Assembly: GCF_021129235.1 (NCBI RefSeq) | Contig: NZ_JAJOMA010000013.1 | Span: forward strand, 1-64,000 | Origin: Kineosporia mesophila | Lineage (GTDB): Bacteria > Actinomycetota > Actinomycetes > Actinomycetales > Kineosporiaceae | Direction: 5' to 3' | Length of the DNA stretch: 64,000 bases | Shown: positions 1-64,000 of the stretch, piece after piece | Numbering within the stretch: the first letter of the stretch is position 1 | Layout: the number at the start of each line of letters is the position of its first letter | Position numbers and translations under genes: made by a program | The notes under the pieces: generated by a model | Database searches by the model: none | The model's input: only the letters and a program-made list of their open reading frames with translations | Told to the model about the DNA's origin: nothing

Positions 1-87
1 ACGGGGGTACGGCTGGATCGGCGAGGGGGGCTGAACCTCGCGCACCGCGGCGCGGGTGGCCACGGCTGGGCTGGTCACGCGCGTCAT
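1..87 (-). CDS. N-terminal fragment of a leftward gene, possibly a protein mannosyltransferase
   Basis: The reverse strand has an ATG at 87 preceded by GGTGGAGG at suitable spacing, and the frame stays open to the window edge (29 codons, starting MTRVTSPAVATRAAV). No domain is visible in this short piece. In mycobacteria the gene divergent from the rsmI region is the GT39 protein O-mannosyltransferase pmt, so that identity is a synteny guess only. Confidence 0.45.
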   Translation of the reverse strand, partial: MTRVTSPAVATRAAVREVQPPSPIQPYPR

Positions 88-251
88 CGTAGGGCCTCCA
101 CCTTTGGTGCCCGGCCCGGCAACCGTGCGCGGACCAGAGCTGAGGACCTGTCGGCCACCGGGGTGGGGCGGATGGGGCATCACCTGCCAGACTGGGCGAC
201 CGGCCGCCCAGCTGACCAGTGCAGGCGGATGAACTGGGAGGACGGGCACGA

Positions 252-2111
252 GTGAGCGCGTCGCCGGAGACCGAACCGGTCGATCAGCGAGTCTGGTTGC
301 CCCGGCCGCGACGGGAAGACCCGTCCGGCCCGGCGCTGGTACTGATCGCCCTGGCCGCGCTGGGCTTCGGCCTGGCCGCGACAGCCGGGCTGTGGGGTGA
401 CCCCGCGGGCCGGGTGATCGACGGCAACATCCCCGACGCGATGCACTACTCGTGGTGGCTCGGGCACACGCCGCACGCCATCGGCAACGTCGAGAACCCG
501 TTCCTGACCAGCGACATGAACTGGCCCGACGGCGTCGGCGCGATGAACAACACCACCCTGATCCTGCCGGCGCTGCTGCTCTCGCCGTTCAGCCTGCTGT
601 TCAGTTCGCTCTTCACGCTGAACCTGCTGAACCTGCTCGCCGTGCCGCTGTGTTTCGCCGCCGGTTACTGGGCGCTGCGCAAGGTGCCGGGGGTGTCCAG
701 CGGGGCGGCTGCGATCGGCGCCGTCTGCTTCGCCATCTCCCCGGCGGTCGTGAACTCGCTGACCGGGCACATCACCATGGCGTTCGCGCCCGGCCTGCCG
801 ATCCTGCTGGCGCTGAGCGTGGAGGCCTGGCGCACCGACCAGCGCCGCACCAGTGGTTTCGAACAGCACAGCCCTCTGCGCATCGGCCTCTGGCTGGGGC
901 TGGTCACGCTGGCCCAGGTGTTCATCGGTGAGGAGGTGCTGTTCCAGGCCGCCGTCGGCGCCGTGCTGATCATGGTCACCGCCGCCGTGTGCCGTCCGCG
1001 CCAGGTCCGGACCGGGGCGCTGCGCCTGGCCCGCACCCTCGCAACCGCGTTCGCGGTGTTCCTGCCGATCGCCGCCTACCCGCTCTACCTCCAGTTCTTC
1101 GGTCCGCACGCGAACCACGGCAGCCCTTTCACCAAGGACTACTTCGGCGCCGACGTGACCGCCTTCTTCACCCCGACCTCGGGCGTGCTGGTGCACAGCG
1201 CGGCGAACCTGGACCGGGCCAAGCACTTCGCGGGCGGTATCGAGGAGCACCTGGCCTACCTGGGCTGGCCCCTGATCGTCGTCTGCCTGATCACGATGGT
1301 GCTCGGCTGGCGCATGCTGGCCGTGCGCTGCGTCGCGGTCGGTCTGCTGGTCTCGGCCGCGCTCTCGCTCGGCGGCCGGCTCTGGATCGACGGGGTCTGG
1401 ACCGAGCACAAGGGCCCGTACGCGCTGGTGCAGAGCCTGCCCGTGCTGGAGTCGTCGCTGGCGACCCGCTTCGGCCTGCTGGTCGCGGTGTTCGCCGGGG
1501 CGATGCTGGCCCTGGCGGTGCAGGGGCTGCGCAGCGGTTCCCGGCACCGGCTGCTGCAGCCGCCCATCCCGTCCGGGCGCACGTCGAGCCGCAAGGCCGT
1601 CACCGCCCGGGCCGCCGGTGCCATCGGGGTGTCGCTCGCCTGCCTGGTGCCGCTGCTGCCCTCGACCGTGCCGGTGGTCGACGCGCCCGCCATCCCGAAG
1701 TACTTCACCACGCAGGCCAAGCAGTTCCCCAGCGATACGGTCGTGGTCGTGCTGCCCTACCCCGTCGCGACCCTGCCCACGGCGATGCGCTGGCAGTCGG
1801 CCTCCGGCTACTCGTTCAAGATGCCCGGCGGCTACTACCTCGGCCCGGCGCAGGACGGCCAGGCCTACGTCGGCGGGGCCGCCGACCCCGCCACCGCGCA
1901 GCTGCTCACCGAGGTGCAGTACACGGGTGACGTGCCGGTGATCACCCCGGCGAACCGGGCGCAGGCCCAGGCCGACATCCAGGCGTGGGGGGCCGACAAG
2001 ATCGTGCTCGGCCCCGACCCGTCGCAAGACGCGTTGCGGCGCACCGTGACCGCGCTGATCGACCGGGAACCGGTGGCCGAGGACGGCGTCCTGGTCTGGG
2101 ACCTGACGTGA
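252..2111 (+). CDS. Polytopic membrane protein, GT-C glycosyltransferase-like
   Basis: The product has 619 residues with many hydrophobic segments from about residue 20 to 490 and a soluble C-terminal part of about 130 residues. This layout resembles GT-C type membrane glycosyltransferases, but I recognise no specific family motif. An acidic-aromatic stretch near residue 85 (DMNWPDG) lies in the first extracytoplasmic loop, where GT-C enzymes keep catalytic acids; that role is inferred. GTG at 252 was chosen because GGGAGGA lies 9 nt upstream; an in-frame GTG at 219 has no such site. The stop overlaps the GTG of rsmI by 4 bases, so the two genes are probably co-transcribed and translationally coupled. 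Confidence 0.7.
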   Translation: MSASPETEPVDQRVWLPRPRREDPSGPALVLIALAALGFGLAATAGLWGDPAGRVIDGNIPDAMHYSWWLGHTPHAIGNVENPFLTSDMNWPDGVGAMNNTTLILPALLLSPFSLLFSSLFTLNLLNLLAVPLCFAAGYWALRKVPGVSSGAAAIGAVCFAISPAVVNSLTGHITMAFAPGLPILLALSVEAWRTDQRRTSGFEQHSPLRIGLWLGLVTLAQVFIGEEVLFQAAVGAVLIMVTAAVCRPRQVRTGALRLARTLATAFAVFLPIAAYPLYLQFFGPHANHGSPFTKDYFGADVTAFFTPTSGVLVHSAANLDRAKHFAGGIEEHLAYLGWPLIVVCLITMVLGWRMLAVRCVAVGLLVSAALSLGGRLWIDGVWTEHKGPYALVQSLPVLESSLATRFGLLVAVFAGAMLALAVQGLRSGSRHRLLQPPIPSGRTSSRKAVTARAAGAIGVSLACLVPLLPSTVPVVDAPAIPKYFTTQAKQFPSDTVVVVLPYPVATLPTAMRWQSASGYSFKMPGGYYLGPAQDGQAYVGGAADPATAQLLTEVQYTGDVPVITPANRAQAQADIQAWGADKIVLGPDPSQDALRRTVTALIDREPVAEDGVLVWDLT

Positions 2112-2992
2112 GCGGCTCGGTAGCTGACGGGCGGGGTCGCCTGGTTCTGGCGGCCACCCCGATCGGTGACCCGGAAGACGCCTCGGTGCGTCTGAGCCGC
2201 CTGATCGAGACCGCCGACCTGATCGCGGCCGAGGACACCCGCCGGTTCCGCCGGCTGGCTGCCGCTCTGGGGATCGCGCCGCAGGGCCGGGTGATCAGTA
2301 ATCACGAGCACAACGAGGACTACCGGTCCACCGCCCTGCTCGAGGTGGTCGCCGGTGGCGGCACGGTGCTCGTGGTGAGTGACGCCGGCATGCCGGGGGT
2401 GTCCGACCCGGGGCTGAAGGCGGTGCAGGCCGTGGTGGAGGCCGGGTTCCCGGTGACCGCGCTGCCCGGTCCCTCCGCCGCTCTCACCGCACTCGCACTG
2501 TCCGGGCTGCCCACCGACCGGTTCTGCTTCGAGGGGTTCCCACCCCGGACGAACGGCAAACGGTCCACGGCCTTCCGGGGTCTGAGCGCGGAGCCCCGCA
2601 CGATGATCTTCTTCGAGTCGCCGCGGCGTACGGCCGACACGCTGGCCTCCATGGCCGAGGCCTTCGGGGGAGAGCGGCAGGCCGCGGTCTGCCGGGAGCT
2701 GACCAAGACCTACGAGGAGGTGAAGCGCGGCTCGCTGGCCGAACTCGTCGAATGGGCCTCGGCGTCCGAGGTTCTCGGGGAGATCAGCATCGTGGTCGGC
2801 GGGGCTCCCGAGCGGGTGCCGGTCGATCTGTCCGATCCCACGGCAACGGACGACGTGGCCGCCCTGGTCGCCCGGGTCCAGCAACGGGTGGACGCGGGGG
2901 AGCGGCTCAAGGAGGCCGTCGCCGCGGTCTCGGCCCAGTCGGGTGTGAACAAGCGGGGGTTGTACGACGCAGCGGTGAGAGCCCGAAATTGA
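2108..2992 (+). CDS. rsmI: 16S rRNA (cytidine-1402-2'-O)-methyltransferase RsmI
   Basis: This SAM-dependent enzyme methylates the 2'-O of C1402 in the 16S rRNA decoding centre. The 294-residue product opens with the typical tetrapyrrole-methylase fold motif LVLAATPIGDPEDASVR, followed by EDTR, then SDAGMPGVSDPG and the proline-rich LPGPSA segment, all diagnostic for RsmI. Length is normal. The start is a GTG overlapping the stop of the upstream membrane protein. A strong hairpin follows the stop, so the pair forms a short operon. The adjacent pmt-like start and rsmI order matches other actinobacteria. Confidence 0.95.
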   Translation: MSGSVADGRGRLVLAATPIGDPEDASVRLSRLIETADLIAAEDTRRFRRLAAALGIAPQGRVISNHEHNEDYRSTALLEVVAGGGTVLVVSDAGMPGVSDPGLKAVQAVVEAGFPVTALPGPSAALTALALSGLPTDRFCFEGFPPRTNGKRSTAFRGLSAEPRTMIFFESPRRTADTLASMAEAFGGERQAAVCRELTKTYEEVKRGSLAELVEWASASEVLGEISIVVGGAPERVPVDLSDPTATDDVAALVARVQQRVDAGERLKEAVAAVSAQSGVNKRGLYDAAVRARN

Positions 2993-3025
2993 GGGACGAA
3001 TCGGTCACCTGACCGACTCGTCCTC
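2991..3025. terminator. Bidirectional hairpin between rsmI and the GNAT gene
   Basis: An inverted repeat begins at the rsmI stop: TCGGTC pairs with GACCGA around a 4-nt loop, extended outward by GAGG-ACGA against TCGTCCTC with small bulges. T-rich sequence follows on the + side (CCATTTTGTT). It separates two convergent genes. Confidence 0.75.
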
Positions 3026-3033
3026 CATTTTGT

Positions 3034-3600
3034 TCACTGCACGGTTGTTTGAGCGAAGTACTGCTCGGCCGTGATCCGGTGCAGCACGTGTGGGCCCTGC
3101 CGGTGGCCTGGCTCGTAGGTGGGGTTGACGAAGTCGTCGGCGGGCGAATAGGTCATGCCGATCTTCGCCATCACCCGGCGCGACGGCTCGTTGGTCACCG
3201 TGGTCATCGACACCAGCTCGGGTTTCCCCAGCACGGTGAACGCGTGGTGCAGCACCGCACGGGCTCCCTCGGGCGCGTAACCCTTTCCCCAGAAGCGCTT
3301 GTCGAGACGCCAGCCGATCTCGGTCAGGTCGGCTGCGGGGAATCCGACGGGCATCGGCCAGAGGCCGATGAAACCCATGAACTCGCCGGTCTTCTTCAGT
3401 TCGGTGGCCCACAGGCCCCACCGGTGGGCGTCGAGATGATGGACGAATCGGTCGACGGCGAGGTCGGACTCCTCGCGGGTCTTGGTGGACGGGAAGAAGC
3501 GCAGCACCTCTTCGTCGGCGTTCATCGCGGCCCAGGGGTCGCGGTCGGAGTCCTTCCACTGGCGCAGGAGCAGGCGTTCAGTTTCGAGATGCGGGAGCAT
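3034..3600 (-). CDS. GNAT family N-acetyltransferase (RimJ/RimL-like)
   Basis: The 188-residue product begins MLPHLETERLLLRQW, the usual opening of RimJ/RimL-type acetyltransferases, and contains IGWRLDKRFWGKGYAPEGA, which matches the acetyl-CoA pyrophosphate-binding loop of the GNAT fold. The expected substrate is an amino group on a protein N-terminus or small molecule; the specific acceptor cannot be read. ATG at 3600 has GGGAAGA just upstream; longer in-frame extensions overlap the upstream gene and have no site. It lies 43 bp behind the VOC gene on the same strand, so they probably share a transcript. Confidence 0.85.
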   Translation of the reverse strand: MLPHLETERLLLRQWKDSDRDPWAAMNADEEVLRFFPSTKTREESDLAVDRFVHHLDAHRWGLWATELKKTGEFMGFIGLWPMPVGFPAADLTEIGWRLDKRFWGKGYAPEGARAVLHHAFTVLGKPELVSMTTVTNEPSRRVMAKIGMTYSPADDFVNPTYEPGHRQGPHVLHRITAEQYFAQTTVQ

Positions 3601-3643
3601 TCTTCCCAGAATGCCGTGCCCTTCCGGTGGATGCCAGGGGTTT

Positions 3644-4369
3644 CTACCCCCGGGGCCACAGCACGCAGATCTCGTTCCCGTCCGGCCCGGTGAGCACGGT
3701 CCAGGTGACATCGGCCGACTGGCCCACGTCTTCGCGCCGGGCGCCCTGGCTGATCAGCCGGCTGACCTCGGCCGCCTGGTCGTCGGCGGCGTAGGGCCGA
3801 ACGTCGATGTGCCACCGGTTCTTCACGGTCTTCGGCTCGTTCTCCCGGATCAGCTCCAGCAGCGGGCCGGGCGTGGTCAGCTCGATCGTGGCCACCACGT
3901 CGTCCTTGATCTCGAGCGTCCCGCCCGCCGCCGCCAGCCAGAACGGGCCCGCTGTCGCGATGTCGGGCACCTTCAGCACGATGGCCGCGACCGGGCCCCG
4001 CCCGTCGTACTCGTCGCGGTGCTCCAGCACGCAGAACTCGTTGCCCTGCGGGTCGGCGAGCACCACCCAGGGCCGCTCGACCTCCAGCTCGATGCGCCGG
4101 GCGCCCAGCGACTCCAGCCGGGCCACGATCTGCGCCTGATGCCCGGCGTCGCGGCTGGCCAGGTCGAGGTGCAGGCGGTTCCAGCCCACCTTCGGGTCTT
4201 TCACCGGCACGAACGTCAGCTCGACGCCGGGCTCGCCCTCCGGCGGCTCGACGTTGGACTCGTCGTCGCTCTCGTTGGTGACGCGCCAGCCGAGGGCCTC
4301 GCTCCACCAGCGGGCCAGGGACGAGGGGTCCGGGGTGTCGATCACGATGTCTGTCAACCGGGTGGGCAT
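3644..4369 (-). CDS. VOC superfamily protein, two glyoxalase-like domains
   Basis: The product has 241 residues and two similar halves. Each half ends with a strand of the type WxVLADPQGNEFCVL or WTVLTGPDGNEICVL, the C-terminal metal-side strand of vicinal oxygen chelate domains. The start reads MPTRLTDIVIDTPDPSSLARWW, typical of glyoxalase-like DUF proteins of actinobacteria. Activity is unknown: this subgroup includes resistance and dioxygenase-like proteins as well as non-enzymes. On the reverse strand CAGACT lies 7 nt before the ATG, compatible with a leaderless start, and no Shine-Dalgarno is seen. Confidence 0.85.
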   Translation of the reverse strand: MPTRLTDIVIDTPDPSSLARWWSEALGWRVTNESDDESNVEPPEGEPGVELTFVPVKDPKVGWNRLHLDLASRDAGHQAQIVARLESLGARRIELEVERPWVVLADPQGNEFCVLEHRDEYDGRGPVAAIVLKVPDIATAGPFWLAAAGGTLEIKDDVVATIELTTPGPLLELIRENEPKTVKNRWHIDVRPYAADDQAAEVSRLISQGARREDVGQSADVTWTVLTGPDGNEICVLWPRG

Positions 4370-4448
4370 GGTGCCCAGTCTGCCCCGTCCCCGGGGTCCC
4401 GCACGAGAATCAGGCGATTGGCTATCGGGATTTCCGGGCGCACCTCAC

Positions 4449-4454
4449 TAGCGT
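4449..4454 (+). promoter_or_regulatory. Candidate -10 box for a leaderless aminotransferase mRNA
   Basis: TAGCGT fits the actinobacterial TANNNT -10 consensus and ends 7 nt before the GTG at 4462, which would place the transcription start at the start codon. No Shine-Dalgarno sequence is present. Confidence 0.5.
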
Positions 4455-4461
4455 TTCCGCG

Positions 4462-5640
4462 GTGGAATTCAGGAGAATCCCGGGGTTACCGCCCTACGTC
4501 TTCACCATCATCGACGGGCTGAAACTCCAGGCCCGGCGGGACGGGAAGGACATTGTCGATCTCGGTTTCGGTAATCCGGACATCCCCAGTCCACCGATTG
4601 CCGTGGAGAAGCTGGCCGAGGCGGCGCACAACTCGCGCAACCACCGGTACTCCTCCAGCCGGGGTATCCCGAAGCTGCGCGAGGCGATCGCCGACCGCTA
4701 CGCCGCGCAGTACGGCGTGAAGCTCGACCCGGTGAAGAACGTGATCGCCACCATCGGTGCGAAAGAGGGCTTCAGCCACCTGATGTGGGTGTTGTTGCAG
4801 GCCGGTGACGCGGCGCTGGTGCCCTCCCCGTCCTACCCCATCCACATCTGGGGCCCGTACTTCGCCGGGGCCGACGCCCGGCAGGTGACCATCGGCTCGA
4901 GCGGCGCGGACTACGTGGACGCGGTGATGGACGCCTGGGAGTACGGCTGGCCCAAGCCCCGCGTGGTGGTGCTGTGCTTCCCGCACAACCCGACCACGAC
5001 CACCGTCGCGAAGGACGACCTGCAGCGCCTGGTCGACTGGGCCCGGGCCCGGGACGTGGTGCTGGTGCACGACTTCGCCTACGCCGACGTCTGGTTCGAC
5101 GGGGTGCGGCCACCCTCGATCCTGGAGTGCGAGGGCGCTCTGGACTGCGCCGTCGAGCTGTACTCGATGACCAAGTCGTTCTCCATGGCCGGCTGGCGGA
5201 TGGCCTTCCTGCTGGGGAACGCCGAGGTGGTCGCCGCCCTGGCCAAGCTCAAGAGCTACCTGGACTACGGCTCGTTCCAGCCGGTGCAGATCGCCGCCAC
5301 GGTGACCCTGAACGAGGCGTCGGAGTACCCGTCCGAGGTGAACGCGATCTACGAGGCCCGGCGCAACGCCCTGTGCGACGGCCTGAACCGGATCGGCTGG
5401 GAGGTCGAGCGGCCGAAGGGCACGATGTTCCTCTGGGCACCGATCCCCGCGCAGTTCCGGTCCGAGGGCTCGATCGCCTTCGCCACCCGCCTGGTGCGGG
5501 ACTGCGACGTGGCGGTGTCGCCGGGCATCGGGTTCGGCCCGGACGGCGACGGGCGCGTGCGGTTCGCCCTGATCGAGAACGAGCACCGGATCGGGCAGGC
5601 GGTGCGGCAGATCAAGCGGGGGTTGCCGGGGCTTGGGTAA
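4462..5640 (+). CDS. PLP-dependent aminotransferase, AlaC-like (alanine/glutamate-pyruvate type)
   Basis: This 392-residue fold-type I aminotransferase interconverts amino and keto acids using pyridoxal phosphate. Visible motifs are the N-terminal [12 protein letters not shown], the PSYP loop, the CFPHNPTTT segment (Asn contacts PLP), VHDFAYAD (Asp for the pyridine N) and [15 protein letters not shown] with the Schiff-base lysine. The overall pattern is closest to AlaC-type glutamate-pyruvate aminotransferases; substrate choice cannot be proved. Start is GTG 4462 with the -10-like TAGCGT immediately upstream. It is divergent from the VOC gene, sharing a 92-bp intergenic region. Confidence 0.88.
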
Positions 5641-5672
5641 TCCCACTCCCGGGACGTGGAAAGATTCGGGGT

Positions 5673-7472
5673 ATGACCAGGATCCTCACCGCGGTCGCTT
5701 GGCCTTATGCCAACGGCCCTCGTCACATCGGCCATGTCGCCGGCTTCGGCGTGCCCTCCGACGTCTACAGCCGCTACATGCGAATGGCCGGTCACGACGT
5801 GCTCATGGTGAGCGGCACCGACGAGCACGGCACGCCGATCCTGGTGCAGGCCGAGCAGGAGGGCGTGTCGCCGCGCGAGCTGGCCGACCGCTACAACCGC
5901 ATGATCGTCGAAGACCTGCACGCCCTCGGCCTGTCCTACGACCTGTTCACCCGCACCACCACGGTCAACCACTACACCGTGGCCCAGGAACTGTTCCGTA
6001 CCGACCACGCCAACGGCTACATGATCGAGCAGACCACGACCGGGGCGGTCTCCCCGTCCACCGGCCGTACCCTGCCCGACCGCTACATCGAGGGCACCTG
6101 CCCGATCTGTGGCTACGAGAACGCCCGCGGCGACCAGTGCGACAACTGCGGCAACCAGCTCGACCCGGCCGACCTGATCAACCCGAAGAGCAAGGTCAAC
6201 GGCGAGACCCCGAAGTTCGTCGAGACGACGCACTTCTTCCTCGACCTGCCCGCGCTCGCCGACGCCCTCGGCGAGTGGCTCCGCACGCGCACCGACTGGC
6301 GTCCCAACGTCCTCAAGTTCTCGCTGAACCTGCTGGACGACCTGAAGCCGCGCGCGATGACGCGCGACATCGACTGGGGCATCCCGGTTCCGCTCCCCGG
6401 GTGGGAAGAGAACTCGCACAAACGTCTGTACGTCTGGTTCGACGCGGTGGTCGGCTACCTCTCGGCCTCGATCGAGTGGGCCCGCCGCACCGACGACCCG
6501 GAGCAGTGGCGCAAGTGGTGGAACGACCCCGAAGCCGTCTCCAACTACTTCATGGGGAAGGACAACATCACCTTCCACTCGCAGATCTGGCCGGCCGAGC
6601 TGCTGGCCTACGCGGGCAGGGGCGCCAAGGGCGGCGAGGTGGGCCCGTACGGTGAGCTGAACCTGCCCACCGAGGTCGTCAGCAGCGAGTTCCTGACGAT
6701 GGAGGGCAAGCAGTTCTCCTCCAGCCGCGGCGTGGTCATCTACGTGCGCGACATCCTGAGCCGCTACCAGCCCGACGCGCTGCGCTACTTCATCTGCGCG
6801 GCCGGCCCGGAGAACCAGGACACCGACTTCACCTGGGCCGAGTTCGTCCGCCGCACCAACGACGAGCTGGTCGCGGGCTGGGGCAACCTGGTCAACCGCA
6901 CGGCGTCGCTCATCAACAAGAACCTGGGCGAGATCCCCGAGGCCGGGGAACTGCAGGCGATCGACCTGGCGGTCCTCGAGACCACGAAGGCCGGGTTCGG
7001 CGCGGTCGGCGAGCTGCTCGCCTCGCACAAGCAGAAGGCCGCCCTGGCCGAGGCGATGCGCGTGGTGGGCGAGGTCAACAAGTACCTCTCCGACACCGAG
7101 CCCTGGAAGCTGAAGAAGACCGACTTCGAGCGCATGAAGACGGTGCTGCACGTGGCCGCGCAGGCGATCAGCGACTGCCGGGTGCTGCTGTCCCCGTTCC
7201 TGCCGCACAGCTCGCAACGGGTGTTCGAGGCCTTCGGCGGCACCGGCACGGTCTCCCCGCTGCCGCAGATCCGCGAGGTCGAGGATCTGGACGGTGGCCC
7301 GGGCTATCCGGTGCTGATGGGTAACTACACGCTCGGCGAGACGGTGGCGGCCTGGGAGTCGGCGCCGATCGTGCCGGGCACCCCGGTCCCGGCGCCCTCC
7401 CCGATCTTCCGCAAGCTCGACGAGTCGGTCGTGGAAGAAGAGCTCGCCCGCCTCGCCGACAAAGACAAGTAA
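5673..7472 (+). CDS. metG: Methionyl-tRNA synthetase
   Basis: The enzyme charges tRNA-Met in the cytoplasm. The 599-residue protein has the class I opening [16 protein letters not shown] (the HIGH motif), TDEHGTP, a zinc knuckle with CPIC and CDNC pairs near residues 145-165, and [10 protein letters not shown] in place of the KMSKS loop. The anticodon-binding helical domain follows, without a C-terminal EMAP domain, as in other actinobacteria. ATG 5673 gives the standard N-terminus; AAGATT 6 nt upstream could be a weak -10 for a leaderless mRNA. A strong palindrome follows the stop. The metG-tatD-rpf-rsmA-ispE order is conserved in mycobacteria. Confidence 0.97.
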
Positions 7473-7479
7473 GGAGCGA

Positions 7480-7513
7480 ACAGAGGACGCCGGTGGCCAC
7501 CGGCGTCCTCTGT
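7480..7513. terminator. 34-bp palindrome after metG
   Basis: A perfect inverted repeat (left arm begins ACAGAGGACGCCGGTGG) has no spacer, so a transcript would fold with a small terminal loop. It starts 7 nt after the metG stop and is followed by only a short T run, so it is a plausible but not classic terminator. It ends 10 nt before the tatD ATG. Confidence 0.7.
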
Positions 7514-7523
7514 GGTGGGTTTG

Positions 7524-8387
7524 ATGAGTAAGAAGAAGGACGACGGACCCGTACCGCGGCCGGAGGCGCTCCCGCTGCCCGTGGTGGACAACCACACCCA
7601 CCTCGATCACGTGCCGGGCACCCAGGCCGGTTCCCTGACCGCCGACGAGGTCGTGGAAACGCTGATCGCGCAGGCAGTCTCGGTCAATGTCTCGCGAATG
7701 GTGCAGATCGGCTGCGACCTTCCGGCCGCCCGCTGGACGGTGCAGGCCGTGGACCGGTTCCCGGAGCTGCTCGGGGGAGTGGCACTGCACCCCACCGAGG
7801 CAACGAAACATGCTGCGGCACAAGAACTCGACCAGGCGTTCGAAGAGATCGAGAAGCTCGCGGCGCACCCTCGTGTGCGGGTGATCGGCGAGACCGGCCT
7901 CGACCATTACTGGGTCACCGACGACGTCGGGAAGGCTGCCCAGGAAGATTCCTTCCGCCGGCACATCGACCTGGCCAAGCGGCTGGGCAAGGCGCTGCAG
8001 ATCCACGACCGCGACGCCCACGACGACGTGATCCGGGTGCTCGACTCCGAGGGGGCACCGGAGAAGACGGTGTTCCACTGCTATTCCGGTGACGCCGAGA
8101 TGGCCCGGCTGGCCGCTGATCGCGGCTGGTACCTGTCGTTCGCCGGCACCGTGACCTTCAAGAACGCCGCCCCCCTGAGGGAGGCGCTCGCCGTGGTGCC
8201 GCTGGAGCGGGTGATGGTCGAGACCGACGCGCCCTACCTGACCCCGATGCCGTACCGGGGCCGCACCAACGCGAGTTACCTGGTGCCGCTGACGGTGCGG
8301 GCGATGGCGGCGGAGCTCGGGCTCGGCCTGGACGAGGTGTGTGCGGCACTGTCGGCGACCAGCGAGGCGGTGTACGGCCCCTGGTAG
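7524..8387 (+). CDS. tatD: TatD family metal-dependent hydrolase/DNase
   Basis: The 287-residue protein is an amidohydrolase-fold enzyme. Metal ligands are visible as VVDNHTHLDH at the N-terminus, GETGLDHYW in the middle (conserved Glu), later IHDRDAH and FHCYSGD (histidines), and ETDAPYLTP near the end (conserved Asp). TatD proteins are 3'-5' exonucleases linked to DNA repair or RNA quality control. ATG 7524 is preferred because the alternative GTG at 7512 lies inside the metG palindrome. Its place between metG and rpf is conserved in actinobacteria. Confidence 0.92.
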   Translation: MSKKKDDGPVPRPEALPLPVVDNHTHLDHVPGTQAGSLTADEVVETLIAQAVSVNVSRMVQIGCDLPAARWTVQAVDRFPELLGGVALHPTEATKHAAAQELDQAFEEIEKLAAHPRVRVIGETGLDHYWVTDDVGKAAQEDSFRRHIDLAKRLGKALQIHDRDAHDDVIRVLDSEGAPEKTVFHCYSGDAEMARLAADRGWYLSFAGTVTFKNAAPLREALAVVPLERVMVETDAPYLTPMPYRGRTNASYLVPLTVRAMAAELGLGLDEVCAALSATSEAVYGPW

Positions 8388-8816
8388 CGGGGTGACGCGT
8401 CGTGATCGGGGGCCTGGTCAAGGCCTCCGATGACACGTTGTCACACCCCTCCCGCACTGCCCCGTTACCCCACTCGCGCCGTCCTACGGCCAAGTTTCCG
8501 ACACTTCGCGGTGTCACATTTTTGGGGGGTATCGAAACGGTTGAAGTACAGCAATTCTCGGGTATCCGCCCGGACCGTGGCAGCCTTCCTGACCTGCGTT
8601 GATCGGGTCTGACCGGATCCGTTCCCGGGGCCGCGGGCCGCGGTTCGGCTTGGGATTCGGTCTCGGTTCGATTACGGTATGCGGTCGACAGCCGGGAGCG
8701 GTTCCCTCCCGGCGGAATCCTGAGGCCCTCGCAAGGGTGGTCCGAGGGCGCAGACGGTCACCGTCGGCGATGATTTCCGCCGTGCCGTACCCGGGAAGAA
8801 CGAGGCTTGGAGCATC
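8388..8816 (+). promoter_or_regulatory. 429-bp gene-free leader region of rpf
   Basis: No gene is seen here. The region holds an inverted repeat TGACA-CGT-TGTCA at 8431-8443, two GTCACA words (8440-8445 and 8513-8518) that resemble MtrA half-sites known upstream of mycobacterial rpf genes, a hairpin CCGGGAG/CTCCCGG (8692-8698 with 8706-8712) and a near-palindrome GACGGTCACCGTC at 8753-8765. rpf genes commonly have long regulated leaders. A c-di-AMP (ydaO) riboswitch was considered but its signature was not found. Confidence 0.4.
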
Positions 8817-9971
8817 GTGCGCTCGCTCGTCCACAGCAGACCCGCGCGCTTCGTCGCGCAGGCAGCAGTTCTCGCCGTAGCCGTCGGCGGCAGCGTCTGG
8901 TATTCCCAGGCGAACAAGACGATCACCCTCTCCGTGGACGGTCGGACGACCGAAGTCCACTCCTTCGCCTCCAGCGTCTCGGACTTCCTCGCCGACGAGC
9001 ACATCTCCGTCGGCGATCGTGACCTGGTCGCCCCCGCCGCCGACACCTCGATCGGTGAGGGCGACACCGTGGTCGTCCGTTACGCCAGGCCCCTGAACCT
9101 CACGGTCGACGGCACCGAGCGCACCTTCTGGACCACCGAGCTCTCGGTGGACAAGGCGCTGCTGGCCCTCGGGGTGCGCAGTGACGGCGCCGAGCTCTCC
9201 GCCTCGCGCTCGTCCCGCATCGACCGGGCCGGGATGACGATGTCGCTCAGCACGCCGAAGTCGGTCACCCTCGTGGCCGACGGCGACAAGGACAAGATCA
9301 CCACCACCGCCGCGACGGTCTCCGAGTTCCTCACCGACGAGAAGGTGAAGGTCGGCGACCTGGACAAGCTGAGCCAGGTCCCCAGCACCCCGCTGCGCGA
9401 CGGCCTGACGGTGAAGATCGCCCGGGTGACCCAGAAGAAGGTCACCAAGACCTCGGCGATCGACCACAAGACGAAGAAGACCTCGACGAGCAAGCTCTAC
9501 AAGGGCGAGTCCAAGGTCGTCACCGCGGGCAAGGACGGCGTGCAGAAGGCCGTCTGGCAGATCACCCGCACCGACGGGAAGATCACCAAGCGCAAGCTCG
9601 TCGACACCAGCGTCACCCGCAAGCCGGTGACCGAGGTGGTGCAGGTCGGCACCAAGGCCAAGCCCGCCGAGTCGTCCAGCTCCTCGGGCGGTAGCTCGTC
9701 CGGCGGCAGCTCCTCCGGCGGCAGCGTCGGTGGCGGCGTCGACTCGCTGAACTGGGCCGCGCTGGCCGAGTGCGAGTCCGGCGGCAACCCCAAGGCCGTG
9801 AACCCGGCCGGTTACTACGGGCTCTACCAGTTCAGCACCAGCACCTGGGCCGCGATGGGTGGCTCGGGCAACCCCGCGGACGCCAGCTCCTCGGAGCAGA
9901 CCTACCGGGCGAAGCTGCTCTACAAGCAGTCCGGGGCCGGCCAGTGGCCGGTCTGCGGCAAGAACCTATAA
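8817..9971 (+). CDS. rpfB: Resuscitation-promoting factor, RpfB-like
   Basis: This secreted or membrane-tethered muralytic enzyme cleaves peptidoglycan glycan strands and promotes regrowth of dormant cells. The 384-residue protein has an N-terminal signal/anchor (about residues 10-30), three DUF348 ubiquitin-like repeats (about 35-90, 93-145, 148-200), a G5 domain (about 200-285), a Ser/Gly-rich linker (about 285-305) and a C-terminal Rpf transglycosylase domain starting [12 protein letters not shown], whose Glu in CESGG is the catalytic acid. The domain order equals mycobacterial RpfB. It is followed by a strong terminator and then rsmA, as in mycobacteria. Start GTG 8817 gives the expected signal peptide. 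Confidence 0.93.
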
Positions 9972-9980
9972 CAGAACGAC

Positions 9981-10017
9981 GAAGGGGCCGGTCCACCCGA
10001 GGTGGGCGGGCCCCTTC
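9981..10017 (+). terminator. Terminator after rpf
   Basis: GAAGGGGCC pairs with GGCCCCTTC, continuing inward through CCACC/GGTGG around a short loop. It begins 10 nt after the rpf stop. Confidence 0.8.
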
Positions 10018-10048
10018 GCCGTGTGCCGCGTCCCTCAGCAGCCCTGTG

Positions 10049-10063
10049 TGCATGATCACGGAG
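10049..10063. repeat. Solo right end of the palindromic repeat family
   Basis: TGCATGATCACGGAG is identical to the right end, plus flank, of the full elements at 14835 and 56987. No matching left arm is nearby. It lies just upstream of rsmA and its GGAG could have been reused as part of a ribosome binding site. Confidence 0.55.
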
Positions 10064-10087
10064 GTAGTGGGGGTAAGGTCGGCCGTT

Positions 10088-10960
10088 GTGTCCACGTCGT
10101 CCACGTCCCTGCTCGGCCCCGCCGACATCCGTCAGCTGGCCGGACGGCTCGACGTCCGCCCGACCAAGCAGCTCGGGCAGAACTTCGTGGTCGACGCCAA
10201 CACCGTGCGCCGCATCGCCCGGCTCGCCGGGGTGGGTGAGGGTGACCTGGTCACCGAGATCGGGCCCGGGCTCGGCTCGCTGACGCTGGCGCTGCTGGAG
10301 ACGGGTGCCCACGTCGTCGCGGTGGAGATCGACCCCAAGCTGGCGGCCGAGCTGCCGGCCACGATCGCCACCCGGGCCCCGGAGGCGGCGGAGCGGTTCA
10401 GCGTCGTGCTCTCCGACGCGCTGCTGGTGCAGGCGCAGCAGCTGGAGGTCGGGGGCCGCACGCCCACCGCCGTGGTCGCGAACCTGCCCTACAACGTGGC
10501 CGTGCCGGTGCTGCTGACCCTGCTGGAGCGGGTGTCCACCCTGACCAGCGGCCTGGTGATGGTGCAGGCCGAGGTCGCCGACCGGCTCGCGGCCCGTCCC
10601 GGTGACAAGACCTACGGTGTGCCCTCGGTGAAGGCCGCCTGGTACGCCGACGTGCGCCGGGCCGGCGCGGTGCCGCGGCAGGTGTTCTGGCCGGTGCCGA
10701 ACGTGGAGTCGGGTCTGGTGCAGTTCACGGCCCGCCCCCACCCGGACACGAGCGCCACCCGCGAAGAGGTGTTCGCCTGCGTCGACGCCGCCTTCGCCCA
10801 GCGCCGCAAGACCCTGCGCGCGGCCCTGGCCGGCTGGGCCGGATCGGCCGACGCCGCGCAGGCGGCTCTGGATCAGGCCGGGATCGACCCGAAGATCCGG
10901 GGTGAGCGGCTCACCGTGCAGGAGTTCTCCGCGCTGGCGGCTGCCCGCCCGAAGGGGTGA
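10088..10960 (+). CDS. rsmA: 16S rRNA dimethyladenosine transferase RsmA/KsgA
   Basis: The enzyme dimethylates A1518 and A1519 in the 3' helix of 16S rRNA, a late step in small-subunit assembly. The 290-residue product shows [10 protein letters not shown], the SAM site [14 protein letters not shown], the acidic VAVEID strand and the catalytic NLPYNVAVP motif, all characteristic of the family. The C-terminal helical domain carries [12 protein letters not shown]. Start GTG 10088 is preferred; TAAGGT 8 nt upstream could be a -10 box giving an almost leaderless mRNA, while GGGGTAAGG could serve as a site. In-frame starts further upstream run into the repeat remnant. Confidence 0.95.
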
Positions 10961-11062
10961 CACTCGGCCGTTCCGGTGGCCCGGGCGGTCTGTACGGCGG
11001 ATTTTCGCGCCCGTCCGCCGGGATGTCCGTGTCGCCGGGAGGCGAGGCCCGTTCCGGGGTCG

Positions 11063-11068
11063 TAGGTT
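11063..11068 (+). promoter_or_regulatory. Candidate -10 box for the 47-residue ORF
   Basis: TAGGTT matches TANNNT and ends exactly 7 nt before the ATG at 11076, the geometry of a leaderless transcript. No Shine-Dalgarno is present. Confidence 0.45.
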
Positions 11069-11075
11069 CACCCGC

Positions 11076-11219
11076 ATGACGGACAACGGGAGCACGGGAA
11101 CACCGACCATCACGGTGGCCTCGATGAGCGCGATCAGCATCGACCTGGCGCAGCGAATCCCCTCGCTCCCGCGTCAGTTGCGCCCCGACGGTGCACCCGA
11201 ACGGGCTGCCCGTAACTGA
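11076..11219 (+). CDS. Possible 47-residue peptide gene upstream of the ABC exporter
   Basis: The frame encodes a small Ser/Thr-rich peptide that begins MTDNGSTGTPTITVASMSA and has a basic end, without cysteine or a signal peptide. I recognise no family. Support comes from the well-placed TAGGTT -10 box 7 nt before the ATG and its position 106 bp ahead of a large fused ABC exporter inserted between rsmA and ispE. A peptide next to an exporter raises the possibility of a peptide substrate, but no modification enzyme is adjacent. It may equally be non-coding upstream sequence. Confidence 0.3.
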   Translation: MTDNGSTGTPTITVASMSAISIDLAQRIPSLPRQLRPDGAPERAARN

Positions 11220-11325
11220 AATCACCCGGCGGCCGGTCGGCTGCCAGGAAAATACATTGAGTTCAGAGCGCATCTGACGGCAATGTGGGGAGGCCGCCCC
11301 CAGCCTCCCGAAGGATTTTTCTGCC

Positions 11326-14300
11326 ATGCGCCTGCTCCGAGACCTCTGGCAGACCTCGCCACGACAATGCGCCCTGGTGATGGTGCTCGTGCTGTGCGGG
11401 GGCGCGGGCCAGGCCGCCGCCGCGGCGCTGGCCGGACCGGTGCTGCTCGAACGCTCCTGGTCCTTGTTCGTCCTGATGGCCGCCGGCCTCTCGCTCTACG
11501 TGCTGGGCGATCTGGCCGTGAACATCGTCGCGGCCCGGCTGACCGCCGACTGGTCGGCCGACCTGCGCCGCCGTCTGTGCACGGTCGCTTTCTCCCAGCC
11601 GTTGCAGGCCCTGGAGGGCACCCCGGTCGGTGAGCTGCTCGACCGCATCGACCAGGACATCTACCAGGTCGGCAGCGAGATCCGGAACAGCGGCCTGCGC
11701 ATCTTCCAACAGCTCGCGGTGGCAACGGTTTCCATCGTCACCGCGTTGTTCGTCTGGTGGCCGGCCGGGGTCGGCATGCTGCTGGTGGTCGCTCTCACGG
11801 TGAAGGGCCTGTCCCGCCCGATCCGCCGCATCAACCCGGCCCGGATGAGCGAGGAAGAGGCCTGGTCGGATCTGGCCGCGGTGATGGAAGAGTCGATCCA
11901 CGGTCAGGACGACGTCCGCACCACCCTGGCCCGGCCCTACGTGGTGCGGCTTTTCGCCGACCGGTCGAGCCAGGTCCTGAGCCGGGGACGGGTCGTGTGG
12001 CGACTGAGCGCGAAACTGTCAGTCGTCGCGTCCACCATTGTCCGCTCCTCGATCGCCGTGGTCGTGGTGGGCGGCATCTGGGCCCTGCAGGCGGGGCATC
12101 TCGACGCCGCCCGGCTGACCTCGACCTGGCTCCTGGCACTGGCTTTCGGGGCGACGGTCGACCACATCAGCCGGATGGTGCCGCACCTGCAGCAGGGGCT
12201 CGGGGCCTGGGGCCGGGTGCAGATGCTGTCGGCCTCGACGGTCGAGCCGACCGGGGGCGAGGCTCCGGCCGAGGGCGAACTGAACATCCGGAACCTGACT
12301 TTCGCCTACCCGGGGGAGTCGGACCGGGGTGCCGTGCTGCACGACGTCTCGCTGACCTTCGTGCCCGGCCGCTCGTACGCGCTGATCGGGCGCACCGGCT
12401 CGGGCAAGTCCACGCTGGCCAAGGTGCTCACCCGCTCGGTCGACGTGCCCGACGGCACCGTCGATCTGGGCGGTGCCGACCTGAACCGGGTCGACCTGGA
12501 ACTGTTGCGCCGCTGGGTGGCGGTGGTGCCACAGCGCACCGAGATCCTGGCCGGGTCCCTGGCCGAGAACATCGCCCTGTTCGACCCGGAACTGATCGGC
12601 TCGGCCGGGCGGGTGATGGACGAACTCGGGCTCGGCGCCTGGGTGGAGGGGCTGCCCGACGGCCTGGGCACCCGGCTCGGTGAGGGTGGATACGTGCTCT
12701 CGGCGGGGCAGGAGCAGCTGGTCGCGTTCGGCCGGATCCTGGTGCGCGACCCGCACCTGGTGATCCTCGACGAGGCCACCGCCCGGATGGACCCGGTCAC
12801 CGAGCACCAGGTGCAGCTGGCCTCGGCCCGCTTGCTGGAGGGGCGTATCGGCATCGTGATCGCGCACCGGCTGTCGTCGGTGGCCGACTGCGACGAGGTG
12901 GTGGTGCTCGACAGCGGCCGCGTGCTCGAGGCCGGTCCGCTGGCCCGGTCGCAGCGGTTCGCCCGTCTGGTCGAGAGCAGCAAGCTGCGCTCGCCGGTGC
13001 CGGCCGGTGTCAGCGCTCACCTCCCGCAGCAGCGGTCGGTCGAGGGGGAGTTGCTTGAGGACGTCGTGGTCGCCCCGGTCCCGCCGGCGCCGGTCACGTC
13101 ACAGTCGCCGGCCCGGGCCGAACCGCCCCAGGTCGTCGAGGCCACCGGTGGTTCCACCGTGCGCGAGATCTTCCAGCTGGTGCGCAACGACGCCCGGTAC
13201 GGCGTCGCCGCGGTCGCCGTCTTCATGGTGCTGATCCTGCTCGGGCTGGACGGCTCGGTACTGCCGTGGCTGTGGGCCGATCTGGTGGACGGATCGGGCA
13301 GCCTGTTCTGGCCGTCCGCCGGCATCGTCACCGCGCTGCTGCTCACCGCCCCGCTGCCGTGGTTCACCGACCGCTGGTTCCCGGAGTGGTGGGTGCGCCA
13401 GACGCTGCGCATCAATTTGCGGCTCACGCACGGCCAGACCGGTGACCGGCGGGTCAGCAACCACACCCCGGCCGCGGTGATCGCGCAGTCCGGCGACACC
13501 GAGAGGGTCGTGCAGCTGGCCGACAACGTGGTGGACAACGTCACCGCCGTGGTCGTCATGGTCACCATGACGGCGATCTCCGGCTCGATCGTGCCCGCCC
13601 TGTTCTTCGCGGCCACGATGGTGCTGTCGGGGATCGTGGCCACCGGGTTCGGCCCGAAGCTGGAGAAGGCGGCGGCCCGCACGGTCGCGGCCCGGGCCTC
13701 GTTCGCCACCGCGCTGGTCTCGTCGCTGTCGGCGGCCCGCACGGTCAAGCTGAGCGGCGCCACCCAGCCCGTGCTGTCCCACCTGGCCGGGCTCGACCGG
13801 GTGCGCAGCGAGCGGCAGCGCGAAGAGATCATGATCCAGGTCTGGTCGCGCTCCACCCCGGCGCTGACCGCCGGCCTGCTGCCGATCGGGGCCTGGGCGC
13901 TGTACCTGAACGGCGGTCTCAGCCCGGCGGCCGTGCTGATCGCGGTCTCCACGCTGGGCTCGGCGCGGTGGTTCGCCTGGACCACGGCCTCGTTCGTGTC
14001 GCAGCTGCCCTCGGCCCGGGTCTGGACCCGGCGCACCCACGCGATGATCGGCGAGGGCAACTACTCGGCCGAGCTGCCCGAGGTGGACGTGGCGGCCGGT
14101 ACCGCCCCGGCGCCGGTGCTGCCCGGCCGCGAGCCGCTGCGCGAGCTGACCCTGACCGGTTTCACCGCCGTGCACGAAGACGGCATGCTCGGCGCCCGCG
14201 ACGTGGACCTCACGGTGCGGCGCGGTGAGCTGGTGCTGGTGGTCGGGCCGGTCGGTGCGGGCAAGTCGTCACTGCTGCGGGCCCTGGCCGGGATCGTGCA

Positions 14301-14820
14301 CCACTGGGGGTCGCTGGCCTGGAACGGCACCGAGGTCACCGAGCCGGAGCGGTTCCTGCGCCCCAACCAGGTGGGCTACGTCGGCCAGGTGCCGCGGGTG
14401 CTGTCGGGCACGATCGCCGACAACATCGCGCTCGGGCACGACGTCGACCTGCACACCGCCGTGGCCGCCGCCCAGCTCGAGCGTGACCTGGCGGAGTCCG
14501 GTTCCGGGCTCGGGCTGATGATCGGGCACAAGGGCTCCCGCCTGTCCGGTGGTCAGCTGCAGCGCCTGGCCCTGGCCCGGGCGCTGGCCCCGCGCACCGA
14601 ACTGCTGGTGGCCGACGACGTGTCCTCGGCCCTCGACGTCGGCACCGAGCTCGACCTCTGGCAGGCCCTGCGCGAGCACGGCGTGACGGTGGTGGGCTCG
14701 ACCTCGAAGCGGGCGGCCCTGGAACGCGCCGACCGGGTGGTCGTGATGATCGACGGCCGGGCGGTGGCGCAGGGCACGTGGGCGGAGCTCGACAACCGCT
14801 GGAGCCACCTGGCGGGGTGA
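11326..14820 (+). CDS. Fused ABC exporter, TMD-NBD-TMD-NBD in one chain
   Basis: This 1164-residue membrane protein carries two complete ABC half-transporters. The first has a six-helix domain (about 15-300) and an ATPase with GRTGSGKST (355-363), LSAGQ (458-462), Walker B ending D482-E483 and a switch His. The second has a membrane domain (about 620-900) and an ATPase with GPVGAGKSS (974-982), LSGGQ (1073-1077), but Asp (D1098) in place of the Walker B Glu and Ser near 1127 in place of the switch His. One of the two ATP sites should therefore be hydrolytically weak, as in heterodimeric exporters. Substrate unknown. ATG 11326 follows GAAGGA. It splits the usual rsmA-ispE pair. Confidence 0.9.
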   Translation: MRLLRDLWQTSPRQCALVMVLVLCGGAGQAAAAALAGPVLLERSWSLFVLMAAGLSLYVLGDLAVNIVAARLTADWSADLRRRLCTVAFSQPLQALEGTPVGELLDRIDQDIYQVGSEIRNSGLRIFQQLAVATVSIVTALFVWWPAGVGMLLVVALTVKGLSRPIRRINPARMSEEEAWSDLAAVMEESIHGQDDVRTTLARPYVVRLFADRSSQVLSRGRVVWRLSAKLSVVASTIVRSSIAVVVVGGIWALQAGHLDAARLTSTWLLALAFGATVDHISRMVPHLQQGLGAWGRVQMLSASTVEPTGGEAPAEGELNIRNLTFAYPGESDRGAVLHDVSLTFVPGRSYALIGRTGSGKSTLAKVLTRSVDVPDGTVDLGGADLNRVDLELLRRWVAVVPQRTEILAGSLAENIALFDPELIGSAGRVMDELGLGAWVEGLPDGLGTRLGEGGYVLSAGQEQLVAFGRILVRDPHLVILDEATARMDPVTEHQVQLASARLLEGRIGIVIAHRLSSVADCDEVVVLDSGRVLEAGPLARSQRFARLVESSKLRSPVPAGVSAHLPQQRSVEGELLEDVVVAPVPPAPVTSQSPARAEPPQVVEATGGSTVREIFQLVRNDARYGVAAVAVFMVLILLGLDGSVLPWLWADLVDGSGSLFWPSAGIVTALLLTAPLPWFTDRWFPEWWVRQTLRINLRLTHGQTGDRRVSNHTPAAVIAQSGDTERVVQLADNVVDNVTAVVVMVTMTAISGSIVPALFFAATMVLSGIVATGFGPKLEKAAARTVAARASFATALVSSLSAARTVKLSGATQPVLSHLAGLDRVRSERQREEIMIQVWSRSTPALTAGLLPIGAWALYLNGGLSPAAVLIAVSTLGSARWFAWTTASFVSQLPSARVWTRRTHAMIGEGNYSAELPEVDVAAGTAPAPVLPGREPLRELTLTGFTAVHEDGMLGARDVDLTVRRGELVLVVGPVGAGKSSLLRALAGIVHHWGSLAWNGTEVTEPERFLRPNQVGYVGQVPRVLSGTIADNIALGHDVDLHTAVAAAQLERDLAESGSGLGLMIGHKGSRLSGGQLQRLALARALAPRTELLVADDVSSALDVGTELDLWQALREHGVTVVGSTSKRAALERADRVVVMIDGRAVAQGTWAELDNRWSHLAG

Positions 14821-14834
14821 AAAATCACCTCGTT

Positions 14835-14917
14835 CGTGATCATGCAGAACCTCCCCGGAGTTCTAGAACTCTCCGCGCCACAGTTCTAGAACGCTGGGGA
14901 GGTTCTGCATGATCACG
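14835..14917. repeat. Palindromic repeat A (83 bp)
   Basis: Outer arms of 22 bp are perfectly inverted (left begins CGTGATCATGCAGAACC, right ends GGTTCTGCATGATCACG). Inside are two copies of the palindrome GTTCTAGAAC. It lies 15 bp after the exporter stop and before ispE. It matches repeat F over its full length except for paired changes in the arms and a variable centre. Confidence 0.9.
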
Positions 14918-14983
14918 GAGTGGATCTTGGGGGTCTCGCCCGGGATGTGGGTGCCTCGTTCGGAAGGGGTGCCCCGGATTGCA

Positions 14984-14989
14984 TAGAGT
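14984..14989 (+). promoter_or_regulatory. Candidate -10 box for leaderless ispE
   Basis: TAGAGT matches TANNNT and ends 6 nt before the ispE ATG, and no Shine-Dalgarno is visible. A weak -35-like TTCGGA lies 19 nt upstream. Confidence 0.5.
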
Positions 14990-14995
14990 GGTCGC

Positions 14996-15940
14996 ATGGC
15001 GGCGACAAGAACGGTGATCGCGCGCGCGCCCGCCAAGATCAATCTTGAGTTGCGGGTGGGCCCGGTCCGGGACGACGGCTTTCACGAGCTCGCCACGGTG
15101 TTCCACGCCGTGGCGCTGTTCGACGACCTGACCGCGCGGGCCACCGAGCCCGGCTCGGGGGTCTCGATCACGGTCGACGGCATCCAGGCCGACGAGGTGC
15201 CCACCGACGACTCGAACCTGGCCGTGAAGGCCGCGAAGCTGCTGGCCGCGCACATCGGCCTGGAATCGGCCGACGTGGCGTTCGAGCTGCGCAAGGGCAT
15301 CCCGGTGGCGGGCGGCATGGCCGGTGGCTCGGCCGACGCCGCAGCCGCCCTGGTGGCCTGCGACGCGCTCTGGCACGCCGGGCTCGACCGCGAGCAACTG
15401 CTGCACCTGGCCGCGCAACTCGGGTCGGACGTCCCCTTTTCGCTGCTCGGTGGCACCGCGATCGGCAGCGGCCGGGGCGAGCTGCTCACCCCGGTGCTGG
15501 CCCGCGGTGAGTACACCTGGGTGATCGCGCTGGCCGAGGGCGGCCTGTCCACGCCCGGTGTCTACGGGCAGATCGACCGGATGCGCGAGGCCGGTGAGGC
15601 CCCGCAGCCCACGCCCGGGCCCGAGATCGACGACGCCCTGATGGCCGCGTTGCGCGCCGGTGACGCCGCGGCCCTGGGCGCCCGCCTGCACAACGAGCTG
15701 GAGCCCGCCGCGCTGGCGATGGCCCCCCAGCTGGAACGCGCGCTGGAGATCGGCCGCAAGGTCGGCGCGCTCGGTGGCATCGTGTCCGGCTCCGGCCCGA
15801 CCACGGTGTTCCTGGCCCGCGACTCCAGTCACGCCCTCGATCTCGCGGTCGCCCTGACCGCGTCCGGAGCGGCGGCCGATGTGCGACGCGCACACGGTCC
15901 GGTGCCCGGTGCCCGTCTCGTCGAATCGGTGCGTGGTTAA
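14996..15940 (+). CDS. ispE: 4-diphosphocytidyl-2-C-methyl-D-erythritol kinase
   Basis: IspE phosphorylates CDP-methylerythritol in the MEP pathway of isoprenoid synthesis. The 314-residue GHMP kinase opens ARAPAKINLELRVGPVRDDGFHEL (substrate Lys-Asn motif), has the ATP loop IPVAGGMAGGSADAAAAL and the C-terminal GGIVSGSGPTTVFL motif. Length is typical of actinobacteria. It is followed after 5 nt by the ABC-F gene, so both are probably on one mRNA starting at the TAGAGT promoter. In mycobacteria ispE directly follows rsmA; here the fused exporter intervenes. Confidence 0.95.
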   Translation: MAATRTVIARAPAKINLELRVGPVRDDGFHELATVFHAVALFDDLTARATEPGSGVSITVDGIQADEVPTDDSNLAVKAAKLLAAHIGLESADVAFELRKGIPVAGGMAGGSADAAAALVACDALWHAGLDREQLLHLAAQLGSDVPFSLLGGTAIGSGRGELLTPVLARGEYTWVIALAEGGLSTPGVYGQIDRMREAGEAPQPTPGPEIDDALMAALRAGDAAALGARLHNELEPAALAMAPQLERALEIGRKVGALGGIVSGSGPTTVFLARDSSHALDLAVALTASGAAADVRRAHGPVPGARLVESVRG

Positions 15941-15945
15941 GCCCA

Positions 15946-17769
<1,824 letters not shown>

Positions 17770-17777
17770 GACCTGGT

Positions 17778-17849
17778 CGTGATCATGCAATCCCCCAGCC
17801 TTCGGCCGGGAGGTGCCCCCACTTCCCGGAGGGGGATTGCATGATCACG
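17778..17849. repeat. Palindromic repeat B (72 bp)
   Basis: Outer arms begin CGTGATCATGCAATCCCCC and end with the exact inverse. The interior carries smaller inverted segments (AGCCTTCGGCCGGGAGG type). It fills the gap between two convergent genes, 8 bp from one stop and 5 bp from the other, where it can serve as a bidirectional terminator. Confidence 0.85.
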
Positions 17850-17854
17850 GGGGA

Positions 17855-18751
17855 CTACTTGACGGCGCCCAGGGACAGGCCGCGCACCAGCTTGTCCTGC
17901 GCCGCGAAACCGGCGATGAGCACCGGCAGCGATACCAGAGTGGCTGCCGCGCAGAGCTTCGCGAGGAACAGGCCCTCGCTGGTGATGAAGCCGACGAGGA
18001 ACACCGGCGACGTCGAGGCCGCGACCGCGGTCAGGCTCTTCGCCAGCAGGAACTCGTTCCAGCTAAAGATGAAGCAGATCAGGCTGGTGGCCGCGATGCC
18101 CGGGGTGATGATCGGGACGATCACGCTCCAGATCACCCGGAGCGTGCCGGCGCCGTCGACCTCGGCGGCCTCCATGATCTCCTTGGGCACCTCGGCCAGG
18201 AACGACTGCAGCATCCAGATCGCGATCGGCAGGTTCATCGCGGTGTAGAGGACGACCAGGATCCAGATGTTGTCCAGGCCACCGATTTTCTGGACCAGCA
18301 GGTAGATCGGCAGCAGCGCCGCGATCGAGGGCAGGAACTTGGTGGAGAGGAAGAAGAACATCACATCCGTCCACTTCTCCACCGGCTTGATCGACAGCGC
18401 GTAGGCCGCCGGGATAGCCAGCGCCAGCACCAGCAGCGTGGAGACGATGCTGGCGGTGGCCGAGTTGATCAGGAACGGCCCGACCCCGCGGTCGAACAGC
18501 GCGGAGTAGTTGTCGAGCGTGAACCCGGCGAGCAGGGTCGGCGGGTTGGTCGCGGCGTCCGCCTCGCTGTGGAACGAGGTGAGGAACATCCAGGCCACGG
18601 GGGCGAAGAAGATCAGGGTGAGGACCCAGGCCGTCGTCGTCCAGACGAAGCCACCGGTCTCGGCGAGGTCACCCTCGCCCTGGGCCGACTTCTTCTTGCG
18701 CCGGTTCAAGATGGTTCCGGACTTGGGTGTTTCGGTCGTCTGGGCGCTCAT
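17855..18751 (-). CDS. Carbohydrate ABC transporter permease, MalG-like
   Basis: The 298-residue inner permease subunit has a cytoplasmic tail of about 45 residues, then six membrane helices. The EAA loop that docks the ATPase reads EAAEVDGAGTLRVIWSVIVPIITPG in part, the signature of the CUT1/MalG family. The start codon overlaps the stop of the other permease gene by one base (TGATG), so the two are co-translated. No ATPase gene is in this operon, which is usual in actinobacteria where a shared MsiK-type ATPase serves several importers. The sugar is unknown. Confidence 0.9.
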   Translation of the reverse strand: MSAQTTETPKSGTILNRRKKKSAQGEGDLAETGGFVWTTTAWVLTLIFFAPVAWMFLTSFHSEADAATNPPTLLAGFTLDNYSALFDRGVGPFLINSATASIVSTLLVLALAIPAAYALSIKPVEKWTDVMFFFLSTKFLPSIAALLPIYLLVQKIGGLDNIWILVVLYTAMNLPIAIWMLQSFLAEVPKEIMEAAEVDGAGTLRVIWSVIVPIITPGIAATSLICFIFSWNEFLLAKSLTAVAASTSPVFLVGFITSEGLFLAKLCAAATLVSLPVLIAGFAAQDKLVRGLSLGAVK

Positions 18752-19743
18752 CAGCTGTGCTCCTCCCGGAAGAGCGAGCTCACGACCCGCAGAGCGAAGG
18801 TGGCCACGACGATCGTGCCGATCACGGTGACGACGCCGGCCGCGGAGGCCTCGCCGTACTCGAGCTTCGAGAACGTGGTCAGGTAGATCTCGTAGGGCAG
18901 GTTGGTGGTCGCGCTGCCCGGGCCGCCCTGCGTGATCGAGAAGACCGCGTCGAACTGCTGCACGATGTAGATGGCGCCGAGCAGCGTCGACAGTTCGATG
19001 TACTGCCGCATGTGCGGCAGCGTGATGTAGCGGAAGATCTTGACGCCATTGGCGCCGTCGACCCTGGCCGCCTCCAGGATGTCCGTCGGCTGGGCCTGCA
19101 GCCCGGCCAGCAGGATCAGCATCATGAACGGCGTCCACTGCCAGACCAGCGCCGCGATGACCGAGGGCATCGGATAGCTGGACACGAAGTCGATGGTCGG
19201 GCCGTGGTCGGCGCCGAACAGCTTCCAGACGGCGTTGATCGTGCCGTTGAACAGGCCGTAGGTCGGGTTGTAGAGAGCGTGCTTCCACAACAGGGCCGAC
19301 GCCACGGGCATGATCAGGAACGGTGCGATCAGCAGGGTCCGGGCCAGACCGCGGCCCGGGAACTTCCGGTCGAGCAGTACGGCCAGACCCAGGCCGAGCA
19401 GGAGGCTGATGCCCACCGTGCCCACGGTCAGGGTGATCGTGTTGATGACGGCACTGCGCAGTCGTTCGTCGGTGAAAACGGTCTTGTAGTTGTCGAATCC
19501 GACGAACGAGGTGTAGTCGCCGAGGCCCAGGAAGCTCTTGTCACCGGGCTTCTGCGGGTTCCACCGCAGCGATGAGATACCCATGGTGATGAGGAACGGC
19601 ACCTGGGTGATGACGATGGTGAAGATGAGCGCCGGCAGCAGCGGGGCCCGCCGGACCCACCGGGATCTGCGGGAGATCCCGGTGGGCCGGCGAACCGGTG
19701 GGGCGGCGTTCTCTTCCTGATGTGTTTCGGCAACGGTAGCCAT
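18751..19743 (-). CDS. Carbohydrate ABC transporter permease, MalF-like
   Basis: The 330-residue permease has a Pro/Arg-rich cytoplasmic N-terminus and six membrane helices, with the EAA loop EAARVDGANGVKIFRYITLP. It is the partner of the downstream MalG-like subunit. ATG 19743 is chosen because GAGGAG lies 5 nt upstream; a GTG two codons earlier would overlap the site. It follows the binding-protein gene by 29 nt. Together the three genes encode a CUT1-type sugar or polyol importer. Confidence 0.9.
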   Translation of the reverse strand: MATVAETHQEENAAPPVRRPTGISRRSRWVRRAPLLPALIFTIVITQVPFLITMGISSLRWNPQKPGDKSFLGLGDYTSFVGFDNYKTVFTDERLRSAVINTITLTVGTVGISLLLGLGLAVLLDRKFPGRGLARTLLIAPFLIMPVASALLWKHALYNPTYGLFNGTINAVWKLFGADHGPTIDFVSSYPMPSVIAALVWQWTPFMMLILLAGLQAQPTDILEAARVDGANGVKIFRYITLPHMRQYIELSTLLGAIYIVQQFDAVFSITQGGPGSATTNLPYEIYLTTFSKLEYGEASAAGVVTVIGTIVVATFALRVVSSLFREEHS

Positions 19744-19772
19744 TGCCACTCCTCAGGGTTGAGACGTCGGTT

Positions 19773-21143
19773 CTACTTGTATTCCTGAGCGATTTCCTCG
19801 GCCTGCTTCTGGCCGTCGTCCAGCGCGTCCTTCACCGATCCCTTGCCGGCCAGCACCCCGCTGATCGACTGCGACACCTTGGTGCCCAGGTCGGCGAACT
19901 CGGGGATGGTGACGTACTGGATACCGACGGTCGGTCGGGGCTGCACACCCGGGTTGGTCGGGTCGGCGTGCTCGATCGACTCCAGGGTCAGCTGCCCGAA
20001 ATCACCGGAAGCTTCCTTGTACTCGGGGATCTCGTAGGTGCTGGCGCGCTTGCCGTTGGGGACCCGGGCCCAGCCCAGCTTCTCGCCGACGGTCTGCTCG
20101 TACTTCTTGCTGGTGGCCCACAGGGCGAACTTGGCGGCGTCGTCGGCGTGCTTGGTGGTCTTGGGCATGGCCCAGTTCCACGACCAGAGCCAGCCGCTGT
20201 ACTCGGTCTTGTTGACCGGGGCGTAGGCGTAACCGATCTTGCCCACGACCTTGCTGCTCGCCTCGTCCTCCAGCGAACCCGCCGCCGAGGTGGCGTCGTA
20301 CCACATGGCGACCTTGCCCTGGCTCAGGGCGTTCAGGCACTCGGTGAACCCGGCCTGGGCCGCGCCCGCCTCACCGTGCTCCTTGATCAGCTTGGTGTAG
20401 AAGTTGACCGCCTCGGTGAACTCCGGGGAGTTCACCTTCGCGTTCCAGTCCTTGTCGAACCAGGTGCCACCGAAAGTGTTCACCACGGTGGTCAGCGGTG
20501 CGAACATCTCGCCCCAGCCCGGAAGACCGCGCAGGCAGATGCCCTTCATGCCGGGCTCGGCGCCGTCCAGCTTCGCCGCCAGGTCGGCCACCTCGTTCCA
20601 GGTGGGCTTGGCCGGCATCTTCAGGTTCTTCTCCTTGAAGATGTCCTTGCGGTACATCAGGAAGGAGGATTCGCCGTAGAACGGCAGGGCGTAAAGCTTT
20701 CCGTCCTCACCGGTGAGGCTCTCGGCAACCGGCTTGAGCAGGTCGGCCGAGTCGTACTCGGTGTCCGCGTCGGCGTACGAGCTGAGTTCGTGCAGCCAGT
20801 CGTTCTTCTGCCACAACTGCGTCTCGTAGGCGCCGACGGTGGCCAGGTCGTACTGCCCGGCCTTGCTGGCGACGTCCTGCGTGACCTTGTCACGCAGCTC
20901 GTTCTCGGGCAGCACGGTGAAGTTCACCTTGATGCCCGTCTCCTTGGTGAAGGTGTCGGCGGTCAGATCCTGGATGTCGGTCATCTGCGGGTTGGCGACC
21001 ATCAGGACATTGATGGATCCGCCCTTCCCGTCACTGCCGGCTCCACCGCCACCACCGGCGCCTGAGCACGCGGTGGTGATGAGAACGGTGGCGACGGCCC
21101 CTGCCGTCACACCGATCCTCCAGTTGTTCTTCGTCCGGGTCAC
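19773..21143 (-). CDS. Extracellular solute-binding lipoprotein, sugar ABC importer
   Basis: The 456-residue protein has a signal peptide with lipobox-like ITTACSG, so it should be lipid-anchored outside the membrane. A Gly/Ser linker precedes a type 1 solute-binding fold of the CUT1 class (TFTKETGIKVNFTVLPENEL, later EFTEAVNFYTKLIKEHG and GKVAMWYDATS). The general pattern resembles sorbitol/mannitol-type binding proteins, but ligand is not provable. GTG 21143 follows a perfect AAGGAGG at 6 nt. The gene begins the importer operon and is preceded by a promoter with an overlapping inverted repeat. Confidence 0.9.
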   Translation of the reverse strand: MTRTKNNWRIGVTAGAVATVLITTACSGAGGGGGAGSDGKGGSINVLMVANPQMTDIQDLTADTFTKETGIKVNFTVLPENELRDKVTQDVASKAGQYDLATVGAYETQLWQKNDWLHELSSYADADTEYDSADLLKPVAESLTGEDGKLYALPFYGESSFLMYRKDIFKEKNLKMPAKPTWNEVADLAAKLDGAEPGMKGICLRGLPGWGEMFAPLTTVVNTFGGTWFDKDWNAKVNSPEFTEAVNFYTKLIKEHGEAGAAQAGFTECLNALSQGKVAMWYDATSAAGSLEDEASSKVVGKIGYAYAPVNKTEYSGWLWSWNWAMPKTTKHADDAAKFALWATSKKYEQTVGEKLGWARVPNGKRASTYEIPEYKEASGDFGQLTLESIEHADPTNPGVQPRPTVGIQYVTIPEFADLGTKVSQSISGVLAGKGSVKDALDDGQKQAEEIAQEYK

Positions 21144-21185
21144 GAATCCTCCTTGACTGTGCGGGACCATTCTGAGGCGAGAAGT

Positions 21186-21222
21186 TACGTATTAACTACT
21201 TATGGTGATGACAAGGTTGTCA
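21186..21222 (-). promoter_or_regulatory. Importer promoter with overlapping operator candidate
   Basis: On the reverse strand TTGTCA and TACGTA are separated by 17 nt, a good sigma-70-like spacing. The -35 hexamer lies inside the inverted repeat TGACAA-GG-TTGTCA (21209-21222), which could be an operator, for example for the neighbouring DeoR regulator. Confidence 0.45.
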
Positions 21223-21301
21223 GAACTAGGTGCAGTCGGGCCGTTGCTGATCGTGCGTCTTTCGGTTGTCGGATCCTTGCCTGCGGGGCGGCCGTGAGGT
21301 G

Positions 21302-22069
21302 TCACACCATCACCGCTTCCACGCCGATTGCACGCAGTCGCCGGATCTGACCCTCATTGGCCGAGCGGTCGGTGACGATAGTCGAGAAATCCCTCGCCTG
21401 TGCAAAGCGGTAGGACGAGTCGGACCCCAATTTCGACGAATCGGTGACCAGAAGGGTGCGCCGGCTGGCACTCACGGCCCGGGCCTTGATCGCCGCCACG
21501 GCGGCATCGGGGCAGGTCGCACCCCGTTCCAGAGTGAGCCCGTTCGTGCCCAGGACACTCAGGTCGAAGACGAAGTCCTCGAGCATGCGAAGCGCCCAGT
21601 GGTCGATGGTCCCGAGGGTTTTCCCGCGGACCCGGCCCCCGATGAGCACCACCGAGACCTGGTCGCGCGGAGCCATGACCAGAGCGATCGGCAGCGAGTT
21701 GGTGACCACCGTGAGGGGTCGTCGCGGGGTCAGGCGCTCGGCGACTGCCTGGGTGGTGGAACCTTCGTCGAGGTAAATGGATTCGGCGGTGCCGACCAGG
21801 CCGATGGCGTGGTCGGCGATGCGGCCCTTCTCGTCGGTGCGGGAGGTGTTGCGCAGGGCCAGGGTGCCCTCGAACCCGAGGCGTTCCACCGGGATCGCCC
21901 CGCCGTGCACGCGCCGCAACAGTCCTTCGGCCTCCAGAGCCGTCAGATCACGCCTGACCGTCTCCTTGGCCACTGTCAGCTCGCGTGCCACCTCCGCAAC
22001 ATCGATCCGTCCCGCTTGCCGTGCCTGATCGACCAGCCATCGCCGTCGTTCATAGGCATAGAGCTCCAT
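21302..22069 (-). CDS. DeoR/GlpR family transcriptional regulator
   Basis: The 255-residue protein has an N-terminal winged helix (AYERRRWLVDQARQAG, then VAEVARELTVAKETVRRDL) and a C-terminal sugar-phosphate-sensing domain (IYLDEGSTTQAVAERL, VVTNSLPIALVM, LGTNGLTLERG, LVTDSSKLG). DeoR proteins usually repress sugar uptake or catabolic genes until a phosphosugar binds. ATG 22069 was chosen for its upstream GGAGG. It lies directly upstream of, and co-directional with, the sugar importer, so it is the likely regulator of that operon. Confidence 0.92.
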   Translation of the reverse strand: MELYAYERRRWLVDQARQAGRIDVAEVARELTVAKETVRRDLTALEAEGLLRRVHGGAIPVERLGFEGTLALRNTSRTDEKGRIADHAIGLVGTAESIYLDEGSTTQAVAERLTPRRPLTVVTNSLPIALVMAPRDQVSVVLIGGRVRGKTLGTIDHWALRMLEDFVFDLSVLGTNGLTLERGATCPDAAVAAIKARAVSASRRTLLVTDSSKLGSDSSYRFAQARDFSTIVTDRSANEGQIRRLRAIGVEAVMV

Positions 22070-22160
22070 TGCCCGCCTCCGCCCGTCCGTGGCCGAACCG
22101 GCCCGGTGCATGTGTCTGTGATGTAAACCTCAGGCACAGGTTCTCCACAAGGGGTTGAGC

Positions 22161-22230
22161 TAAAACGGGCACCATCTTGGGCTAAACGGAAGCACTCGGG
22201 CGCCCGAACGGGTACCAAATGTCCGTTTTA
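22161..22230. promoter_or_regulatory. Repeated AAACGG boxes upstream of the DeoR gene
   Basis: TAAAACGG (22161-22168), TAAACGG (22183-22189) and the inverted CCGTTTTA (22223-22230) lie in an otherwise AT-richer stretch. The outer two form a perfect 8-bp inverted pair. They could be autoregulatory DeoR sites. Confidence 0.35.
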
Positions 22231-22318
22231 TTGAAGGGTTGCTAGGTGGGAACGGGGCTCGGTAACAGGGCCGTAAGTCTCTTCTGCCCCGGTCGGTGGA
22301 CTCCTCCGGCGCGCGGTC

Positions 22319-22807
22319 TCAGCTCGGGTCGAAGGCCGTCAGAAGATCGCGCAGCAGGTGCGCCAGCTGATCGTGGTCACTGTTCGTGAGCACCACGAGG
22401 ACCGAGCGCTCGACCTCGAGCAGGTCGGCCAGCGCGGCGTCGGTGACGGCCCGGCCGCTGCCCTCCAGCTGCACCATCACCCCGCGGCCGTCGGCCGGGT
22501 CGGGCAGCCGGCGCACCAGGCCCCGGCTCGCCAGCCGGTCGATGCGGTTGGTCATCGTGCCGCTGGTGACCATGGTCAGGGCGACGAGCTGGCCGGGGGA
22601 GAGACGGTACGGATCGCCGTCCCGCCGCAACGCCGAAAGCACGTCGAACTCCCAGGTTTCGAGATCGTGCCGGGCGAAGGCGGCCGAACGGGCCTTGTCC
22701 AGCAGGCGTGACAACCGGCTGACCCGCGAAAGCACCTCCAGCGGGGTGACATCCAGATCGGGTCGCTCGCGGTTCCAGGCGGCGACAATCCGGTCGACCT
22801 CATCCAC
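22319..22807 (-). CDS. MarR family transcriptional regulator
   Basis: The 162-residue protein has the MarR winged-helix pattern: a helical N-terminus, LETWEFDVLSALRRDG, then LSPGQLVALTMVTSGTMTNRIDRLASRGLVRRLPDPADGRG in overlapping pieces, where the recognition helix is followed by the wing with DxRG. MarR proteins repress efflux, detoxification or catabolic genes and respond to small phenolics or oxidants. GTG 22807 overlaps the end of the upstream TetR gene by 8 bases, so the two are co-transcribed. A two-regulator operon next to a desaturase suggests lipid-related control, which is inference. Confidence 0.9.
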   Translation of the reverse strand: MDEVDRIVAAWNRERPDLDVTPLEVLSRVSRLSRLLDKARSAAFARHDLETWEFDVLSALRRDGDPYRLSPGQLVALTMVTSGTMTNRIDRLASRGLVRRLPDPADGRGVMVQLEGSGRAVTDAALADLLEVERSVLVVLTNSDHDQLAHLLRDLLTAFDPS

Positions 22808-23501
22808 GGGGCTTTTCGACCTCCGGCTTCGTGGACCGGCGGGCGCGCAGCCGGGGCTTGGTCTCCAGCGCGGTCAGGCCGTTCCAGGCCAGGTTCACGA
22901 CATGGGCCGCCACCACGGCCTTCTCCGGCGTGCGGTGGTCGAGCCAGAACTGCCCGGTCATGGCGATCATGCCGACCAGCATCTGGGCGTACAGCGGCGC
23001 CATCTCCGGATCGAAGCCGCGGGACGCGAACTGCTCGCCCAGGATGTACTCGACATGACCGGCCACGTCGCTCAGCAGGCTGGCGAAGCCGCCCTCCTGC
23101 TTGGTGATCGGCGAGTCCCGCACCAGGATGCGGAAACCGTCGGTCTCGGTCTCGATGTAGGTGAGCAGGGTCATCGCGGCGATCTCGAGGACCTGCCGGG
23201 GTGGGTTCGGCTGGGTGAGGGCCTCGGTCATCGCCTCGAGCAACTTGCGGGTCTCCAGCTCCACCACGGCCGCGTAGAGCCCGTCCTTGCCGCCGAAGTG
23301 CTCGTACACCACCGGTTTGGAGACCCCCGCGGTGGCGGCGATCTCCTCGACGCTGGTGCCCTCGAAGCCCTTCTCGGCGAACAGCCGCCTCCCGATGGCC
23401 AGCAGTTGCTCACGCCGCTGGGCCCCGGTCATCCGGGCGCGGCCACCGGCCCGGGACGCGCGCGGACGGTCGGGCGTCGGGGAATGGTGGCCTGTACTCA
23501 C
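22800..23501 (-). CDS. TetR family transcriptional regulator
   Basis: The 233-residue protein has a basic N-terminal stretch and a classic TetR helix-turn-helix (RREQLLAIGRRLFAEKGFE, GTSVEEIAATAGVSKPVVYEHF). The all-helical ligand domain follows. This subgroup in actinobacteria is often linked to fatty-acid metabolism, and the gene lies next to an acyl desaturase on the same strand. The start is uncertain: GTG 23501 has CATGAT 6 nt upstream (possible leaderless -10); ATG 23432 would remove only the basic tail. Confidence 0.9.
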   Translation of the reverse strand: MSTGHHSPTPDRPRASRAGGRARMTGAQRREQLLAIGRRLFAEKGFEGTSVEEIAATAGVSKPVVYEHFGGKDGLYAAVVELETRKLLEAMTEALTQPNPPRQVLEIAAMTLLTYIETETDGFRILVRDSPITKQEGGFASLLSDVAGHVEYILGEQFASRGFDPEMAPLYAQMLVGMIAMTGQFWLDHRTPEKAVVAAHVVNLAWNGLTALETKPRLRARRSTKPEVEKPRG

Positions 23502-23572
23502 CGGGCTATCATGCCCAACTCGCGCGATCGGTGTGGAAGTCGCCCGGCCGGGCCCGAACCACCCCGGCTCTG

Positions 23573-24691
23573 CTACGCGCGCCGCGACGCTAGGCGCGTG
23601 GTGTCCGGCCAGCGCACCTGGGTCGCCCAGCCGAACTTCTCGAAGAACCAGATCACCCGGGCACTGGAGTCGATCTGGCCCCGCAGCACACCGTGCCGGG
23701 CGCAGGTCGGGTCGGCGTGGTGCAGGTTGTGCCAGGACTCCCCGAACGACAGCAGGGCCAGCCACCAGACGTTGCCCGAGCGGTCGCGGCTCTTGAAGGG
23801 GCGCTCTCCCAGGGCGTGACAGATCGAGTTGATCGACCAGGTGACGTGGTGCAGTAGTCCCACCCGCACCAGCGATCCCCAGAAGAAGGCCGTGGCCGCT
23901 CCCTGCCCGGTGCCGGTGATGGCGAACCCGAGCAGCGCGGGCAGGCCCAGCGAGAGGATCACCAGCGGGCCGAACGCCCGGGACACGAGCATCACGCCGC
24001 GATCGCGCAGCAGGTCGGGGGCGTAACGCTTGGGGTTGGTGTTCTCCGGGTCGAACAGCCAGCCCATGTGGGCGTACCAGAGGCCCTTCATCAGGGCGGG
24101 CACGGTCTCGCCGTAACGCCAGGGGGAGTGCGGGTCGCCCTCGCGGTCGCTGAAGGCGTGGTGCCGCCGGTGGTCGGAGACCCAGCGCAGTACCGGGCCC
24201 TCGACCGCCAGGGAGCCGGCCACGGCCAGCGCGATGGTCAGCGGGCGGTTGGCGCGGAACGAGCCGTGGGTGAAGAACCGGTGGAAGCCGACCGTGATGC
24301 CCAGCCCGGAGATCAGGTAGAGGACCAGGGCGATCACCAGGTCGTGCCAGTTCAGCAGGCGCCCCCAGGCCATCGGGATCGCCGCGACCAGCGCCACGAA
24401 CGGCACCGCGATGAACAGGAACAGTGCGGTCTGCTCGCCCCGGCGCTTCGGGTTGGGGTCGACATGCGGTTCGCCCCGGGGGGCCTGAGCCGGCCGGCTG
24501 GTGCGGGTGGTCACCTGGGTGGTGCTTGAGGACGAGGTGACTGGCGGCGTTGTCTTTGAGGACGAGGCGCCTGGGGGCTTGGTGTCTGGGGACGAGGTGT
24601 CTGGGGACGAGGTGTCTGGGGACGTCGTCCCGGTGGGCGTCCCACTCGTGGGCGCCGGGGGGACGGGCGCTGCGGCTGCCGGTGAACTCAC
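23573..24691 (-). CDS. Membrane acyl-CoA (delta-9 type) fatty acid desaturase
   Basis: The 372-residue membrane enzyme introduces a double bond into acyl chains using a di-iron centre. The three histidine boxes are present: HRFFTH (HxxxxH), HRRHH and HNLHH. Membrane segments flank the first box and lie again around residues 225-270. The first 75 residues are an unusual Ser/Thr/Pro-rich tail containing repeats of SPDTS, encoded by a 15-bp tandem repeat. GTG 24691 follows GAGGGG at 8 nt. Co-orientation with the TetR/MarR pair suggests regulation by one of them. Confidence 0.92.
   Translation of the reverse strand: MSSPAAAAPVPPAPTSGTPTGTTSPDTSSPDTSSPDTKPPGASSSKTTPPVTSSSSTTQVTTRTSRPAQAPRGEPHVDPNPKRRGEQTALFLFIAVPFVALVAAIPMAWGRLLNWHDLVIALVLYLISGLGITVGFHRFFTHGSFRANRPLTIALAVAGSLAVEGPVLRWVSDHRRHHAFSDREGDPHSPWRYGETVPALMKGLWYAHMGWLFDPENTNPKRYAPDLLRDRGVMLVSRAFGPLVILSLGLPALLGFAITGTGQGAATAFFWGSLVRVGLLHHVTWSINSICHALGERPFKSRDRSGNVWWLALLSFGESWHNLHHADPTCARHGVLRGQIDSSARVIWFFEKFGWATQVRWPDTTRLASRRA
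24581..24625. repeat. 15-bp tandem repeat in the desaturase N-terminus
   Basis: Three copies of GGTGTCTGGGGACGA follow head to tail within the coding region. On the coding strand they give repeated Ser-Pro-Asp-Thr units. Copy number may vary between strains. Confidence 0.8.
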
Positions 24692-25067
24692 GGGGATTCC
24701 CCTCTTCTGGGTCGTGCCGCCAGATCACGGGCCGGACGCTGCTCGCCCGGGGGCCGTGTCTGCCGGACTGTGCCGGCCCAAACCCTGCTGGCCGTCGATC
24801 CTGCTGACCGATCCTGGCTAATCCTGATCGGGACCGCACTGACCTGCGACGGGCAACCTACGGTCCGTAACCTACGAAAGCGTAACCCGGGAATCCGGGG
24901 CCTGGGCAGAGGGTATGGAAGGAAGTTCCGGAGTGTTCGGCCCCCGGTCCTCCAGACAACGATTCGGGCAATTCCGGGGGCGCGAGGGGCACCGATGCGA
25001 CGAAGGAGCCCCGGAGTTGGCAGACTGGCCCCCGGTCCTCGTGGGCGCCGAGCCCGGCGAGCGACCT
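24692..25067. promoter_or_regulatory. Gene-free region with CGTAAC/CCTACG motif cluster
   Basis: No gene is seen over about 375 bp. At 24855-24887 the words AACCTACG (twice), TACGG-T-CCGTA and CGTAAC overlap to form several short inverted repeats. On the reverse strand these read GTAGGTT, which also fits a TANNNT -10. This is the best candidate for the desaturase promoter and a TetR operator. Confidence 0.4.
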
Positions 25068-25139
25068 TCCCCCCTGGTGTAACGGCAGCACACAGGCCTT
25101 TGGAGCCTTGAGGTACCTGTTCGAATCAGGTGGGGGGAG
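25068..25139 (+). tRNA. tRNA-Gln (anticodon TTG)
   Basis: A 72-nt cloverleaf can be drawn: acceptor TCCCCCC/GGGGGGA with discriminator G, D-arm GTGTAACGGCAGCAC, anticodon loop CTTTGGA with TTG at 25100-25102, T-arm ACCTG-TTCGAAT-CAGGT. The outermost anticodon-stem pair (C27-T43) is mismatched. CCA is not encoded. Its position just before glmU is common in actinobacteria. Confidence 0.93.
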
Positions 25140-25173
25140 CTTCTGGCATTCGCGTTCTGGAGGGTGTTCGTCC

Positions 25174-26625
25174 GTGAGTACACAGCAGCCGGCAGCGGTC
25201 GTGGTCCTGGCCGCCGGTGAGGGCAAGCGGATGCGCTCGCGTACTCCCAAGGTGCTGCACCGCATCGGCGGGCGCTCGCTCGTCGGGCACGCGCTGGCCG
25301 CGGCCTGGAGCCTGCAGCCGGAGCATCTCGTGGTCGTGGTGCGGCACCAGCGCGAGCAGGTCGCCGGGCACGTGGCGCAGATCGCCCCGGCCGCTGTGAT
25401 CGCCGACCAGGACGAGGTGCCCGGCACCGGCAGTGCCGTCGCCGCCGGGCTGCGCGCGCTGAGCGGGGTCGACGGCGTGGTCGTCGTCACCTACGCCGAC
25501 GTGCCCCTGCTCTCCGGCGAGACGCTGGCCGCCCTGGTCGAGGCCCACCGGGCCGAGCAGGCCGCCGTGACCGTGCTGACCGCCGAGGTCGGCGACCCGA
25601 CCGGTTACGGCCGGGTGCTGCGTGACGCCTCCGGTGCGGTCACCGGCATCGTCGAGCAGCGCGACGCCACGCCCGGGCAGGCCGCGATCCGGGAGATCAA
25701 CTCCGGCATCTACGCCTTCGACGCCAAGGTGCTGGCCGACGCGCTCGGCCGGATCGGCTCGGACAACGATCAGAACGAGATGTACCTGACCGACGTGCTG
25801 GGCATCGCCCACGCCGACGGCCTCCGGGTGCGCGCCGTCGCCACCCACGACCTCTGGCAGGTCGAGGGCGTCAACGACCGCGTCCAGCTCGCCACCCTCG
25901 GCGCCGAGCTGAACCGCCGCCTGCTGATCGGTCACATGCGCGGCGGCGTCACCGTGGTCGACCCGGTCACCACCTGGGTGGACGTCGACGTGCACCTGGC
26001 CGCCGACGTCACCCTGCTGCCCGGCACCCAGCTGCACGCCGGCACCACGGTCGCGACCGGAGCCACCGTCGGTCCCGACACCACGCTCTCCAACTGCTCG
26101 GTCGGCGAAGGTGCGTCCGTCGTCCGTACGCACGGCACCGGCGCGAGGATCGAGGCCGGCGCCGGGGTCGGCCCGTTCAGCTACCTGCGCCCGGGCACCG
26201 TGCTCGGCCCGGACGGCAAGATCGGCGCCTTCGTCGAGACCAAGAACACCACGATCGGCGCGGGTGCCAAGGTGCCCCACCTGACCTACGCCGGCGACGC
26301 CACGATCGGTGAGGGCGCCAACATCGGCGCCGCGACGATCTTCGCCAACTACGACGGCGTGAAGAAGCACCACACCACCGTCGGCGCCCACGTCCGCATC
26401 GGCAGCGACACCACCCTTGTCGCCCCGGTGACGGTCGGAGACGGCGCCTACACCGCCGCCGGCTCGTCCATCACCGAAGACGTACCTCCCGGCGCCCTCG
26501 CGGTGGCCCGCGGCCGCCAGCACAACAGCGAGGGCTGGGTCGCCCGCCGCCGGGCCGGCACCCCCTCGGCCCGGGCCGCCGAAGCCGCCCTGACCCCCGA
26601 CCTCGAAACCCCCACCGCCGAGTAA
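25174..26625 (+). CDS. glmU: Bifunctional GlcN-1-P acetyltransferase / GlcNAc-1-P uridylyltransferase
   Basis: GlmU makes UDP-GlcNAc for peptidoglycan and other glycans. The 483-residue protein has the N-terminal pyrophosphorylase motif LAAGEGKRMRSRTPKVLH, the YADVPLL segment with a metal Asp, NSGIYAF, and a C-terminal left-handed beta helix of hexapeptide repeats (residues about 255-455), including YLRPGT and ETKN. A short disordered tail ends the protein. GTG 25174 follows GGAGGG. The gene is 34 bp from tRNA-Gln. UDP-GlcNAc would also feed the polysaccharide locus downstream. Confidence 0.96.
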   Translation: MSTQQPAAVVVLAAGEGKRMRSRTPKVLHRIGGRSLVGHALAAAWSLQPEHLVVVVRHQREQVAGHVAQIAPAAVIADQDEVPGTGSAVAAGLRALSGVDGVVVVTYADVPLLSGETLAALVEAHRAEQAAVTVLTAEVGDPTGYGRVLRDASGAVTGIVEQRDATPGQAAIREINSGIYAFDAKVLADALGRIGSDNDQNEMYLTDVLGIAHADGLRVRAVATHDLWQVEGVNDRVQLATLGAELNRRLLIGHMRGGVTVVDPVTTWVDVDVHLAADVTLLPGTQLHAGTTVATGATVGPDTTLSNCSVGEGASVVRTHGTGARIEAGAGVGPFSYLRPGTVLGPDGKIGAFVETKNTTIGAGAKVPHLTYAGDATIGEGANIGAATIFANYDGVKKHHTTVGAHVRIGSDTTLVAPVTVGDGAYTAAGSSITEDVPPGALAVARGRQHNSEGWVARRRAGTPSARAAEAALTPDLETPTAE

Positions 26626-27065
26626 CCCACCGGGCTCGGCCCCGTCATGGTGCGCGCCCGTACCGCAACCCCGTGTTCGTGATCAGGCAAAGCGCCCCCG
26701 GCGTTCTGGAACTCTCAGCGCGACAGTCCGGGAACTCCGGTGATACTTCGCCTGATCACGGAGGGTTGTAGAGAGCATTGGTGGGGCTTCGCCCGGATTC
26801 CGGGGCCGGCGGATTGCAAGATCGTCAAGAAAGAGGAGGTGGGGTCAGGTGTACGGGCGAATCTGGGCCCCGGCCGGTCATGTACAGTGGTCCGGTTACC
26901 TCGGCGAGGGTTGCAGCCAACATCAAGCGCAACCGTGATCGACGCGGACATCACTACGTGCATGGCGCGCCTGTGACTCCGCCGGGTGTGCCGCCACTCA
27001 TATCGTTTTAGGCAGTCTGATTCTGTGCGCGACCTCGGTCGCGCCCGTGATTGAGGAGATCTGTT
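26626..27065 (+). promoter_or_regulatory. 440-bp region: repeat C and the rplY leader; no prs gene
   Basis: After glmU comes palindromic repeat C (26678-26760). Further on, TACAGT at about 26884 is a plausible -10 box, giving an rplY leader of about 180 nt. This ends in a perfect hairpin GCGCGACC-TC-GGTCGCGC (27027-27044) 8 nt before the GAGGAG site. No coding frame is convincing, and the ribose-phosphate pyrophosphokinase gene usual here is missing. Confidence 0.5.
26678..26760. repeat. Palindromic repeat C (83 bp, degenerate)
   Basis: It has the same length as repeats A and F. Outer arms CGTGATCAGGCAAAG and CTTCGCCTGATCACG pair with one mismatch. The interior still shows traces of the TTCTAGAAC modules (GTTCTGGAAC, GGGAACTCC). 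It begins 53 bp after the glmU stop. Confidence 0.8.
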
Positions 27066-27671
27066 GTGTCCGAGGTAAAGCTCAGCGCTACGCCGCGTAA
27101 CGACTTCGGCAAGGGCGCTGCGCGTCGGCTGCGCCGCGACCACCAGGTGCCGGCCGTGCTCTACGGGCACGGTACCGACCCGGTTCACGTCGCCCTGCCC
27201 GGGCACGCGACGATGCTGGCGCTCAAAGGCAATGCCAACGCTCTGCTCACCATCGACATCGAGGGCGACAGCCAGCTGGCGCTCCCGAAGGATGTTCAGC
27301 GTCACCCGCTGAAGAACACCATCGAGCACGTCGACCTGATCATCGTCCGCCGGGGCGAGAAGGTCACCGTCGACGTTCCCCTCCACTTCACCGGTGAGCC
27401 GGCGCCGGGAGGTCGCGCGCAGGTCGAGCTCACCTCGCTGAGTGTCGAGGCCGAAGCCACCTCGATCCCCGACGGTGTCGAGTTCAGCATCGAGGATGCC
27501 GAGGTCGGTACCCAGATTCACGCCGGCCAGATCACGCTGCCCGAGGGTTCGGCCCTCATCGGTGACCCCGAGGCCATCGCCGTCATCATCTCGGACGCCA
27601 CCCTCGCGGTCGGCACCGAGGCGGAAGCGGCCGAGGCCGAGGCAGTCGAGGCGGCTGCCGCCGAGGCCTGA
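27066..27671 (+). CDS. rplY: 50S ribosomal protein L25, Ctc form
   Basis: L25 binds loop E of 5S rRNA in the large subunit. The 201-residue product is the long Ctc/TL5 form: an N-terminal 5S-binding domain (about 1-95, SEVKLSATPRNDFGKGAARR, then PAVLYGHG) and a C-terminal beta domain (about 96-180), with an acidic Ala/Glu-rich tail. GTG 27066 follows GAGGAG at 7 nt. A hairpin just upstream of this site could be a translational control element. A strong terminator follows. Confidence 0.95.
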   Translation: MSEVKLSATPRNDFGKGAARRLRRDHQVPAVLYGHGTDPVHVALPGHATMLALKGNANALLTIDIEGDSQLALPKDVQRHPLKNTIEHVDLIIVRRGEKVTVDVPLHFTGEPAPGGRAQVELTSLSVEAEATSIPDGVEFSIEDAEVGTQIHAGQITLPEGSALIGDPEAIAVIISDATLAVGTEAEAAEAEAVEAAAAEA

Positions 27672-27701
27672 TCCTCGGCACGCGGTCTCGTCAGTAGCGG
27701 C

Positions 27702-27738
27702 CACAGGGCCGGCACCCATTCTGGGTGCCGGCCCTGTG
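27702..27738 (+). terminator. Terminator after rplY
   Basis: A perfect 16-bp stem (CACAGGGCCGGCACCC with its inverse) closes a 5-nt loop ATTCT. It lies 30 bp after the rplY stop. Confidence 0.88.
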
Positions 27739-27909
27739 TCGTGTCTGCCCCCGGGCAAGGAGCTGCCGTGACCGGACCCGAGGTCATGCTCGGAGAGCGG
27801 TGAGCGGACCGGAAGCCCGTCCGGGCCCTTGCTGTGCACTCTGAAACCCCTGAATTCTTCCGCGCGTCCACATCGGTCTGACCCAGCTACCCACGTAACC
27901 GGAGCCGTG

Positions 27910-28551
27910 ATGCCTGCCGAAACCACCCCCGACCCCACCACCGAGATCAGCGACCTGCCCTGGCTGGTCGTCGGACTCGGGAACCCGGGGGACAAGTACG
28001 CCCGGAACCGGCACAACGTCGGGCACCGGGTGGCCGACGAGCTGGTCGCCCGGATGGGAGGCCGTTTCGCCACCCATCGATCGCGGGCCCAGGTCCACGA
28101 CGGGCGCTGGGCGCCCACGGGCGGCCGGCCGGGAGCCCGGATGATCGTGGCCAAACCGAGCACGTACATGAACGAGTCGGGCGGCCCGGTGGCGGGACTG
28201 CTGCAGTTCTTCAAGCTGCCGGTGACCCGGCTCCTGGTGGTACACGACGAGCTCGACATCCCCTTCAGCGAGGTGCGGCTGAAGTGGGGCGGCGGCGAGG
28301 GCGGGCACAACGGCCTGCGGTCGATCAGTAAGTCAACGGGAAGTAAAGGCTACGGCCGCGTACGCCTCGGCATCGATCGTCCGCCCGGCCGGATGGACCC
28401 CGCCGACTACGTCCTGCGCGATGTCCCCGCTGCTCAGCGTGAAGAGCTGCTCCTCATGATCGGTGATGCCGCCGACGCGGTCGAGGAGCTCGCCCGGGCG
28501 GACTTTGCCCAGATCCAGGGTATTTACAACACGAAGAGTGGCAGTCGGTAG
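27910..28551 (+). CDS. pth: Peptidyl-tRNA hydrolase
   Basis: Pth releases peptides from peptidyl-tRNAs dropped by ribosomes. The 213-residue protein shows LVVGLGNPGDKYARNRHNVGHR (Asn and catalytic His), the KPSTYMNESG loop, VVHDELDIPFSEVRLKWGGGEGGHNGLRS in overlapping pieces with the catalytic Asp, and GYGRVRLGIDRP. ATG 27910 follows GGAG and begins after a 17-residue disordered stretch. It ends the conserved glmU-rplY-pth block; the polysaccharide locus follows. Confidence 0.95.
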   Translation: MPAETTPDPTTEISDLPWLVVGLGNPGDKYARNRHNVGHRVADELVARMGGRFATHRSRAQVHDGRWAPTGGRPGARMIVAKPSTYMNESGGPVAGLLQFFKLPVTRLLVVHDELDIPFSEVRLKWGGGEGGHNGLRSISKSTGSKGYGRVRLGIDRPPGRMDPADYVLRDVPAAQREELLLMIGDAADAVEELARADFAQIQGIYNTKSGSR

Positions 28552-28743
28552 CGCTGAGCCTTAACTGCGGAGTTGATGTTGTACAGGGCGTCTTTCATGG
28601 GTGAACTGTGAGCAACTGCCAGATGAAAGGGAACCAACCGCACTATATTCACTTAAGCCGGACAGATCGCCGCTGATCTCGTGGTTCAACATTCGCCTGC
28701 GTCGGTTTTGTATCAAGCGATTGTTAAGTCTAGGGGGACGTGG
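28552..28743 (+). promoter_or_regulatory. AT-richer promoter region of the polysaccharide operon
   Basis: The 190 bp between pth and the sugar transferase are noticeably richer in A and T than their surroundings. The word GTACAGGGC occurs at 28581, preceded by TAACT 19 nt upstream. A similar arrangement (TAACT, then GTACAGGGC at 39712) lies in front of the GT2 gene. This may be a shared promoter element; confidence is low. Confidence 0.3.
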
Positions 28744-30282
28744 ATGGCAGTCATGGAGCCCGGAGGCACCGTCGATCAGCTGACGCAGCTGGACGATGTG
28801 GTAGCTCGCCCCAGTGGTCCGCCCGGTACCGGCAGTGTTCCCCGGCAGCAGGTGCACAAGACCGGCCGGCACATCGGCGCGGGCAGCGCCGAGCCCGGAG
28901 CGACGATGCGTCGCTACCAGCGGATGGCGGTGGCCTCGGACGGCCTGGCCTCCCTCCTGGGGGGCGTGGCGGCGTCGGTGGTGCGGTTCGGTGAGCCCGC
29001 CCCGGCCTACATCGCCTTCACCCTGCTGCTGCCGTTCCTCTGGCTCGGCATCATCACCGCGCAGCGGGGTTACGAGCGCCGGTTCCTGGGCACCGGCCCG
29101 GAGGAGTACCGCCGCATCAATCAGGCCGGGCTGATGATGTTCTGCCTGATCGCCGTGGTCTCCTACGCGCTGCGCAGCGAGGTCGCCCGGGGCTACGTGT
29201 TCCTCGCCATCCCGGTGACCCTGCTGCTGACGCTGGCCTTCCGGCGTCAGCTGCGGGGCTGGATCTACCGGCTGCGCGACCGCGGCCTGGCGTTGCAGCG
29301 GGTCCTCGTGGTCGGCCGCGCCGACGTGGTCGTGTCGGTCATCGAGAAGCTGGACAACGAGCCGCAGCACGGCCTGGTCCCGGTCGGCGCCTGTGTGCCG
29401 TTCGTCGGGGTCGAGGTCTCGCACGTGAACGACGTCCCGGTGGTCGGCGATCCGGACCGGGTGCTCGACGCGGTGGAGGCCACCGGCGCCCACGTGGTCG
29501 CGGTCGTGTCCCACCCGGACCTGTCGGGCCAGGCGCTGCGGCGGCTGTCCTGGGCCCTGGAAGAGCGCGGGGTCGAGCTGATCGTCTCGCCGGGCATCAT
29601 CGAGGTGGCCGGCCCGAGGCTGTCCATCCGGCCGATCGCCGGCCTGTCGCTTCTGCACCTGGAACGTCCCTCGGCCAACGGCGGCCGGATGATGGGCAAG
29701 GTGGTCTTCGACCGGGTGGGCGCCCTGGTGCTCACTCTGGCAGCCCTGCCGCTGCTGATGCTGATCGCGGTGGCGATCAAGGTCACCGGTCCCGGTCCGG
29801 TGCTCTACCGGCAGACCCGGGTCGGAGCCGGCGGTCGCGAGTTCATGATGCTCAAGTTCCGCTCGATGGTGGTGGACGCCGACCAGCGCCGGGCCGCGTT
29901 GCTGACCCTCAGCGAGGGCAACGGCGTGCTGTTCAAACTGCGCAAGGACCCGCGGGTCACCCGGGTCGGCGGCCTGCTGCGCCGGCTCTCCCTGGACGAG
30001 CTGCCGCAGCTGCTCAACGTGGTGCGGGGAGACATGTCCCTGGTCGGGCCGCGTCCGCCGCTGCCCGAGGAGGTGGCCGCGTACAGCGACGACGCGACGC
30101 GGCGGCTGAAGGTGAAGCCCGGGCTCACCGGTCTCTGGCAGGTCAGCGGCCGGAGCGACCTGAACTGGGAGGAGTCGCTCCGTCTCGACCTGCGGTACAC
30201 CGACAACTGGTCGATCGCCCTGGACGTCACGATCTTGTGGCGAACCGTGCGCGCAGTGGTTCGTGGAGCTGGCGCTTACTGA
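28744..30282 (+). CDS. Polyprenyl glycosylphosphotransferase initiating polysaccharide synthesis
   Basis: This membrane enzyme transfers a sugar-phosphate from a nucleotide sugar to undecaprenyl phosphate, the first step of repeat-unit assembly. The 512-residue protein has four N-terminal membrane helices (about 65-185), a nucleotide-binding-like domain (about 190-300), another helix and the catalytic bacterial sugar transferase domain with YRQTRVGAGGREFMMLKFRSM, DELPQLLNV and SLVGPRPPLPEE, then LKVKPGLTGLWQVSGRS. ATG 28744 follows AGGGGG. It lies only 38 bp upstream of cysQ with no terminator between, so sugar transfer and sulfate activation genes share an operon. Confidence 0.93.
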   Translation: MAVMEPGGTVDQLTQLDDVVARPSGPPGTGSVPRQQVHKTGRHIGAGSAEPGATMRRYQRMAVASDGLASLLGGVAASVVRFGEPAPAYIAFTLLLPFLWLGIITAQRGYERRFLGTGPEEYRRINQAGLMMFCLIAVVSYALRSEVARGYVFLAIPVTLLLTLAFRRQLRGWIYRLRDRGLALQRVLVVGRADVVVSVIEKLDNEPQHGLVPVGACVPFVGVEVSHVNDVPVVGDPDRVLDAVEATGAHVVAVVSHPDLSGQALRRLSWALEERGVELIVSPGIIEVAGPRLSIRPIAGLSLLHLERPSANGGRMMGKVVFDRVGALVLTLAALPLLMLIAVAIKVTGPGPVLYRQTRVGAGGREFMMLKFRSMVVDADQRRAALLTLSEGNGVLFKLRKDPRVTRVGGLLRRLSLDELPQLLNVVRGDMSLVGPRPPLPEEVAAYSDDATRRLKVKPGLTGLWQVSGRSDLNWEESLRLDLRYTDNWSIALDVTILWRTVRAVVRGAGAY

Positions 30283-30320
30283 GAGAATGCCCGCTCAGCT
30301 GTGCTGCGAAGGGAACTGCG

Positions 30321-31091
30321 ATGACGATCGAGCCCAGGGGGGACGACGCGCGTCTTGCCCGCCATCTGGCTCATGCGGCCGGCCTCGCCCTGCTTGAGGA
30401 GCGAACCGGTACGGCAGAGGGCAAGGCGCTGAAAGACGCCGGTGACGCGCGCGCCCAGGCGGTACTCGCCGCGCTGCTGGCGGAACACCGGCCCGGCGAC
30501 GCGGTGCTCAGCGAGGAGGCCGCCGACTCGGCCGCCCGCCTGAGCGCGGAACGGGTCTGGATCATCGACCCGCTGGACGGCACCCGGGAGTTCTCCGAGC
30601 GGCCGCGCACCGACTGGGCCGTGCACGTGGCGTTCTGGGAGAAGGGCGAGCTGGCCTCCGGCGCCATCGCCCTGCCCGCCCGCGACGTCGTCTACGGCAC
30701 CGACGAGCCGCCGGTGCTGCCGCCGCGGCCCGAGGGCCCGATCCGTCTGGCCGTGAGCCGTTCCCGTCCGCCGGCCTTTGTCACCGAGGTGGCGCAGGAG
30801 CTCGGCGCGGAACTGGTGCCGATGGGTTCGGCCGGGGTGAAGTGTTCCAGCGTGTGGACCGGTGAGGCCGACGCCTATCTGCACGCCGGTGGGCAGTTCG
30901 AGTGGGACAGCGCCGCGCCGGTGGCCGTGGCCCGGGCCGCGGGCCTGCACACCAGCCGGATCGACGGTTCGCCCCTGGTCTACAACCGGGCCGACCCGCA
31001 GCTCCCCGACCTCCTTGTGTGCCGCACAGAGTTCGCTGAGAAAATCCTGGCCACTGTTGCCCGCCACATTCCTGAGGTGATCGCCCGATGA
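30321..31091 (+). CDS. cysQ: 3'(2'),5'-bisphosphate nucleotidase (CysQ-like)
   Basis: CysQ removes a phosphate from PAP, the by-product of PAPS-dependent sulfation or sulfate reduction, or from PAPS itself. The 256-residue inositol-monophosphatase-fold protein has SEEAAD, the metal site WIIDPLDGTREF and the C-terminal GGQFEWDSAAPVAVARAAG. ATG 30321 follows AAGGGA. Its stop overlaps the cysD ATG (ATGA). The tight order sugar transferase-cysQ-cysD-cysN suggests PAPS turnover serving polysaccharide sulfation. Confidence 0.9.
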   Translation: MTIEPRGDDARLARHLAHAAGLALLEERTGTAEGKALKDAGDARAQAVLAALLAEHRPGDAVLSEEAADSAARLSAERVWIIDPLDGTREFSERPRTDWAVHVAFWEKGELASGAIALPARDVVYGTDEPPVLPPRPEGPIRLAVSRSRPPAFVTEVAQELGAELVPMGSAGVKCSSVWTGEADAYLHAGGQFEWDSAAPVAVARAAGLHTSRIDGSPLVYNRADPQLPDLLVCRTEFAEKILATVARHIPEVIAR

Positions 31092-31996
31092 GCGCGTCGG
31101 AGTACCGGCTCACTCAGCTACAGACGCTGGAAGCCGAGTCCATCCACATCATCCGGGAGGTGGTGGCCGAGCTCGAGCGCCCCGTCCTGCTGTTCAGTGG
31201 AGGCAAGGACTCGATCGTCATGCTCCGCCTGGCGGAAAAGGCGTTCTTCCCGGCCCGCATCCCGTTCCCGGTGATGCACGTCGACACCGGCCACAACTTC
31301 CAGGAGGTCCTGGACTTCCGGGACCGCCGGGTGTCCGAGCTCGGCGTGCAGCTGATCGTGGCCAGCGTGCCCGAGGCCCTCGACCGCGGCCTGGTCAGCG
31401 AGCCGCCGGACGGCACCCGTAACCGCATCCAGACCCCGGTGCTGCTGGACGCTCTCGAGAAGTACCGCTTCACCGCGGCTTTCGGTGGCGCCCGGCGCGA
31501 CGAGGACAAGGCCCGGGCCAAGGAGCGGGTGTTCTCGTTCCGCGACGAGTTCGGCCAGTGGGACCCCAAGAACCAGCGTCCCGAGCTCTGGAACACCTAC
31601 AACGGCCGGATCCAGATGGGCGAGAACATCCGGGTCTTCCCGCTGTCCAACTGGACCGAGCTGGACATCTGGCAGTATGTCAAGCACGAGCAGATCGCCC
31701 TGCCGTCGATCTACTTCGCCCACCGGCGTGAGGTGTTCGACCGGGGCGGCATGCTCTACGGCGTGCACGAGGTGTGCCGGCCGAAGGCCGGTGAGGAGGT
31801 CTTCACCGAGACCGTCCGCTACCGCACCGTCGGCGACGCCAGCCTGACCGCCGCCGTCCGCAGCGACGCGGACACGCTCGAGGCGATCATCGACGAGGTC
31901 GCGTCCACCCGGATCACCGAGCGCGGCGCCACTCGCGGCGACGACAAGTTCAGCGAGGCCGCCATGGAAGACCGCAAGCGTGAGGGGTACTTCTGA
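31088..31996 (+). CDS. cysD: Sulfate adenylyltransferase subunit 2
   Basis: CysD is the catalytic ATP-sulfurylase subunit forming adenosine phosphosulfate from ATP and sulfate. The 302-residue protein carries the PP-loop SGGKDS (37-42), HVDTGHNFQEV, RNRIQTPVLLDAL and GARRDEDKARAKER, the standard signature. Length is typical. Its start overlaps cysQ and its stop overlaps cysN by one base, indicating translational coupling. Confidence 0.96.
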   Translation: MSASEYRLTQLQTLEAESIHIIREVVAELERPVLLFSGGKDSIVMLRLAEKAFFPARIPFPVMHVDTGHNFQEVLDFRDRRVSELGVQLIVASVPEALDRGLVSEPPDGTRNRIQTPVLLDALEKYRFTAAFGGARRDEDKARAKERVFSFRDEFGQWDPKNQRPELWNTYNGRIQMGENIRVFPLSNWTELDIWQYVKHEQIALPSIYFAHRREVFDRGGMLYGVHEVCRPKAGEEVFTETVRYRTVGDASLTAAVRSDADTLEAIIDEVASTRITERGATRGDDKFSEAAMEDRKREGYF

Positions 31997-33258
31997 TGCC
32001 GCCGACAATGGACATGCTGCGGTTCGCCACCGCCGGATCGGTGGACGACGGCAAGAGCACCCTGATCGGGCGGCTGCTGTTCGACTCCAAGTCGATCTTC
32101 GAGGACCAGCTCAGCGCGGTCGAGGCGGCCAGCACGGCCAAGGGTGACGACTACGTGAACCTGGCGCTGCTCACCGACGGCCTGCGGGCCGAGCGGGAGC
32201 AGGGCATCACGATCGACGTGGCCTACCGGTACTTCGCCACTCCGCGGCGGAAGTTCATCATCGCCGACACCCCGGGGCACATCCAGTACACCCGGAACAT
32301 GGTCACCGGTGCCTCCACCGCCGACCTGGCCATCATTCTGGTGGACGCGCGCAAGGGCCTGGTCGAGCAGAGTCGCCGGCACGCGTTCCTCGCCACCCTG
32401 CTGCGGGTGCCGCACCTGGTGCTCGCCGTGAACAAGATGGACCTCGTGGACTACTCGCAGGAGGTCTACGACGAGATCAGCGACGAGTTCACCCGTTTCG
32501 CGGACAAGCTCAACGTCTCCGACCTCACGGTGATCCCGCTGTCGGCGCTCAAGGGCGACAACATCGTCACTCGCTCGGCGAACATGCCCTGGTACGAAGG
32601 GCCTTCGCTGCTGCACCACCTGGAGCACGTGCACGTGTCCAGTGACCGCAACCTGATCGACGTGCGGTTCCCGGTGCAGTACGTGATCCGCCCGCAGTCG
32701 AGCCAGTACCCCGACTACCGGGGCTACGCGGGCACGGTGGCCAGCGGCACGCTCAAGGCCGGTGACGAGATCATGGTGCTGCCCTCCGGTTTCACCAGCA
32801 CTATCGCCGCGGTGGAGACCGCCGACGGTCCGGTGGCCGAGGCGTTCCCGCCGATGGCCGTCACGGTGCGGCTCAACGACGAGATCGACATCTCGCGGGG
32901 CGACATGATCTGCCGCCCGCAGAACGCGCCCAAGGTCGCGCAGAACATCGACGCGATGATCTGCTGGATGGCCGACGACGCGCTGCGGCCGGGCCGGAAG
33001 CTGGCCATCAAGCACACCTCCCGCAGCGCCCGGGCCGTGGTGAAGGACCTCGAATACCGCCTCGACGTCAACACCCTGCACCGCGACCCGGCCGCGACCG
33101 AGCTGAACCTGAACGACATCGGCCGGATCCGCCTGCGCACCACGCAGCCGCTGCTGTGCGACGAGTACGCCCGGAACCGGGAGACCGGCGGGTTCATCCT
33201 GATCGACGAGAACACCAACCGCACGGTCGGCGCCGGGATGATCACCTCGGCCGACTGA
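31996..33258 (+). CDS. cysN: Sulfate adenylyltransferase subunit 1 (GTPase)
   Basis: CysN couples GTP hydrolysis to APS synthesis by CysD. The 420-residue elongation-factor-like GTPase has GSVDDGKS (14-21), EREQGITIDVAYRYF, DTPGHIQYTRNM and NKMD, followed by two beta-barrel domains. There is no fused CysC (APS kinase) domain, and no cysC or cysH gene is nearby, so PAPS must be completed elsewhere. A strong terminator follows, ending the four-gene operon. Confidence 0.95.
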   Translation: MPPTMDMLRFATAGSVDDGKSTLIGRLLFDSKSIFEDQLSAVEAASTAKGDDYVNLALLTDGLRAEREQGITIDVAYRYFATPRRKFIIADTPGHIQYTRNMVTGASTADLAIILVDARKGLVEQSRRHAFLATLLRVPHLVLAVNKMDLVDYSQEVYDEISDEFTRFADKLNVSDLTVIPLSALKGDNIVTRSANMPWYEGPSLLHHLEHVHVSSDRNLIDVRFPVQYVIRPQSSQYPDYRGYAGTVASGTLKAGDEIMVLPSGFTSTIAAVETADGPVAEAFPPMAVTVRLNDEIDISRGDMICRPQNAPKVAQNIDAMICWMADDALRPGRKLAIKHTSRSARAVVKDLEYRLDVNTLHRDPAATELNLNDIGRIRLRTTQPLLCDEYARNRETGGFILIDENTNRTVGAGMITSAD

Positions 33259-33270
33259 CGCAGCACCCCC

Positions 33271-33307
33271 CGAGAGGCGTCCCCGCAACCGGCGGGGGCG
33301 CCTCTCG
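33271..33307 (+). terminator. Terminator after cysN
   Basis: CGAGAGGCG pairs with CGCCTCTCG and continues inward with CCCCGC/GCGGGG around AACC-G. It begins 12 bp after the stop. Confidence 0.85.
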
Positions 33308-33461
33308 TGCGTCCGGGCCCAGGTGGTCAGGGGTGAAACGTGGGGTTAATGCACCCTGAAGTTAAATTCGACGGTTTGCACCACACGCCCCACTTTGTCC
33401 TCTTACTCTGACTCCGCGGAGCCACTTCCATCCGCCGGTATCACGGCTACGGGGGCAGAGC

Positions 33462-36404
33462 ATGGGGTTCAGACGCACCATCAGCAGTCTGGTCATCGCA
33501 GGGGTCGCGGCCACCGCCCTGGCCTTCGTCGCCGCCTCTCCGGCACACGCCGTCGTCGTGCCCCGGGACGGTACGAGCTCCGGCCGGGCGGCCGCCTCCT
33601 GCTGGGAGATCAAGCAGAACGACCCGGCGTCCGCCGACGGCATCTACTGGCTCCAGACCCCCGAACTGATTGCGCCGCAGCAGTTCTACTGCGACCAGAC
33701 CACCGACGGCGGCGGCTGGGTCCTGATCGGCCGGGGCCGCGACGGCTGGCAGTGGCTGCCGAACGGTCAGGGCAGCGTCGCCAACCTCCGCAACGTTCCC
33801 ACCGGCACGGGAGCCTTCGCCGTGGCCACGCTGCCCGGTGACACCGTGCAGGGCCTGCTGGGCGGCACCCGGGTGGACGCCCTCACCGACGGCGTGCGGG
33901 TGCGCCGCGCCACCAACACCACCGGCACGACCTGGCAGGAGATGCGCCTGCTGGCCAGGAACCGGGCCGACTGGACCTGGGCTGTCGGCGGTGGGGTGCT
34001 GCTGAACTCGATCCGGGTCGGCACCACCAGCTACACCGCGGCCAACAGCCAGAGCTGGGGCACCGACCAGAACTACCTGCGCCTGACCACGACCTCGCTC
34101 CAGACACACAACTACCGCTCCGGCTTCTCCTACGGCTCGAACATCAGCGGGGTGAACAACTCCACGAGCTATCTGTGGATGTACGCCAGTGAGCGGGCGG
34201 CCCTGCCGTTCACCCAGGTGTTCCTCCGGCCCCGGATCACTTCCCCGGCGTACACCGCGATCGGTGACCCGGGAACCGACGCCAGCACCGTGCGTCCTCT
34301 GCTGGCGAACCGCACCTCGGACGACACCCCTTGGGGCGTGACCGGTCTCGCCACCGGAGGCGCCGCCGGGGAGGTCACCGAGGTGGAGGACTTCGCCTTC
34401 ATCGGTGACACCGCCTACGTGGCGGGCAAATTCCGGTACGTGAAGCACGGGTCGACCGGTGAGCAGATCGAGCAGTCCTACCTGGCGGCCTTCGACGTGG
34501 ATACGGGGGAGTGGCGGGAGAACTTCCGGCCTACCCTGGATGCCACCGCCTGGTCGCTCGCGGCCAGTCCCGACGGGACGAAACTGTTCGTGGGCGGCGA
34601 GTTCACGAACGTCAACGGGGTCGCGCAGACCGAAGGCGTGGCCGCGCTCGACCCGGACACCGGGGCCCCCGTGGCCGGCTGGCGGGCCTATGCCGCCTAC
34701 GAGGGCGCGGACACCCCGAACGTGCGGTCCATCGACGTGCAGGGGGGCTGGCTCTACCTGGGCGGCCGGTTCAACCGGGTGGCGGGCGGCACGACCATGG
34801 ACTCGCCGCTGACGCTGCGCAGCATGGCCCGTACCAACCTGACCGACGGCACCCCCGACGGCGCCTGGAAGCCGCACGTGGACGGCACGGTGTTCGAGCT
34901 GGACGCCTCCGGGCAGGGCGACCGGGTCTATCTGGTGGGCAATTTCAACAACGTCAACTTCACCTCGTCGCCGATGCAGGGCGTGGTCTCGACCGAGGCC
35001 GGTGCCGCCAGCGTGCCCGGGCTCTCGCCGTCGGTGGTGGCCGCGGGCTCCGGCACCAGCACCTACCAGCAGACGATCCTCGAGGTCGGCCAGGACGTCT
35101 GGCAGGGCGGCTCGCAGCACATCCTGAGCAAGTACGACCGCGACGCGTACAGCTTCATCAGCGGCAACATCACCCGTAACGGCGGTGACTTCCAGGCTCT
35201 GGCCGAGAAGGACGGCGTGATCTACGGCGCCTGCCACTGCCTGAACTTCTCCTACTCCGGCACCACCAACTACAGCAACCCGATCACGGCCGCCACCGAC
35301 GTCAACAGCATCCGGTTCATCGGAGCCTGGGACGAGCAGACCGGGGCGTTCATCCCGCAGTTCTACGTCTCCAGCCTGTCGGCCCGGAACGACATGGGGC
35401 CCTGGGCCCTGAAGAACGGCCCGGACGGATGTCTGTGGTTCGGCGGCGACTTCACCGCCGGTTCGTACACCGGCACCACCCAGCAGTGGCTCGGCGGGTT
35501 CGGCAAGCTCTGCGCCCGCGACACCACGGCCCCCGAGGTGCCGACCGGGCTGACGAACGGTCTCACCCCCTCCGGGGTGCAGCTCACCTGGTCGGCGTCC
35601 GGCGGATCGCCCTCGGGGTACGAGGTGCTGCGCGACGACCGGGTGGTCGCGACGGTCACGGGGACCACCTGGACCGATCCGGACGGCGCGGGAACGGCCC
35701 GCTACTGGGTGCGGGCCATCGACGCCACGGGTAACCGTTCCGCCTCCACCCCGGTCAGCGTGGTTGAGGAACCGCCCGGCCCGGCCACCGGGGACGTGCT
35801 GTACGAGAACGACTTCAGCGGTGCCACCGACTGGCCGGCCGACTGGGCCACCTCCGGCAGCAACGGCAGCGCCACCGTCGCCGACGACGCCGGGGTGCTC
35901 TCCTTCGACGACGTCTCCGGGGCCTACGTGCGGGCCCAGCTGTCCGGCCCGGCCGCGGCCGGGGACACCGAACTGCTGACGTCGTTCACCTGGCAGCAGG
36001 CCACGGCCGGCTCGTTCCTCTCCGTCTTCCTGAGAGGCTCGGGCGGCTGGCAGAATTCGTACCGGCCGAAGAATGGTTATGGTCTGCAACTGTCTCCGAC
36101 CACGGGCACCGTGTACGTTCTCAAGTCGGTCAACGGGGTCTCCACGACGCTCGCCTCGGCCGCCAATGCCCAGACCGTCGGCACCGGCAAACAATGGCTC
36201 CGGATACAGGCGCAGGGATCGACGATCCGGTTCCGTATCTGGTCCGACCAGAGCCCGGAACCGAATACCTGGAATTCGACGGTGACAGATTCTGATGTCA
36301 CTCTTGACGGGCAGGTTTTCGTCTCCCTGAACCGCTCGTCCGCCAATTCCGGGTCCAAGAGCGTCGTACTGGACGACCTGAAACTGACCGGCTTTCCCGA
36401 GTGA
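33462..36404 (+). CDS. Secreted fibrinogen-like / beta-propeller / Fn3 protein
   Basis: The 980-residue secreted protein has a signal peptide cleaved near AHA30. Residues about 47-270 resemble a bacterial fibrinogen-related domain: CWEIKQ, then FYCDQTTDGGGWVLIGRG (C47 and C77, GGGW at 83-86). Residues about 290-690 hold repeated VAGKF, VGGEFTNVNG, LGGRFNRV and VGNFNNVNF units of a beta-propeller type. A fibronectin type III domain follows (about 690-770) and a LamG/concanavalin-like domain ends it (about 780-980). No enzyme motif is seen. Such FReD domains bind sugars or proteins, so a glycan-binding surface role fits the locus. ATG 33462 follows GGGGGCAG. Confidence 0.85.
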   Translation: MGFRRTISSLVIAGVAATALAFVAASPAHAVVVPRDGTSSGRAAASCWEIKQNDPASADGIYWLQTPELIAPQQFYCDQTTDGGGWVLIGRGRDGWQWLPNGQGSVANLRNVPTGTGAFAVATLPGDTVQGLLGGTRVDALTDGVRVRRATNTTGTTWQEMRLLARNRADWTWAVGGGVLLNSIRVGTTSYTAANSQSWGTDQNYLRLTTTSLQTHNYRSGFSYGSNISGVNNSTSYLWMYASERAALPFTQVFLRPRITSPAYTAIGDPGTDASTVRPLLANRTSDDTPWGVTGLATGGAAGEVTEVEDFAFIGDTAYVAGKFRYVKHGSTGEQIEQSYLAAFDVDTGEWRENFRPTLDATAWSLAASPDGTKLFVGGEFTNVNGVAQTEGVAALDPDTGAPVAGWRAYAAYEGADTPNVRSIDVQGGWLYLGGRFNRVAGGTTMDSPLTLRSMARTNLTDGTPDGAWKPHVDGTVFELDASGQGDRVYLVGNFNNVNFTSSPMQGVVSTEAGAASVPGLSPSVVAAGSGTSTYQQTILEVGQDVWQGGSQHILSKYDRDAYSFISGNITRNGGDFQALAEKDGVIYGACHCLNFSYSGTTNYSNPITAATDVNSIRFIGAWDEQTGAFIPQFYVSSLSARNDMGPWALKNGPDGCLWFGGDFTAGSYTGTTQQWLGGFGKLCARDTTAPEVPTGLTNGLTPSGVQLTWSASGGSPSGYEVLRDDRVVATVTGTTWTDPDGAGTARYWVRAIDATGNRSASTPVSVVEEPPGPATGDVLYENDFSGATDWPADWATSGSNGSATVADDAGVLSFDDVSGAYVRAQLSGPAAAGDTELLTSFTWQQATAGSFLSVFLRGSGGWQNSYRPKNGYGLQLSPTTGTVYVLKSVNGVSTTLASAANAQTVGTGKQWLRIQAQGSTIRFRIWSDQSPEPNTWNSTVTDSDVTLDGQVFVSLNRSSANSGSKSVVLDDLKLTGFPE

Positions 36405-36582
36405 TCCGGGCAAAAAACTGCTAAGTCGACCCAAAATCCGTCCGAACGTTTCCCGGACGTCGCTGAATGCCTTGCGGCTGCACATTCATTCTCGGTAAGA
36501 AAAGCCGTCCCGGTCGGCACGGGGAAATCAGCCGGCCGGGTTCAGCCGACATTCGAACGGCGACACACGGGAGATTCGAACA

Positions 36583-38160
36583 ATGGTTCAACGTTCTTCG
36601 ACGGAGGCCCGGCCTCCGGCGGGAAGGAGCAGGCAATCGGGGGGCGTCAGCGGCGACGCGCCCCGGCGGAGGAGGGGGTTGCGTCGCAAACCCCTGGTCG
36701 CGGTGGCGGCGGCCGGTGCGGTGGCGGTGGCTCTGGCCGTCGTGGCCACCACCTCGGCCTCCGGCACCGGGAACGTCGTGGCCAACTCCACCTTCGATTC
36801 CGGGCTGTCCGGCTGGTTCGCCAGTTCCGGGGCCCGCCTGGAGCTGGTCAAGGGGCGTAACGGCCAGGGGGCGCAGATCTCGCACCCCGGCCCGGGCCGG
36901 CGCACGATCGCGCTGAATGACAAGGTCAACAGCGTCGAGTCGACCGACAAGGGCGCCTGGTACGAGGCCCGCGCCTGGGTGCGGGCGACCCGGCCCGGGG
37001 TGTCCGTGGCGTTGCGCATCATGGAGTACGACGGGCGCACGTTACGGGGGCAGCAGAGGTCGACGCTCTGGCTCACCGACACCGCCTGGCACCCCGTCAT
37101 CACGAAGTACCGGGCCGTCGCCGACGGGTCGAGCCTCGACCTGAACGTGGTGGGCAACCAGGTCCCGGCCAACGTGGGCATCGTAGTGGACGACATCGCA
37201 CTCGACGACAGCACCTCGGGCGGTCCGGTCGTGACCGTTCCGCCGGCGCCCACCAAGCCGCCGGCGACCACCGTCCCGGTCACGAAACCGCCGGTCACCG
37301 CTACGAAGCCGCCGAGCACCACGAAGCCGCCGGCTAGTTCGACCACGACCACCAAGCCGCCCACGACGTCCACCACGACGACCGTGCCGGCGGTGCCGGC
37401 CGGGTGGCGCAAGGTCTGGGCCGACGAGTTCAACGGCAGCAGCCTCGACGCCGCGGCCTGGAAGGCCGAGGACTACTCCACCTACGGCGAGGGCAACAAG
37501 GAACTACCCTGCCTGATGGATCGTCCGGAAAACCTCAAGGTGTCGGGCGGTACGCTCACGCTGAGCGCGCGGCGCGAGAGCACACCGCTGAAGTGCGGGA
37601 ACAGCGACACCCGCTTCCCGAACGGCCGGTCTTACAGCTCTGCACACATCAGCACCAAGGGGCTCAAGGAGTGGAAGTACGGCCGGTTCGAGATGCGGGC
37701 GAAACTGCCTCTCACCCCGGGGAAGTCGAAGGGTCTGTGGCCTGCGTTCTGGCTTCGCCCGACCGACGGCGGCACCGGTGAGCTCGACATCCTCGAGGCC
37801 ATCGGTAGCGGCAACGGCGGTACGACCAGCAACAAGGTCTACCAGACGCTGCACTACGACTACGTCGGCACGCATCCCCAGGTCGGTTACGAGTATGCCC
37901 TGACCAGTGGGCATCTCGGAGACGGCTACCACACCTACGCGGTGGAGTGGGAGCCCGGTGAGATCCGTTTCTACGTGGACGGCAAGCTCACCGTCACGCG
38001 GAACAAGACGAACACCTCGTGGATCGACCAGGCGTTCAACAAGCCGTTCTACATCCGGCTGAACCTGGCCGTGGGTGGCAACTGGCCCGGTACGCCGGAC
38101 GCCAGCACCGTTTTCCCCGCCGACTACGTGGTCGACTACGTGCGCGTGTACCAGCGCTGA
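36583..38160 (+). CDS. Secreted GH16 family glycoside hydrolase with N-terminal carbohydrate-binding-like domain
   Basis: The 525-residue protein has a basic N-terminus and a signal/anchor helix (about 38-58), a carbohydrate-binding-module-like beta domain (about 62-205), a Pro/Thr/Lys linker (about 212-272) and a GH16 catalytic domain. The catalytic motif is ELDILE (E400, D402, E405), and the domain also shows VWADEFNGSSLD and YSSAHISTKG. GH16 enzymes cut beta-1,3/1,4-glucans, galactans and related polymers. In this locus it may trim or release the polymer. ATG 36583 follows GGGAG. Confidence 0.92.
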   Translation: MVQRSSTEARPPAGRSRQSGGVSGDAPRRRRGLRRKPLVAVAAAGAVAVALAVVATTSASGTGNVVANSTFDSGLSGWFASSGARLELVKGRNGQGAQISHPGPGRRTIALNDKVNSVESTDKGAWYEARAWVRATRPGVSVALRIMEYDGRTLRGQQRSTLWLTDTAWHPVITKYRAVADGSSLDLNVVGNQVPANVGIVVDDIALDDSTSGGPVVTVPPAPTKPPATTVPVTKPPVTATKPPSTTKPPASSTTTTKPPTTSTTTTVPAVPAGWRKVWADEFNGSSLDAAAWKAEDYSTYGEGNKELPCLMDRPENLKVSGGTLTLSARRESTPLKCGNSDTRFPNGRSYSSAHISTKGLKEWKYGRFEMRAKLPLTPGKSKGLWPAFWLRPTDGGTGELDILEAIGSGNGGTTSNKVYQTLHYDYVGTHPQVGYEYALTSGHLGDGYHTYAVEWEPGEIRFYVDGKLTVTRNKTNTSWIDQAFNKPFYIRLNLAVGGNWPGTPDASTVFPADYVVDYVRVYQR

Positions 38161-38232
38161 CCTTCGTCGGCACCGGGTGGGCGGGATCGGTATCATTGCC
38201 GGTTCCGCCCACTTTGCGCGTTCTTTCACGGT

Positions 38233-38238
38233 TACCCT
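38233..38238 (+). promoter_or_regulatory. Candidate -10 box for the second GH16 gene
   Basis: TACCCT matches TANNNT and ends 6 nt before the GTG at 38245, with no Shine-Dalgarno in between. This fits a leaderless transcript. Confidence 0.4.
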
Positions 38239-38244
38239 GTTCCT

Positions 38245-39131
38245 GTGAAACGTGTGCTGGCGGTGGTTTCCCTGGTGGTGGTCATCGGGCTGGCGGTCGT
38301 TCTTCTCCGCAGCGAGACCAAGAGCACGATGGAAGACGATTCGGGGCGGCTTTCGCGCGACGGCTGGGGCCTGGTCTGGGCGGACGAGTTCGAGGGCGGC
38401 ACGGTCGACCCGGCGAACTGGGTGGTCGAGCACGAGTCCACCTACGGCGACGGCGGTGGTCAGGTCTCCTGCCTGATGAACCGGCCGGAGAACGTCTCGG
38501 TGGCCGACGGCCGGCTGCGGCTCACGGCTCTTCGTGAGGACGATCCGCTGGAGTGCGGCAAGGGCCGGGACGAGCGCTTCCCGCGGGGGAGGGACTACAG
38601 CTCCGCCCACCTGTCCACGAAGGGGTTGCACGAGTGGACCTACGCCCGGTTCGAGATCCGGGCCGAACTTCCCGTGCAGAAGGGCGTCTCGAAGGGTATG
38701 TGGCCGGCGTTCTGGGGGCCCGGCCGACCGAGGGTGGCACCGGCGAGATCGACGTACTGGAGGCCGTCGGCAGCGGTCCGGGTGAGTCACAGTTCGACAA
38801 GGCGCACCAGACCATCTGGTACGACTATGTGGGCACGCACGAGAAGCAGGGCCAGGAGCACAGTTTCCCGGCCGGGCAGGAACCCGGTGAGGGCATGCAC
38901 ACCTATACCGTCGACTGGTCACCCGACCGGATCGTCTGGTACATCGACGATCTGCCGGTCTACGAGCGCACCGAAGACACCACCGGCTGGCTGGCCTCGA
39001 CCTTCGACAAGCCCTTCTACCTGCGGGTTAATCTGGCGGTCGGGGGTAGCTGGCCCGGAGATCCCACGGCCGACACCCGGTTTCCGGCCACCTACGACAT
39101 TGACTACGTGCGGGTGTATCAGCGAACCTGA
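38245..39131 (+). pseudogene. Second GH16 hydrolase gene, interrupted by a -1 frameshift
   Basis: The first frame gives a signal anchor and the GH16 N-terminal half (VWADEFEGGTVDPANW, YSSAHLSTKGLHEW, MWPAFW) up to about 38718. The rest (RPTEGGTGEIDVLEAVGSG through DIDYVRVYQRT) continues in the -1 frame to the stop at 39129-39131. The shift falls in a run of five G (38714-38718). The catalytic motif EIDVLE lies after the shift, so the unshifted product (which would run on to 39144 in the wrong frame) is inactive. A one-base deletion, a sequencing error or slippage at GGGGG are all possible. Both halves align well with the upstream GH16 protein, so it was recently functional or still is by frameshifting. 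It lacks the N-terminal binding domain. Confidence 0.85.
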
Positions 39132-39136
39132 CTCTG

Positions 39137-39676
39137 TCAGTTGAACTTGCGGGGCCGGATGACCACCTCGGTGGCCGGGTGCACGACCGACTCCGGCGGA
39201 ACGTCTTTGAGCACCACCGTGCCCGCTGCGATCTGGCTGCGGGCACCGATCCGGATCGCCCCGATCAGCACGGCACCGGCGCCCACCTCCACGCCGTCCT
39301 CGAGCACCGGGCAGTCGGTGGCCTCGCGTCGGTTGCCGATCGTGACACCGTGCCGCAGCATCACATCGGCCCCGATCGACGCGGCCGGGTTCACCACCGT
39401 GCCGACGCCGTGCCGCAGCCGCAGGCCCGGGCCCACCCGGGTGCTGGCCGGCAGCTCGATGCCCAGGAACCACTCGGAGAAGACCTTGTACACGGTGCCG
39501 ACCAGGGGATACGTGACCCGGACGGGGCGCGGGCCGGTGCGCACGTACTGCGCGGTGCGGAAGAGGAGCAGCACCAGCTGGCTCTTCGGGTAGCCGCCGT
39601 TCGCACGCAGATCGCGGCGGGAGGTCTGGAGCCAGTCGGCCAGCGTCACGGAGGTCTCCGGGGGTGACTTGTACAC
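39137..39676 (-). CDS. Serine-acetyltransferase-like hexapeptide acyltransferase
   Basis: The 179-residue protein has an N-terminal helical part and a left-handed beta helix (about 75-170) with hexapeptide repeats, including HGVGTVVNPAASIGADVMLRHGVTIG and DGVEVGAGAVLIGAIRIGA in pieces, as in CysE/WcaB-type acetyltransferases. In polysaccharide loci such enzymes O-acetylate sugars; the alternative is serine acetylation in cysteine synthesis. GTG 39676 is the only plausible start, with TAGATT 10 nt upstream as a possible -10. It faces the frameshifted GH16 gene tail to tail, only 5 bp apart. Confidence 0.85.
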   Translation of the reverse strand: MYKSPPETSVTLADWLQTSRRDLRANGGYPKSQLVLLLFRTAQYVRTGPRPVRVTYPLVGTVYKVFSEWFLGIELPASTRVGPGLRLRHGVGTVVNPAASIGADVMLRHGVTIGNRREATDCPVLEDGVEVGAGAVLIGAIRIGARSQIAAGTVVLKDVPPESVVHPATEVVIRPRKFN

Positions 39677-39830
39677 ATTCGGGCAAAATCTAACTTAATT
39701 CACAGTATCGGGTACAGGGCCACAAAGGTCACCTAACATGATCCGGGGATGCACGGTGAGTAGCACTGTCTGATCGGTCGACCCGTCTCGCGACGATGCC
39801 ACGGGGTCTGAGCACTAGGGGGCAGGTGTC
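39677..39830. promoter_or_regulatory. Divergent promoter region of acetyltransferase and GT2 operon
   Basis: This 154-bp AT-rich region lies between divergent genes. It contains CTAACTTAATTCAC, then GTACAGGGC at 39712, a word also found in front of the sugar transferase at 28581. Confidence 0.35.
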
Positions 39831-40784
39831 GTGAGTTTGGCTGAAAGTGTTGCTGTAGAGTTGGTTCCGGTCGAAGTGACGGGCGTCAGCGTGATCATCC
39901 CGACCAAAGACCGGCCGGAGCTCCTGGCCCGGGCCGTACGGGCCGTGCTGGCGCAGGAGTTCGACGGGCCGATCGAGTGCATCGTGGTGTTCGACCAGGA
40001 GCAGACCCACCTGCCCGAGGTTCCGACCGGGCCGGGTCGCACCCTGCGGGTGCTGCGCAACGAGCGCACCCCGGGCCTGGCGGGCACCCGTAACACCGGC
40101 TACCTCAGGGCGTCCCACACCATCGTGGCCGCCTGTGACGACGACGACGAGTGGCTGCCGGGCAAGTTGACGGCCCAGCTCGACCTGCTCGACCGTTACC
40201 CTCAGGCCAGCCTCGTGGCCACCGGCATCGTCATCCATTTCTCGGGTCGTGACATACCGCGTCAGGCACAGGACGAGGTGCTCACCTTCCGCGACTTCCT
40301 GCGCGACCGCCGGATGGAGGTGCACCCCTCGACCTACCTGGCCCGGCGGTCCGCGGTGGTCGACGGATTCGGTCTGGTCGAGGAGGAGATCCCGGGCGGG
40401 TACGCCGAGGACTACGACTGGCTGCTGCGGGCGGCGAAGACCGGTCCGGTGGTCTGTGTGCGCGACCCCCTGGTGCGCGTGAACTGGCACAACGGCTCGT
40501 TCTTCACCAGTCGCTGGGAGATGATCGACCAGGCGCTCACCTGGCTGCTGCGGCGCTTCCCCGAATTCGCCGGGGAGCGGCGCGGTCTCGGCCGGGTGCA
40601 GGGCCAGCTGGCGTTCGCCAACGCGGCGCTGGGCAAACGCCGCAAGGCCCTCGGGCTGGCGGCCCGGGCCCTGCGCAACCATCCCACCAACCGCCAGGCC
40701 CTGGCCTCGCTGCTGGTGACGTCCCACCTGGTCACCCCGGACCAGGTCATCGGTCTCGGCCGCCGGTTCGGCCGGGGTGTCTGA
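39831..40784 (+). CDS. Family 2 glycosyltransferase
   Basis: The 317-residue cytoplasmic enzyme has the GT-A opening VSVIIPTKDRPELLARAVRA, GLAGTRNTGYLRAS and an acidic DDDDEW motif near residues 102-107 for the nucleotide-sugar metal site. EDYDWLLRAAKTG provides the catalytic-base region. It should add a sugar to the lipid-linked repeat unit. GTG 39831 follows GGGGGCAGG. Its stop overlaps the start of the next gene by 8 bases, so it begins an operon with the polymerase and flippase. Confidence 0.92.
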   Translation: MSLAESVAVELVPVEVTGVSVIIPTKDRPELLARAVRAVLAQEFDGPIECIVVFDQEQTHLPEVPTGPGRTLRVLRNERTPGLAGTRNTGYLRASHTIVAACDDDDEWLPGKLTAQLDLLDRYPQASLVATGIVIHFSGRDIPRQAQDEVLTFRDFLRDRRMEVHPSTYLARRSAVVDGFGLVEEEIPGGYAEDYDWLLRAAKTGPVVCVRDPLVRVNWHNGSFFTSRWEMIDQALTWLLRRFPEFAGERRGLGRVQGQLAFANAALGKRRKALGLAARALRNHPTNRQALASLLVTSHLVTPDQVIGLGRRFGRGV

Positions 40785-42036
40785 GACCCTGACCAGGCCG
40801 GTCACCCGCCAGGTGGAGCTTCCGGCCTGGCCCGTGGTGCTGCTCTTCGCCGGGTTCCCGCTGCTGTGGGTGCTGGGCCTGGCCTCGTTCGCACCGGTGA
40901 TCTGTGCGGTACCGATGCTGGTGCTGCTCTGGGCCCGCGGAAACGTCTCACTGCCGGTCGGTTCCGCGTTCTGGATCTTCTTCGTGATCTGGGCCGGGGT
41001 GGCGGTCCTGGCGCTGGACAATATCTTCCGGGTGGTGGGTTACGGCGTCCGGATGACGAACTACCTGGGCGCCACCATGGTGTTCGTCTATGTCTACAAC
41101 CTGGGTGTGCGGCGGTTCAGTGACCGGCGGGCCCTGACCGTGCTGCTGGCCTTCTTCGCCTTCGTGGTGCTCGGCGGCTGGCTCGGGGTGTTGCTGCCCG
41201 AGGTCCGGCTCACCACCCCGACCTCCCTGGTGCTGCCGGGCTCGATCGCGAGCAACGAATACGTGGGGGCACTGGTGCGGCCGCGGTTCGCCGAGGTGCA
41301 GCAACCCTGGGGTGCGCCACAGCCCTTCACCCGTCCCAGTGCGCCTTTCGCCTACACCAACGGCTGGGGCTGCAACGTGGCGCTGCTGGTGCCGTGCATG
41401 CTCGCGCTGGTCTCCCTGGCCGGGCGCCGGGTGCGCCTGGCCACGATCCTGGTGCTCGCGCTGGGCATCGTGCCCGCCTTCGCCACGCTGAACCGCGGTC
41501 TGTACATCGCGGTGGTGGTGGGGCTGCTGTACGCGGTGGTCCGGTTCGCCTTCCACGGACGCCTGGTGCCCCTGGGTGGGGTGCTGGCCGGTGGGGTGGT
41601 GGTGGCCGTGGCGGCGAATGCCGTGGGGCTGCTCTCCAGCCTGTCGCAGCGCCTGGAGTACAGCGCGACGAACGAGAGCCGCAGCACCATCTACGCGGAG
41701 GCGTTCAACGGCACGCTCGCCTCGCCGCTCATCGGCAACGGCGCGCCCCGTCCCTCCGCCACGCTCGACATCTCCGTCGGTACCCAGGGCCAGATCTGGA
41801 ACGTCATGTTCAGCTTCGGGTTCGTCGGTCTCTTCCTCTTCGTCGGCTGGTTCGCCTGGCTGGCCGTGGTCTCCGCGCGATGGCAGCACAGCGGTGACCT
41901 CTGGCTGCACGTCAGCCTGGTGGTGGCCCTGCTGACTATCGTCTACTACGGCTACGACGGTCCCCAGCTCAGCGTGATGATGCTCGTGGCGGCCCTGGTG
42001 CTGCGCCGGATCCGGCCCCCGGAGGTCATGGCATGA
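40777..42036 (+). CDS. O-antigen ligase/polymerase-like membrane protein (Wzy candidate)
   Basis: The 419-residue protein has about eleven membrane helices and one larger extracytoplasmic loop (about residues 140-200) containing Arg and Pro residues, the layout of Wzy polymerases and WaaL ligases. The family motifs are weak, so assignment rests on topology, the segment ATLNRGLYIAVVVGLLYA and position between a GT2 and a Wzx-like flippase. It would polymerise repeat units outside the membrane. Its end overlaps the flippase ATG (ATGA). Confidence 0.82.
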   Translation: MSETLTRPVTRQVELPAWPVVLLFAGFPLLWVLGLASFAPVICAVPMLVLLWARGNVSLPVGSAFWIFFVIWAGVAVLALDNIFRVVGYGVRMTNYLGATMVFVYVYNLGVRRFSDRRALTVLLAFFAFVVLGGWLGVLLPEVRLTTPTSLVLPGSIASNEYVGALVRPRFAEVQQPWGAPQPFTRPSAPFAYTNGWGCNVALLVPCMLALVSLAGRRVRLATILVLALGIVPAFATLNRGLYIAVVVGLLYAVVRFAFHGRLVPLGGVLAGGVVVAVAANAVGLLSSLSQRLEYSATNESRSTIYAEAFNGTLASPLIGNGAPRPSATLDISVGTQGQIWNVMFSFGFVGLFLFVGWFAWLAVVSARWQHSGDLWLHVSLVVALLTIVYYGYDGPQLSVMMLVAALVLRRIRPPEVMA

Positions 42037-43559
42037 CAACCGATACCTCGCGCCCGGGCGCCGATCTGCGCGGCGCGGCCCGCAACGGCGCCATCGCCCT
42101 GGCCGGCTCCGGCATCGCCGCGGTGACCGGTCTCCTGCTCAACGTGGTGATCGGGCGCGGCTTCGGCCCGTCCGCGTCGGGTGAGTTCTTTGTCGTGGTG
42201 GCCGTTCTCACCGTCATCACGACCATCGGCAAGCTCGGCGCCGACACCGGGCTGGTCTGGGCCGTGGCCCGGCACCGGGCCCTGCAACAGCCCCGCGACA
42301 TCTGCACCACGCTGTGGGTGGGCGCGGTGCCGTCGCTGGCCGCCGGGATACTCATGGCGGTGGCGCTGTACCTGCTGGCGCCGTGGCTGGCCGACCTGAT
42401 CGGGGCGGGCGACGACCTGGACACCCTGTTCCGGTTCAGCGCGCCCTTCGTGATCGTGGCCGGGCCCGGGATGGTGCTGGCCGCGGGGCTGCGGGGAGCC
42501 GGCAACATCCTCGGCTACGCGGCCGTGCAGAACGTCGTCGTGCCCGGCCTGCGGCCGGTCCTGGCCGGGATCGCGCTGGTCGCCGGGCTGGGACTGAGCG
42601 CGGCCATCCTGACCTGGAACCTGCCGTTCGTGGTGGGTCTGGCGATCGCGGTGGTGCTGGTGGCCCGCCGCACGCTGGCGATCGAACGGGCGCATCCCGA
42701 CGCCGCCCCGTCACGTCCGGTGCGGGAGGTGGCCTCCGAGTTCTGGCGGTTCAGCGGCCCCCGGGCGGTCACGGCGGCGCTGGAGGCGGCGATCGTCTGG
42801 TCGGACGTGCTCGTGGTCGCCGCCCTGGCCACCCCGCGCGACGCCGGGATCTACGCGGCGGCGAGCCGATTCATCCTCACCGGCACCCTGGCCGAGGGAG
42901 CCATGCGGGTCGCGATGGCCCCGGAGATCAGCCGGCTGCTGGCCCTGGGCGACCTACCCGGGGCGGCGCGGCTCTCGTCGGTCGTGACCCAGTGGACCGT
43001 GCTGCTGTCGTGGCCGCTCTACCTGGTGCTCGCGCTGTACTCACCGGCCGTGCTGTCGGTGTTCGGGCCCGGGTTCGACGACGGCGCGACGGCTCTGACG
43101 ATGCTGTCGGTCGCCATGCTGCTGGTGATGTCGGCCGGCAACAACCAGACCATCCTGCTGATGAGTGGCCGCAGCGGACTGCAGATGGCGAACCGGGTGC
43201 TGGCCCTGGCCGGCAACCTGGCGATGAACTTCCTGCTGGTGCCGATCTGGGGGATGAACGGTGCGGCCGTGGCCTGGTCGGTGACCTGGGTGGCCGATGC
43301 GTTGCTGGTGATGCTGGAGGTGCGGTACGCCGTGGGCCTGGAGCGCACCTGGCGGCGGGTCTACCCGGCGATGCTGATGTCGGCGCTGGCCTTTCTGCCG
43401 ACCGGACTGGTCTACCGGACCCTGACCGACGGCGGTGCCTGGGCTGCCGTGACCGGTTGCCTGGTGGGGGTTCTCGCTTTCGCGTGGCTGGTGGTGAAGA
43501 ACACCCACCGGCTGGACATGGCACCGATGCGGGCGGCCATACCGTTCCGGCGGGGGTAG
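42033..43559 (+). CDS. Wzx-like lipid-linked oligosaccharide flippase (MATE/MOP fold)
   Basis: The 508-residue protein has about fourteen membrane helices. The N-terminal GAARNGAIALAGSGIAAVTGL and RGFGPSASGEFFVV segments are typical of polysaccharide-export MOP flippases. It would flip undecaprenyl-linked repeat units across the membrane. Its start overlaps the polymerase gene, and it is the last gene of that operon. A 21-bp tandem repeat follows, shared with the end of the convergent glycosyltransferase gene. Confidence 0.9.
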   Translation: MTTDTSRPGADLRGAARNGAIALAGSGIAAVTGLLLNVVIGRGFGPSASGEFFVVVAVLTVITTIGKLGADTGLVWAVARHRALQQPRDICTTLWVGAVPSLAAGILMAVALYLLAPWLADLIGAGDDLDTLFRFSAPFVIVAGPGMVLAAGLRGAGNILGYAAVQNVVVPGLRPVLAGIALVAGLGLSAAILTWNLPFVVGLAIAVVLVARRTLAIERAHPDAAPSRPVREVASEFWRFSGPRAVTAALEAAIVWSDVLVVAALATPRDAGIYAAASRFILTGTLAEGAMRVAMAPEISRLLALGDLPGAARLSSVVTQWTVLLSWPLYLVLALYSPAVLSVFGPGFDDGATALTMLSVAMLLVMSAGNNQTILLMSGRSGLQMANRVLALAGNLAMNFLLVPIWGMNGAAVAWSVTWVADALLVMLEVRYAVGLERTWRRVYPAMLMSALAFLPTGLVYRTLTDGGAWAAVTGCLVGVLAFAWLVVKNTHRLDMAPMRAAIPFRRG

Positions 43560-43564
43560 TGCGC

Positions 43565-43642
43565 GCTGCCGGCCGCCTGCGCAGCGCCGCCGGCCGCCTG
43601 CGCAGCGCCGCCGGCTGCCTGCTCAGCGCCGCCGGCGGCGGG
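43565..43642. repeat. 21-bp tandem repeat at a convergent gene junction
   Basis: About 3.5 copies of GCCGCCGGCCGCCTGCGCAGC follow head to tail from 43565. The last copies encode the Arg-rich C-terminus of the leftward glycosyltransferase. Confidence 0.75.
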
Positions 43643-44180
43643 CGATCCGGTTGATCTCCGCGTCGATCGCGGCCACGGTGGACGCGGTGGGGGAGTTCTC
43701 GGGCTCGACCCGGAAGGCGTCGGGGTCGCTGAGCGCCCGGTCCAGCAGCTGCCGGAACGTCGCCTCGTCGGTGGCCAGGGCGATGCGCCCGACCTCGGCC
43801 ATGTGCGTGGCGAAGGCGACCTGGTGGTCGTCGACGTGCTCGCCGAGGTCGTGGCGCCGGGGCACGACGATCGGGAGCCGTCCCGTCGCCCGGCAGTCGA
43901 TGATGCCGCCCGGCCCGCCCTGGGTGATCACCACGTCGGCCGCGGTCATGCGGGCCCGGATACCGGCCGCGGGCAGAGAAACCATGCCCTGAGCGGTGTC
44001 CGGGGCGGTGCCGTGGCCGTACTGAACGATCACCCGAGCCTGGGGGTGGTCCCGGGCCCAGGCGTCGGCCCAGGCGACGAGCCGGTCGAACGGGTGGTGG
44101 TCGGTGCCGACCGTCACGAAGATGTCGGCACCGTAACTCTTCTCGGTCGCCTCGGACAGCGCGCTGGAATCCGTGCTCAT
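43623..44180 (-). CDS. PssE/Alg13-like glycosyltransferase subunit
   Basis: The 185-residue protein corresponds to the C-terminal half of a GT28-fold transferase. It shows IFVTVGTDHHPFDRLVAWAD at the N-terminus and ADVVITQGGPGGIIDCRATGRLPIVVPR, the nucleotide-sugar-binding motif. Alg13/PssE proteins form a catalytic pair with a membrane-anchored Alg14/PssD, encoded just upstream. ATG 44180 follows CAGGAG. The C-terminal run of arginines is encoded by the tandem repeat and is probably not essential. Confidence 0.88.
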   Translation of the reverse strand: MSTDSSALSEATEKSYGADIFVTVGTDHHPFDRLVAWADAWARDHPQARVIVQYGHGTAPDTAQGMVSLPAAGIRARMTAADVVITQGGPGGIIDCRATGRLPIVVPRRHDLGEHVDDHQVAFATHMAEVGRIALATDEATFRQLLDRALSDPDAFRVEPENSPTASTVAAIDAEINRIARRRRR

Positions 44181-44227
44181 CGCTCACTCCTGAGATGTTG
44201 TCCGCCGTTCCGTCGGCAGGCCGGGCG

Positions 44228-44677
44228 TCAGAACACCCGGCCGACCACCACTCCCCTCGGGTAGAGCGCGGTCTGCTCCGGCCACTGCACCATGAAGACG
44301 TTGCTCAACGGTGCGCAGAGCCGCCCGGTGAGTGTGGGGGAGGTGATGCGGTCGTAGACCTCGAGGTACGCGGTGGGTACTCGCAGGAGCCGGGCCATCA
44401 GGAAGAACGGCAGGGCCACACCGGCACCCGTGCTCACCACCACGTCGGGGCGCTGACGCAGCATGGTCGTCACGGCCACGCCGAAATTGCGCACCAGGTT
44501 GGGGATGTTGCGGGTGGTGGGGTGGTGGGCCCAGGTCGTCGGACGACCGGCCAGCAGCGACCGGGCGTGCTCGGTGTCGAACGTGACCCAGTGGGTGTCG
44601 TGCCGGCCCCACCAGTCTTCCAGCACGTGCAGCTGACTGAGGTGCCCACCACTGGAACAGACCATGAGTACGCGCAT
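44228..44677 (-). CDS. PssD/Alg14-like membrane-anchored glycosyltransferase subunit
   Basis: The 149-residue protein starts MRVLMVCSSGGHLSQLHVLEDWW, the usual Alg14/PssD opening, and has a hydrophobic patch at VALPFFLMARLLRV that anchors to the membrane. It recruits PssE and binds the lipid acceptor. ATG 44677 follows GGAGG at 6 nt; a GTG one codon earlier would be too close. It shares bases with the stop of the Wzz-like gene, so Wzz-PssD-PssE form one leftward operon. Confidence 0.88.
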   Translation of the reverse strand: MRVLMVCSSGGHLSQLHVLEDWWGRHDTHWVTFDTEHARSLLAGRPTTWAHHPTTRNIPNLVRNFGVAVTTMLRQRPDVVVSTGAGVALPFFLMARLLRVPTAYLEVYDRITSPTLTGRLCAPLSNVFMVQWPEQTALYPRGVVVGRVF

Positions 44678-46530
44678 CACGAACCTCCGCGGGACGGTTG
44701 CTTCTTCGGGTCACCGGGACCGGGCGCGTCGCCGATGATCGGCTGCGGCCGGGTCACCGGGGGCACACCGGTGCTGTGCTCGCCGTGGGGTTCGCCGGAG
44801 CGCCCGGTGCCGTTACGTGGCGCCGAGACGGTGCGGGCCGGCCAGCCGGTGCGGCCCGGAACCGGCGCGGACTCAACCGGGGACTCAACCGGGGACTCAA
44901 CCGGGGACTCAACCGGGGACTCAACCGAGGGCCCGGCCGAGGGCCCGGCCGAGGGCCCGGCCGAAGACGTGGTCCGTGGACCAGCCGAAGACACGACCGA
45001 AGGCCCGATCGAAGACCTGGCCGATGGACCCGCCACAGAGCCGGCCGGGTTCTCGATGCTGAACCCACGCTCCGCGACCGGGCCGGATTCGCGCAAAGAC
45101 ACCGGTCGCACATGGGCACCGGCCGGATGACCGGCGCGGCGGGCCGGGCGGGACGGCAACAGGATCACACCGTGCACCTGAGCCCCGGCGTGACGCAGTT
45201 CGCGCACGATGGCAGTGATCTCGGGCAGGCGCGTGACCTTGCGCCGGATCACCAGCAGGACGGCCGAGCACGACGGGGCGAGCATGAGCGCCGTGCTCGG
45301 ATCGGTGACGTTGATGCCGTCCACCAGCACCACGTCGGCGTCGCCGGCCAGGGAGGTGAGGTCGGTACCGGCCTTGACCGCGCCCTCCTCACCGAAAGAC
45401 CGCACCGGGCCCGGCCGGTTCGGTGAGAACTCCAGCGCGCCCCGGTTGAGGGCGACGGCGTCGTCCGCGCACAGCAGCACGGTGCGGGTGTGGGCGCCGA
45501 CGGCCTCGGCCAGTTTCGAGACCAGGTCGGAGGAAACACTGTTGCGCACGGGCATGACCAGCACCGGGCTCATCCGGGCCGCGTTGAGCGGAGCGGCCAC
45601 CACCGCCCCGAGCCGGCGCAACGCCTCGGTCTCGGCCCCCGGGGAAGTCTTTCCGCGCCGGGTGGTGATTTCGGTGATGATGACCGGACCGAGCTCGGAC
45701 TCCACCTGCTCGCGGTCGCGCACCCGCTGGTCGGTGCGGTCACGCAGCAGCGCCAGCACCAGGCCACCGACCAGGCCGATGGCCAGGCCGGCGACGAGCA
45801 GCACGGGTCGCCCGATACCGGAGGCCCCGGACGGGGGCTGGGCCGAGCCGACCTGCTCACCGGCCTGCCGGGAGGCGCCGCCGAGCTGGGCCCGCTGCCC
45901 CCGCAGCTGCTGCAGCACGCTGCTCAGCGAGCTCACGCGGGCCTTGGCATTGGCCCGGGTGACCTCGTTCGTGCTGGTGATGGCCCGGTCCTGGGCCTCT
46001 TCCTGCTGCTGCGTCAGATCGTCGATCTGCCGGCCGAGTTCCTTGTCCAGCGCGTTGATCTGGGCCTTGATGGCGTCGGCCCGGTAGTTCAGGTACGCCT
46101 GGGCGAACGCGTCGGCGCCCTGGGCGGCCCGCTCGGGCGAGGTCGCGGTGAAGGCGATGCGGAGCACCTGGCTGTCGGCCGGGTTGGTGACTTTCACCCG
46201 GGAGATCAGGTCGGATGCCGACAGGTCACTCGTCATCAGCTCCGCGGCGCCGGCAGCGACCGAGCTGGAGGTCACCACCTCGGACTCGGTCGCGGGGTTC
46301 ACCGCCCGCACCGCCCCGGCGCTGGTGGTGAGCGGGTTGTCCGGGAGCGAGGCGAGCTTGACCACGGAACCGGCCGTGTAGCTGGGCGAGGCGGTGATGG
46401 ACCAGGCCGCGGCCAGCAGACCGCCGGCCACCGTGCACAGCATCAGGATGCCGACCCGGCGGCGCAGGGCGTGCAGCACCTGGCCCACCGTCACGGTCTG
46501 ACTGCCGGATGAGGAGTGCGTGGTGGTCAC
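44677..46530 (-). CDS. Wzz/chain-length-determinant protein with degenerate kinase-like domain
   Basis: The 617-residue protein has a Wzz domain with two membrane helices (about 28-48 and 243-262) enclosing an extracellular coiled region, then a cytoplasmic domain shaped like a bacterial tyrosine kinase. Where a Walker A is expected the sequence reads VMPVRNSVSSDLVSKLAEAVG in part, without GKT/S, so ATP-dependent kinase activity is unlikely. A VLVDGIN strand remains in the Walker B position. The tail is low-complexity with repeated ESPV and AGPS units and no tyrosine cluster. It probably sets polymer length without tyrosine phosphorylation. GTG 46530 has GGAGAG about 10 nt upstream. Confidence 0.88.
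   Translation of the reverse strand: MTTTHSSSGSQTVTVGQVLHALRRRVGILMLCTVAGGLLAAAWSITASPSYTAGSVVKLASLPDNPLTTSAGAVRAVNPATESEVVTSSSVAAGAAELMTSDLSASDLISRVKVTNPADSQVLRIAFTATSPERAAQGADAFAQAYLNYRADAIKAQINALDKELGRQIDDLTQQQEEAQDRAITSTNEVTRANAKARVSSLSSVLQQLRGQRAQLGGASRQAGEQVGSAQPPSGASGIGRPVLLVAGLAIGLVGGLVLALLRDRTDQRVRDREQVESELGPVIITEITTRRGKTSPGAETEALRRLGAVVAAPLNAARMSPVLVMPVRNSVSSDLVSKLAEAVGAHTRTVLLCADDAVALNRGALEFSPNRPGPVRSFGEEGAVKAGTDLTSLAGDADVVLVDGINVTDPSTALMLAPSCSAVLLVIRRKVTRLPEITAIVRELRHAGAQVHGVILLPSRPARRAGHPAGAHVRPVSLRESGPVAERGFSIENPAGSVAGPSARSSIGPSVVSSAGPRTTSSAGPSAGPSAGPSVESPVESPVESPVESPVESAPVPGRTGWPARTVSAPRNGTGRSGEPHGEHSTGVPPVTRPQPIIGDAPGPGDPKKQPSRGGS
44870..44964. repeat. 12-bp tandem repeats in the Wzz-like C-terminus
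   Basis: Five copies of GACTCAACCGGG are followed by three copies of GAGGGCCCGGCC. Both are in-frame and encode the repeated ESPV and AGPS units of the protein tail. They are not a CRISPR array. Confidence 0.85.
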
Positions 46531-46536
46531 CCGCGA

Positions 46537-46989
46537 TCAGCTCTCCGCCGACGCGGACGCCGTGGCCGGGCTCAGCAACTTTTCCAGGGCCTTCCGCAGC
46601 ATGCTGCTGGAAGTGTGAACCGTGTAAGGGAAGTAGACGATCTCCACGCCCACCGAGGCGAAGTCCCGCTCGAGCTTGTCGCCCTTCGGGGTGCCTCTCC
46701 AGTCATCTCCCTTGAACAGGATGTCGAATCTGACATCCTTCCAGGTGTCGAGCTTTTCGGGCTTGACCTCGGCCACGGCCTCGTCGACGCAGGCGATGCT
46801 GCGGACGATCTCGAGCCGCTCGATCAGCGGGACGACGGGCATCCGGCCCTTGGCCCGCAGAGCCATCTCGTCGGACACCACGCCGACGATCAGGCGGTCG
46901 CAGCGGGCCGCGGCGTGCCGGAGGATGTTGAGGTGCCCGATGTGAAACATGTCGTAGACACCTGGCGCATAGCCGACCCGCAGAGTCAT
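46537..46989 (-). CDS. TagD/GCT-like cytidylyltransferase
   Basis: The 150-residue protein is a nucleotidyltransferase with the signature GYAPGVYDMFHIGHLNILRHA (HxGH) and HTSSSMLRKAL (the RTxGISTT equivalent appears altered). The closest class is glycerol-3-phosphate or related alcohol-phosphate cytidylyltransferase, producing a CDP-alcohol. ATG 46989 has GGGG upstream. It lies 6 bp ahead of the Wzz-like gene on the same strand and is divergent from a CDP-alcohol phosphatidyltransferase gene, its likely metabolic partner. Confidence 0.88.
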   Translation of the reverse strand: MTLRVGYAPGVYDMFHIGHLNILRHAAARCDRLIVGVVSDEMALRAKGRMPVVPLIERLEIVRSIACVDEAVAEVKPEKLDTWKDVRFDILFKGDDWRGTPKGDKLERDFASVGVEIVYFPYTVHTSSSMLRKALEKLLSPATASASAES

Positions 46990-47331
46990 CTCATCCCCAA
47001 AGATGTTGTCCGGCACCGCCCTACGCGGCGACTGCTCCTTTTCGACGACCTGGCGATCTGCGGTGAGCACCCGACGCTGAGCTGTGGATTGACTGTAAAC
47101 GCCTGAATGACCGTTTGGAGTACTTTTCCCTAACTTTGTCGTACCTTGAGGTTGCGCCACCTCGGTCGATGGCGACTTCCGCGTCCTGCTGGGCGGCCCT
47201 CCCCAGGGAAGATCAAGGATTCGTGCCCTGTCAACCACTAGTTCATGATCTAGGCCCTTTGTGTGTTTGGCGTTGTTCACCCGCTTTTCAGTGACACCAA
47301 GCGGTGTCACGTTCGCCTCAGGAGTGCTCCC
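46990..47331. promoter_or_regulatory. Divergent 342-bp control region with an 8-bp inverted repeat
   Basis: No gene is convincing here. The region is AT-richer around 47080-47150 (including CCCTAACTTTGTCG). A perfect inverted repeat GTGACACC-AAGC-GGTGTCAC lies at 47291-47310, just before the CAGGAG site of the rightward gene, and may be an operator or an mRNA hairpin. Confidence 0.45.
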
Positions 47332-48072
47332 ATGGTCGTCTCCGCCGATCCTCCGGCTCCCGTCCTCACCTACGCCGAGGCCGTCTCGCGGCTGCGGTTC
47401 GCCCAGAAGCCCAAGGCCCAGACTCCCGCCTACCTACGATTCGTGAACCGGCGGCTGGGGGGTTACCTGGCGGCCGCGTCGTTCGTGCGGGGCTGGACTC
47501 CGAACCGCCTGACCGCGATCAGCGCGGCCCTCTCGCTGGTGGGCGTGATCGCGGTGATGCTGGTCGAACCATCCTGGTGGCTGGGGATACTGGTTTCCGT
47601 CGCACTGCTGGCCGGTTTCGCGTTCGACTCCGCCGACGGCCAGCTCGCCCGGTTGCGTGGTGGCGGGTCGCCGGTCGGCGAATGGCTCGACCACGTGGTC
47701 GACGCCGTGAAGTCCTGTCTCTTGCACTCGGCCGTGGCGATCAGTGCCTACCGATTCGTCCCGGACCTCTCCGGCTGGGTGCTCCTGCTCCCGCTCGTGT
47801 TCCTGACCGCCTACGTGGCCTTGGCTTTCGGGTCGATGCTGCGTGACCAGTTGCTGCGGGCCCAGGCCGGCGGGCGCCCGGCGGAGACCGGCGACTCACT
47901 GGTGCGGGGCCTGCTGCTCCTGCCCGTCGACTACGGCACGCTCGGCCTCGCCTTCCTCCTGCTCGGTGCGCCCAGGGTCTTCCTCGTCGTCTACGGGATC
48001 CTGGCGCTGCTCAACGTCCTCTTCGACCTCCGGCTGCTCGTGCGCACGTTCCGGCAGCTCAGCGCCGTCTGA
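47332..48072 (+). CDS. CDP-alcohol phosphatidyltransferase
   Basis: The 246-residue membrane protein transfers a phospho-alcohol from a CDP-alcohol to an acceptor or the reverse. The full family motif D-G-x2-A-R-x8-G-x3-D-x3-D is present as DGQLARL followed by GEWLDHVVD. About five to six membrane helices surround it. Divergence from the cytidylyltransferase suggests the two form a short pathway for a phosphodiester-linked lipid or glycan decoration; the alcohol is unknown. ATG 47332 follows CAGGAG. Confidence 0.9.
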   Translation: MVVSADPPAPVLTYAEAVSRLRFAQKPKAQTPAYLRFVNRRLGGYLAAASFVRGWTPNRLTAISAALSLVGVIAVMLVEPSWWLGILVSVALLAGFAFDSADGQLARLRGGGSPVGEWLDHVVDAVKSCLLHSAVAISAYRFVPDLSGWVLLLPLVFLTAYVALAFGSMLRDQLLRAQAGGRPAETGDSLVRGLLLLPVDYGTLGLAFLLLGAPRVFLVVYGILALLNVLFDLRLLVRTFRQLSAV

Positions 48073-48173
48073 CCAAAAACCTCAAAGCGTGTCCGAGTTC
48101 GTTCATCGGGAGCTACCTTTCGTGCATGTGGCCGGGCGAAGACGCCGGCCGTGGGTGAACTGGGGGTTCGTCG

Positions 48174-50435
48174 ATGAACGGATTCAGACGCCTGTCATTG
48201 TTCGCCGTGGGGCTATTGTCCGCGGTCTCCGTCGCTCTCGTCCCGGCCGGCCCCGCGCAGGCGGTACAGGGTTCCGCGCCCGGGTCGGCCGCTCCGAGCT
48301 GGCAGACCAACGGGGTGGTGCGCGCCATTGCCGCCGCCAACGGAAATGTCTATGTCGCAGGAGACTTCACCCGGGTCCGGCCGCCCGGCGCGGCCTCCGG
48401 CGCGAACGAGACCACCCGCAACTACCTGGCCGCCTTCAACGCCACGACCGGCGCCCTGGTGGCCTCGTTCAACGCGAACCTGAACGGCCTGGTGCGTTCG
48501 CTCGACGTCAGCCCGGACGGTGCCACGCTCTACGTCGCGGGCGACTTCACCTCGGCCGGGGGTGCGAGCCGCAGCCGGGTGGCCGCGTTCAGCACCTCCA
48601 CCGGCAGCCTCACCAGCTGGGCCCCGGTCGCCGACTACCGGGTCTACGCCGTCACCGCGGGCAGCTCGTCCGTCTATCTGGGCGGCGGGTTCGGCCGGGT
48701 GAACAACGTCTCCCGGCTGCGGCTGGCCCGGGTCAACACCACCACCGGGGCGACGGTCACGGCGTTCAACGCCTCGGCCGACGGCGTGGTCTACGGCCTC
48801 GACCTCTCGGCCGCTGAGGACAAGCTCTACGTGGCGGGGGCTTTCGACAGTCTGGACGGCGACGCGACGTACGACCGGGCCGGTGCGCTGGACGCCACCG
48901 ACGGCACGCTCGAGCCGTTCGGGGCCGGCTCGGTGATCCCCACGGCCAGCAGCGCCTGCTCGGTGCAGATCAAAGCGGTCACGGTGGATGGGGACTCGGC
49001 CTACTTCGGGGCCGAAGGCTCCGGGGGTGGCTGCTTCGACGGGACGTTCGCGGCGAACCAGTCGGACGGATCGCTGAAGTGGGTGAGCCGGTGCCTGGGG
49101 GCGACGCAGGGGCTCACCGTGCTGAACGGTCTGCTCTACACCGGGTCCCACTCGCACGACTGCACGGGTGACGCCTCGTTCGATCCCGATGCCTTCCCCG
49201 AGAGCGGCTGGTCCAACGGGTTGTCGCGGCACCTGCTCTCCCGGTCGACCGACACCGGCGCGGTGGGCAGCTGGTACCCGAACACGAACGGCGGCACCGG
49301 AGCCGGTCTGGGCCCGCGGGTGCTGGCCACCGACGGCAACCAGGTCTTCGTCGGCGGCGAGTTCACCACCGTGAACAATGTTGCGCAGCAGGGCTTCACC
49401 CGGTTCTCGCCGGCCGCGAGCCCGGTCGCCCTACCGGCCCGCCCGGCTGCACCCGTCGCGGTCGCCCGGGGAGGGGGCCGGATCTCGGTCTTCGTCCAGT
49501 CCCCGCTCGACCTGGACGACACCGATCTGGTGGTGCGGCTGTACCGCGACAACGGCACCACACCGATCGCGACGCAGGACGTGCACTCCCTGTTCTGGCG
49601 TCAGCCGGTAGCCGCGTTCGAAGACGCCGGCCTGGCCAACGGCAGCAGTCACACCTACGCGGTGGACGTGGCTCAGGCCAACGGTACCGGGGTCAGCCCG
49701 CGGGCGACGTCGGCCGCGGTCACGGTGGCGAACAGCAGTCCGTCGTACCAGGCCGCGGTCGAGGCCGATTCACCGTCCCTGTACTGGCGTCTGGGGCAGT
49801 CGGCCGGGCCGGTGGCGGCCGATCACTCCGACCAGCTCGACGGTGGGACCTTCGCCGGGGGAGTCACCCGGGGTCAGTCCGGGGCGGTTGCCGGCGACAC
49901 GGCGGTCACCTTCAACGGCAGCACGGGTTACGTCTCGAGTGAGAAGACGCAGCCGGCCCCGTCGTCGTTCAGCGTCGAGGCCTGGGTGCGCACCACCACC
50001 GGGTCGGGTGGCCGGATCGTCGGCTTCGGCAACAACCGCGGGGGGATCGACTTCAGCGGTAACCCGGCCGTCAGCAGCCAGTACGACAAGCACCTGTACA
50101 TGACCGACGACGGACGGATCACGTTCGGCGTGTACACCGGCGGCTTCGCCACGCTCACCAGCACCGCCCCGCTGAACGACGACGGCTGGCATCACGTCGT
50201 CGGGACCCAGGGCGCGAACGGGATGCGACTGTACGTCGACGGCGAGTTGCAGGGCCAGAACACCACCACGGTGAACCAGTCGTACAACGGGTACTGGCGC
50301 GTCGGCGGTGACAACCTGAACAGCTGGCCGAACCAGCCCACCAGCCAGTTCTTCAACGGCCGCATCGACGAGGTGGCGGTGTACCCGACGGCCCTGTCGG
50401 CCGCCGCGGTCGCGGCGCACTACGCAGCGTCCTGA
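48174..50435 (+). CDS. Secreted beta-propeller / Fn3-like / LamG protein
   Basis: The 753-residue secreted protein has a signal peptide cleaved near AQA30. Residues about 40-420 are repeated VYVAGDFT, LYVAGDFTSAGG, VYLGGGFGRV, LYVAGAFDSL and VFVGGEFTTVNN units, the same propeller type as in the fibrinogen-like protein at 33462. A short beta domain (about 425-520) leads to a LamG/concanavalin domain (about 525-753) with WVRTTTGSGGRIVGFG and DGWHHVVGTQ. No catalytic motif is seen; glycan or surface binding is inferred. It closes the polysaccharide locus and is followed by palindromic repeat D. Confidence 0.87.
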   Translation: MNGFRRLSLFAVGLLSAVSVALVPAGPAQAVQGSAPGSAAPSWQTNGVVRAIAAANGNVYVAGDFTRVRPPGAASGANETTRNYLAAFNATTGALVASFNANLNGLVRSLDVSPDGATLYVAGDFTSAGGASRSRVAAFSTSTGSLTSWAPVADYRVYAVTAGSSSVYLGGGFGRVNNVSRLRLARVNTTTGATVTAFNASADGVVYGLDLSAAEDKLYVAGAFDSLDGDATYDRAGALDATDGTLEPFGAGSVIPTASSACSVQIKAVTVDGDSAYFGAEGSGGGCFDGTFAANQSDGSLKWVSRCLGATQGLTVLNGLLYTGSHSHDCTGDASFDPDAFPESGWSNGLSRHLLSRSTDTGAVGSWYPNTNGGTGAGLGPRVLATDGNQVFVGGEFTTVNNVAQQGFTRFSPAASPVALPARPAAPVAVARGGGRISVFVQSPLDLDDTDLVVRLYRDNGTTPIATQDVHSLFWRQPVAAFEDAGLANGSSHTYAVDVAQANGTGVSPRATSAAVTVANSSPSYQAAVEADSPSLYWRLGQSAGPVAADHSDQLDGGTFAGGVTRGQSGAVAGDTAVTFNGSTGYVSSEKTQPAPSSFSVEAWVRTTTGSGGRIVGFGNNRGGIDFSGNPAVSSQYDKHLYMTDDGRITFGVYTGGFATLTSTAPLNDDGWHHVVGTQGANGMRLYVDGELQGQNTTTVNQSYNGYWRVGGDNLNSWPNQPTSQFFNGRIDEVAVYPTALSAAAVAAHYAAS

Positions 50436-50443
50436 ATCCTGTT

Positions 50444-50487
50444 CGTGATCGTGCAAAGGTTCCCCGGGGAACCTTTGCACGATCACG
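50444..50487. repeat. Palindromic repeat D (44 bp, perfect)
   Basis: A perfect 22-bp inverted repeat without spacer starts CGTGATCGTGCAAAGG and ends with its exact inverse. It lies 9 bp after the stop of the propeller/LamG gene. The core of the longer elements is missing. Confidence 0.88.
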
Positions 50488-50547
50488 GACGAAGGGCTGT
50501 GGGAGTGCCTGCTCGCGCTCCGGCCTGCTCTGATGCAGAATAGTTGC

Positions 50548-51594
50548 GTGAGCAACGACTCGAACGCGTCCAACTCGACGGCCGGCGCCTACGTGACCTC
50601 CGGACAGGAATTCACGCGCGACACCAACTACATCACCACCCGGATCACCCGGGACGGTGCCGAGGGCTATCCGGTCGAACCGGGTCGCTACCGCCTGGTG
50701 GTGGCGCGGGCGTGTCCGTGGGCCAACCGCGCCATCATCGTGCGCCGGCTCCTGGGCCTGGAAGACGCGATCTCGATGGGCGTCTGCGGTCCGACCCACG
50801 ACGCGCGCAGCTGGACCTTCGACCTCGACGAGGGCGGCGTCGACCCGGTGCTGGGCATCCCCCGCATCCAGGATGCCTACTTCGCCCGGTTCCCCGACTA
50901 TCCGCGCGGCATCACGGTTCCCGCGATCGTCGACGTGCCGACCGGTCAGGTGGTCACCAACAACTACCCGCAGATCACCCTCGACCTCTCCACCGAGTGG
51001 ACGCAGTTCCACCGGGAGGGTGCGCCCCAGCTCTACCCCGAGCACCTGCGGGCCGAGATCGACGAGGTCGCGCTACGGGTGTTCAAGGATGTCAACAACG
51101 GGGTCTACCGCTGTGGTTTCGCGGGTGACCAGAAGTCGTACGAGCGGGCCTACCAGCGGTTGTTCGATGCGATGGACTGGCTGGAAGAGCGCCTGACGAG
51201 CCGGCGCTACCTGGTCGGCGACACCATCACCGAGGCCGACGTGCGGCTGTTCACCACGCTGGCCCGCTTCGACCCGGTCTACCACGGGCACTTCAAGTGC
51301 AACCGGCAGAAGCTGACCGAGTTTCCCGCCCTCTGGGGCTACGCGCGAGACCTGTTCCAGACCCCGGGTTTCGGCGACACGACCGACTTCGACCAGATCA
51401 AGAAGCACTACTACGTGGTGCACGAGGACATCAACCCGACGAAGATCGTCCCGGCCGGCCCGGCCCTGGACAACTGGCTCACGCCGCACCACCGCGAGCA
51501 GCTCGGCGGCCGTCCCTTCGGTGACGGCACCCCGCCCGGTCCGGTGCGTGAGGACGAGCGGGTGCCTGCCGCCCACACACCTCTGGTGGCCTGA
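50548..51594 (+). CDS. Glutathionyl-hydroquinone reductase-like (GST superfamily)
   Basis: The 348-residue protein has a thioredoxin-like N-terminal domain with ARACPWANR, where Cys56 is the active-site thiol of the CPWA motif of Xi-class GSTs (YqjG/ECM4). A helical C-terminal domain contains YLVGDTITEADVRLFTTLARFD. The family reduces glutathionyl-hydroquinones; actinobacteria mostly use mycothiol, so the natural thiol may differ. GTG 50548 has CAGAAT 6 nt upstream (possible leaderless -10); ATG 50533 is the alternative start. Confidence 0.88.
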   Translation: MSNDSNASNSTAGAYVTSGQEFTRDTNYITTRITRDGAEGYPVEPGRYRLVVARACPWANRAIIVRRLLGLEDAISMGVCGPTHDARSWTFDLDEGGVDPVLGIPRIQDAYFARFPDYPRGITVPAIVDVPTGQVVTNNYPQITLDLSTEWTQFHREGAPQLYPEHLRAEIDEVALRVFKDVNNGVYRCGFAGDQKSYERAYQRLFDAMDWLEERLTSRRYLVGDTITEADVRLFTTLARFDPVYHGHFKCNRQKLTEFPALWGYARDLFQTPGFGDTTDFDQIKKHYYVVHEDINPTKIVPAGPALDNWLTPHHREQLGGRPFGDGTPPGPVREDERVPAAHTPLVA

Positions 51595-51604
51595 GAAGTC
51601 AAGA

Positions 51605-51752
51605 TTGAGGACGTCGCCAAGCCTCCCCGAGGCTCGGTACCGTCCGCTGGGGTCGGTGTCGGGGAAGGTTCGCATGATCACGGCCAGGAAGAACCCCGTG
51701 ATCATGCGAACCTTCCCCGACCCGGGAGACCGGGGCTCAACGTCGTCCTCAA
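51605..51752. repeat. Palindromic repeat E: inverted-core element in a nested palindrome
   Basis: A perfect 24-bp inverted repeat (51660-51683 and 51696-51719, spacer 12 nt) contains the CATGATCACG word on the inside rather than at the ends. It is nested in an outer pair TTGAGGACG (51605-51613) and CGTCCTCAA (51744-51752). It fills the gap between two convergent genes. Confidence 0.82.
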
Positions 51753-51760
51753 GCAAGAAA

Positions 51761-52936
51761 TCAGACGGCCTGCCCCTTACCTCCTGCCGCGTAGGCCACG
51801 TCGCGCAGGTCCACGTACTGCGGGCGCAGGTCGGCCGAGTTGTCGTGCCGGGCCAGCTCGAGCGCCATCTGGGCCGCCGAGGCGAGCGTGACGTGCCGGT
51901 ACCAGCCCCGCCAGCTGCGCACCTCGTAGTGCCCCAGCCCGGTCTTCTGCTTGACCGCCCGGCAGTGCGCGGCAGCCCCCTCGATGAGCTGCACGATGGG
52001 TACCACTTCGGCCAGGCCGGCGTGGGGGCGCAGGTAGGCCGTGTAGTACGACCGGGCCCGGGCGTTGCGGCTGGTGCCCGAGAGCATCAGGTACGACATC
52101 TCGATGCGCGAGGGGTCGGAGCTGCGGGTGGAGAAACGGTGCAGCACCGTGTTGCGTAACTGGAGCATCTCGTGACCCGGTGGCATCGGAGTGGTGCCGT
52201 TGGGCTGGCTCGACTCGTCGGTGATGGCTCGTCCGACGCCACCGGCCTGCATCTCGCCGGCACTGCCCGCGACCAGGTGCTGAACCCCGTAACGCCGTAA
52301 GAGGCGATGAAGGATGTTCTTCTCGGTGCACACGAGATTGCAGGCCACCCAGACCGGGCGGATGGAACTTTCCCAGGCCCGGCGAATCATCTCCGCCGCG
52401 ATCGCGGACTTGCTGCGGTAAACCACTTCGGGCGGGATCTGGGCCTGCTCCCGGCGTTGTGGGTCGCTCACCCAGGAGGGCGGCAGATACAGCTCGGAGT
52501 CGATCAGGAATGCCTGCCGGTCGGCGGTCAGGTAGAAGAGCAGCAGGCCGATCTGGCAGTTCTCCACGCGCTGGGTGTCGTGACTGTACTGACGTTCGAC
52601 CGCCACCGCGTTGCGGCCCTTTTTGGGGAAGGCGATCTCGGTGAGGAACAGGGTGCCGCCGGTACGGCCGCCCGCCTGAATCGCAATGGCGCGCAGTTCC
52701 TCCCGGACGGAGAACTCGTCCCAGCGGGCCGAGGTGAGCAATCTCTGCACACCGTCGGCACGAATTTCCCCGGAATAATGACCGACTGTCTCGCCCCGCC
52801 GGAGACCGGCGGTATGTGCTCTGGGCAGATCGACAAGATAGTTCCAGGCGCGCTTACGCGGTTCGGCGCGGCTGAAATTGTGTGCGATCCGATCGTAGAC
52901 GACCTTCAGTGATCTCTCGTACGCGGGATCGTGCAC
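51761..52936 (-). CDS. IS701-like transposase homologue, catalytic residues substituted
   Basis: The 391-residue protein keeps IS701-family landmarks: DGVQRLLTSARWDEFSVREELR, KKGRNAVAVERQYS, RVENCQIGLLLFY, LIDSELYLPPSWVSD and the C-terminal GLGHYEVRSWRGWYRHVTLA. At the three DDE positions it differs: the first Asp is Thr99 (LTEI for VDET), the second is Asn200 (WVACN for WVTGD), and the Glu-Glu pair before the last motif is Ala-Ala (about 322-323). It is full length with no frameshift, so it looks domesticated rather than decayed. No terminal inverted repeats or target duplications are seen. GTG 52936 follows GGAGGGG. Confidence 0.8.
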   Translation of the reverse strand: MHDPAYERSLKVVYDRIAHNFSRAEPRKRAWNYLVDLPRAHTAGLRRGETVGHYSGEIRADGVQRLLTSARWDEFSVREELRAIAIQAGGRTGGTLFLTEIAFPKKGRNAVAVERQYSHDTQRVENCQIGLLLFYLTADRQAFLIDSELYLPPSWVSDPQRREQAQIPPEVVYRSKSAIAAEMIRRAWESSIRPVWVACNLVCTEKNILHRLLRRYGVQHLVAGSAGEMQAGGVGRAITDESSQPNGTTPMPPGHEMLQLRNTVLHRFSTRSSDPSRIEMSYLMLSGTSRNARARSYYTAYLRPHAGLAEVVPIVQLIEGAAAHCRAVKQKTGLGHYEVRSWRGWYRHVTLASAAQMALELARHDNSADLRPQYVDLRDVAYAAGGKGQAV

Positions 52937-53333
52937 GTGCCCCCTCCACAGATGCCCAGCGTCTCTTTCCCGCGAGGGGATTCGACCCGCCGTAATGCCC
53001 GGCCCCGTGCCGGGTGCGTTTCCGATCCGGATCATTTTATGAGTCGGCCGGATTTGCGCCAGGGCCCAGAATTTCTGATGGCCATCAGAGTGCTGTGCCG
53101 AACTCCCCCAACTGCCCATCAACTGTCGGTCAGATCCGGGTAGCAGCCGGTCGACCGCCTCCCGGCCTGCGGAAATCACCCGGGGTGGCCCGGGCGCCCG
53201 GCTCCGGCGGCGCCGGAGAATTCGCCGTAAGCTGACAGCGCCCCGGACTGCCCGTGCAGCCCGGCGCGTTGTGCTGTTCGCCCAGACCGCGACGACGCTG
53301 TTCGCAAAACCCCTAGTGCCAACCCCCGGAGCC
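52937..53333. promoter_or_regulatory. 397-bp divergent region between the transposase homologue and mfd
   Basis: No gene is evident. On the reverse strand TAAAAT (53034-53039) is a good -10 candidate for the leftward gene, giving a leader of about 90 nt. A short hairpin of CCCGG type lies near 52998-53013. No insertion-sequence end is recognisable. Confidence 0.4.
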
Positions 53334-56300
53334 ATGAGCCTCACCGGAATCCTCGACCTGCTCACCGCCGACCGTGCCGTGAGCGACGTTCTGCGGATCG
53401 CCCGCGAGGGCGGCGAGCCCCTGCTCGACCTCACCGGCCCGGCCGGTCTGCGCGCACCCCTGGTCGCCGCGCTGGCCGGCCCCGCCCCGGGAGGAGCCGG
53501 GCGACCCGTCCTGGCGGTGACCGCCACCGGCCGCGAGGCCGAGGACCTCGCCGCCGCGCTGCGCTGCTTCCTGCCCGAGCACGCCGTCGCCGAGTTCGGC
53601 GCCTGGGAGACGCTCCCGCACGAGCGCCTGAGCCCGCGCAGCGACACGGTCGGCCGGCGCATCGCCGTGCTGCGCCGTCTCGCCCACCCGGAGACCGACG
53701 AGCACGGCCCGGTGCAGGTCGTCGTGGCCCCCGTGCGCGCGGTGCTCCAGCCCGTCGTGCGGGGTCTGGGTGACCTCGAGCCGGTCGCTCTGCACGCGGG
53801 GCAGGAGGCCGAGCTGACCGAGGTGGTCGAGCGTCTGGCCGCCGCCGCGTACTCCCGTACCGACCTGGTCGAGCGCCGTGGCGAGTTCGCCGTGCGCGGT
53901 GGCATCCTCGACGTCTTCCCGCCCACCGAGGAGCACCCCCTGCGGGTGGAGTTCTGGGGCGACGACGTGGAGGAGATCCGCTACTTCGCGGTCGCCGACC
54001 AGCGCAGTCTGCACGTTGCCGAGACCGGCCTGTGGGCGCCGCCGTGCCGCGAGCTGCTGCTCACCGACGACGTCCGGGCGCGGGCGGCCGAGCTGGGCGA
54101 GCGCCTGCCCGGCGTGGCCGACCTGCTCGGCAAGGTCGCGGCCGGGCTGGCGGTCGAGGGTATGGAGTCGCTGACCCCGGTGCTCGTCGACGCGATGGAG
54201 TCGGTGCTCGACGTGCTGCCGGCCCACACCCACGTGGTGCTGGCCGACCCCGAGCGGATCCGCGCGCGGGCCCACGACCTGGTCGCCACCAGCGAGGAGT
54301 TCCTCCAGGCGAGCTGGCTGAGCGCGGCCGCGGGCAGCGCCGTGCCGGTCGACCTGGAGCCGGTGCTGGGCACGGGCTCGTTCTGGTCGCTGGCCGACGT
54401 GCGCGCGCACGCCCTCAAGCAGGGCCTGCCCTGGTGGACCATCTCGCCGTTCGGCCTGGACGAGACCGGTCAGGCCGCGCACGACGAGGGCGACGCGGGT
54501 GCAGTCGTGTTCGTACCCGAGGTGGTGGCCCCGGAGCCGTACCGCGGTGACCGTGAGCGCACCGTCGCCGACATCGGCGGCTGGCTGCACGACGGCTGGC
54601 GGGTCGCGGTGATCACCGAGGGCAGTGGCCTGGCCCGGCGCGTGGTGGAGATGCTGACCGAGGCCGACCTGGCCGCGGTGACCGTGGACGACCTCTCGCA
54701 GCCCCCGGCGCCGTCGGTGGCGGCGGTCGGCACCGGTCGCCTGCCGCAGGGGCTCATCGCCCCCGCGCTGAAGTTCGCGGTGCTCACCGAGACCGACCTG
54801 ACCGGCGGCACCGTCCCCGGCTCGACCACCAAGGACATGCGCCGGATGCCGGCGCGCCGCAAGAACGTGGTCGACCCGATGCAGCTCACCCCGGGTGACA
54901 ACGTGGTGCACGAGCAGCACGGTGTGGGGCGCTTCGTCGAGATGATGCAGCGCACCGTCGGAGGGGCCACCCGGGAGTACCTGGTGATCGAGTACGCACC
55001 GGGCAAGCGGGGGCAGCCGGGTGACCGGCTGTTCGTGCCGACCGACGCGCTCGACCAGGTCACCCGGTACGTGGGTGGCGAGCAGCCGACGCTGAACAAG
55101 CTCGGCGGCACCGACTGGGCCAAGACCAAGGGCCGGGCCCGCAAGGCGGTCAAGCAGATCGCCGGCGAGCTGATCCAGCTCTATTCGGCGCGCATGGCGA
55201 CCAGTGGGCACGCCTTCGGGCCGGACACGCCGTGGCAGCGCGAGCTGGAAGACGCCTTCGCCTACGTGGAGACGCCCGACCAGCTGGTCACCATCGAAGA
55301 GGTCAAGAAGGACATGGAGAAGACGGTCCCGATGGACCGGCTGATCTGTGGCGATGTCGGTTACGGCAAGACCGAGATCGCGGTGCGGGCGGCGTTCAAG
55401 GCGGTGCAGGACGGCAAGCAGGTGGCCGTGCTGGTGCCGACCACACTGCTGGTGCAGCAGCACCTGGACACGTTCGTCGAGCGGTACGTCAACTTCCCGG
55501 TCACGGTGAAGGGCCTGTCGCGCTTCTCCACCGACTCCGAGGCGAAGGCGGTGAAGGAGGGGATCAAAGACGGCTCGGTCGACGTCGTCATCGGTACCCA
55601 CCGTCTGCTCACCGGTGAGATCCAGTTCAAGGACCTGGGTCTCGTGGTGGTCGACGAGGAGCAGCGCTTCGGCGTCGAGCACAAGGAGCGCCTGAAGCAG
55701 CTGCGCACCAACGTCGACGTGCTGGCCATGAGTGCCACCCCGATCCCGCGCACCCTGGAGCTCGCGGTCACCGGTATCCGCGAGATGTCCACGCTGGCCA
55801 CACCTCCCGAAGAGCGGCACCCGGTGCTGACGTTCGTGGGTGGCTACGACGAGCGGCAGATCTCGGCGGCGATCCGGCGGGAACTGCTGCGCGAGGGTCA
55901 GGTCTTCTTCATCCACAACCGGGTGGAGTCGATCGACCGCACCGCCGCGCGGCTGCACGAGCTGGTGCCCGAGGCCCGGATCGCCACCGCCCACGGCAAG
56001 ATGGGTGAGCACGACCTCGAGCAGGTGATGGTCGACTTCTGGGAGAAGCGGTTCGACGTGCTGGTCTGCACGACCATCATCGAGACCGGCCTGGACATCT
56101 CGAACGCCAACACGCTGATCCTGGAACGGGCCGACATGATGGGCCTCTCGCAGCTGCACCAGCTGCGGGGCCGGGTCGGCCGAGGTCGCGAGCGGGCCTA
56201 CGCGTACTTCCTCTACCCGCCCGAGAAGCCGCTCACCGAAACGGCTCTCGACCGGCTCCAGACGATCGCGGCGAACACCGACCTGGGCGCCGGCATGCGC

Positions 56301-56939
56301 GTGGCGATGAAAGACCTGGAGATCCGCGGCGCGGGGAACCTGCTCGGCGGCGAGCAGTCCGGGCACATCGCGGGCGTCGGCTTCGACCTGTACATCCGGC
56401 TGGTCGGCGAGGCGGTCGCGGAGTACCGCGGCGACAACGAGCAGGAGCACCAGGAGGTCAAGATCGATCTCCCGGTGGACGCGCACCTGCCCACCACCTA
56501 CCTGCCCGACGAGCGGCTGCGCCTGGAGGCCTACCGCAAGCTGGCCGAGGTCTCCTCGGACGAGGCGCTGGACGCGGTGAAGGCCGAGCTGGTCGACCGT
56601 TACGGCCCGATCCCCGACGTGGTGACGAACTTGCTCGAGGTTGCCCGGCTGCGCATCCTGGCCCGGCAGGCCGGGCTCACCGAGATCACCACGATGGGCA
56701 AGGCGATCCGTTTCGGCCCGATCGACCTGCCCGACTCGGCCCGCATGCGCCTGCACCGTCTCTACCCGGGCACGCAGGACAAGCCCGCCACGAAAACGGT
56801 GCTGGTGCCCGCCCCGACCACGGCGCGCATCGGCGGCCGGCCGCTGCGCGACGTCGCGGTGCTCTCCTGGGCTCGGGAATTCATCGAGTCGGTACTGATG
56901 GCGTCGGTGAAGGCGGCGGCGTCGGCCGCGAGCAGATAG
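53334..56939 (+). CDS. mfd: Transcription-repair coupling factor
   Basis: Mfd removes stalled RNA polymerase and recruits UvrA. The 1201-residue protein has the UvrB-like N-terminal modules, the RNA-polymerase-interaction domain (about 520-600, VHEQHGVGRF), a RecG-like translocase with GDVGYGKTEIAVRAAFKA, DEEQRFG, MSATPIPRTLELAV and QLRGRVGRGRERAYAYF, and the C-terminal TRCF domain. ATG 53334 gives the usual start MSLTGILDLL; a longer in-frame extension lacks a site. It resumes the conserved mfd-lipoprotein-mazG-eno block after the accessory insertions. Confidence 0.96.
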   Translation: MSLTGILDLLTADRAVSDVLRIAREGGEPLLDLTGPAGLRAPLVAALAGPAPGGAGRPVLAVTATGREAEDLAAALRCFLPEHAVAEFGAWETLPHERLSPRSDTVGRRIAVLRRLAHPETDEHGPVQVVVAPVRAVLQPVVRGLGDLEPVALHAGQEAELTEVVERLAAAAYSRTDLVERRGEFAVRGGILDVFPPTEEHPLRVEFWGDDVEEIRYFAVADQRSLHVAETGLWAPPCRELLLTDDVRARAAELGERLPGVADLLGKVAAGLAVEGMESLTPVLVDAMESVLDVLPAHTHVVLADPERIRARAHDLVATSEEFLQASWLSAAAGSAVPVDLEPVLGTGSFWSLADVRAHALKQGLPWWTISPFGLDETGQAAHDEGDAGAVVFVPEVVAPEPYRGDRERTVADIGGWLHDGWRVAVITEGSGLARRVVEMLTEADLAAVTVDDLSQPPAPSVAAVGTGRLPQGLIAPALKFAVLTETDLTGGTVPGSTTKDMRRMPARRKNVVDPMQLTPGDNVVHEQHGVGRFVEMMQRTVGGATREYLVIEYAPGKRGQPGDRLFVPTDALDQVTRYVGGEQPTLNKLGGTDWAKTKGRARKAVKQIAGELIQLYSARMATSGHAFGPDTPWQRELEDAFAYVETPDQLVTIEEVKKDMEKTVPMDRLICGDVGYGKTEIAVRAAFKAVQDGKQVAVLVPTTLLVQQHLDTFVERYVNFPVTVKGLSRFSTDSEAKAVKEGIKDGSVDVVIGTHRLLTGEIQFKDLGLVVVDEEQRFGVEHKERLKQLRTNVDVLAMSATPIPRTLELAVTGIREMSTLATPPEERHPVLTFVGGYDERQISAAIRRELLREGQVFFIHNRVESIDRTAARLHELVPEARIATAHGKMGEHDLEQVMVDFWEKRFDVLVCTTIIETGLDISNANTLILERADMMGLSQLHQLRGRVGRGRERAYAYFLYPPEKPLTETALDRLQTIAANTDLGAGMRVAMKDLEIRGAGNLLGGEQSGHIAGVGFDLYIRLVGEAVAEYRGDNEQEHQEVKIDLPVDAHLPTTYLPDERLRLEAYRKLAEVSSDEALDAVKAELVDRYGPIPDVVTNLLEVARLRILARQAGLTEITTMGKAIRFGPIDLPDSARMRLHRLYPGTQDKPATKTVLVPAPTTARIGGRPLRDVAVLSWAREFIESVLMASVKAAASAASR

Positions 56940-56941
56940 CT

Positions 56942-56983
56942 GATTGAGGACGCGGGTGGGCCCCGCGCGTCCCCAATCCTTTT
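56942..56983 (+). terminator. Intrinsic terminator after mfd
   Basis: GATTG-GGACGCG pairs with CGCGTCC-CAATC around a GC-rich loop and is followed by CTTTTG. It lies directly after the mfd stop and just before repeat F. Confidence 0.85.
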
Positions 56984-56986
56984 GTT

Positions 56987-57069
56987 CGTGATCATGCAAA
57001 ACCTCCCCGGAGTTCTAGAACTGTGATGTCAGGAGTTCTAGAACGCCGGGGAGGTTTTGCATGATCACG
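56987..57069. repeat. Palindromic repeat F (83 bp)
   Basis: Outer 24-bp arms are perfect inverses (left begins CGTGATCATGCAAAACC). Two AGTTCTAGAAC palindromes lie inside. Compared with repeat A, GCAGAACC/GGTTCTGC is replaced by GCAAAACC/GGTTTTGC, a matched change in both arms. Confidence 0.9.
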
Positions 57070-57116
57070 GAGGAGTTTGGGGTCGCCTTGGTCGCCCACG
57101 CGTCGTGCCCGGGCGA

Positions 57117-57122
57117 TAGCAT
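57117..57122 (+). promoter_or_regulatory. Candidate -10 box for the leaderless lipoprotein gene
   Basis: TAGCAT matches TANNNT and ends 7 nt before the GTG at 57130; no Shine-Dalgarno is present. Confidence 0.5.
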
Positions 57123-57129
57123 TTCGTGC

Positions 57130-57816
57130 GTGATCGCGACGTCGCGCCGTGTGGGCGCTCTTGTGGCCGGAGCGGCCACCGTTCTTGCCGTGACCCTCTC
57201 CGGCTGCTCCGGCAGTCAGGCGGGTGCCGCCGCGGTGATCGGTGAACGCCGTATCGCCGTCGGGGATGTGCAGGACGGGTTCAGCGACATCGTGCCCCTG
57301 GTCGGGCAGGACGCCGGCATCACCCAGGCCCAGATCCTGAATCTGCTGATCCTGGAGCCGTACCTGAGCCAGGCCGCCTCCGATCTGGGGCGCGGGGTGT
57401 CCGACGAGGACGCGAAGCTGGACTTCGCCTCGTCCGGCACGGTGAAGGAGGCCGACCTGAGCGAGGCCGGGCTGGAGGTGTGGAAGGCGAACCTGTCCAA
57501 CACCGCCCTGCAGACCGACCGCAGCACCGCGGAGATCACGGCGACCTACTCGACCATCGAGCAGAAGCTGAAGAAGGCGGGCGTGCACATCAACCCGCGC
57601 TACGGCAGCGGCATCGACTACACCACCTTCACCATCACCCAGGCGCAGCCGAACTGGCTGAAGAGCACCGCGACGCCGGCCGCGACCGCCCCGGCACCCA
57701 CCGAGGGCTCCGACCCGACCGCGCCGACCGAGCCGACGGCCCCGACCGAGAGCCCTGACGCCACTGCTCCGACCGAGGCTCCTACTGAAGCTCCGACGCA
57801 GACGCCCGCGCCGTAG
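57130..57816 (+). CDS. Secreted lipoprotein with SurA-N-like domain
   Basis: The 228-residue protein has a signal peptide ending in the lipobox LSGC, so it is a lipid-anchored envelope protein. The body (about 35-180) resembles the N-terminal chaperone-like domain of SurA/PrsA proteins, and an Ala/Pro/Thr-rich tail of about 50 residues follows. No isomerase domain is present. In other actinobacteria a lipoprotein gene also lies near mfd and mazG. GTG 57130 gives a proper signal peptide and sits 7 nt behind a -10 box. Its stop overlaps the mazG start by one base. Confidence 0.85.
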   Translation: MIATSRRVGALVAGAATVLAVTLSGCSGSQAGAAAVIGERRIAVGDVQDGFSDIVPLVGQDAGITQAQILNLLILEPYLSQAASDLGRGVSDEDAKLDFASSGTVKEADLSEAGLEVWKANLSNTALQTDRSTAEITATYSTIEQKLKKAGVHINPRYGSGIDYTTFTITQAQPNWLKSTATPAATAPAPTEGSDPTAPTEPTAPTESPDATAPTEAPTEAPTQTPAP

Positions 57817-58820
57817 TGGGTCCGGAACACCCGACCCCGCCGGACGCGGGGCGCGTCACCATCCTGCTGACCAGCCCGCGCACCGCGCCCGGACTGCTGA
57901 GCTTCTCCGCCTGGGACCGGCTGCGCTCGGCCGGTGCGGTGCTGGCGGTCGACCCGGATCCGGCCTGGCTGGAGGCTTTTGCCGCGGCCGGGGTGACACC
58001 GGAAGACGTCTCCGCGGTGCCGGTGGCCGAACGCGCCGGCCGGCTGGTGGAAGACGCCTGCGCCGGGCAGGAACTGGTGTGGTGGGGGAGCGAGGACGGC
58101 GATCCCGGCCTGACCGACGCCCTGGCCGAGCACCTGTCCCGCCGCGCCGTGGTGCCCGGGTCGCAGCCGCCGCCCGAGGTGGAGGTGCTGACCGGCTCGT
58201 ACGACGTGCCCGGCTCGCGGCTCCTGGACCTGGTCGCGGTGATGGACACACTGCGCTCGCCCGGGGGCTGCCCCTGGGACGGCGAGCAGACCCACACCTC
58301 ACTGCTGCCGTACCTGCTCGAAGAGGCGCACGAGGTGATCGAGGCGGTCGAGTCCGGTGATCCCGCCCACGTGCAGGAAGAGCTCGGCGACCTGTTGCTG
58401 CAGGTGGTGTTCCACGCCCGGGTGGCGGAGGAGGAGGCGGGCTTCGGCATCGACGAGGTGGCCGCCGGGATCGTGGCCAAGCTGATCCGGCGTCACCCCC
58501 ACGTGTTCGGTGACGGGGAAGCCGAGTCGGCACAGGATGTCGAGGTCTCGTGGGAGGCCCTGAAGGCGGCGGAGAAGGCCGGCCGCCAGGGCTTCGAGGG
58601 CATCCCGGCCACGTTGCCGGCGCTCGCCAGGGCGCAGAAGATGATCGGCCGGCTGTCCCGGGCCGGGGCCGACCTGGACGAGGCCGTGGAGAAGGCGGCC
58701 GACGGGGACGAGCTGGCGGCGGCGTTGTTGCGGCTGGTGGTGCTGTCCCGGGTGTCCGGGCAGGATGCCGAGGCCACGCTGCGGGCGGCACTGGGCCGGC
58801 TGGTCCCGCCGTCACAGTAA
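57816..58820 (+). CDS. mazG: MazG nucleoside triphosphate pyrophosphohydrolase
   Basis: MazG hydrolyses (d)NTPs to NMPs, removing abnormal nucleotides. The 334-residue protein has a divergent N-terminal domain (about 1-125) and a MazG domain with LRSPGGCPWDGEQTHTSLLPYLLEEAHEV and the metal motif EELGDLLLQVVFHA (EExxD). GTG 57816 overlaps the lipoprotein stop. The order mfd, lipoprotein, mazG, eno is close to that in mycobacteria, but purC and a DUF885 gene separate mazG from eno here. Confidence 0.94.
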   Translation: MGPEHPTPPDAGRVTILLTSPRTAPGLLSFSAWDRLRSAGAVLAVDPDPAWLEAFAAAGVTPEDVSAVPVAERAGRLVEDACAGQELVWWGSEDGDPGLTDALAEHLSRRAVVPGSQPPPEVEVLTGSYDVPGSRLLDLVAVMDTLRSPGGCPWDGEQTHTSLLPYLLEEAHEVIEAVESGDPAHVQEELGDLLLQVVFHARVAEEEAGFGIDEVAAGIVAKLIRRHPHVFGDGEAESAQDVEVSWEALKAAEKAGRQGFEGIPATLPALARAQKMIGRLSRAGADLDEAVEKAADGDELAAALLRLVVLSRVSGQDAEATLRAALGRLVPPSQ

Positions 58821-58860
58821 GTTGGGCTTCCTCTGCGCGATGAGGAAAGGCAGTTTCTAG

Positions 58861-59694
58861 ATGAGCCCGCAGTTGCTCCACTCCGGCAAGGTGCGTGAGG
58901 TCTACGCCGACGGCGACGACATCATCCTGGTCGCCTCCGACCGGATGTCGGTCTACGACGTCATCCTGCCGACCCCGATCCCGGACAAGGGCGCGATTCT
59001 CACGCAGCTCTCGCTGTGGTGGTTCGAGCAGATCAAAGACGTTGTCCCGAACCACATCATCTCCGGTACCGACGTGCCGCCGGAGTGGGCCGGGCGGGCC
59101 GTGCGCTGCCAGAAGCTGACCATGGTGCCCGTGGAGTGCATCGCCCGCGGCTACCTGGCCGGCCTCGGCCTGCAGGAGTACCGCCGCGACGGAGCCATCT
59201 CCGGCCTCGCGCTGCCCGAGGGTCTGGTGGAGGCGTCGAAGCTGCCCGAGCCGGTGTTCACGCCGACCACGAAAGCCACCGAGGGTCACGACGAGTTCAT
59301 GACCTTCGACGAGGTGGTGGCCCAGCAGGGCGCCGACCTCAGCGACCGGCTGCGTGAGCTGACGCTGGCCGTCTACACCCGGGGTGCGCAGATCGCCGCC
59401 CGCAGCGGCGTGATCATCGCCGACACCAAGCTGGAGTTCGGGATCGACGCCGCCGGTGAGCTGGTGCTCGGCGACGAGGTGCTGACCCCCGACTCCTCGC
59501 GGTTCTGGCCGGCCGGCAGCTGGGCCCCGGGCGGCCCGCAGCAGTCGTGGGACAAGCAGTTCGTCCGCGACTGGTCGCTGGCCAGCGGCTGGGACAAGAC
59601 CTACCCCGGCCCGGAGATCCCGGCCGAGATCGTCGAGAAGACCCGCGCGCTCTACGTCGACGTCTATGAGCGAATCACCGGCAACCGCTGGTAA
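58861..59694 (+). CDS. purC: SAICAR synthetase (purine biosynthesis)
   Basis: PurC joins aspartate to CAIR in an ATP-dependent step of purine synthesis. The 277-residue protein has the opening LLHSGKVREVYADGDDIILVASDRMSVYD, the substrate motif VECIARGYLAG, and IADTKLEFG with the metal-binding acids, followed by LTPDSSRFWP. Length is normal for the short bacterial type. ATG 58861 lies about 10 nt after GAGGAAAGG. A small terminator follows. In many actinobacteria purC lies with other pur genes, so its place here is unusual. Confidence 0.95.
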   Translation: MSPQLLHSGKVREVYADGDDIILVASDRMSVYDVILPTPIPDKGAILTQLSLWWFEQIKDVVPNHIISGTDVPPEWAGRAVRCQKLTMVPVECIARGYLAGLGLQEYRRDGAISGLALPEGLVEASKLPEPVFTPTTKATEGHDEFMTFDEVVAQQGADLSDRLRELTLAVYTRGAQIAARSGVIIADTKLEFGIDAAGELVLGDEVLTPDSSRFWPAGSWAPGGPQQSWDKQFVRDWSLASGWDKTYPGPEIPAEIVEKTRALYVDVYERITGNRW

Positions 59695-59696
59695 AT

Positions 59697-59716
59697 CCCG
59701 CTCTGAGCGGGTTCTT
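59697..59716 (+). terminator. Short terminator after purC
   Basis: CCCGCT pairs with AGCGGG around CTG and is followed by TTCTT. Confidence 0.7.
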
Positions 59717-59744
59717 GGCCTGATCGTGCGGCACGATGGGGTGC

Positions 59745-61430
59745 ATGCGCGAGCAGCAGGACGATGACCCGATCGTGACCGCGAGATTCCGTGACGCCGC
59801 CACGAAGGTGCTGGACGCCCTGCTCGAGGCCGCACCCGAAGAGGCCACCGAGCTGGGCGACCACCGCTACGACGAACTGACCACCGAACTCACCGTCGAG
59901 GCCACGATCCGGCGGGCCTCGATGCTGGTCGACGCGATGTCCGCGCTGGACGACGTCGACGACACCGCCCTCACCCCGGGCGACCGGGTCGACCTGGAAA
60001 TCCTCCGGACCCGGGTGAGCGGCACCCTGTGGGAACAGACGGAGCTGCGCCGCTTCGAGAACGACCCGCTCCTGCACCTGCCCGCCGACGGGCTGTATCC
60101 GCTGATCAGCCGCGAGGGCCCGGCGCCCGACCGGCTGCGGGCGCTGGCGGCCCGGCTCGGCCAGGTGCCGCAGCGGCTGGCCCAGGCGCGCGACGTGCTG
60201 CACGACATGCCCCGGCCCGCCGTGCAGACCGCCATCGGCCAGGCCCGGGGCACCGTGCCGTTGCTGACCCAAGACCTGGAACCCCTGCTGGCACAAGACG
60301 AGTCCCTCGCCTCCGGGGTCCGCGAGGTGCGGGACGCGGCGGTGGAGGCCCTGCGCGATCACGCCCGCTGGCTGGAGGCCCAGCTCCCGGTGAGCGACGG
60401 TGATCCGCGCCTGGGCGAGCTCAACTACGCGGCCCGGCTCTGGTACACCCTCGACACCGAGACCGGCCCCGACGCCCTGCTCACCCGGGCCGAGAGCGAC
60501 CTCCAGGCGATCGAGGAGGACATCGCCGAGCTGGCCTGCCGGATCAGCGGACGGCCGATGTCGGAGACGCTCGTGCGGGAGGTGCTCGACCAGGCGGCCG
60601 CGAGCGCCCCGGTGACCCCCTCGTCCATTCGTCCGCTCTGTGAGCAGGCGCTGGTCCTGCTCGCCGCCCGGGTGCGCGAGCTCGATCTGGTCACCGTGCC
60701 CCCGGCGCCGATCCAGGTGATCGAGATGCCGCCGTCACGGGCCGGCATCGCCGTGGCCTACTGCGACCCGCCCGGGCCGCTGGAGCCCGGGGCGGCCGAC
60801 GGCACCCTGCCCACGTTCTTCGCCGTGGCGCCCACCCCGACCGAGTGGGACCAGGCCCGCACCGACGCCTTCTACCGCGAGTACAACGGTCACATGCTGC
60901 GCAATCTCGCGGTGCACGAGGCAATTCCGGGGCACGCGCTGCAACTGGCGCACGGCAACCGGTACCGCGGCACCACGCCGGTGCGCAGTGCGATCCGCAG
61001 CGGTACGTTCATCGAGGGCTGGGCGGTCTACGCCGAGGAGCTCATCGCCTCGTTCGGCCTGGGCTCCGGCAACAACGACGACGACATGTGGCTGCGGCTG
61101 ATGACGCTGAAGATGGCCCTGCGCAGCGCGATCAACGCGATCCTCGACGTGCGGGTGCACGCGCACGGCATGACCGAGGACGAGGCGATGCTGCTGATGA
61201 CGGCCCGCGGTCACCAGGAGGAGGGGGAGGCGGCCGGCAAGTGGCGGCGGGCGCTGCTCACCTCCACCCAGCTGTCCACCTACTACGTGGGGCACCGCGA
61301 GATCCGCGACCTGGCCGGGCGGATCCACGCGGAGAACCCGGAGTGGTCGAAACGGCAGGTGCACGACGAGCTGCTGGCCCATGGGGCCCCACCGCCCCGG
61401 CACCTGCGGGCATTACTGGGACTCGACTGA
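59745..61430 (+). CDS. DUF885 family protein, putative metallopeptidase-like
   Basis: The 561-residue soluble protein belongs to the large DUF885 family, whose key motif is visible as VHEAIPGHALQLAH (metal-binding HExxx-H) with FIEGWAVYAEEL downstream supplying a further acidic ligand. Members are thought to be zinc carboxypeptidase-like enzymes. The helical N-terminal half is typical. No signal peptide is present. ATG 59745 is chosen with CACGAT 7 nt upstream as a weak leaderless -10; ATG 59736 is three codons earlier. Confidence 0.88.
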   Translation: MREQQDDDPIVTARFRDAATKVLDALLEAAPEEATELGDHRYDELTTELTVEATIRRASMLVDAMSALDDVDDTALTPGDRVDLEILRTRVSGTLWEQTELRRFENDPLLHLPADGLYPLISREGPAPDRLRALAARLGQVPQRLAQARDVLHDMPRPAVQTAIGQARGTVPLLTQDLEPLLAQDESLASGVREVRDAAVEALRDHARWLEAQLPVSDGDPRLGELNYAARLWYTLDTETGPDALLTRAESDLQAIEEDIAELACRISGRPMSETLVREVLDQAAASAPVTPSSIRPLCEQALVLLAARVRELDLVTVPPAPIQVIEMPPSRAGIAVAYCDPPGPLEPGAADGTLPTFFAVAPTPTEWDQARTDAFYREYNGHMLRNLAVHEAIPGHALQLAHGNRYRGTTPVRSAIRSGTFIEGWAVYAEELIASFGLGSGNNDDDMWLRLMTLKMALRSAINAILDVRVHAHGMTEDEAMLLMTARGHQEEGEAAGKWRRALLTSTQLSTYYVGHREIRDLAGRIHAENPEWSKRQVHDELLAHGAPPPRHLRALLGLD

Positions 61431-61468
61431 GGAGAACTTGTGTGGACTCGGGCATCAGCAGGACCTTC

Positions 61469-61505
61469 GGCCCCCTGACACCTGCCCCCAGGTGAGGGGT
61501 GGGCC
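61469..61505 (+). terminator. Hairpin after the DUF885 gene
   Basis: CACCTG pairs with CAGGTG around a C-rich loop, with CCCC/GGGG and GGCC/GGCC extending the stem imperfectly. T-run is absent, so termination is plausible but unproven. Confidence 0.5.
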
Positions 61506-61518
61506 ACAGGCCTGACGA

Positions 61519-61550
61519 TAGGCTCGGTTACGTAGTTGCGTAGACGTAAC
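61519..61550 (+). promoter_or_regulatory. eno promoter with inverted repeat
   Basis: TAGGCT at 61519-61524 fits a -10 box about 75 bp before eno. Directly after it lies an inverted repeat GTTACGT (61527-61533) and ACGTAAC (61544-61550) with 10 nt spacing, overlapping the expected transcription start, as an operator would. Confidence 0.4.
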
Positions 61551-61582
61551 GGTCCACAGAAACTCCACTGAAACCGGTCTGA

Positions 61583-63749
<2,167 letters not shown>

Positions 63750-63753
<4 letters not shown>

Positions 63754-64000
63754 GCGGCGCCGACGCCCAGCGGCACCCGGGCCCGACCCCGGCCACCGCG
63801 GAAGATCTCGCAGCCGTGCACCGTCAGCTCGGCCGTCCCGCCCGGAACGTGGTCGCCGTCGGCGCCCGCTGCCCCTGCGGCCAGCCCGACGTGGTGCAGA
63901 CCTTCCCGCGGCTGGACGACGGCACGCCGTTCCCCACGATGTACTACCTGACCTGCCCGAAGGCCGCCGGTGCGATCGGCACCCTGGAGGCCTCCGGTCT
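63750..64000 (+). CDS. DUF501 family protein, N-terminal part
   Basis: The first 83 codons are inside the window. GTG 63750 overlaps the previous stop (GTGA). The product begins VSGADAQRHPG and contains CPCGQPDVVQTFPRLDDG and FPTMYYLTCPKA, which is the DUF501 pattern with paired cysteines. Function is unknown. Downstream, ppx is expected by synteny but lies outside the window. Confidence 0.9.

What the first reader, a model, noticed from the sequence alone, without database searches (positions are those of the whole stretch)
14835..57069. A family of palindromic elements at gene 3' ends with compensatory arm changes
Six full copies (14835-14917, 17778-17849, 26678-26760, 50444-50487, 51660-51719, 56987-57069) and one solo end (10049) share CGTGATCATGCA-type arms. 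Three are exactly 83 bp with two inner TTCTAGAAC-type palindromes; others are 72, 60 and 44 bp. All six full copies lie within about 55 bp of a stop codon and none is in a gene. Between copies A and F a change in one arm is matched by the opposite change in the other arm, and the remaining copies have different but still self-complementary arms. This argues for selection on a DNA cruciform or RNA hairpin, not just shared descent. The sequence shows the repeats and their placement; a role as REP/MITE elements recruited as transcript ends is inference.
Basis: partly seen in the sequence, partly recalled or inferred. Interest (0 to 1): 0.78.

Follow-up and report, generated by a model that had tools for sequence, protein, structure and literature searches.

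The report
Palindromic repeats at bacterial gene ends
A soil bacterium carries a large family of DNA palindromes placed mostly just after genes; the same ends recur in some other soil bacteria around different but still self-matching middles, which suggests a little-known mobile repeat whose moving enzyme is not the one known for similar repeats.

Summary
The repeats are real and belong to a genome-wide family in a Kineosporia species. In 1.66 Mb of its genome I found 57 copies: 44 lie within 55 bp of a stop codon (17% expected), 21 between convergent genes, 2 between divergent genes, and 3 overlap genes, two of them in frame. The sister species G005 shares 21 of 25 comparable sites. Palindromes with the same exact ends (CGTGATCATGC...GCATGATCACG) occur patchily in the order (12 of 248 genomes) and class (7 of 296), mostly with lineage-specific interiors; 24 of 32 such copies read elsewhere lie beside a coding stop (18% for random intergenic points).

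The arms covary (55 double-change cells against 17 shuffled). But mismatches show no G-U preference, one stem position is unpaired in 32 of 35 83-bp copies, and no U-tract follows. RNA-hairpin selection and classical intrinsic termination are not supported.

The architecture matches REPINs, but the REPIN transposase domain (Y1_Tnp) was not found in 10 of 11 carriers tested. My reading is a REPIN-like mobile palindrome moved by an unidentified enzyme, tolerated and possibly used at gene 3' ends. New variant of a known kind; mechanism open.

The parts
14835..14917 (.). Copy A, 83 bp: 22-bp arms CGTGATCATGCAGAACCTCCCC, two GTTCTAGAAC palindromes, variable centre
   Evidence: 14 bp after the stop of ORF 11326-14820; in G005 a 111-bp mosaic form at the same site; no element seen at the site in G001, G002, G003
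17778..17849 (.). Copy B, 72 bp: CGTGATCATGCA ends around a GC-rich module (CCCCCAGCCTTCGGCCGGGAGGTGCCCCC)
   Evidence: between convergent genes, 8 and 5 bp from their stops; 74-bp form in G005; G002 and G003 have other hairpins there, by eye
26678..26760 (.). Copy C, 83 bp, decayed (CGTGATCAGGCA ends, degenerate inner palindromes)
   Evidence: the G005 copy at the same site is near consensus; G002 and G003 carry a single CGTGATCAGGC end there
50444..50487 (.). Copy D, 44-bp core form: two 22-bp arms without a loop
   Evidence: no element found at the G005 counterpart, which is about 1 kb longer
51658..51721 (.). Copy E, inside-out form: two half-elements facing outwards, 26-bp arms, 12-bp spacer
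   Evidence: (I18, 100% complementary)
56987..57069 (.). Copy F, 83 bp, near-consensus
   Evidence: folded as DNA -42.6 kcal/mol, z -16.8; 112-bp mosaic in G005
10049..10060 (-). Solo end (TGCATGATCACG on the + strand), a remnant or half-element
   Evidence: a comparable loss leaving one end is seen at C1:154645 in G005

Best explanation
The repeats are a family of REPIN-like, non-autonomous palindromic mobile elements. The inverted ends CGTGATCATGCA are the part recognised by a trans-acting factor (inferred). The interior has to pair with itself but is otherwise free between lineages: a 44-bp loopless core, a 60-62-bp form with one GTTCTAGAAC, an 83-bp form with two GTTCTAGAAC flanking a variable centre, and mosaics that carry a GC-rich module in one arm. 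Copies spread within a genome by a mobilising enzyme that is probably not a RAYT (its Y1_Tnp domain was not found in most carriers tested; the enzyme itself is unknown). They persist mainly just after stop codons, where they do little harm and may be used as a two-way 3' boundary (inferred). Conservation of the arms acts on DNA sequence and palindromy rather than on an RNA fold (inferred from the mismatch spectrum).
For: Copy number: pattern CGTGATCATGCAN{0,30}GTTCTAGAAC has 91+104 hits in G000 and 75+81 in G005, and 0 in the four other Kineosporia genomes and in 52 further genomes of the order. Placement. Gain or loss of copies: the allophanate hydrolase gene has two copies in G000 and one in G005, and G002 is 153 bp shorter there, a multiple of three; an inside-out unit at C1:316646 is absent from G005. 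Wide family: exact ends with palindromic interiors in 7 of 296 class genomes and 12 of 248 order genomes, reversed-pattern control 0 in every row; 24 of 32 copies read in other genomes have a coding ORF stopping within 55 bp, against 182 of 1000 random intergenic and 36 of 1000 random points of G000 by the same test. Constraint: of 8 orthologous 83/83 pairs, 6 have no difference in 36 arm bases while centres differ by 1-5 of 17 in the better orientation. The architecture equals that of REPINs as described in PMC3116915 (passages).
Against: No clean empty site with a target duplication was found and no mobilising enzyme was identified. G000 and G005 share 21 of 25 comparable sites, so recent movement is rare. 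The ends are fixed by the search pattern; only the palindromic, lineage-specific interiors and the location are free observations. Eight of the 32 copies read elsewhere had no coding stop within 55 bp. G192, with one copy, does have Y1_Tnp. The wide family could reflect inheritance of, or convergence on, a functional site rather than a mobile element.
Confidence: 0.6

Rival explanations
1. Domesticated bidirectional transcript ends: the hairpins stop RNA polymerase or shield mRNA 3' ends, and selection on the RNA fold keeps the arms paired.
For: 44 of 57 copies within 55 bp of a stop; 21 convergent against 5.6 expected. At two convergent sites G002 and G003 have ordinary hairpins, by eye, where G000 shows only the element (C5:17778, C5:90220). 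The RNA fold is very stable.
Against: No G-U preference; no T-tract (mean 1.13 T per 8 nt, 4 or more T in 6 of 172 ends); no terminator-like site in the scan of 50300-57200; other hairpins are not depleted beside elements once length is matched (6 of 19 observed, 5.1 expected); orientation is not tied to the gene in tandem settings (4 same, 4 opposite, 3 undefined).
Confidence: 0.2
2. Protein-binding or topological sites (like gyrase-binding BIMEs, recalled, or an ArgR-like box) kept between convergent genes; the palindrome is a DNA cruciform or a paired operator.
For: Arm sequence is conserved beyond pairing in 6 of 8 orthologous 83/83 pairs; the same ends recur in distant families; two GTTCTAGAAC palindromes spaced 23 bp; highest frequency per region between convergent genes (0.123 against 0.046 tandem and 0.009 divergent). 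The 12-mer is printed in PMC5839063 within an ARG box near SCO5864 from a fragment bound by ArgR in band-shift assays (passages read).
Against: Patchy distribution (no exact end-pattern copy in G001 or G004) does not suit an essential site; the ArgR paper marks SCO5864 as showing no differential transcription.
Confidence: 0.15
3. The covariation is a by-product of template switching between arms during replication, which makes palindromes perfect without selection.
For: 18 of 26 double-arm differences at orthologous sites keep the pair in both species (36 further differences are on one arm only); the centre of C1:1365 is inverted between species (3 mismatches inverted against 9 direct).
Against: Position 25/59 stays unpaired in 32 of 35 83-bp copies although it lies in the same stem, and 23/61 is paired in only 43%; flank complementarity is not above cross-paired flanks; many double-arm changes accompany replacement of the whole element by another type.
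Confidence: 0.12
4. DNA-uptake-signal-like 12-mers that occur as inverted pairs at terminators (comparison recalled).
For: Constant 12-mer, inverted pairs just after stop codons.
Against: Only 38 unpaired 11-mer ends were listed in 1.66 Mb and 6 of them lie in called genes, although genes cover about 88% of C1 and C5.
Confidence: 0.03

Closest known systems
REPINs (REP doublets forming hairpins, Pseudomonas; PMC3116915)
   Same: Two constant inverted ends, a length-constrained spacer that pairs with compensatory changes, many extragenic copies, solo ends as remnants (passages).
   Different: Y1_Tnp not found in 10 of 11 carriers tested; ends CGTGATCATGCA without a GTAG tag; concentrated at gene 3' ends, whereas that abstract calls the doublets randomly distributed in extragenic space.
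GTAG/CGTC-tagged REPs incl. Rickettsia palindromic elements (PMC3733652)
   Same: Short palindromes in many copies, some inside genes; the CGTC class also lacks a dedicated transposase (passages).
   Different: No unpaired GTAG or CGTC tag seen; the word Actinobacteria does not occur in that paper's main text.
Mosaic repeats of the BOX/BIME kind (recalled)
   Same: Modular combination of sub-units between common ends.
   Different: Sub-units are different and nested in a palindrome; comparison from recall only.
Integron attC sites (recalled)
   Same: Palindrome with conserved ends and a free tip, just after a gene, with a strand-defining mismatch.
   Different: No cassette array; chromosomal genes in conserved order with relatives; ends do not match the attC core boxes as I recall them.

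Membership tests
REPIN / RAYT-mobilised REP | Inverted doublet of a conserved end sequence with a pairing spacer | tested here: met
REPIN / RAYT-mobilised REP | RAYT (Y1_Tnp, PF01797) gene in the genome | tested here: not met
   0 matches in carriers G000, G005, G002, G003 and in 6 of 7 others; present in G192, which has a single copy. G004, without copies, has one match. Drafts may miss genes; G027, G442, G450 and G454 were not tested. The search detected 5 of 14 control genomes
REPIN / RAYT-mobilised REP | GTAG tag at the ends | tested here: not met
   ends read CGTGATCATGCA; the flank composition table shows no conserved GTAG
REPIN / RAYT-mobilised REP | Single-stranded excised intermediate | not testable with these tools
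   needs population reads
Intrinsic transcription terminator | Stable hairpin just after the stop codon | tested here: met
Intrinsic transcription terminator | U-tract after the hairpin | tested here: not met
Intrinsic transcription terminator | Transcript 3' ends at the element | not testable with these tools
   no RNA data held
MITE | Terminal inverted repeats shared with an autonomous element | tested here: inconclusive
   one gene between two half-elements (C1:144962-146086) was followed; its protein occurs once in the G000 sequence held; no systematic search for an autonomous element was made
MITE | Target-site duplication at filled against empty sites | tested here: inconclusive
   no site clean enough
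Known Rfam RNA family | Match above gathering score | tested here: not met
   only a tRNA at 25068-25139 in 14700-57200

The most novel reading that the evidence does not exclude
A class-wide superfamily of end-tagged palindromes in Actinomycetes, defined by CGTGATCATGCA inverted ends and lineage-specific self-complementary interiors, is inserted at or restricted to gene 3' ends by a conserved, still unknown non-RAYT recombinase or DNA-binding factor that reads the 12-bp ends.
Probability: 0.35. Interest if true: 0.75.

Novelty: new variant of a known kind. Interest (0 to 1): 0.6.

Why it matters
REPINs and many REPs are explained by RAYT transposases. A palindrome family with the same architecture, scattered over distant actinomycete families but without that domain in 10 of 11 carriers tested, and with one shared end sequence, points to a second way of making and keeping such repeats. 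It gives a simple handle (the 12-mer) for finding the factor, and a natural experiment on how insertions shape gene 3' ends. The mismatch analysis also shows that arm covariation, usually taken as proof of an RNA fold, can go with DNA-level constraint.

Tried and rejected
RAYT mobilisation: Y1_Tnp not found in 10 of 11 carriers tested. RNA-fold selection: no G-U preference. Outward palindrome growth by fold-back copying: flank complementarity not above cross-paired flanks (86 copies, one score of 10 or more against 0.33 expected; 57 copies of G000 alone, mean 0.390 against 0.401); one 18-bp extension exists in another genus (L260). Pre-existing CGTGATCACG target sites: 10 found in the G000 sequence held, 9 inside called genes, none an obvious empty site. 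Replacement of ordinary hairpins: 6 of 19 element-bearing against 49 of 91 element-free convergent regions have another stem of 9 or more (Fisher p 0.13), but length-matched windows give 5.1 of 19, so no depletion. The gene between two half-elements as autonomous partner: one copy only in the sequence held, at the same locus in G005 but inverted; its Pfam matches (REase_MTES_1575, AbiEi_1) are below the curated cut-offs. The 80 loci (1.48 Mb) held no paired element by a strict scan. Plasmid collection: no match. Literature: nine searches listed no paper that I recognised as describing this family; I saw listings only (one search lists 20 of 45 papers), and passages of PMC3116915, PMC3733652, PMC4666352 and PMC5839063. 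The library holds open-licence PMC papers only.

Limits of counts: gene calls come from my own ORF and hexamer caller, not a standard annotator. The uniform-intergenic null ignores promoter avoidance. The 25 orthologous sites come from 41 paired candidates on C1 and C5; 28 had a G005 counterpart in the stretches fetched, and three of these were dropped as spurious or compound before counting (C1:11466, 183513, 315196). The model counts (142 and 143, both strands counted, 150 candidates scored) are capped lower bounds. In one search one of five measures (further pair types, 20 against 17.7) was reached by 69 of 500 shuffles. The copies read elsewhere were chosen from the listed places, not at random.
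Full report
What was checked. The window lies in contig C5 of a 7.78-Mb draft genome, G000. The protein of ORF 14996-15940 (a GHMP kinase by Pfam; I take it for IspE) is 92% identical over the best segment to that of Kineosporia rhizophila JCM 9960. One contig of genome G001 has the same length as that strain's contig (734,817), so G001 is probably that strain. Among the six genomes of the genus held, G005 is closest (95% DNA identity over 2.8 kb) and G001-G004 are at 86-87%.

A genome-wide family. The pattern CGTGATCATGCAN{0,30}GTTCTAGAAC is found 91 times on one strand and 104 on the other in G000, with none for the reversed control. G005 has 75 and 81; the other four genomes of the genus and 52 further genomes of the order have none. 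In 1.66 Mb of G000 (21% of the genome) a looser scan found 57 paired elements: 27 of exactly 83 bp, 14 of 43-44 bp, 5 of 60-62 bp, and others up to 112 bp. The 83-bp form is a 22-bp arm CGTGATCATGCAAAACCTCCCC, three variable bases, GTTCTAGAACT, a centre of about 11 variable bases, and the mirror image. The 60-62-bp form has one GTTCTAGAAC-like palindrome and the 44-bp form none. Mosaics carry a GC-rich module in one arm; the 29-mer CCCCCAGCCTTCGGCCGGGAGGTGCCCCC occurs 9 times in G000 and in 2 of the other 393 class genomes searched.

Placement. By my own gene calls, 21 of 57 elements are between convergent genes, 31 in tandem regions, 2 in divergent regions and 3 overlap genes; uniform placement in intergenic space would give 5.6, 35.5 and 15.8. 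Forty-four of 57 lie within 55 bp of a stop codon against 17% expected (binomial p about 2e-23). In six copies the called stop codon is the TGA of the element's own CGTGATCA (distance -5). Two 44-bp copies sit in frame inside an allophanate hydrolase gene (Amidase and AH_C domains); G005 has one copy there, and in G002 the two aligned parts are 40 bp apart where G000 has 193 bp, a difference of 153 bp and a multiple of three.

Comparison of sites between species. Of 25 G000 sites with a G005 counterpart (flanks 86-98% identical), 21 are occupied in both and 12 have the same length; 26 arm positions differ on both arms (18 of them paired in both species) and 36 on one arm only. Where both have the 83-bp form (8 sites), 6 show no change in 36 arm bases; the other two show two one-arm changes (C5:90220) and three double plus three single changes (C5:26678, decayed in G000). 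Centres differ by 1-5 of 17 bases in the better orientation. At some sites the element has been exchanged for another type with the outer ends largely kept, for example 83 against 60 bp at C1:19769 and 104 against 61 bp at C1:282274. At C1:1365 the centre is inverted in G005. At C1:154645 G005 keeps only one end, which explains solo ends. In G001-G003 none of the C5 sites compared shows a paired element; some have other hairpins, and at C5:26678 G002 and G003 carry a single CGTGATCAGGC end. The 240 kb of G003 fetched held one element-like palindrome, and G002 and G003 have 3 and 2 exact end-pattern copies genome-wide, so the end family is older than the split while the 83-bp form is not seen outside G000 and G005.

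Covariation and what it means. On 22 core elements (18 from G000, 4 from G005) 12 of 22 pairs have changes on both sides and 55 cells have a double change, against 17 in shuffles (0 of 500) and at most 16 when slid; the number of further pair types is not above shuffles (69 of 500). Departures from pairing are 12 G-T, 30 A-C and 35 others in 54 of 57 elements, and in the sense strand of tandem genes 13, 19 and 28. An RNA fold should tolerate G-U over A-C; no such preference is seen. In 35 83-bp copies the pair 25/59 is unpaired in 32, mostly A-G or, in the other orientation, C-T (25 copies), and 23/61 is paired in 43%, while pairs 1-22 are 91-100% paired. The mismatch looks like a founder trait and argues against a general process that makes arms perfect. 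It also gives the element a direction, which does not follow the gene (4 same, 4 opposite, 3 undefined in tandem settings). So the arms seem constrained as DNA sequence.

Terminator or not. Copy F as DNA and copy A as RNA fold into long hairpins, but the 8 bases after the element hold 1.13 T on average, with 4 or more in 6 of 172 ends, and the terminator scan of 50300-57200 found none. Other hairpins are not rarer beside elements when length is matched. Placement fits a terminator, but also insertion where it does no harm.

A wider family. A covariance model made from the core elements also matched other genera. Reading those places showed the same ends with different interiors, for example CGTGATCATGCA-CTTTCGACTGGTCGAAAG-TGCATGATCACG in another genus of the family. 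The exact end pattern occurs in 7 of 296 class genomes (G000 41, G146 34, G034 12, G013 5, G128 4, G016 2, G192 1) and in 12 of 248 order genomes from 8 of 85 genera, with no control match in either. By eye, on the places listed, most interiors are self-complementary and alike within a carrier but not between carriers. Of 32 copies read in G002, G003, G007, G013, G016, G034, G128 and G146, 24 have a coding ORF (score 30 or more) stopping within 55 bp on at least one side; the same test gives 44 of 57 for G000 elements, 182 of 1000 random intergenic points and 36 of 1000 random points of G000. Left flanks are mostly C-rich and right flanks G-rich there as in G000. The ends are fixed by the pattern itself, so their constancy is not an independent result; families with other ends would be missed.

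What it is. The architecture is that of a REPIN: constant inverted ends, a spacer that pairs with compensatory changes, solo ends as remnants (PMC3116915, passages). The enzyme that defines REPINs was not found: no Y1_Tnp match in G000, G005, G002 or G003 nor in 6 of 7 other carriers. I therefore call it a REPIN-like element and not a REPIN. How it moves, and whether cells use it, is open. One lead: of the two papers found to print the 12-mer, one lists it within an ArgR-box sequence near SCO5864 of Streptomyces coelicolor (PMC5839063, passages).

Novelty. Nine literature searches of an open-licence library showed no description in their listings. I rate it a new variant of a known kind.

Noticed in passing
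G000 C1:516481-518298 (loci L156, L292; G005 L293): An allophanate hydrolase gene carries palindromic elements in frame: two in G000, one in G005, and 153 bp less in G002, like Rickettsia palindromic elements inside genes.
   Followed up: yes
G000 C1:144962-146086: A gene (weak REase_MTES_1575 and AbiEi_1 matches, below cut-off) lies between two inverted half-elements, and is in the opposite orientation at the same locus in G005.
   Followed up: partly
window 51605-51613 and 51744-51752: Copy E sits between TTGAGGACG and CGTCCTCAA, as if inserted within an older hairpin; G002 appears to have an uninterrupted hairpin there. Not tested statistically.
   Followed up: partly
L260 (G007:C78:36500-36900): In another genus one copy is flanked by a further 18 bp of complement on both sides, extending the palindrome to 78 bp.
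   Followed up: no
window 17792-17820 and eight other places in G000: The GC-rich module CCCCCAGCCTTCGGCCGGGAGGTGCCCCC also occurs in 2 of 393 other class genomes (G282 once, G414 four times), so it may be a repeat of its own.
   Followed up: partly
G000 C1:316646-316700: An inside-out unit with different arm types on its two halves is present in G000 and absent from G005, where the flanks join without it.
   Followed up: partly
window 44854-44949: A run of 12-bp tandem repeats (CGGGGACTCAAC and variants, D3).
   Followed up: no
window 37401-38672: Two stretches about 960 bp apart are 73-77% alike (D8, D9), perhaps a tandem gene duplication.
   Followed up: no
G000 C5:223506-223540: The assembly contig (223,556 bases) ends just after an element, which suggests that these repeats can break assemblies.
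   Followed up: no
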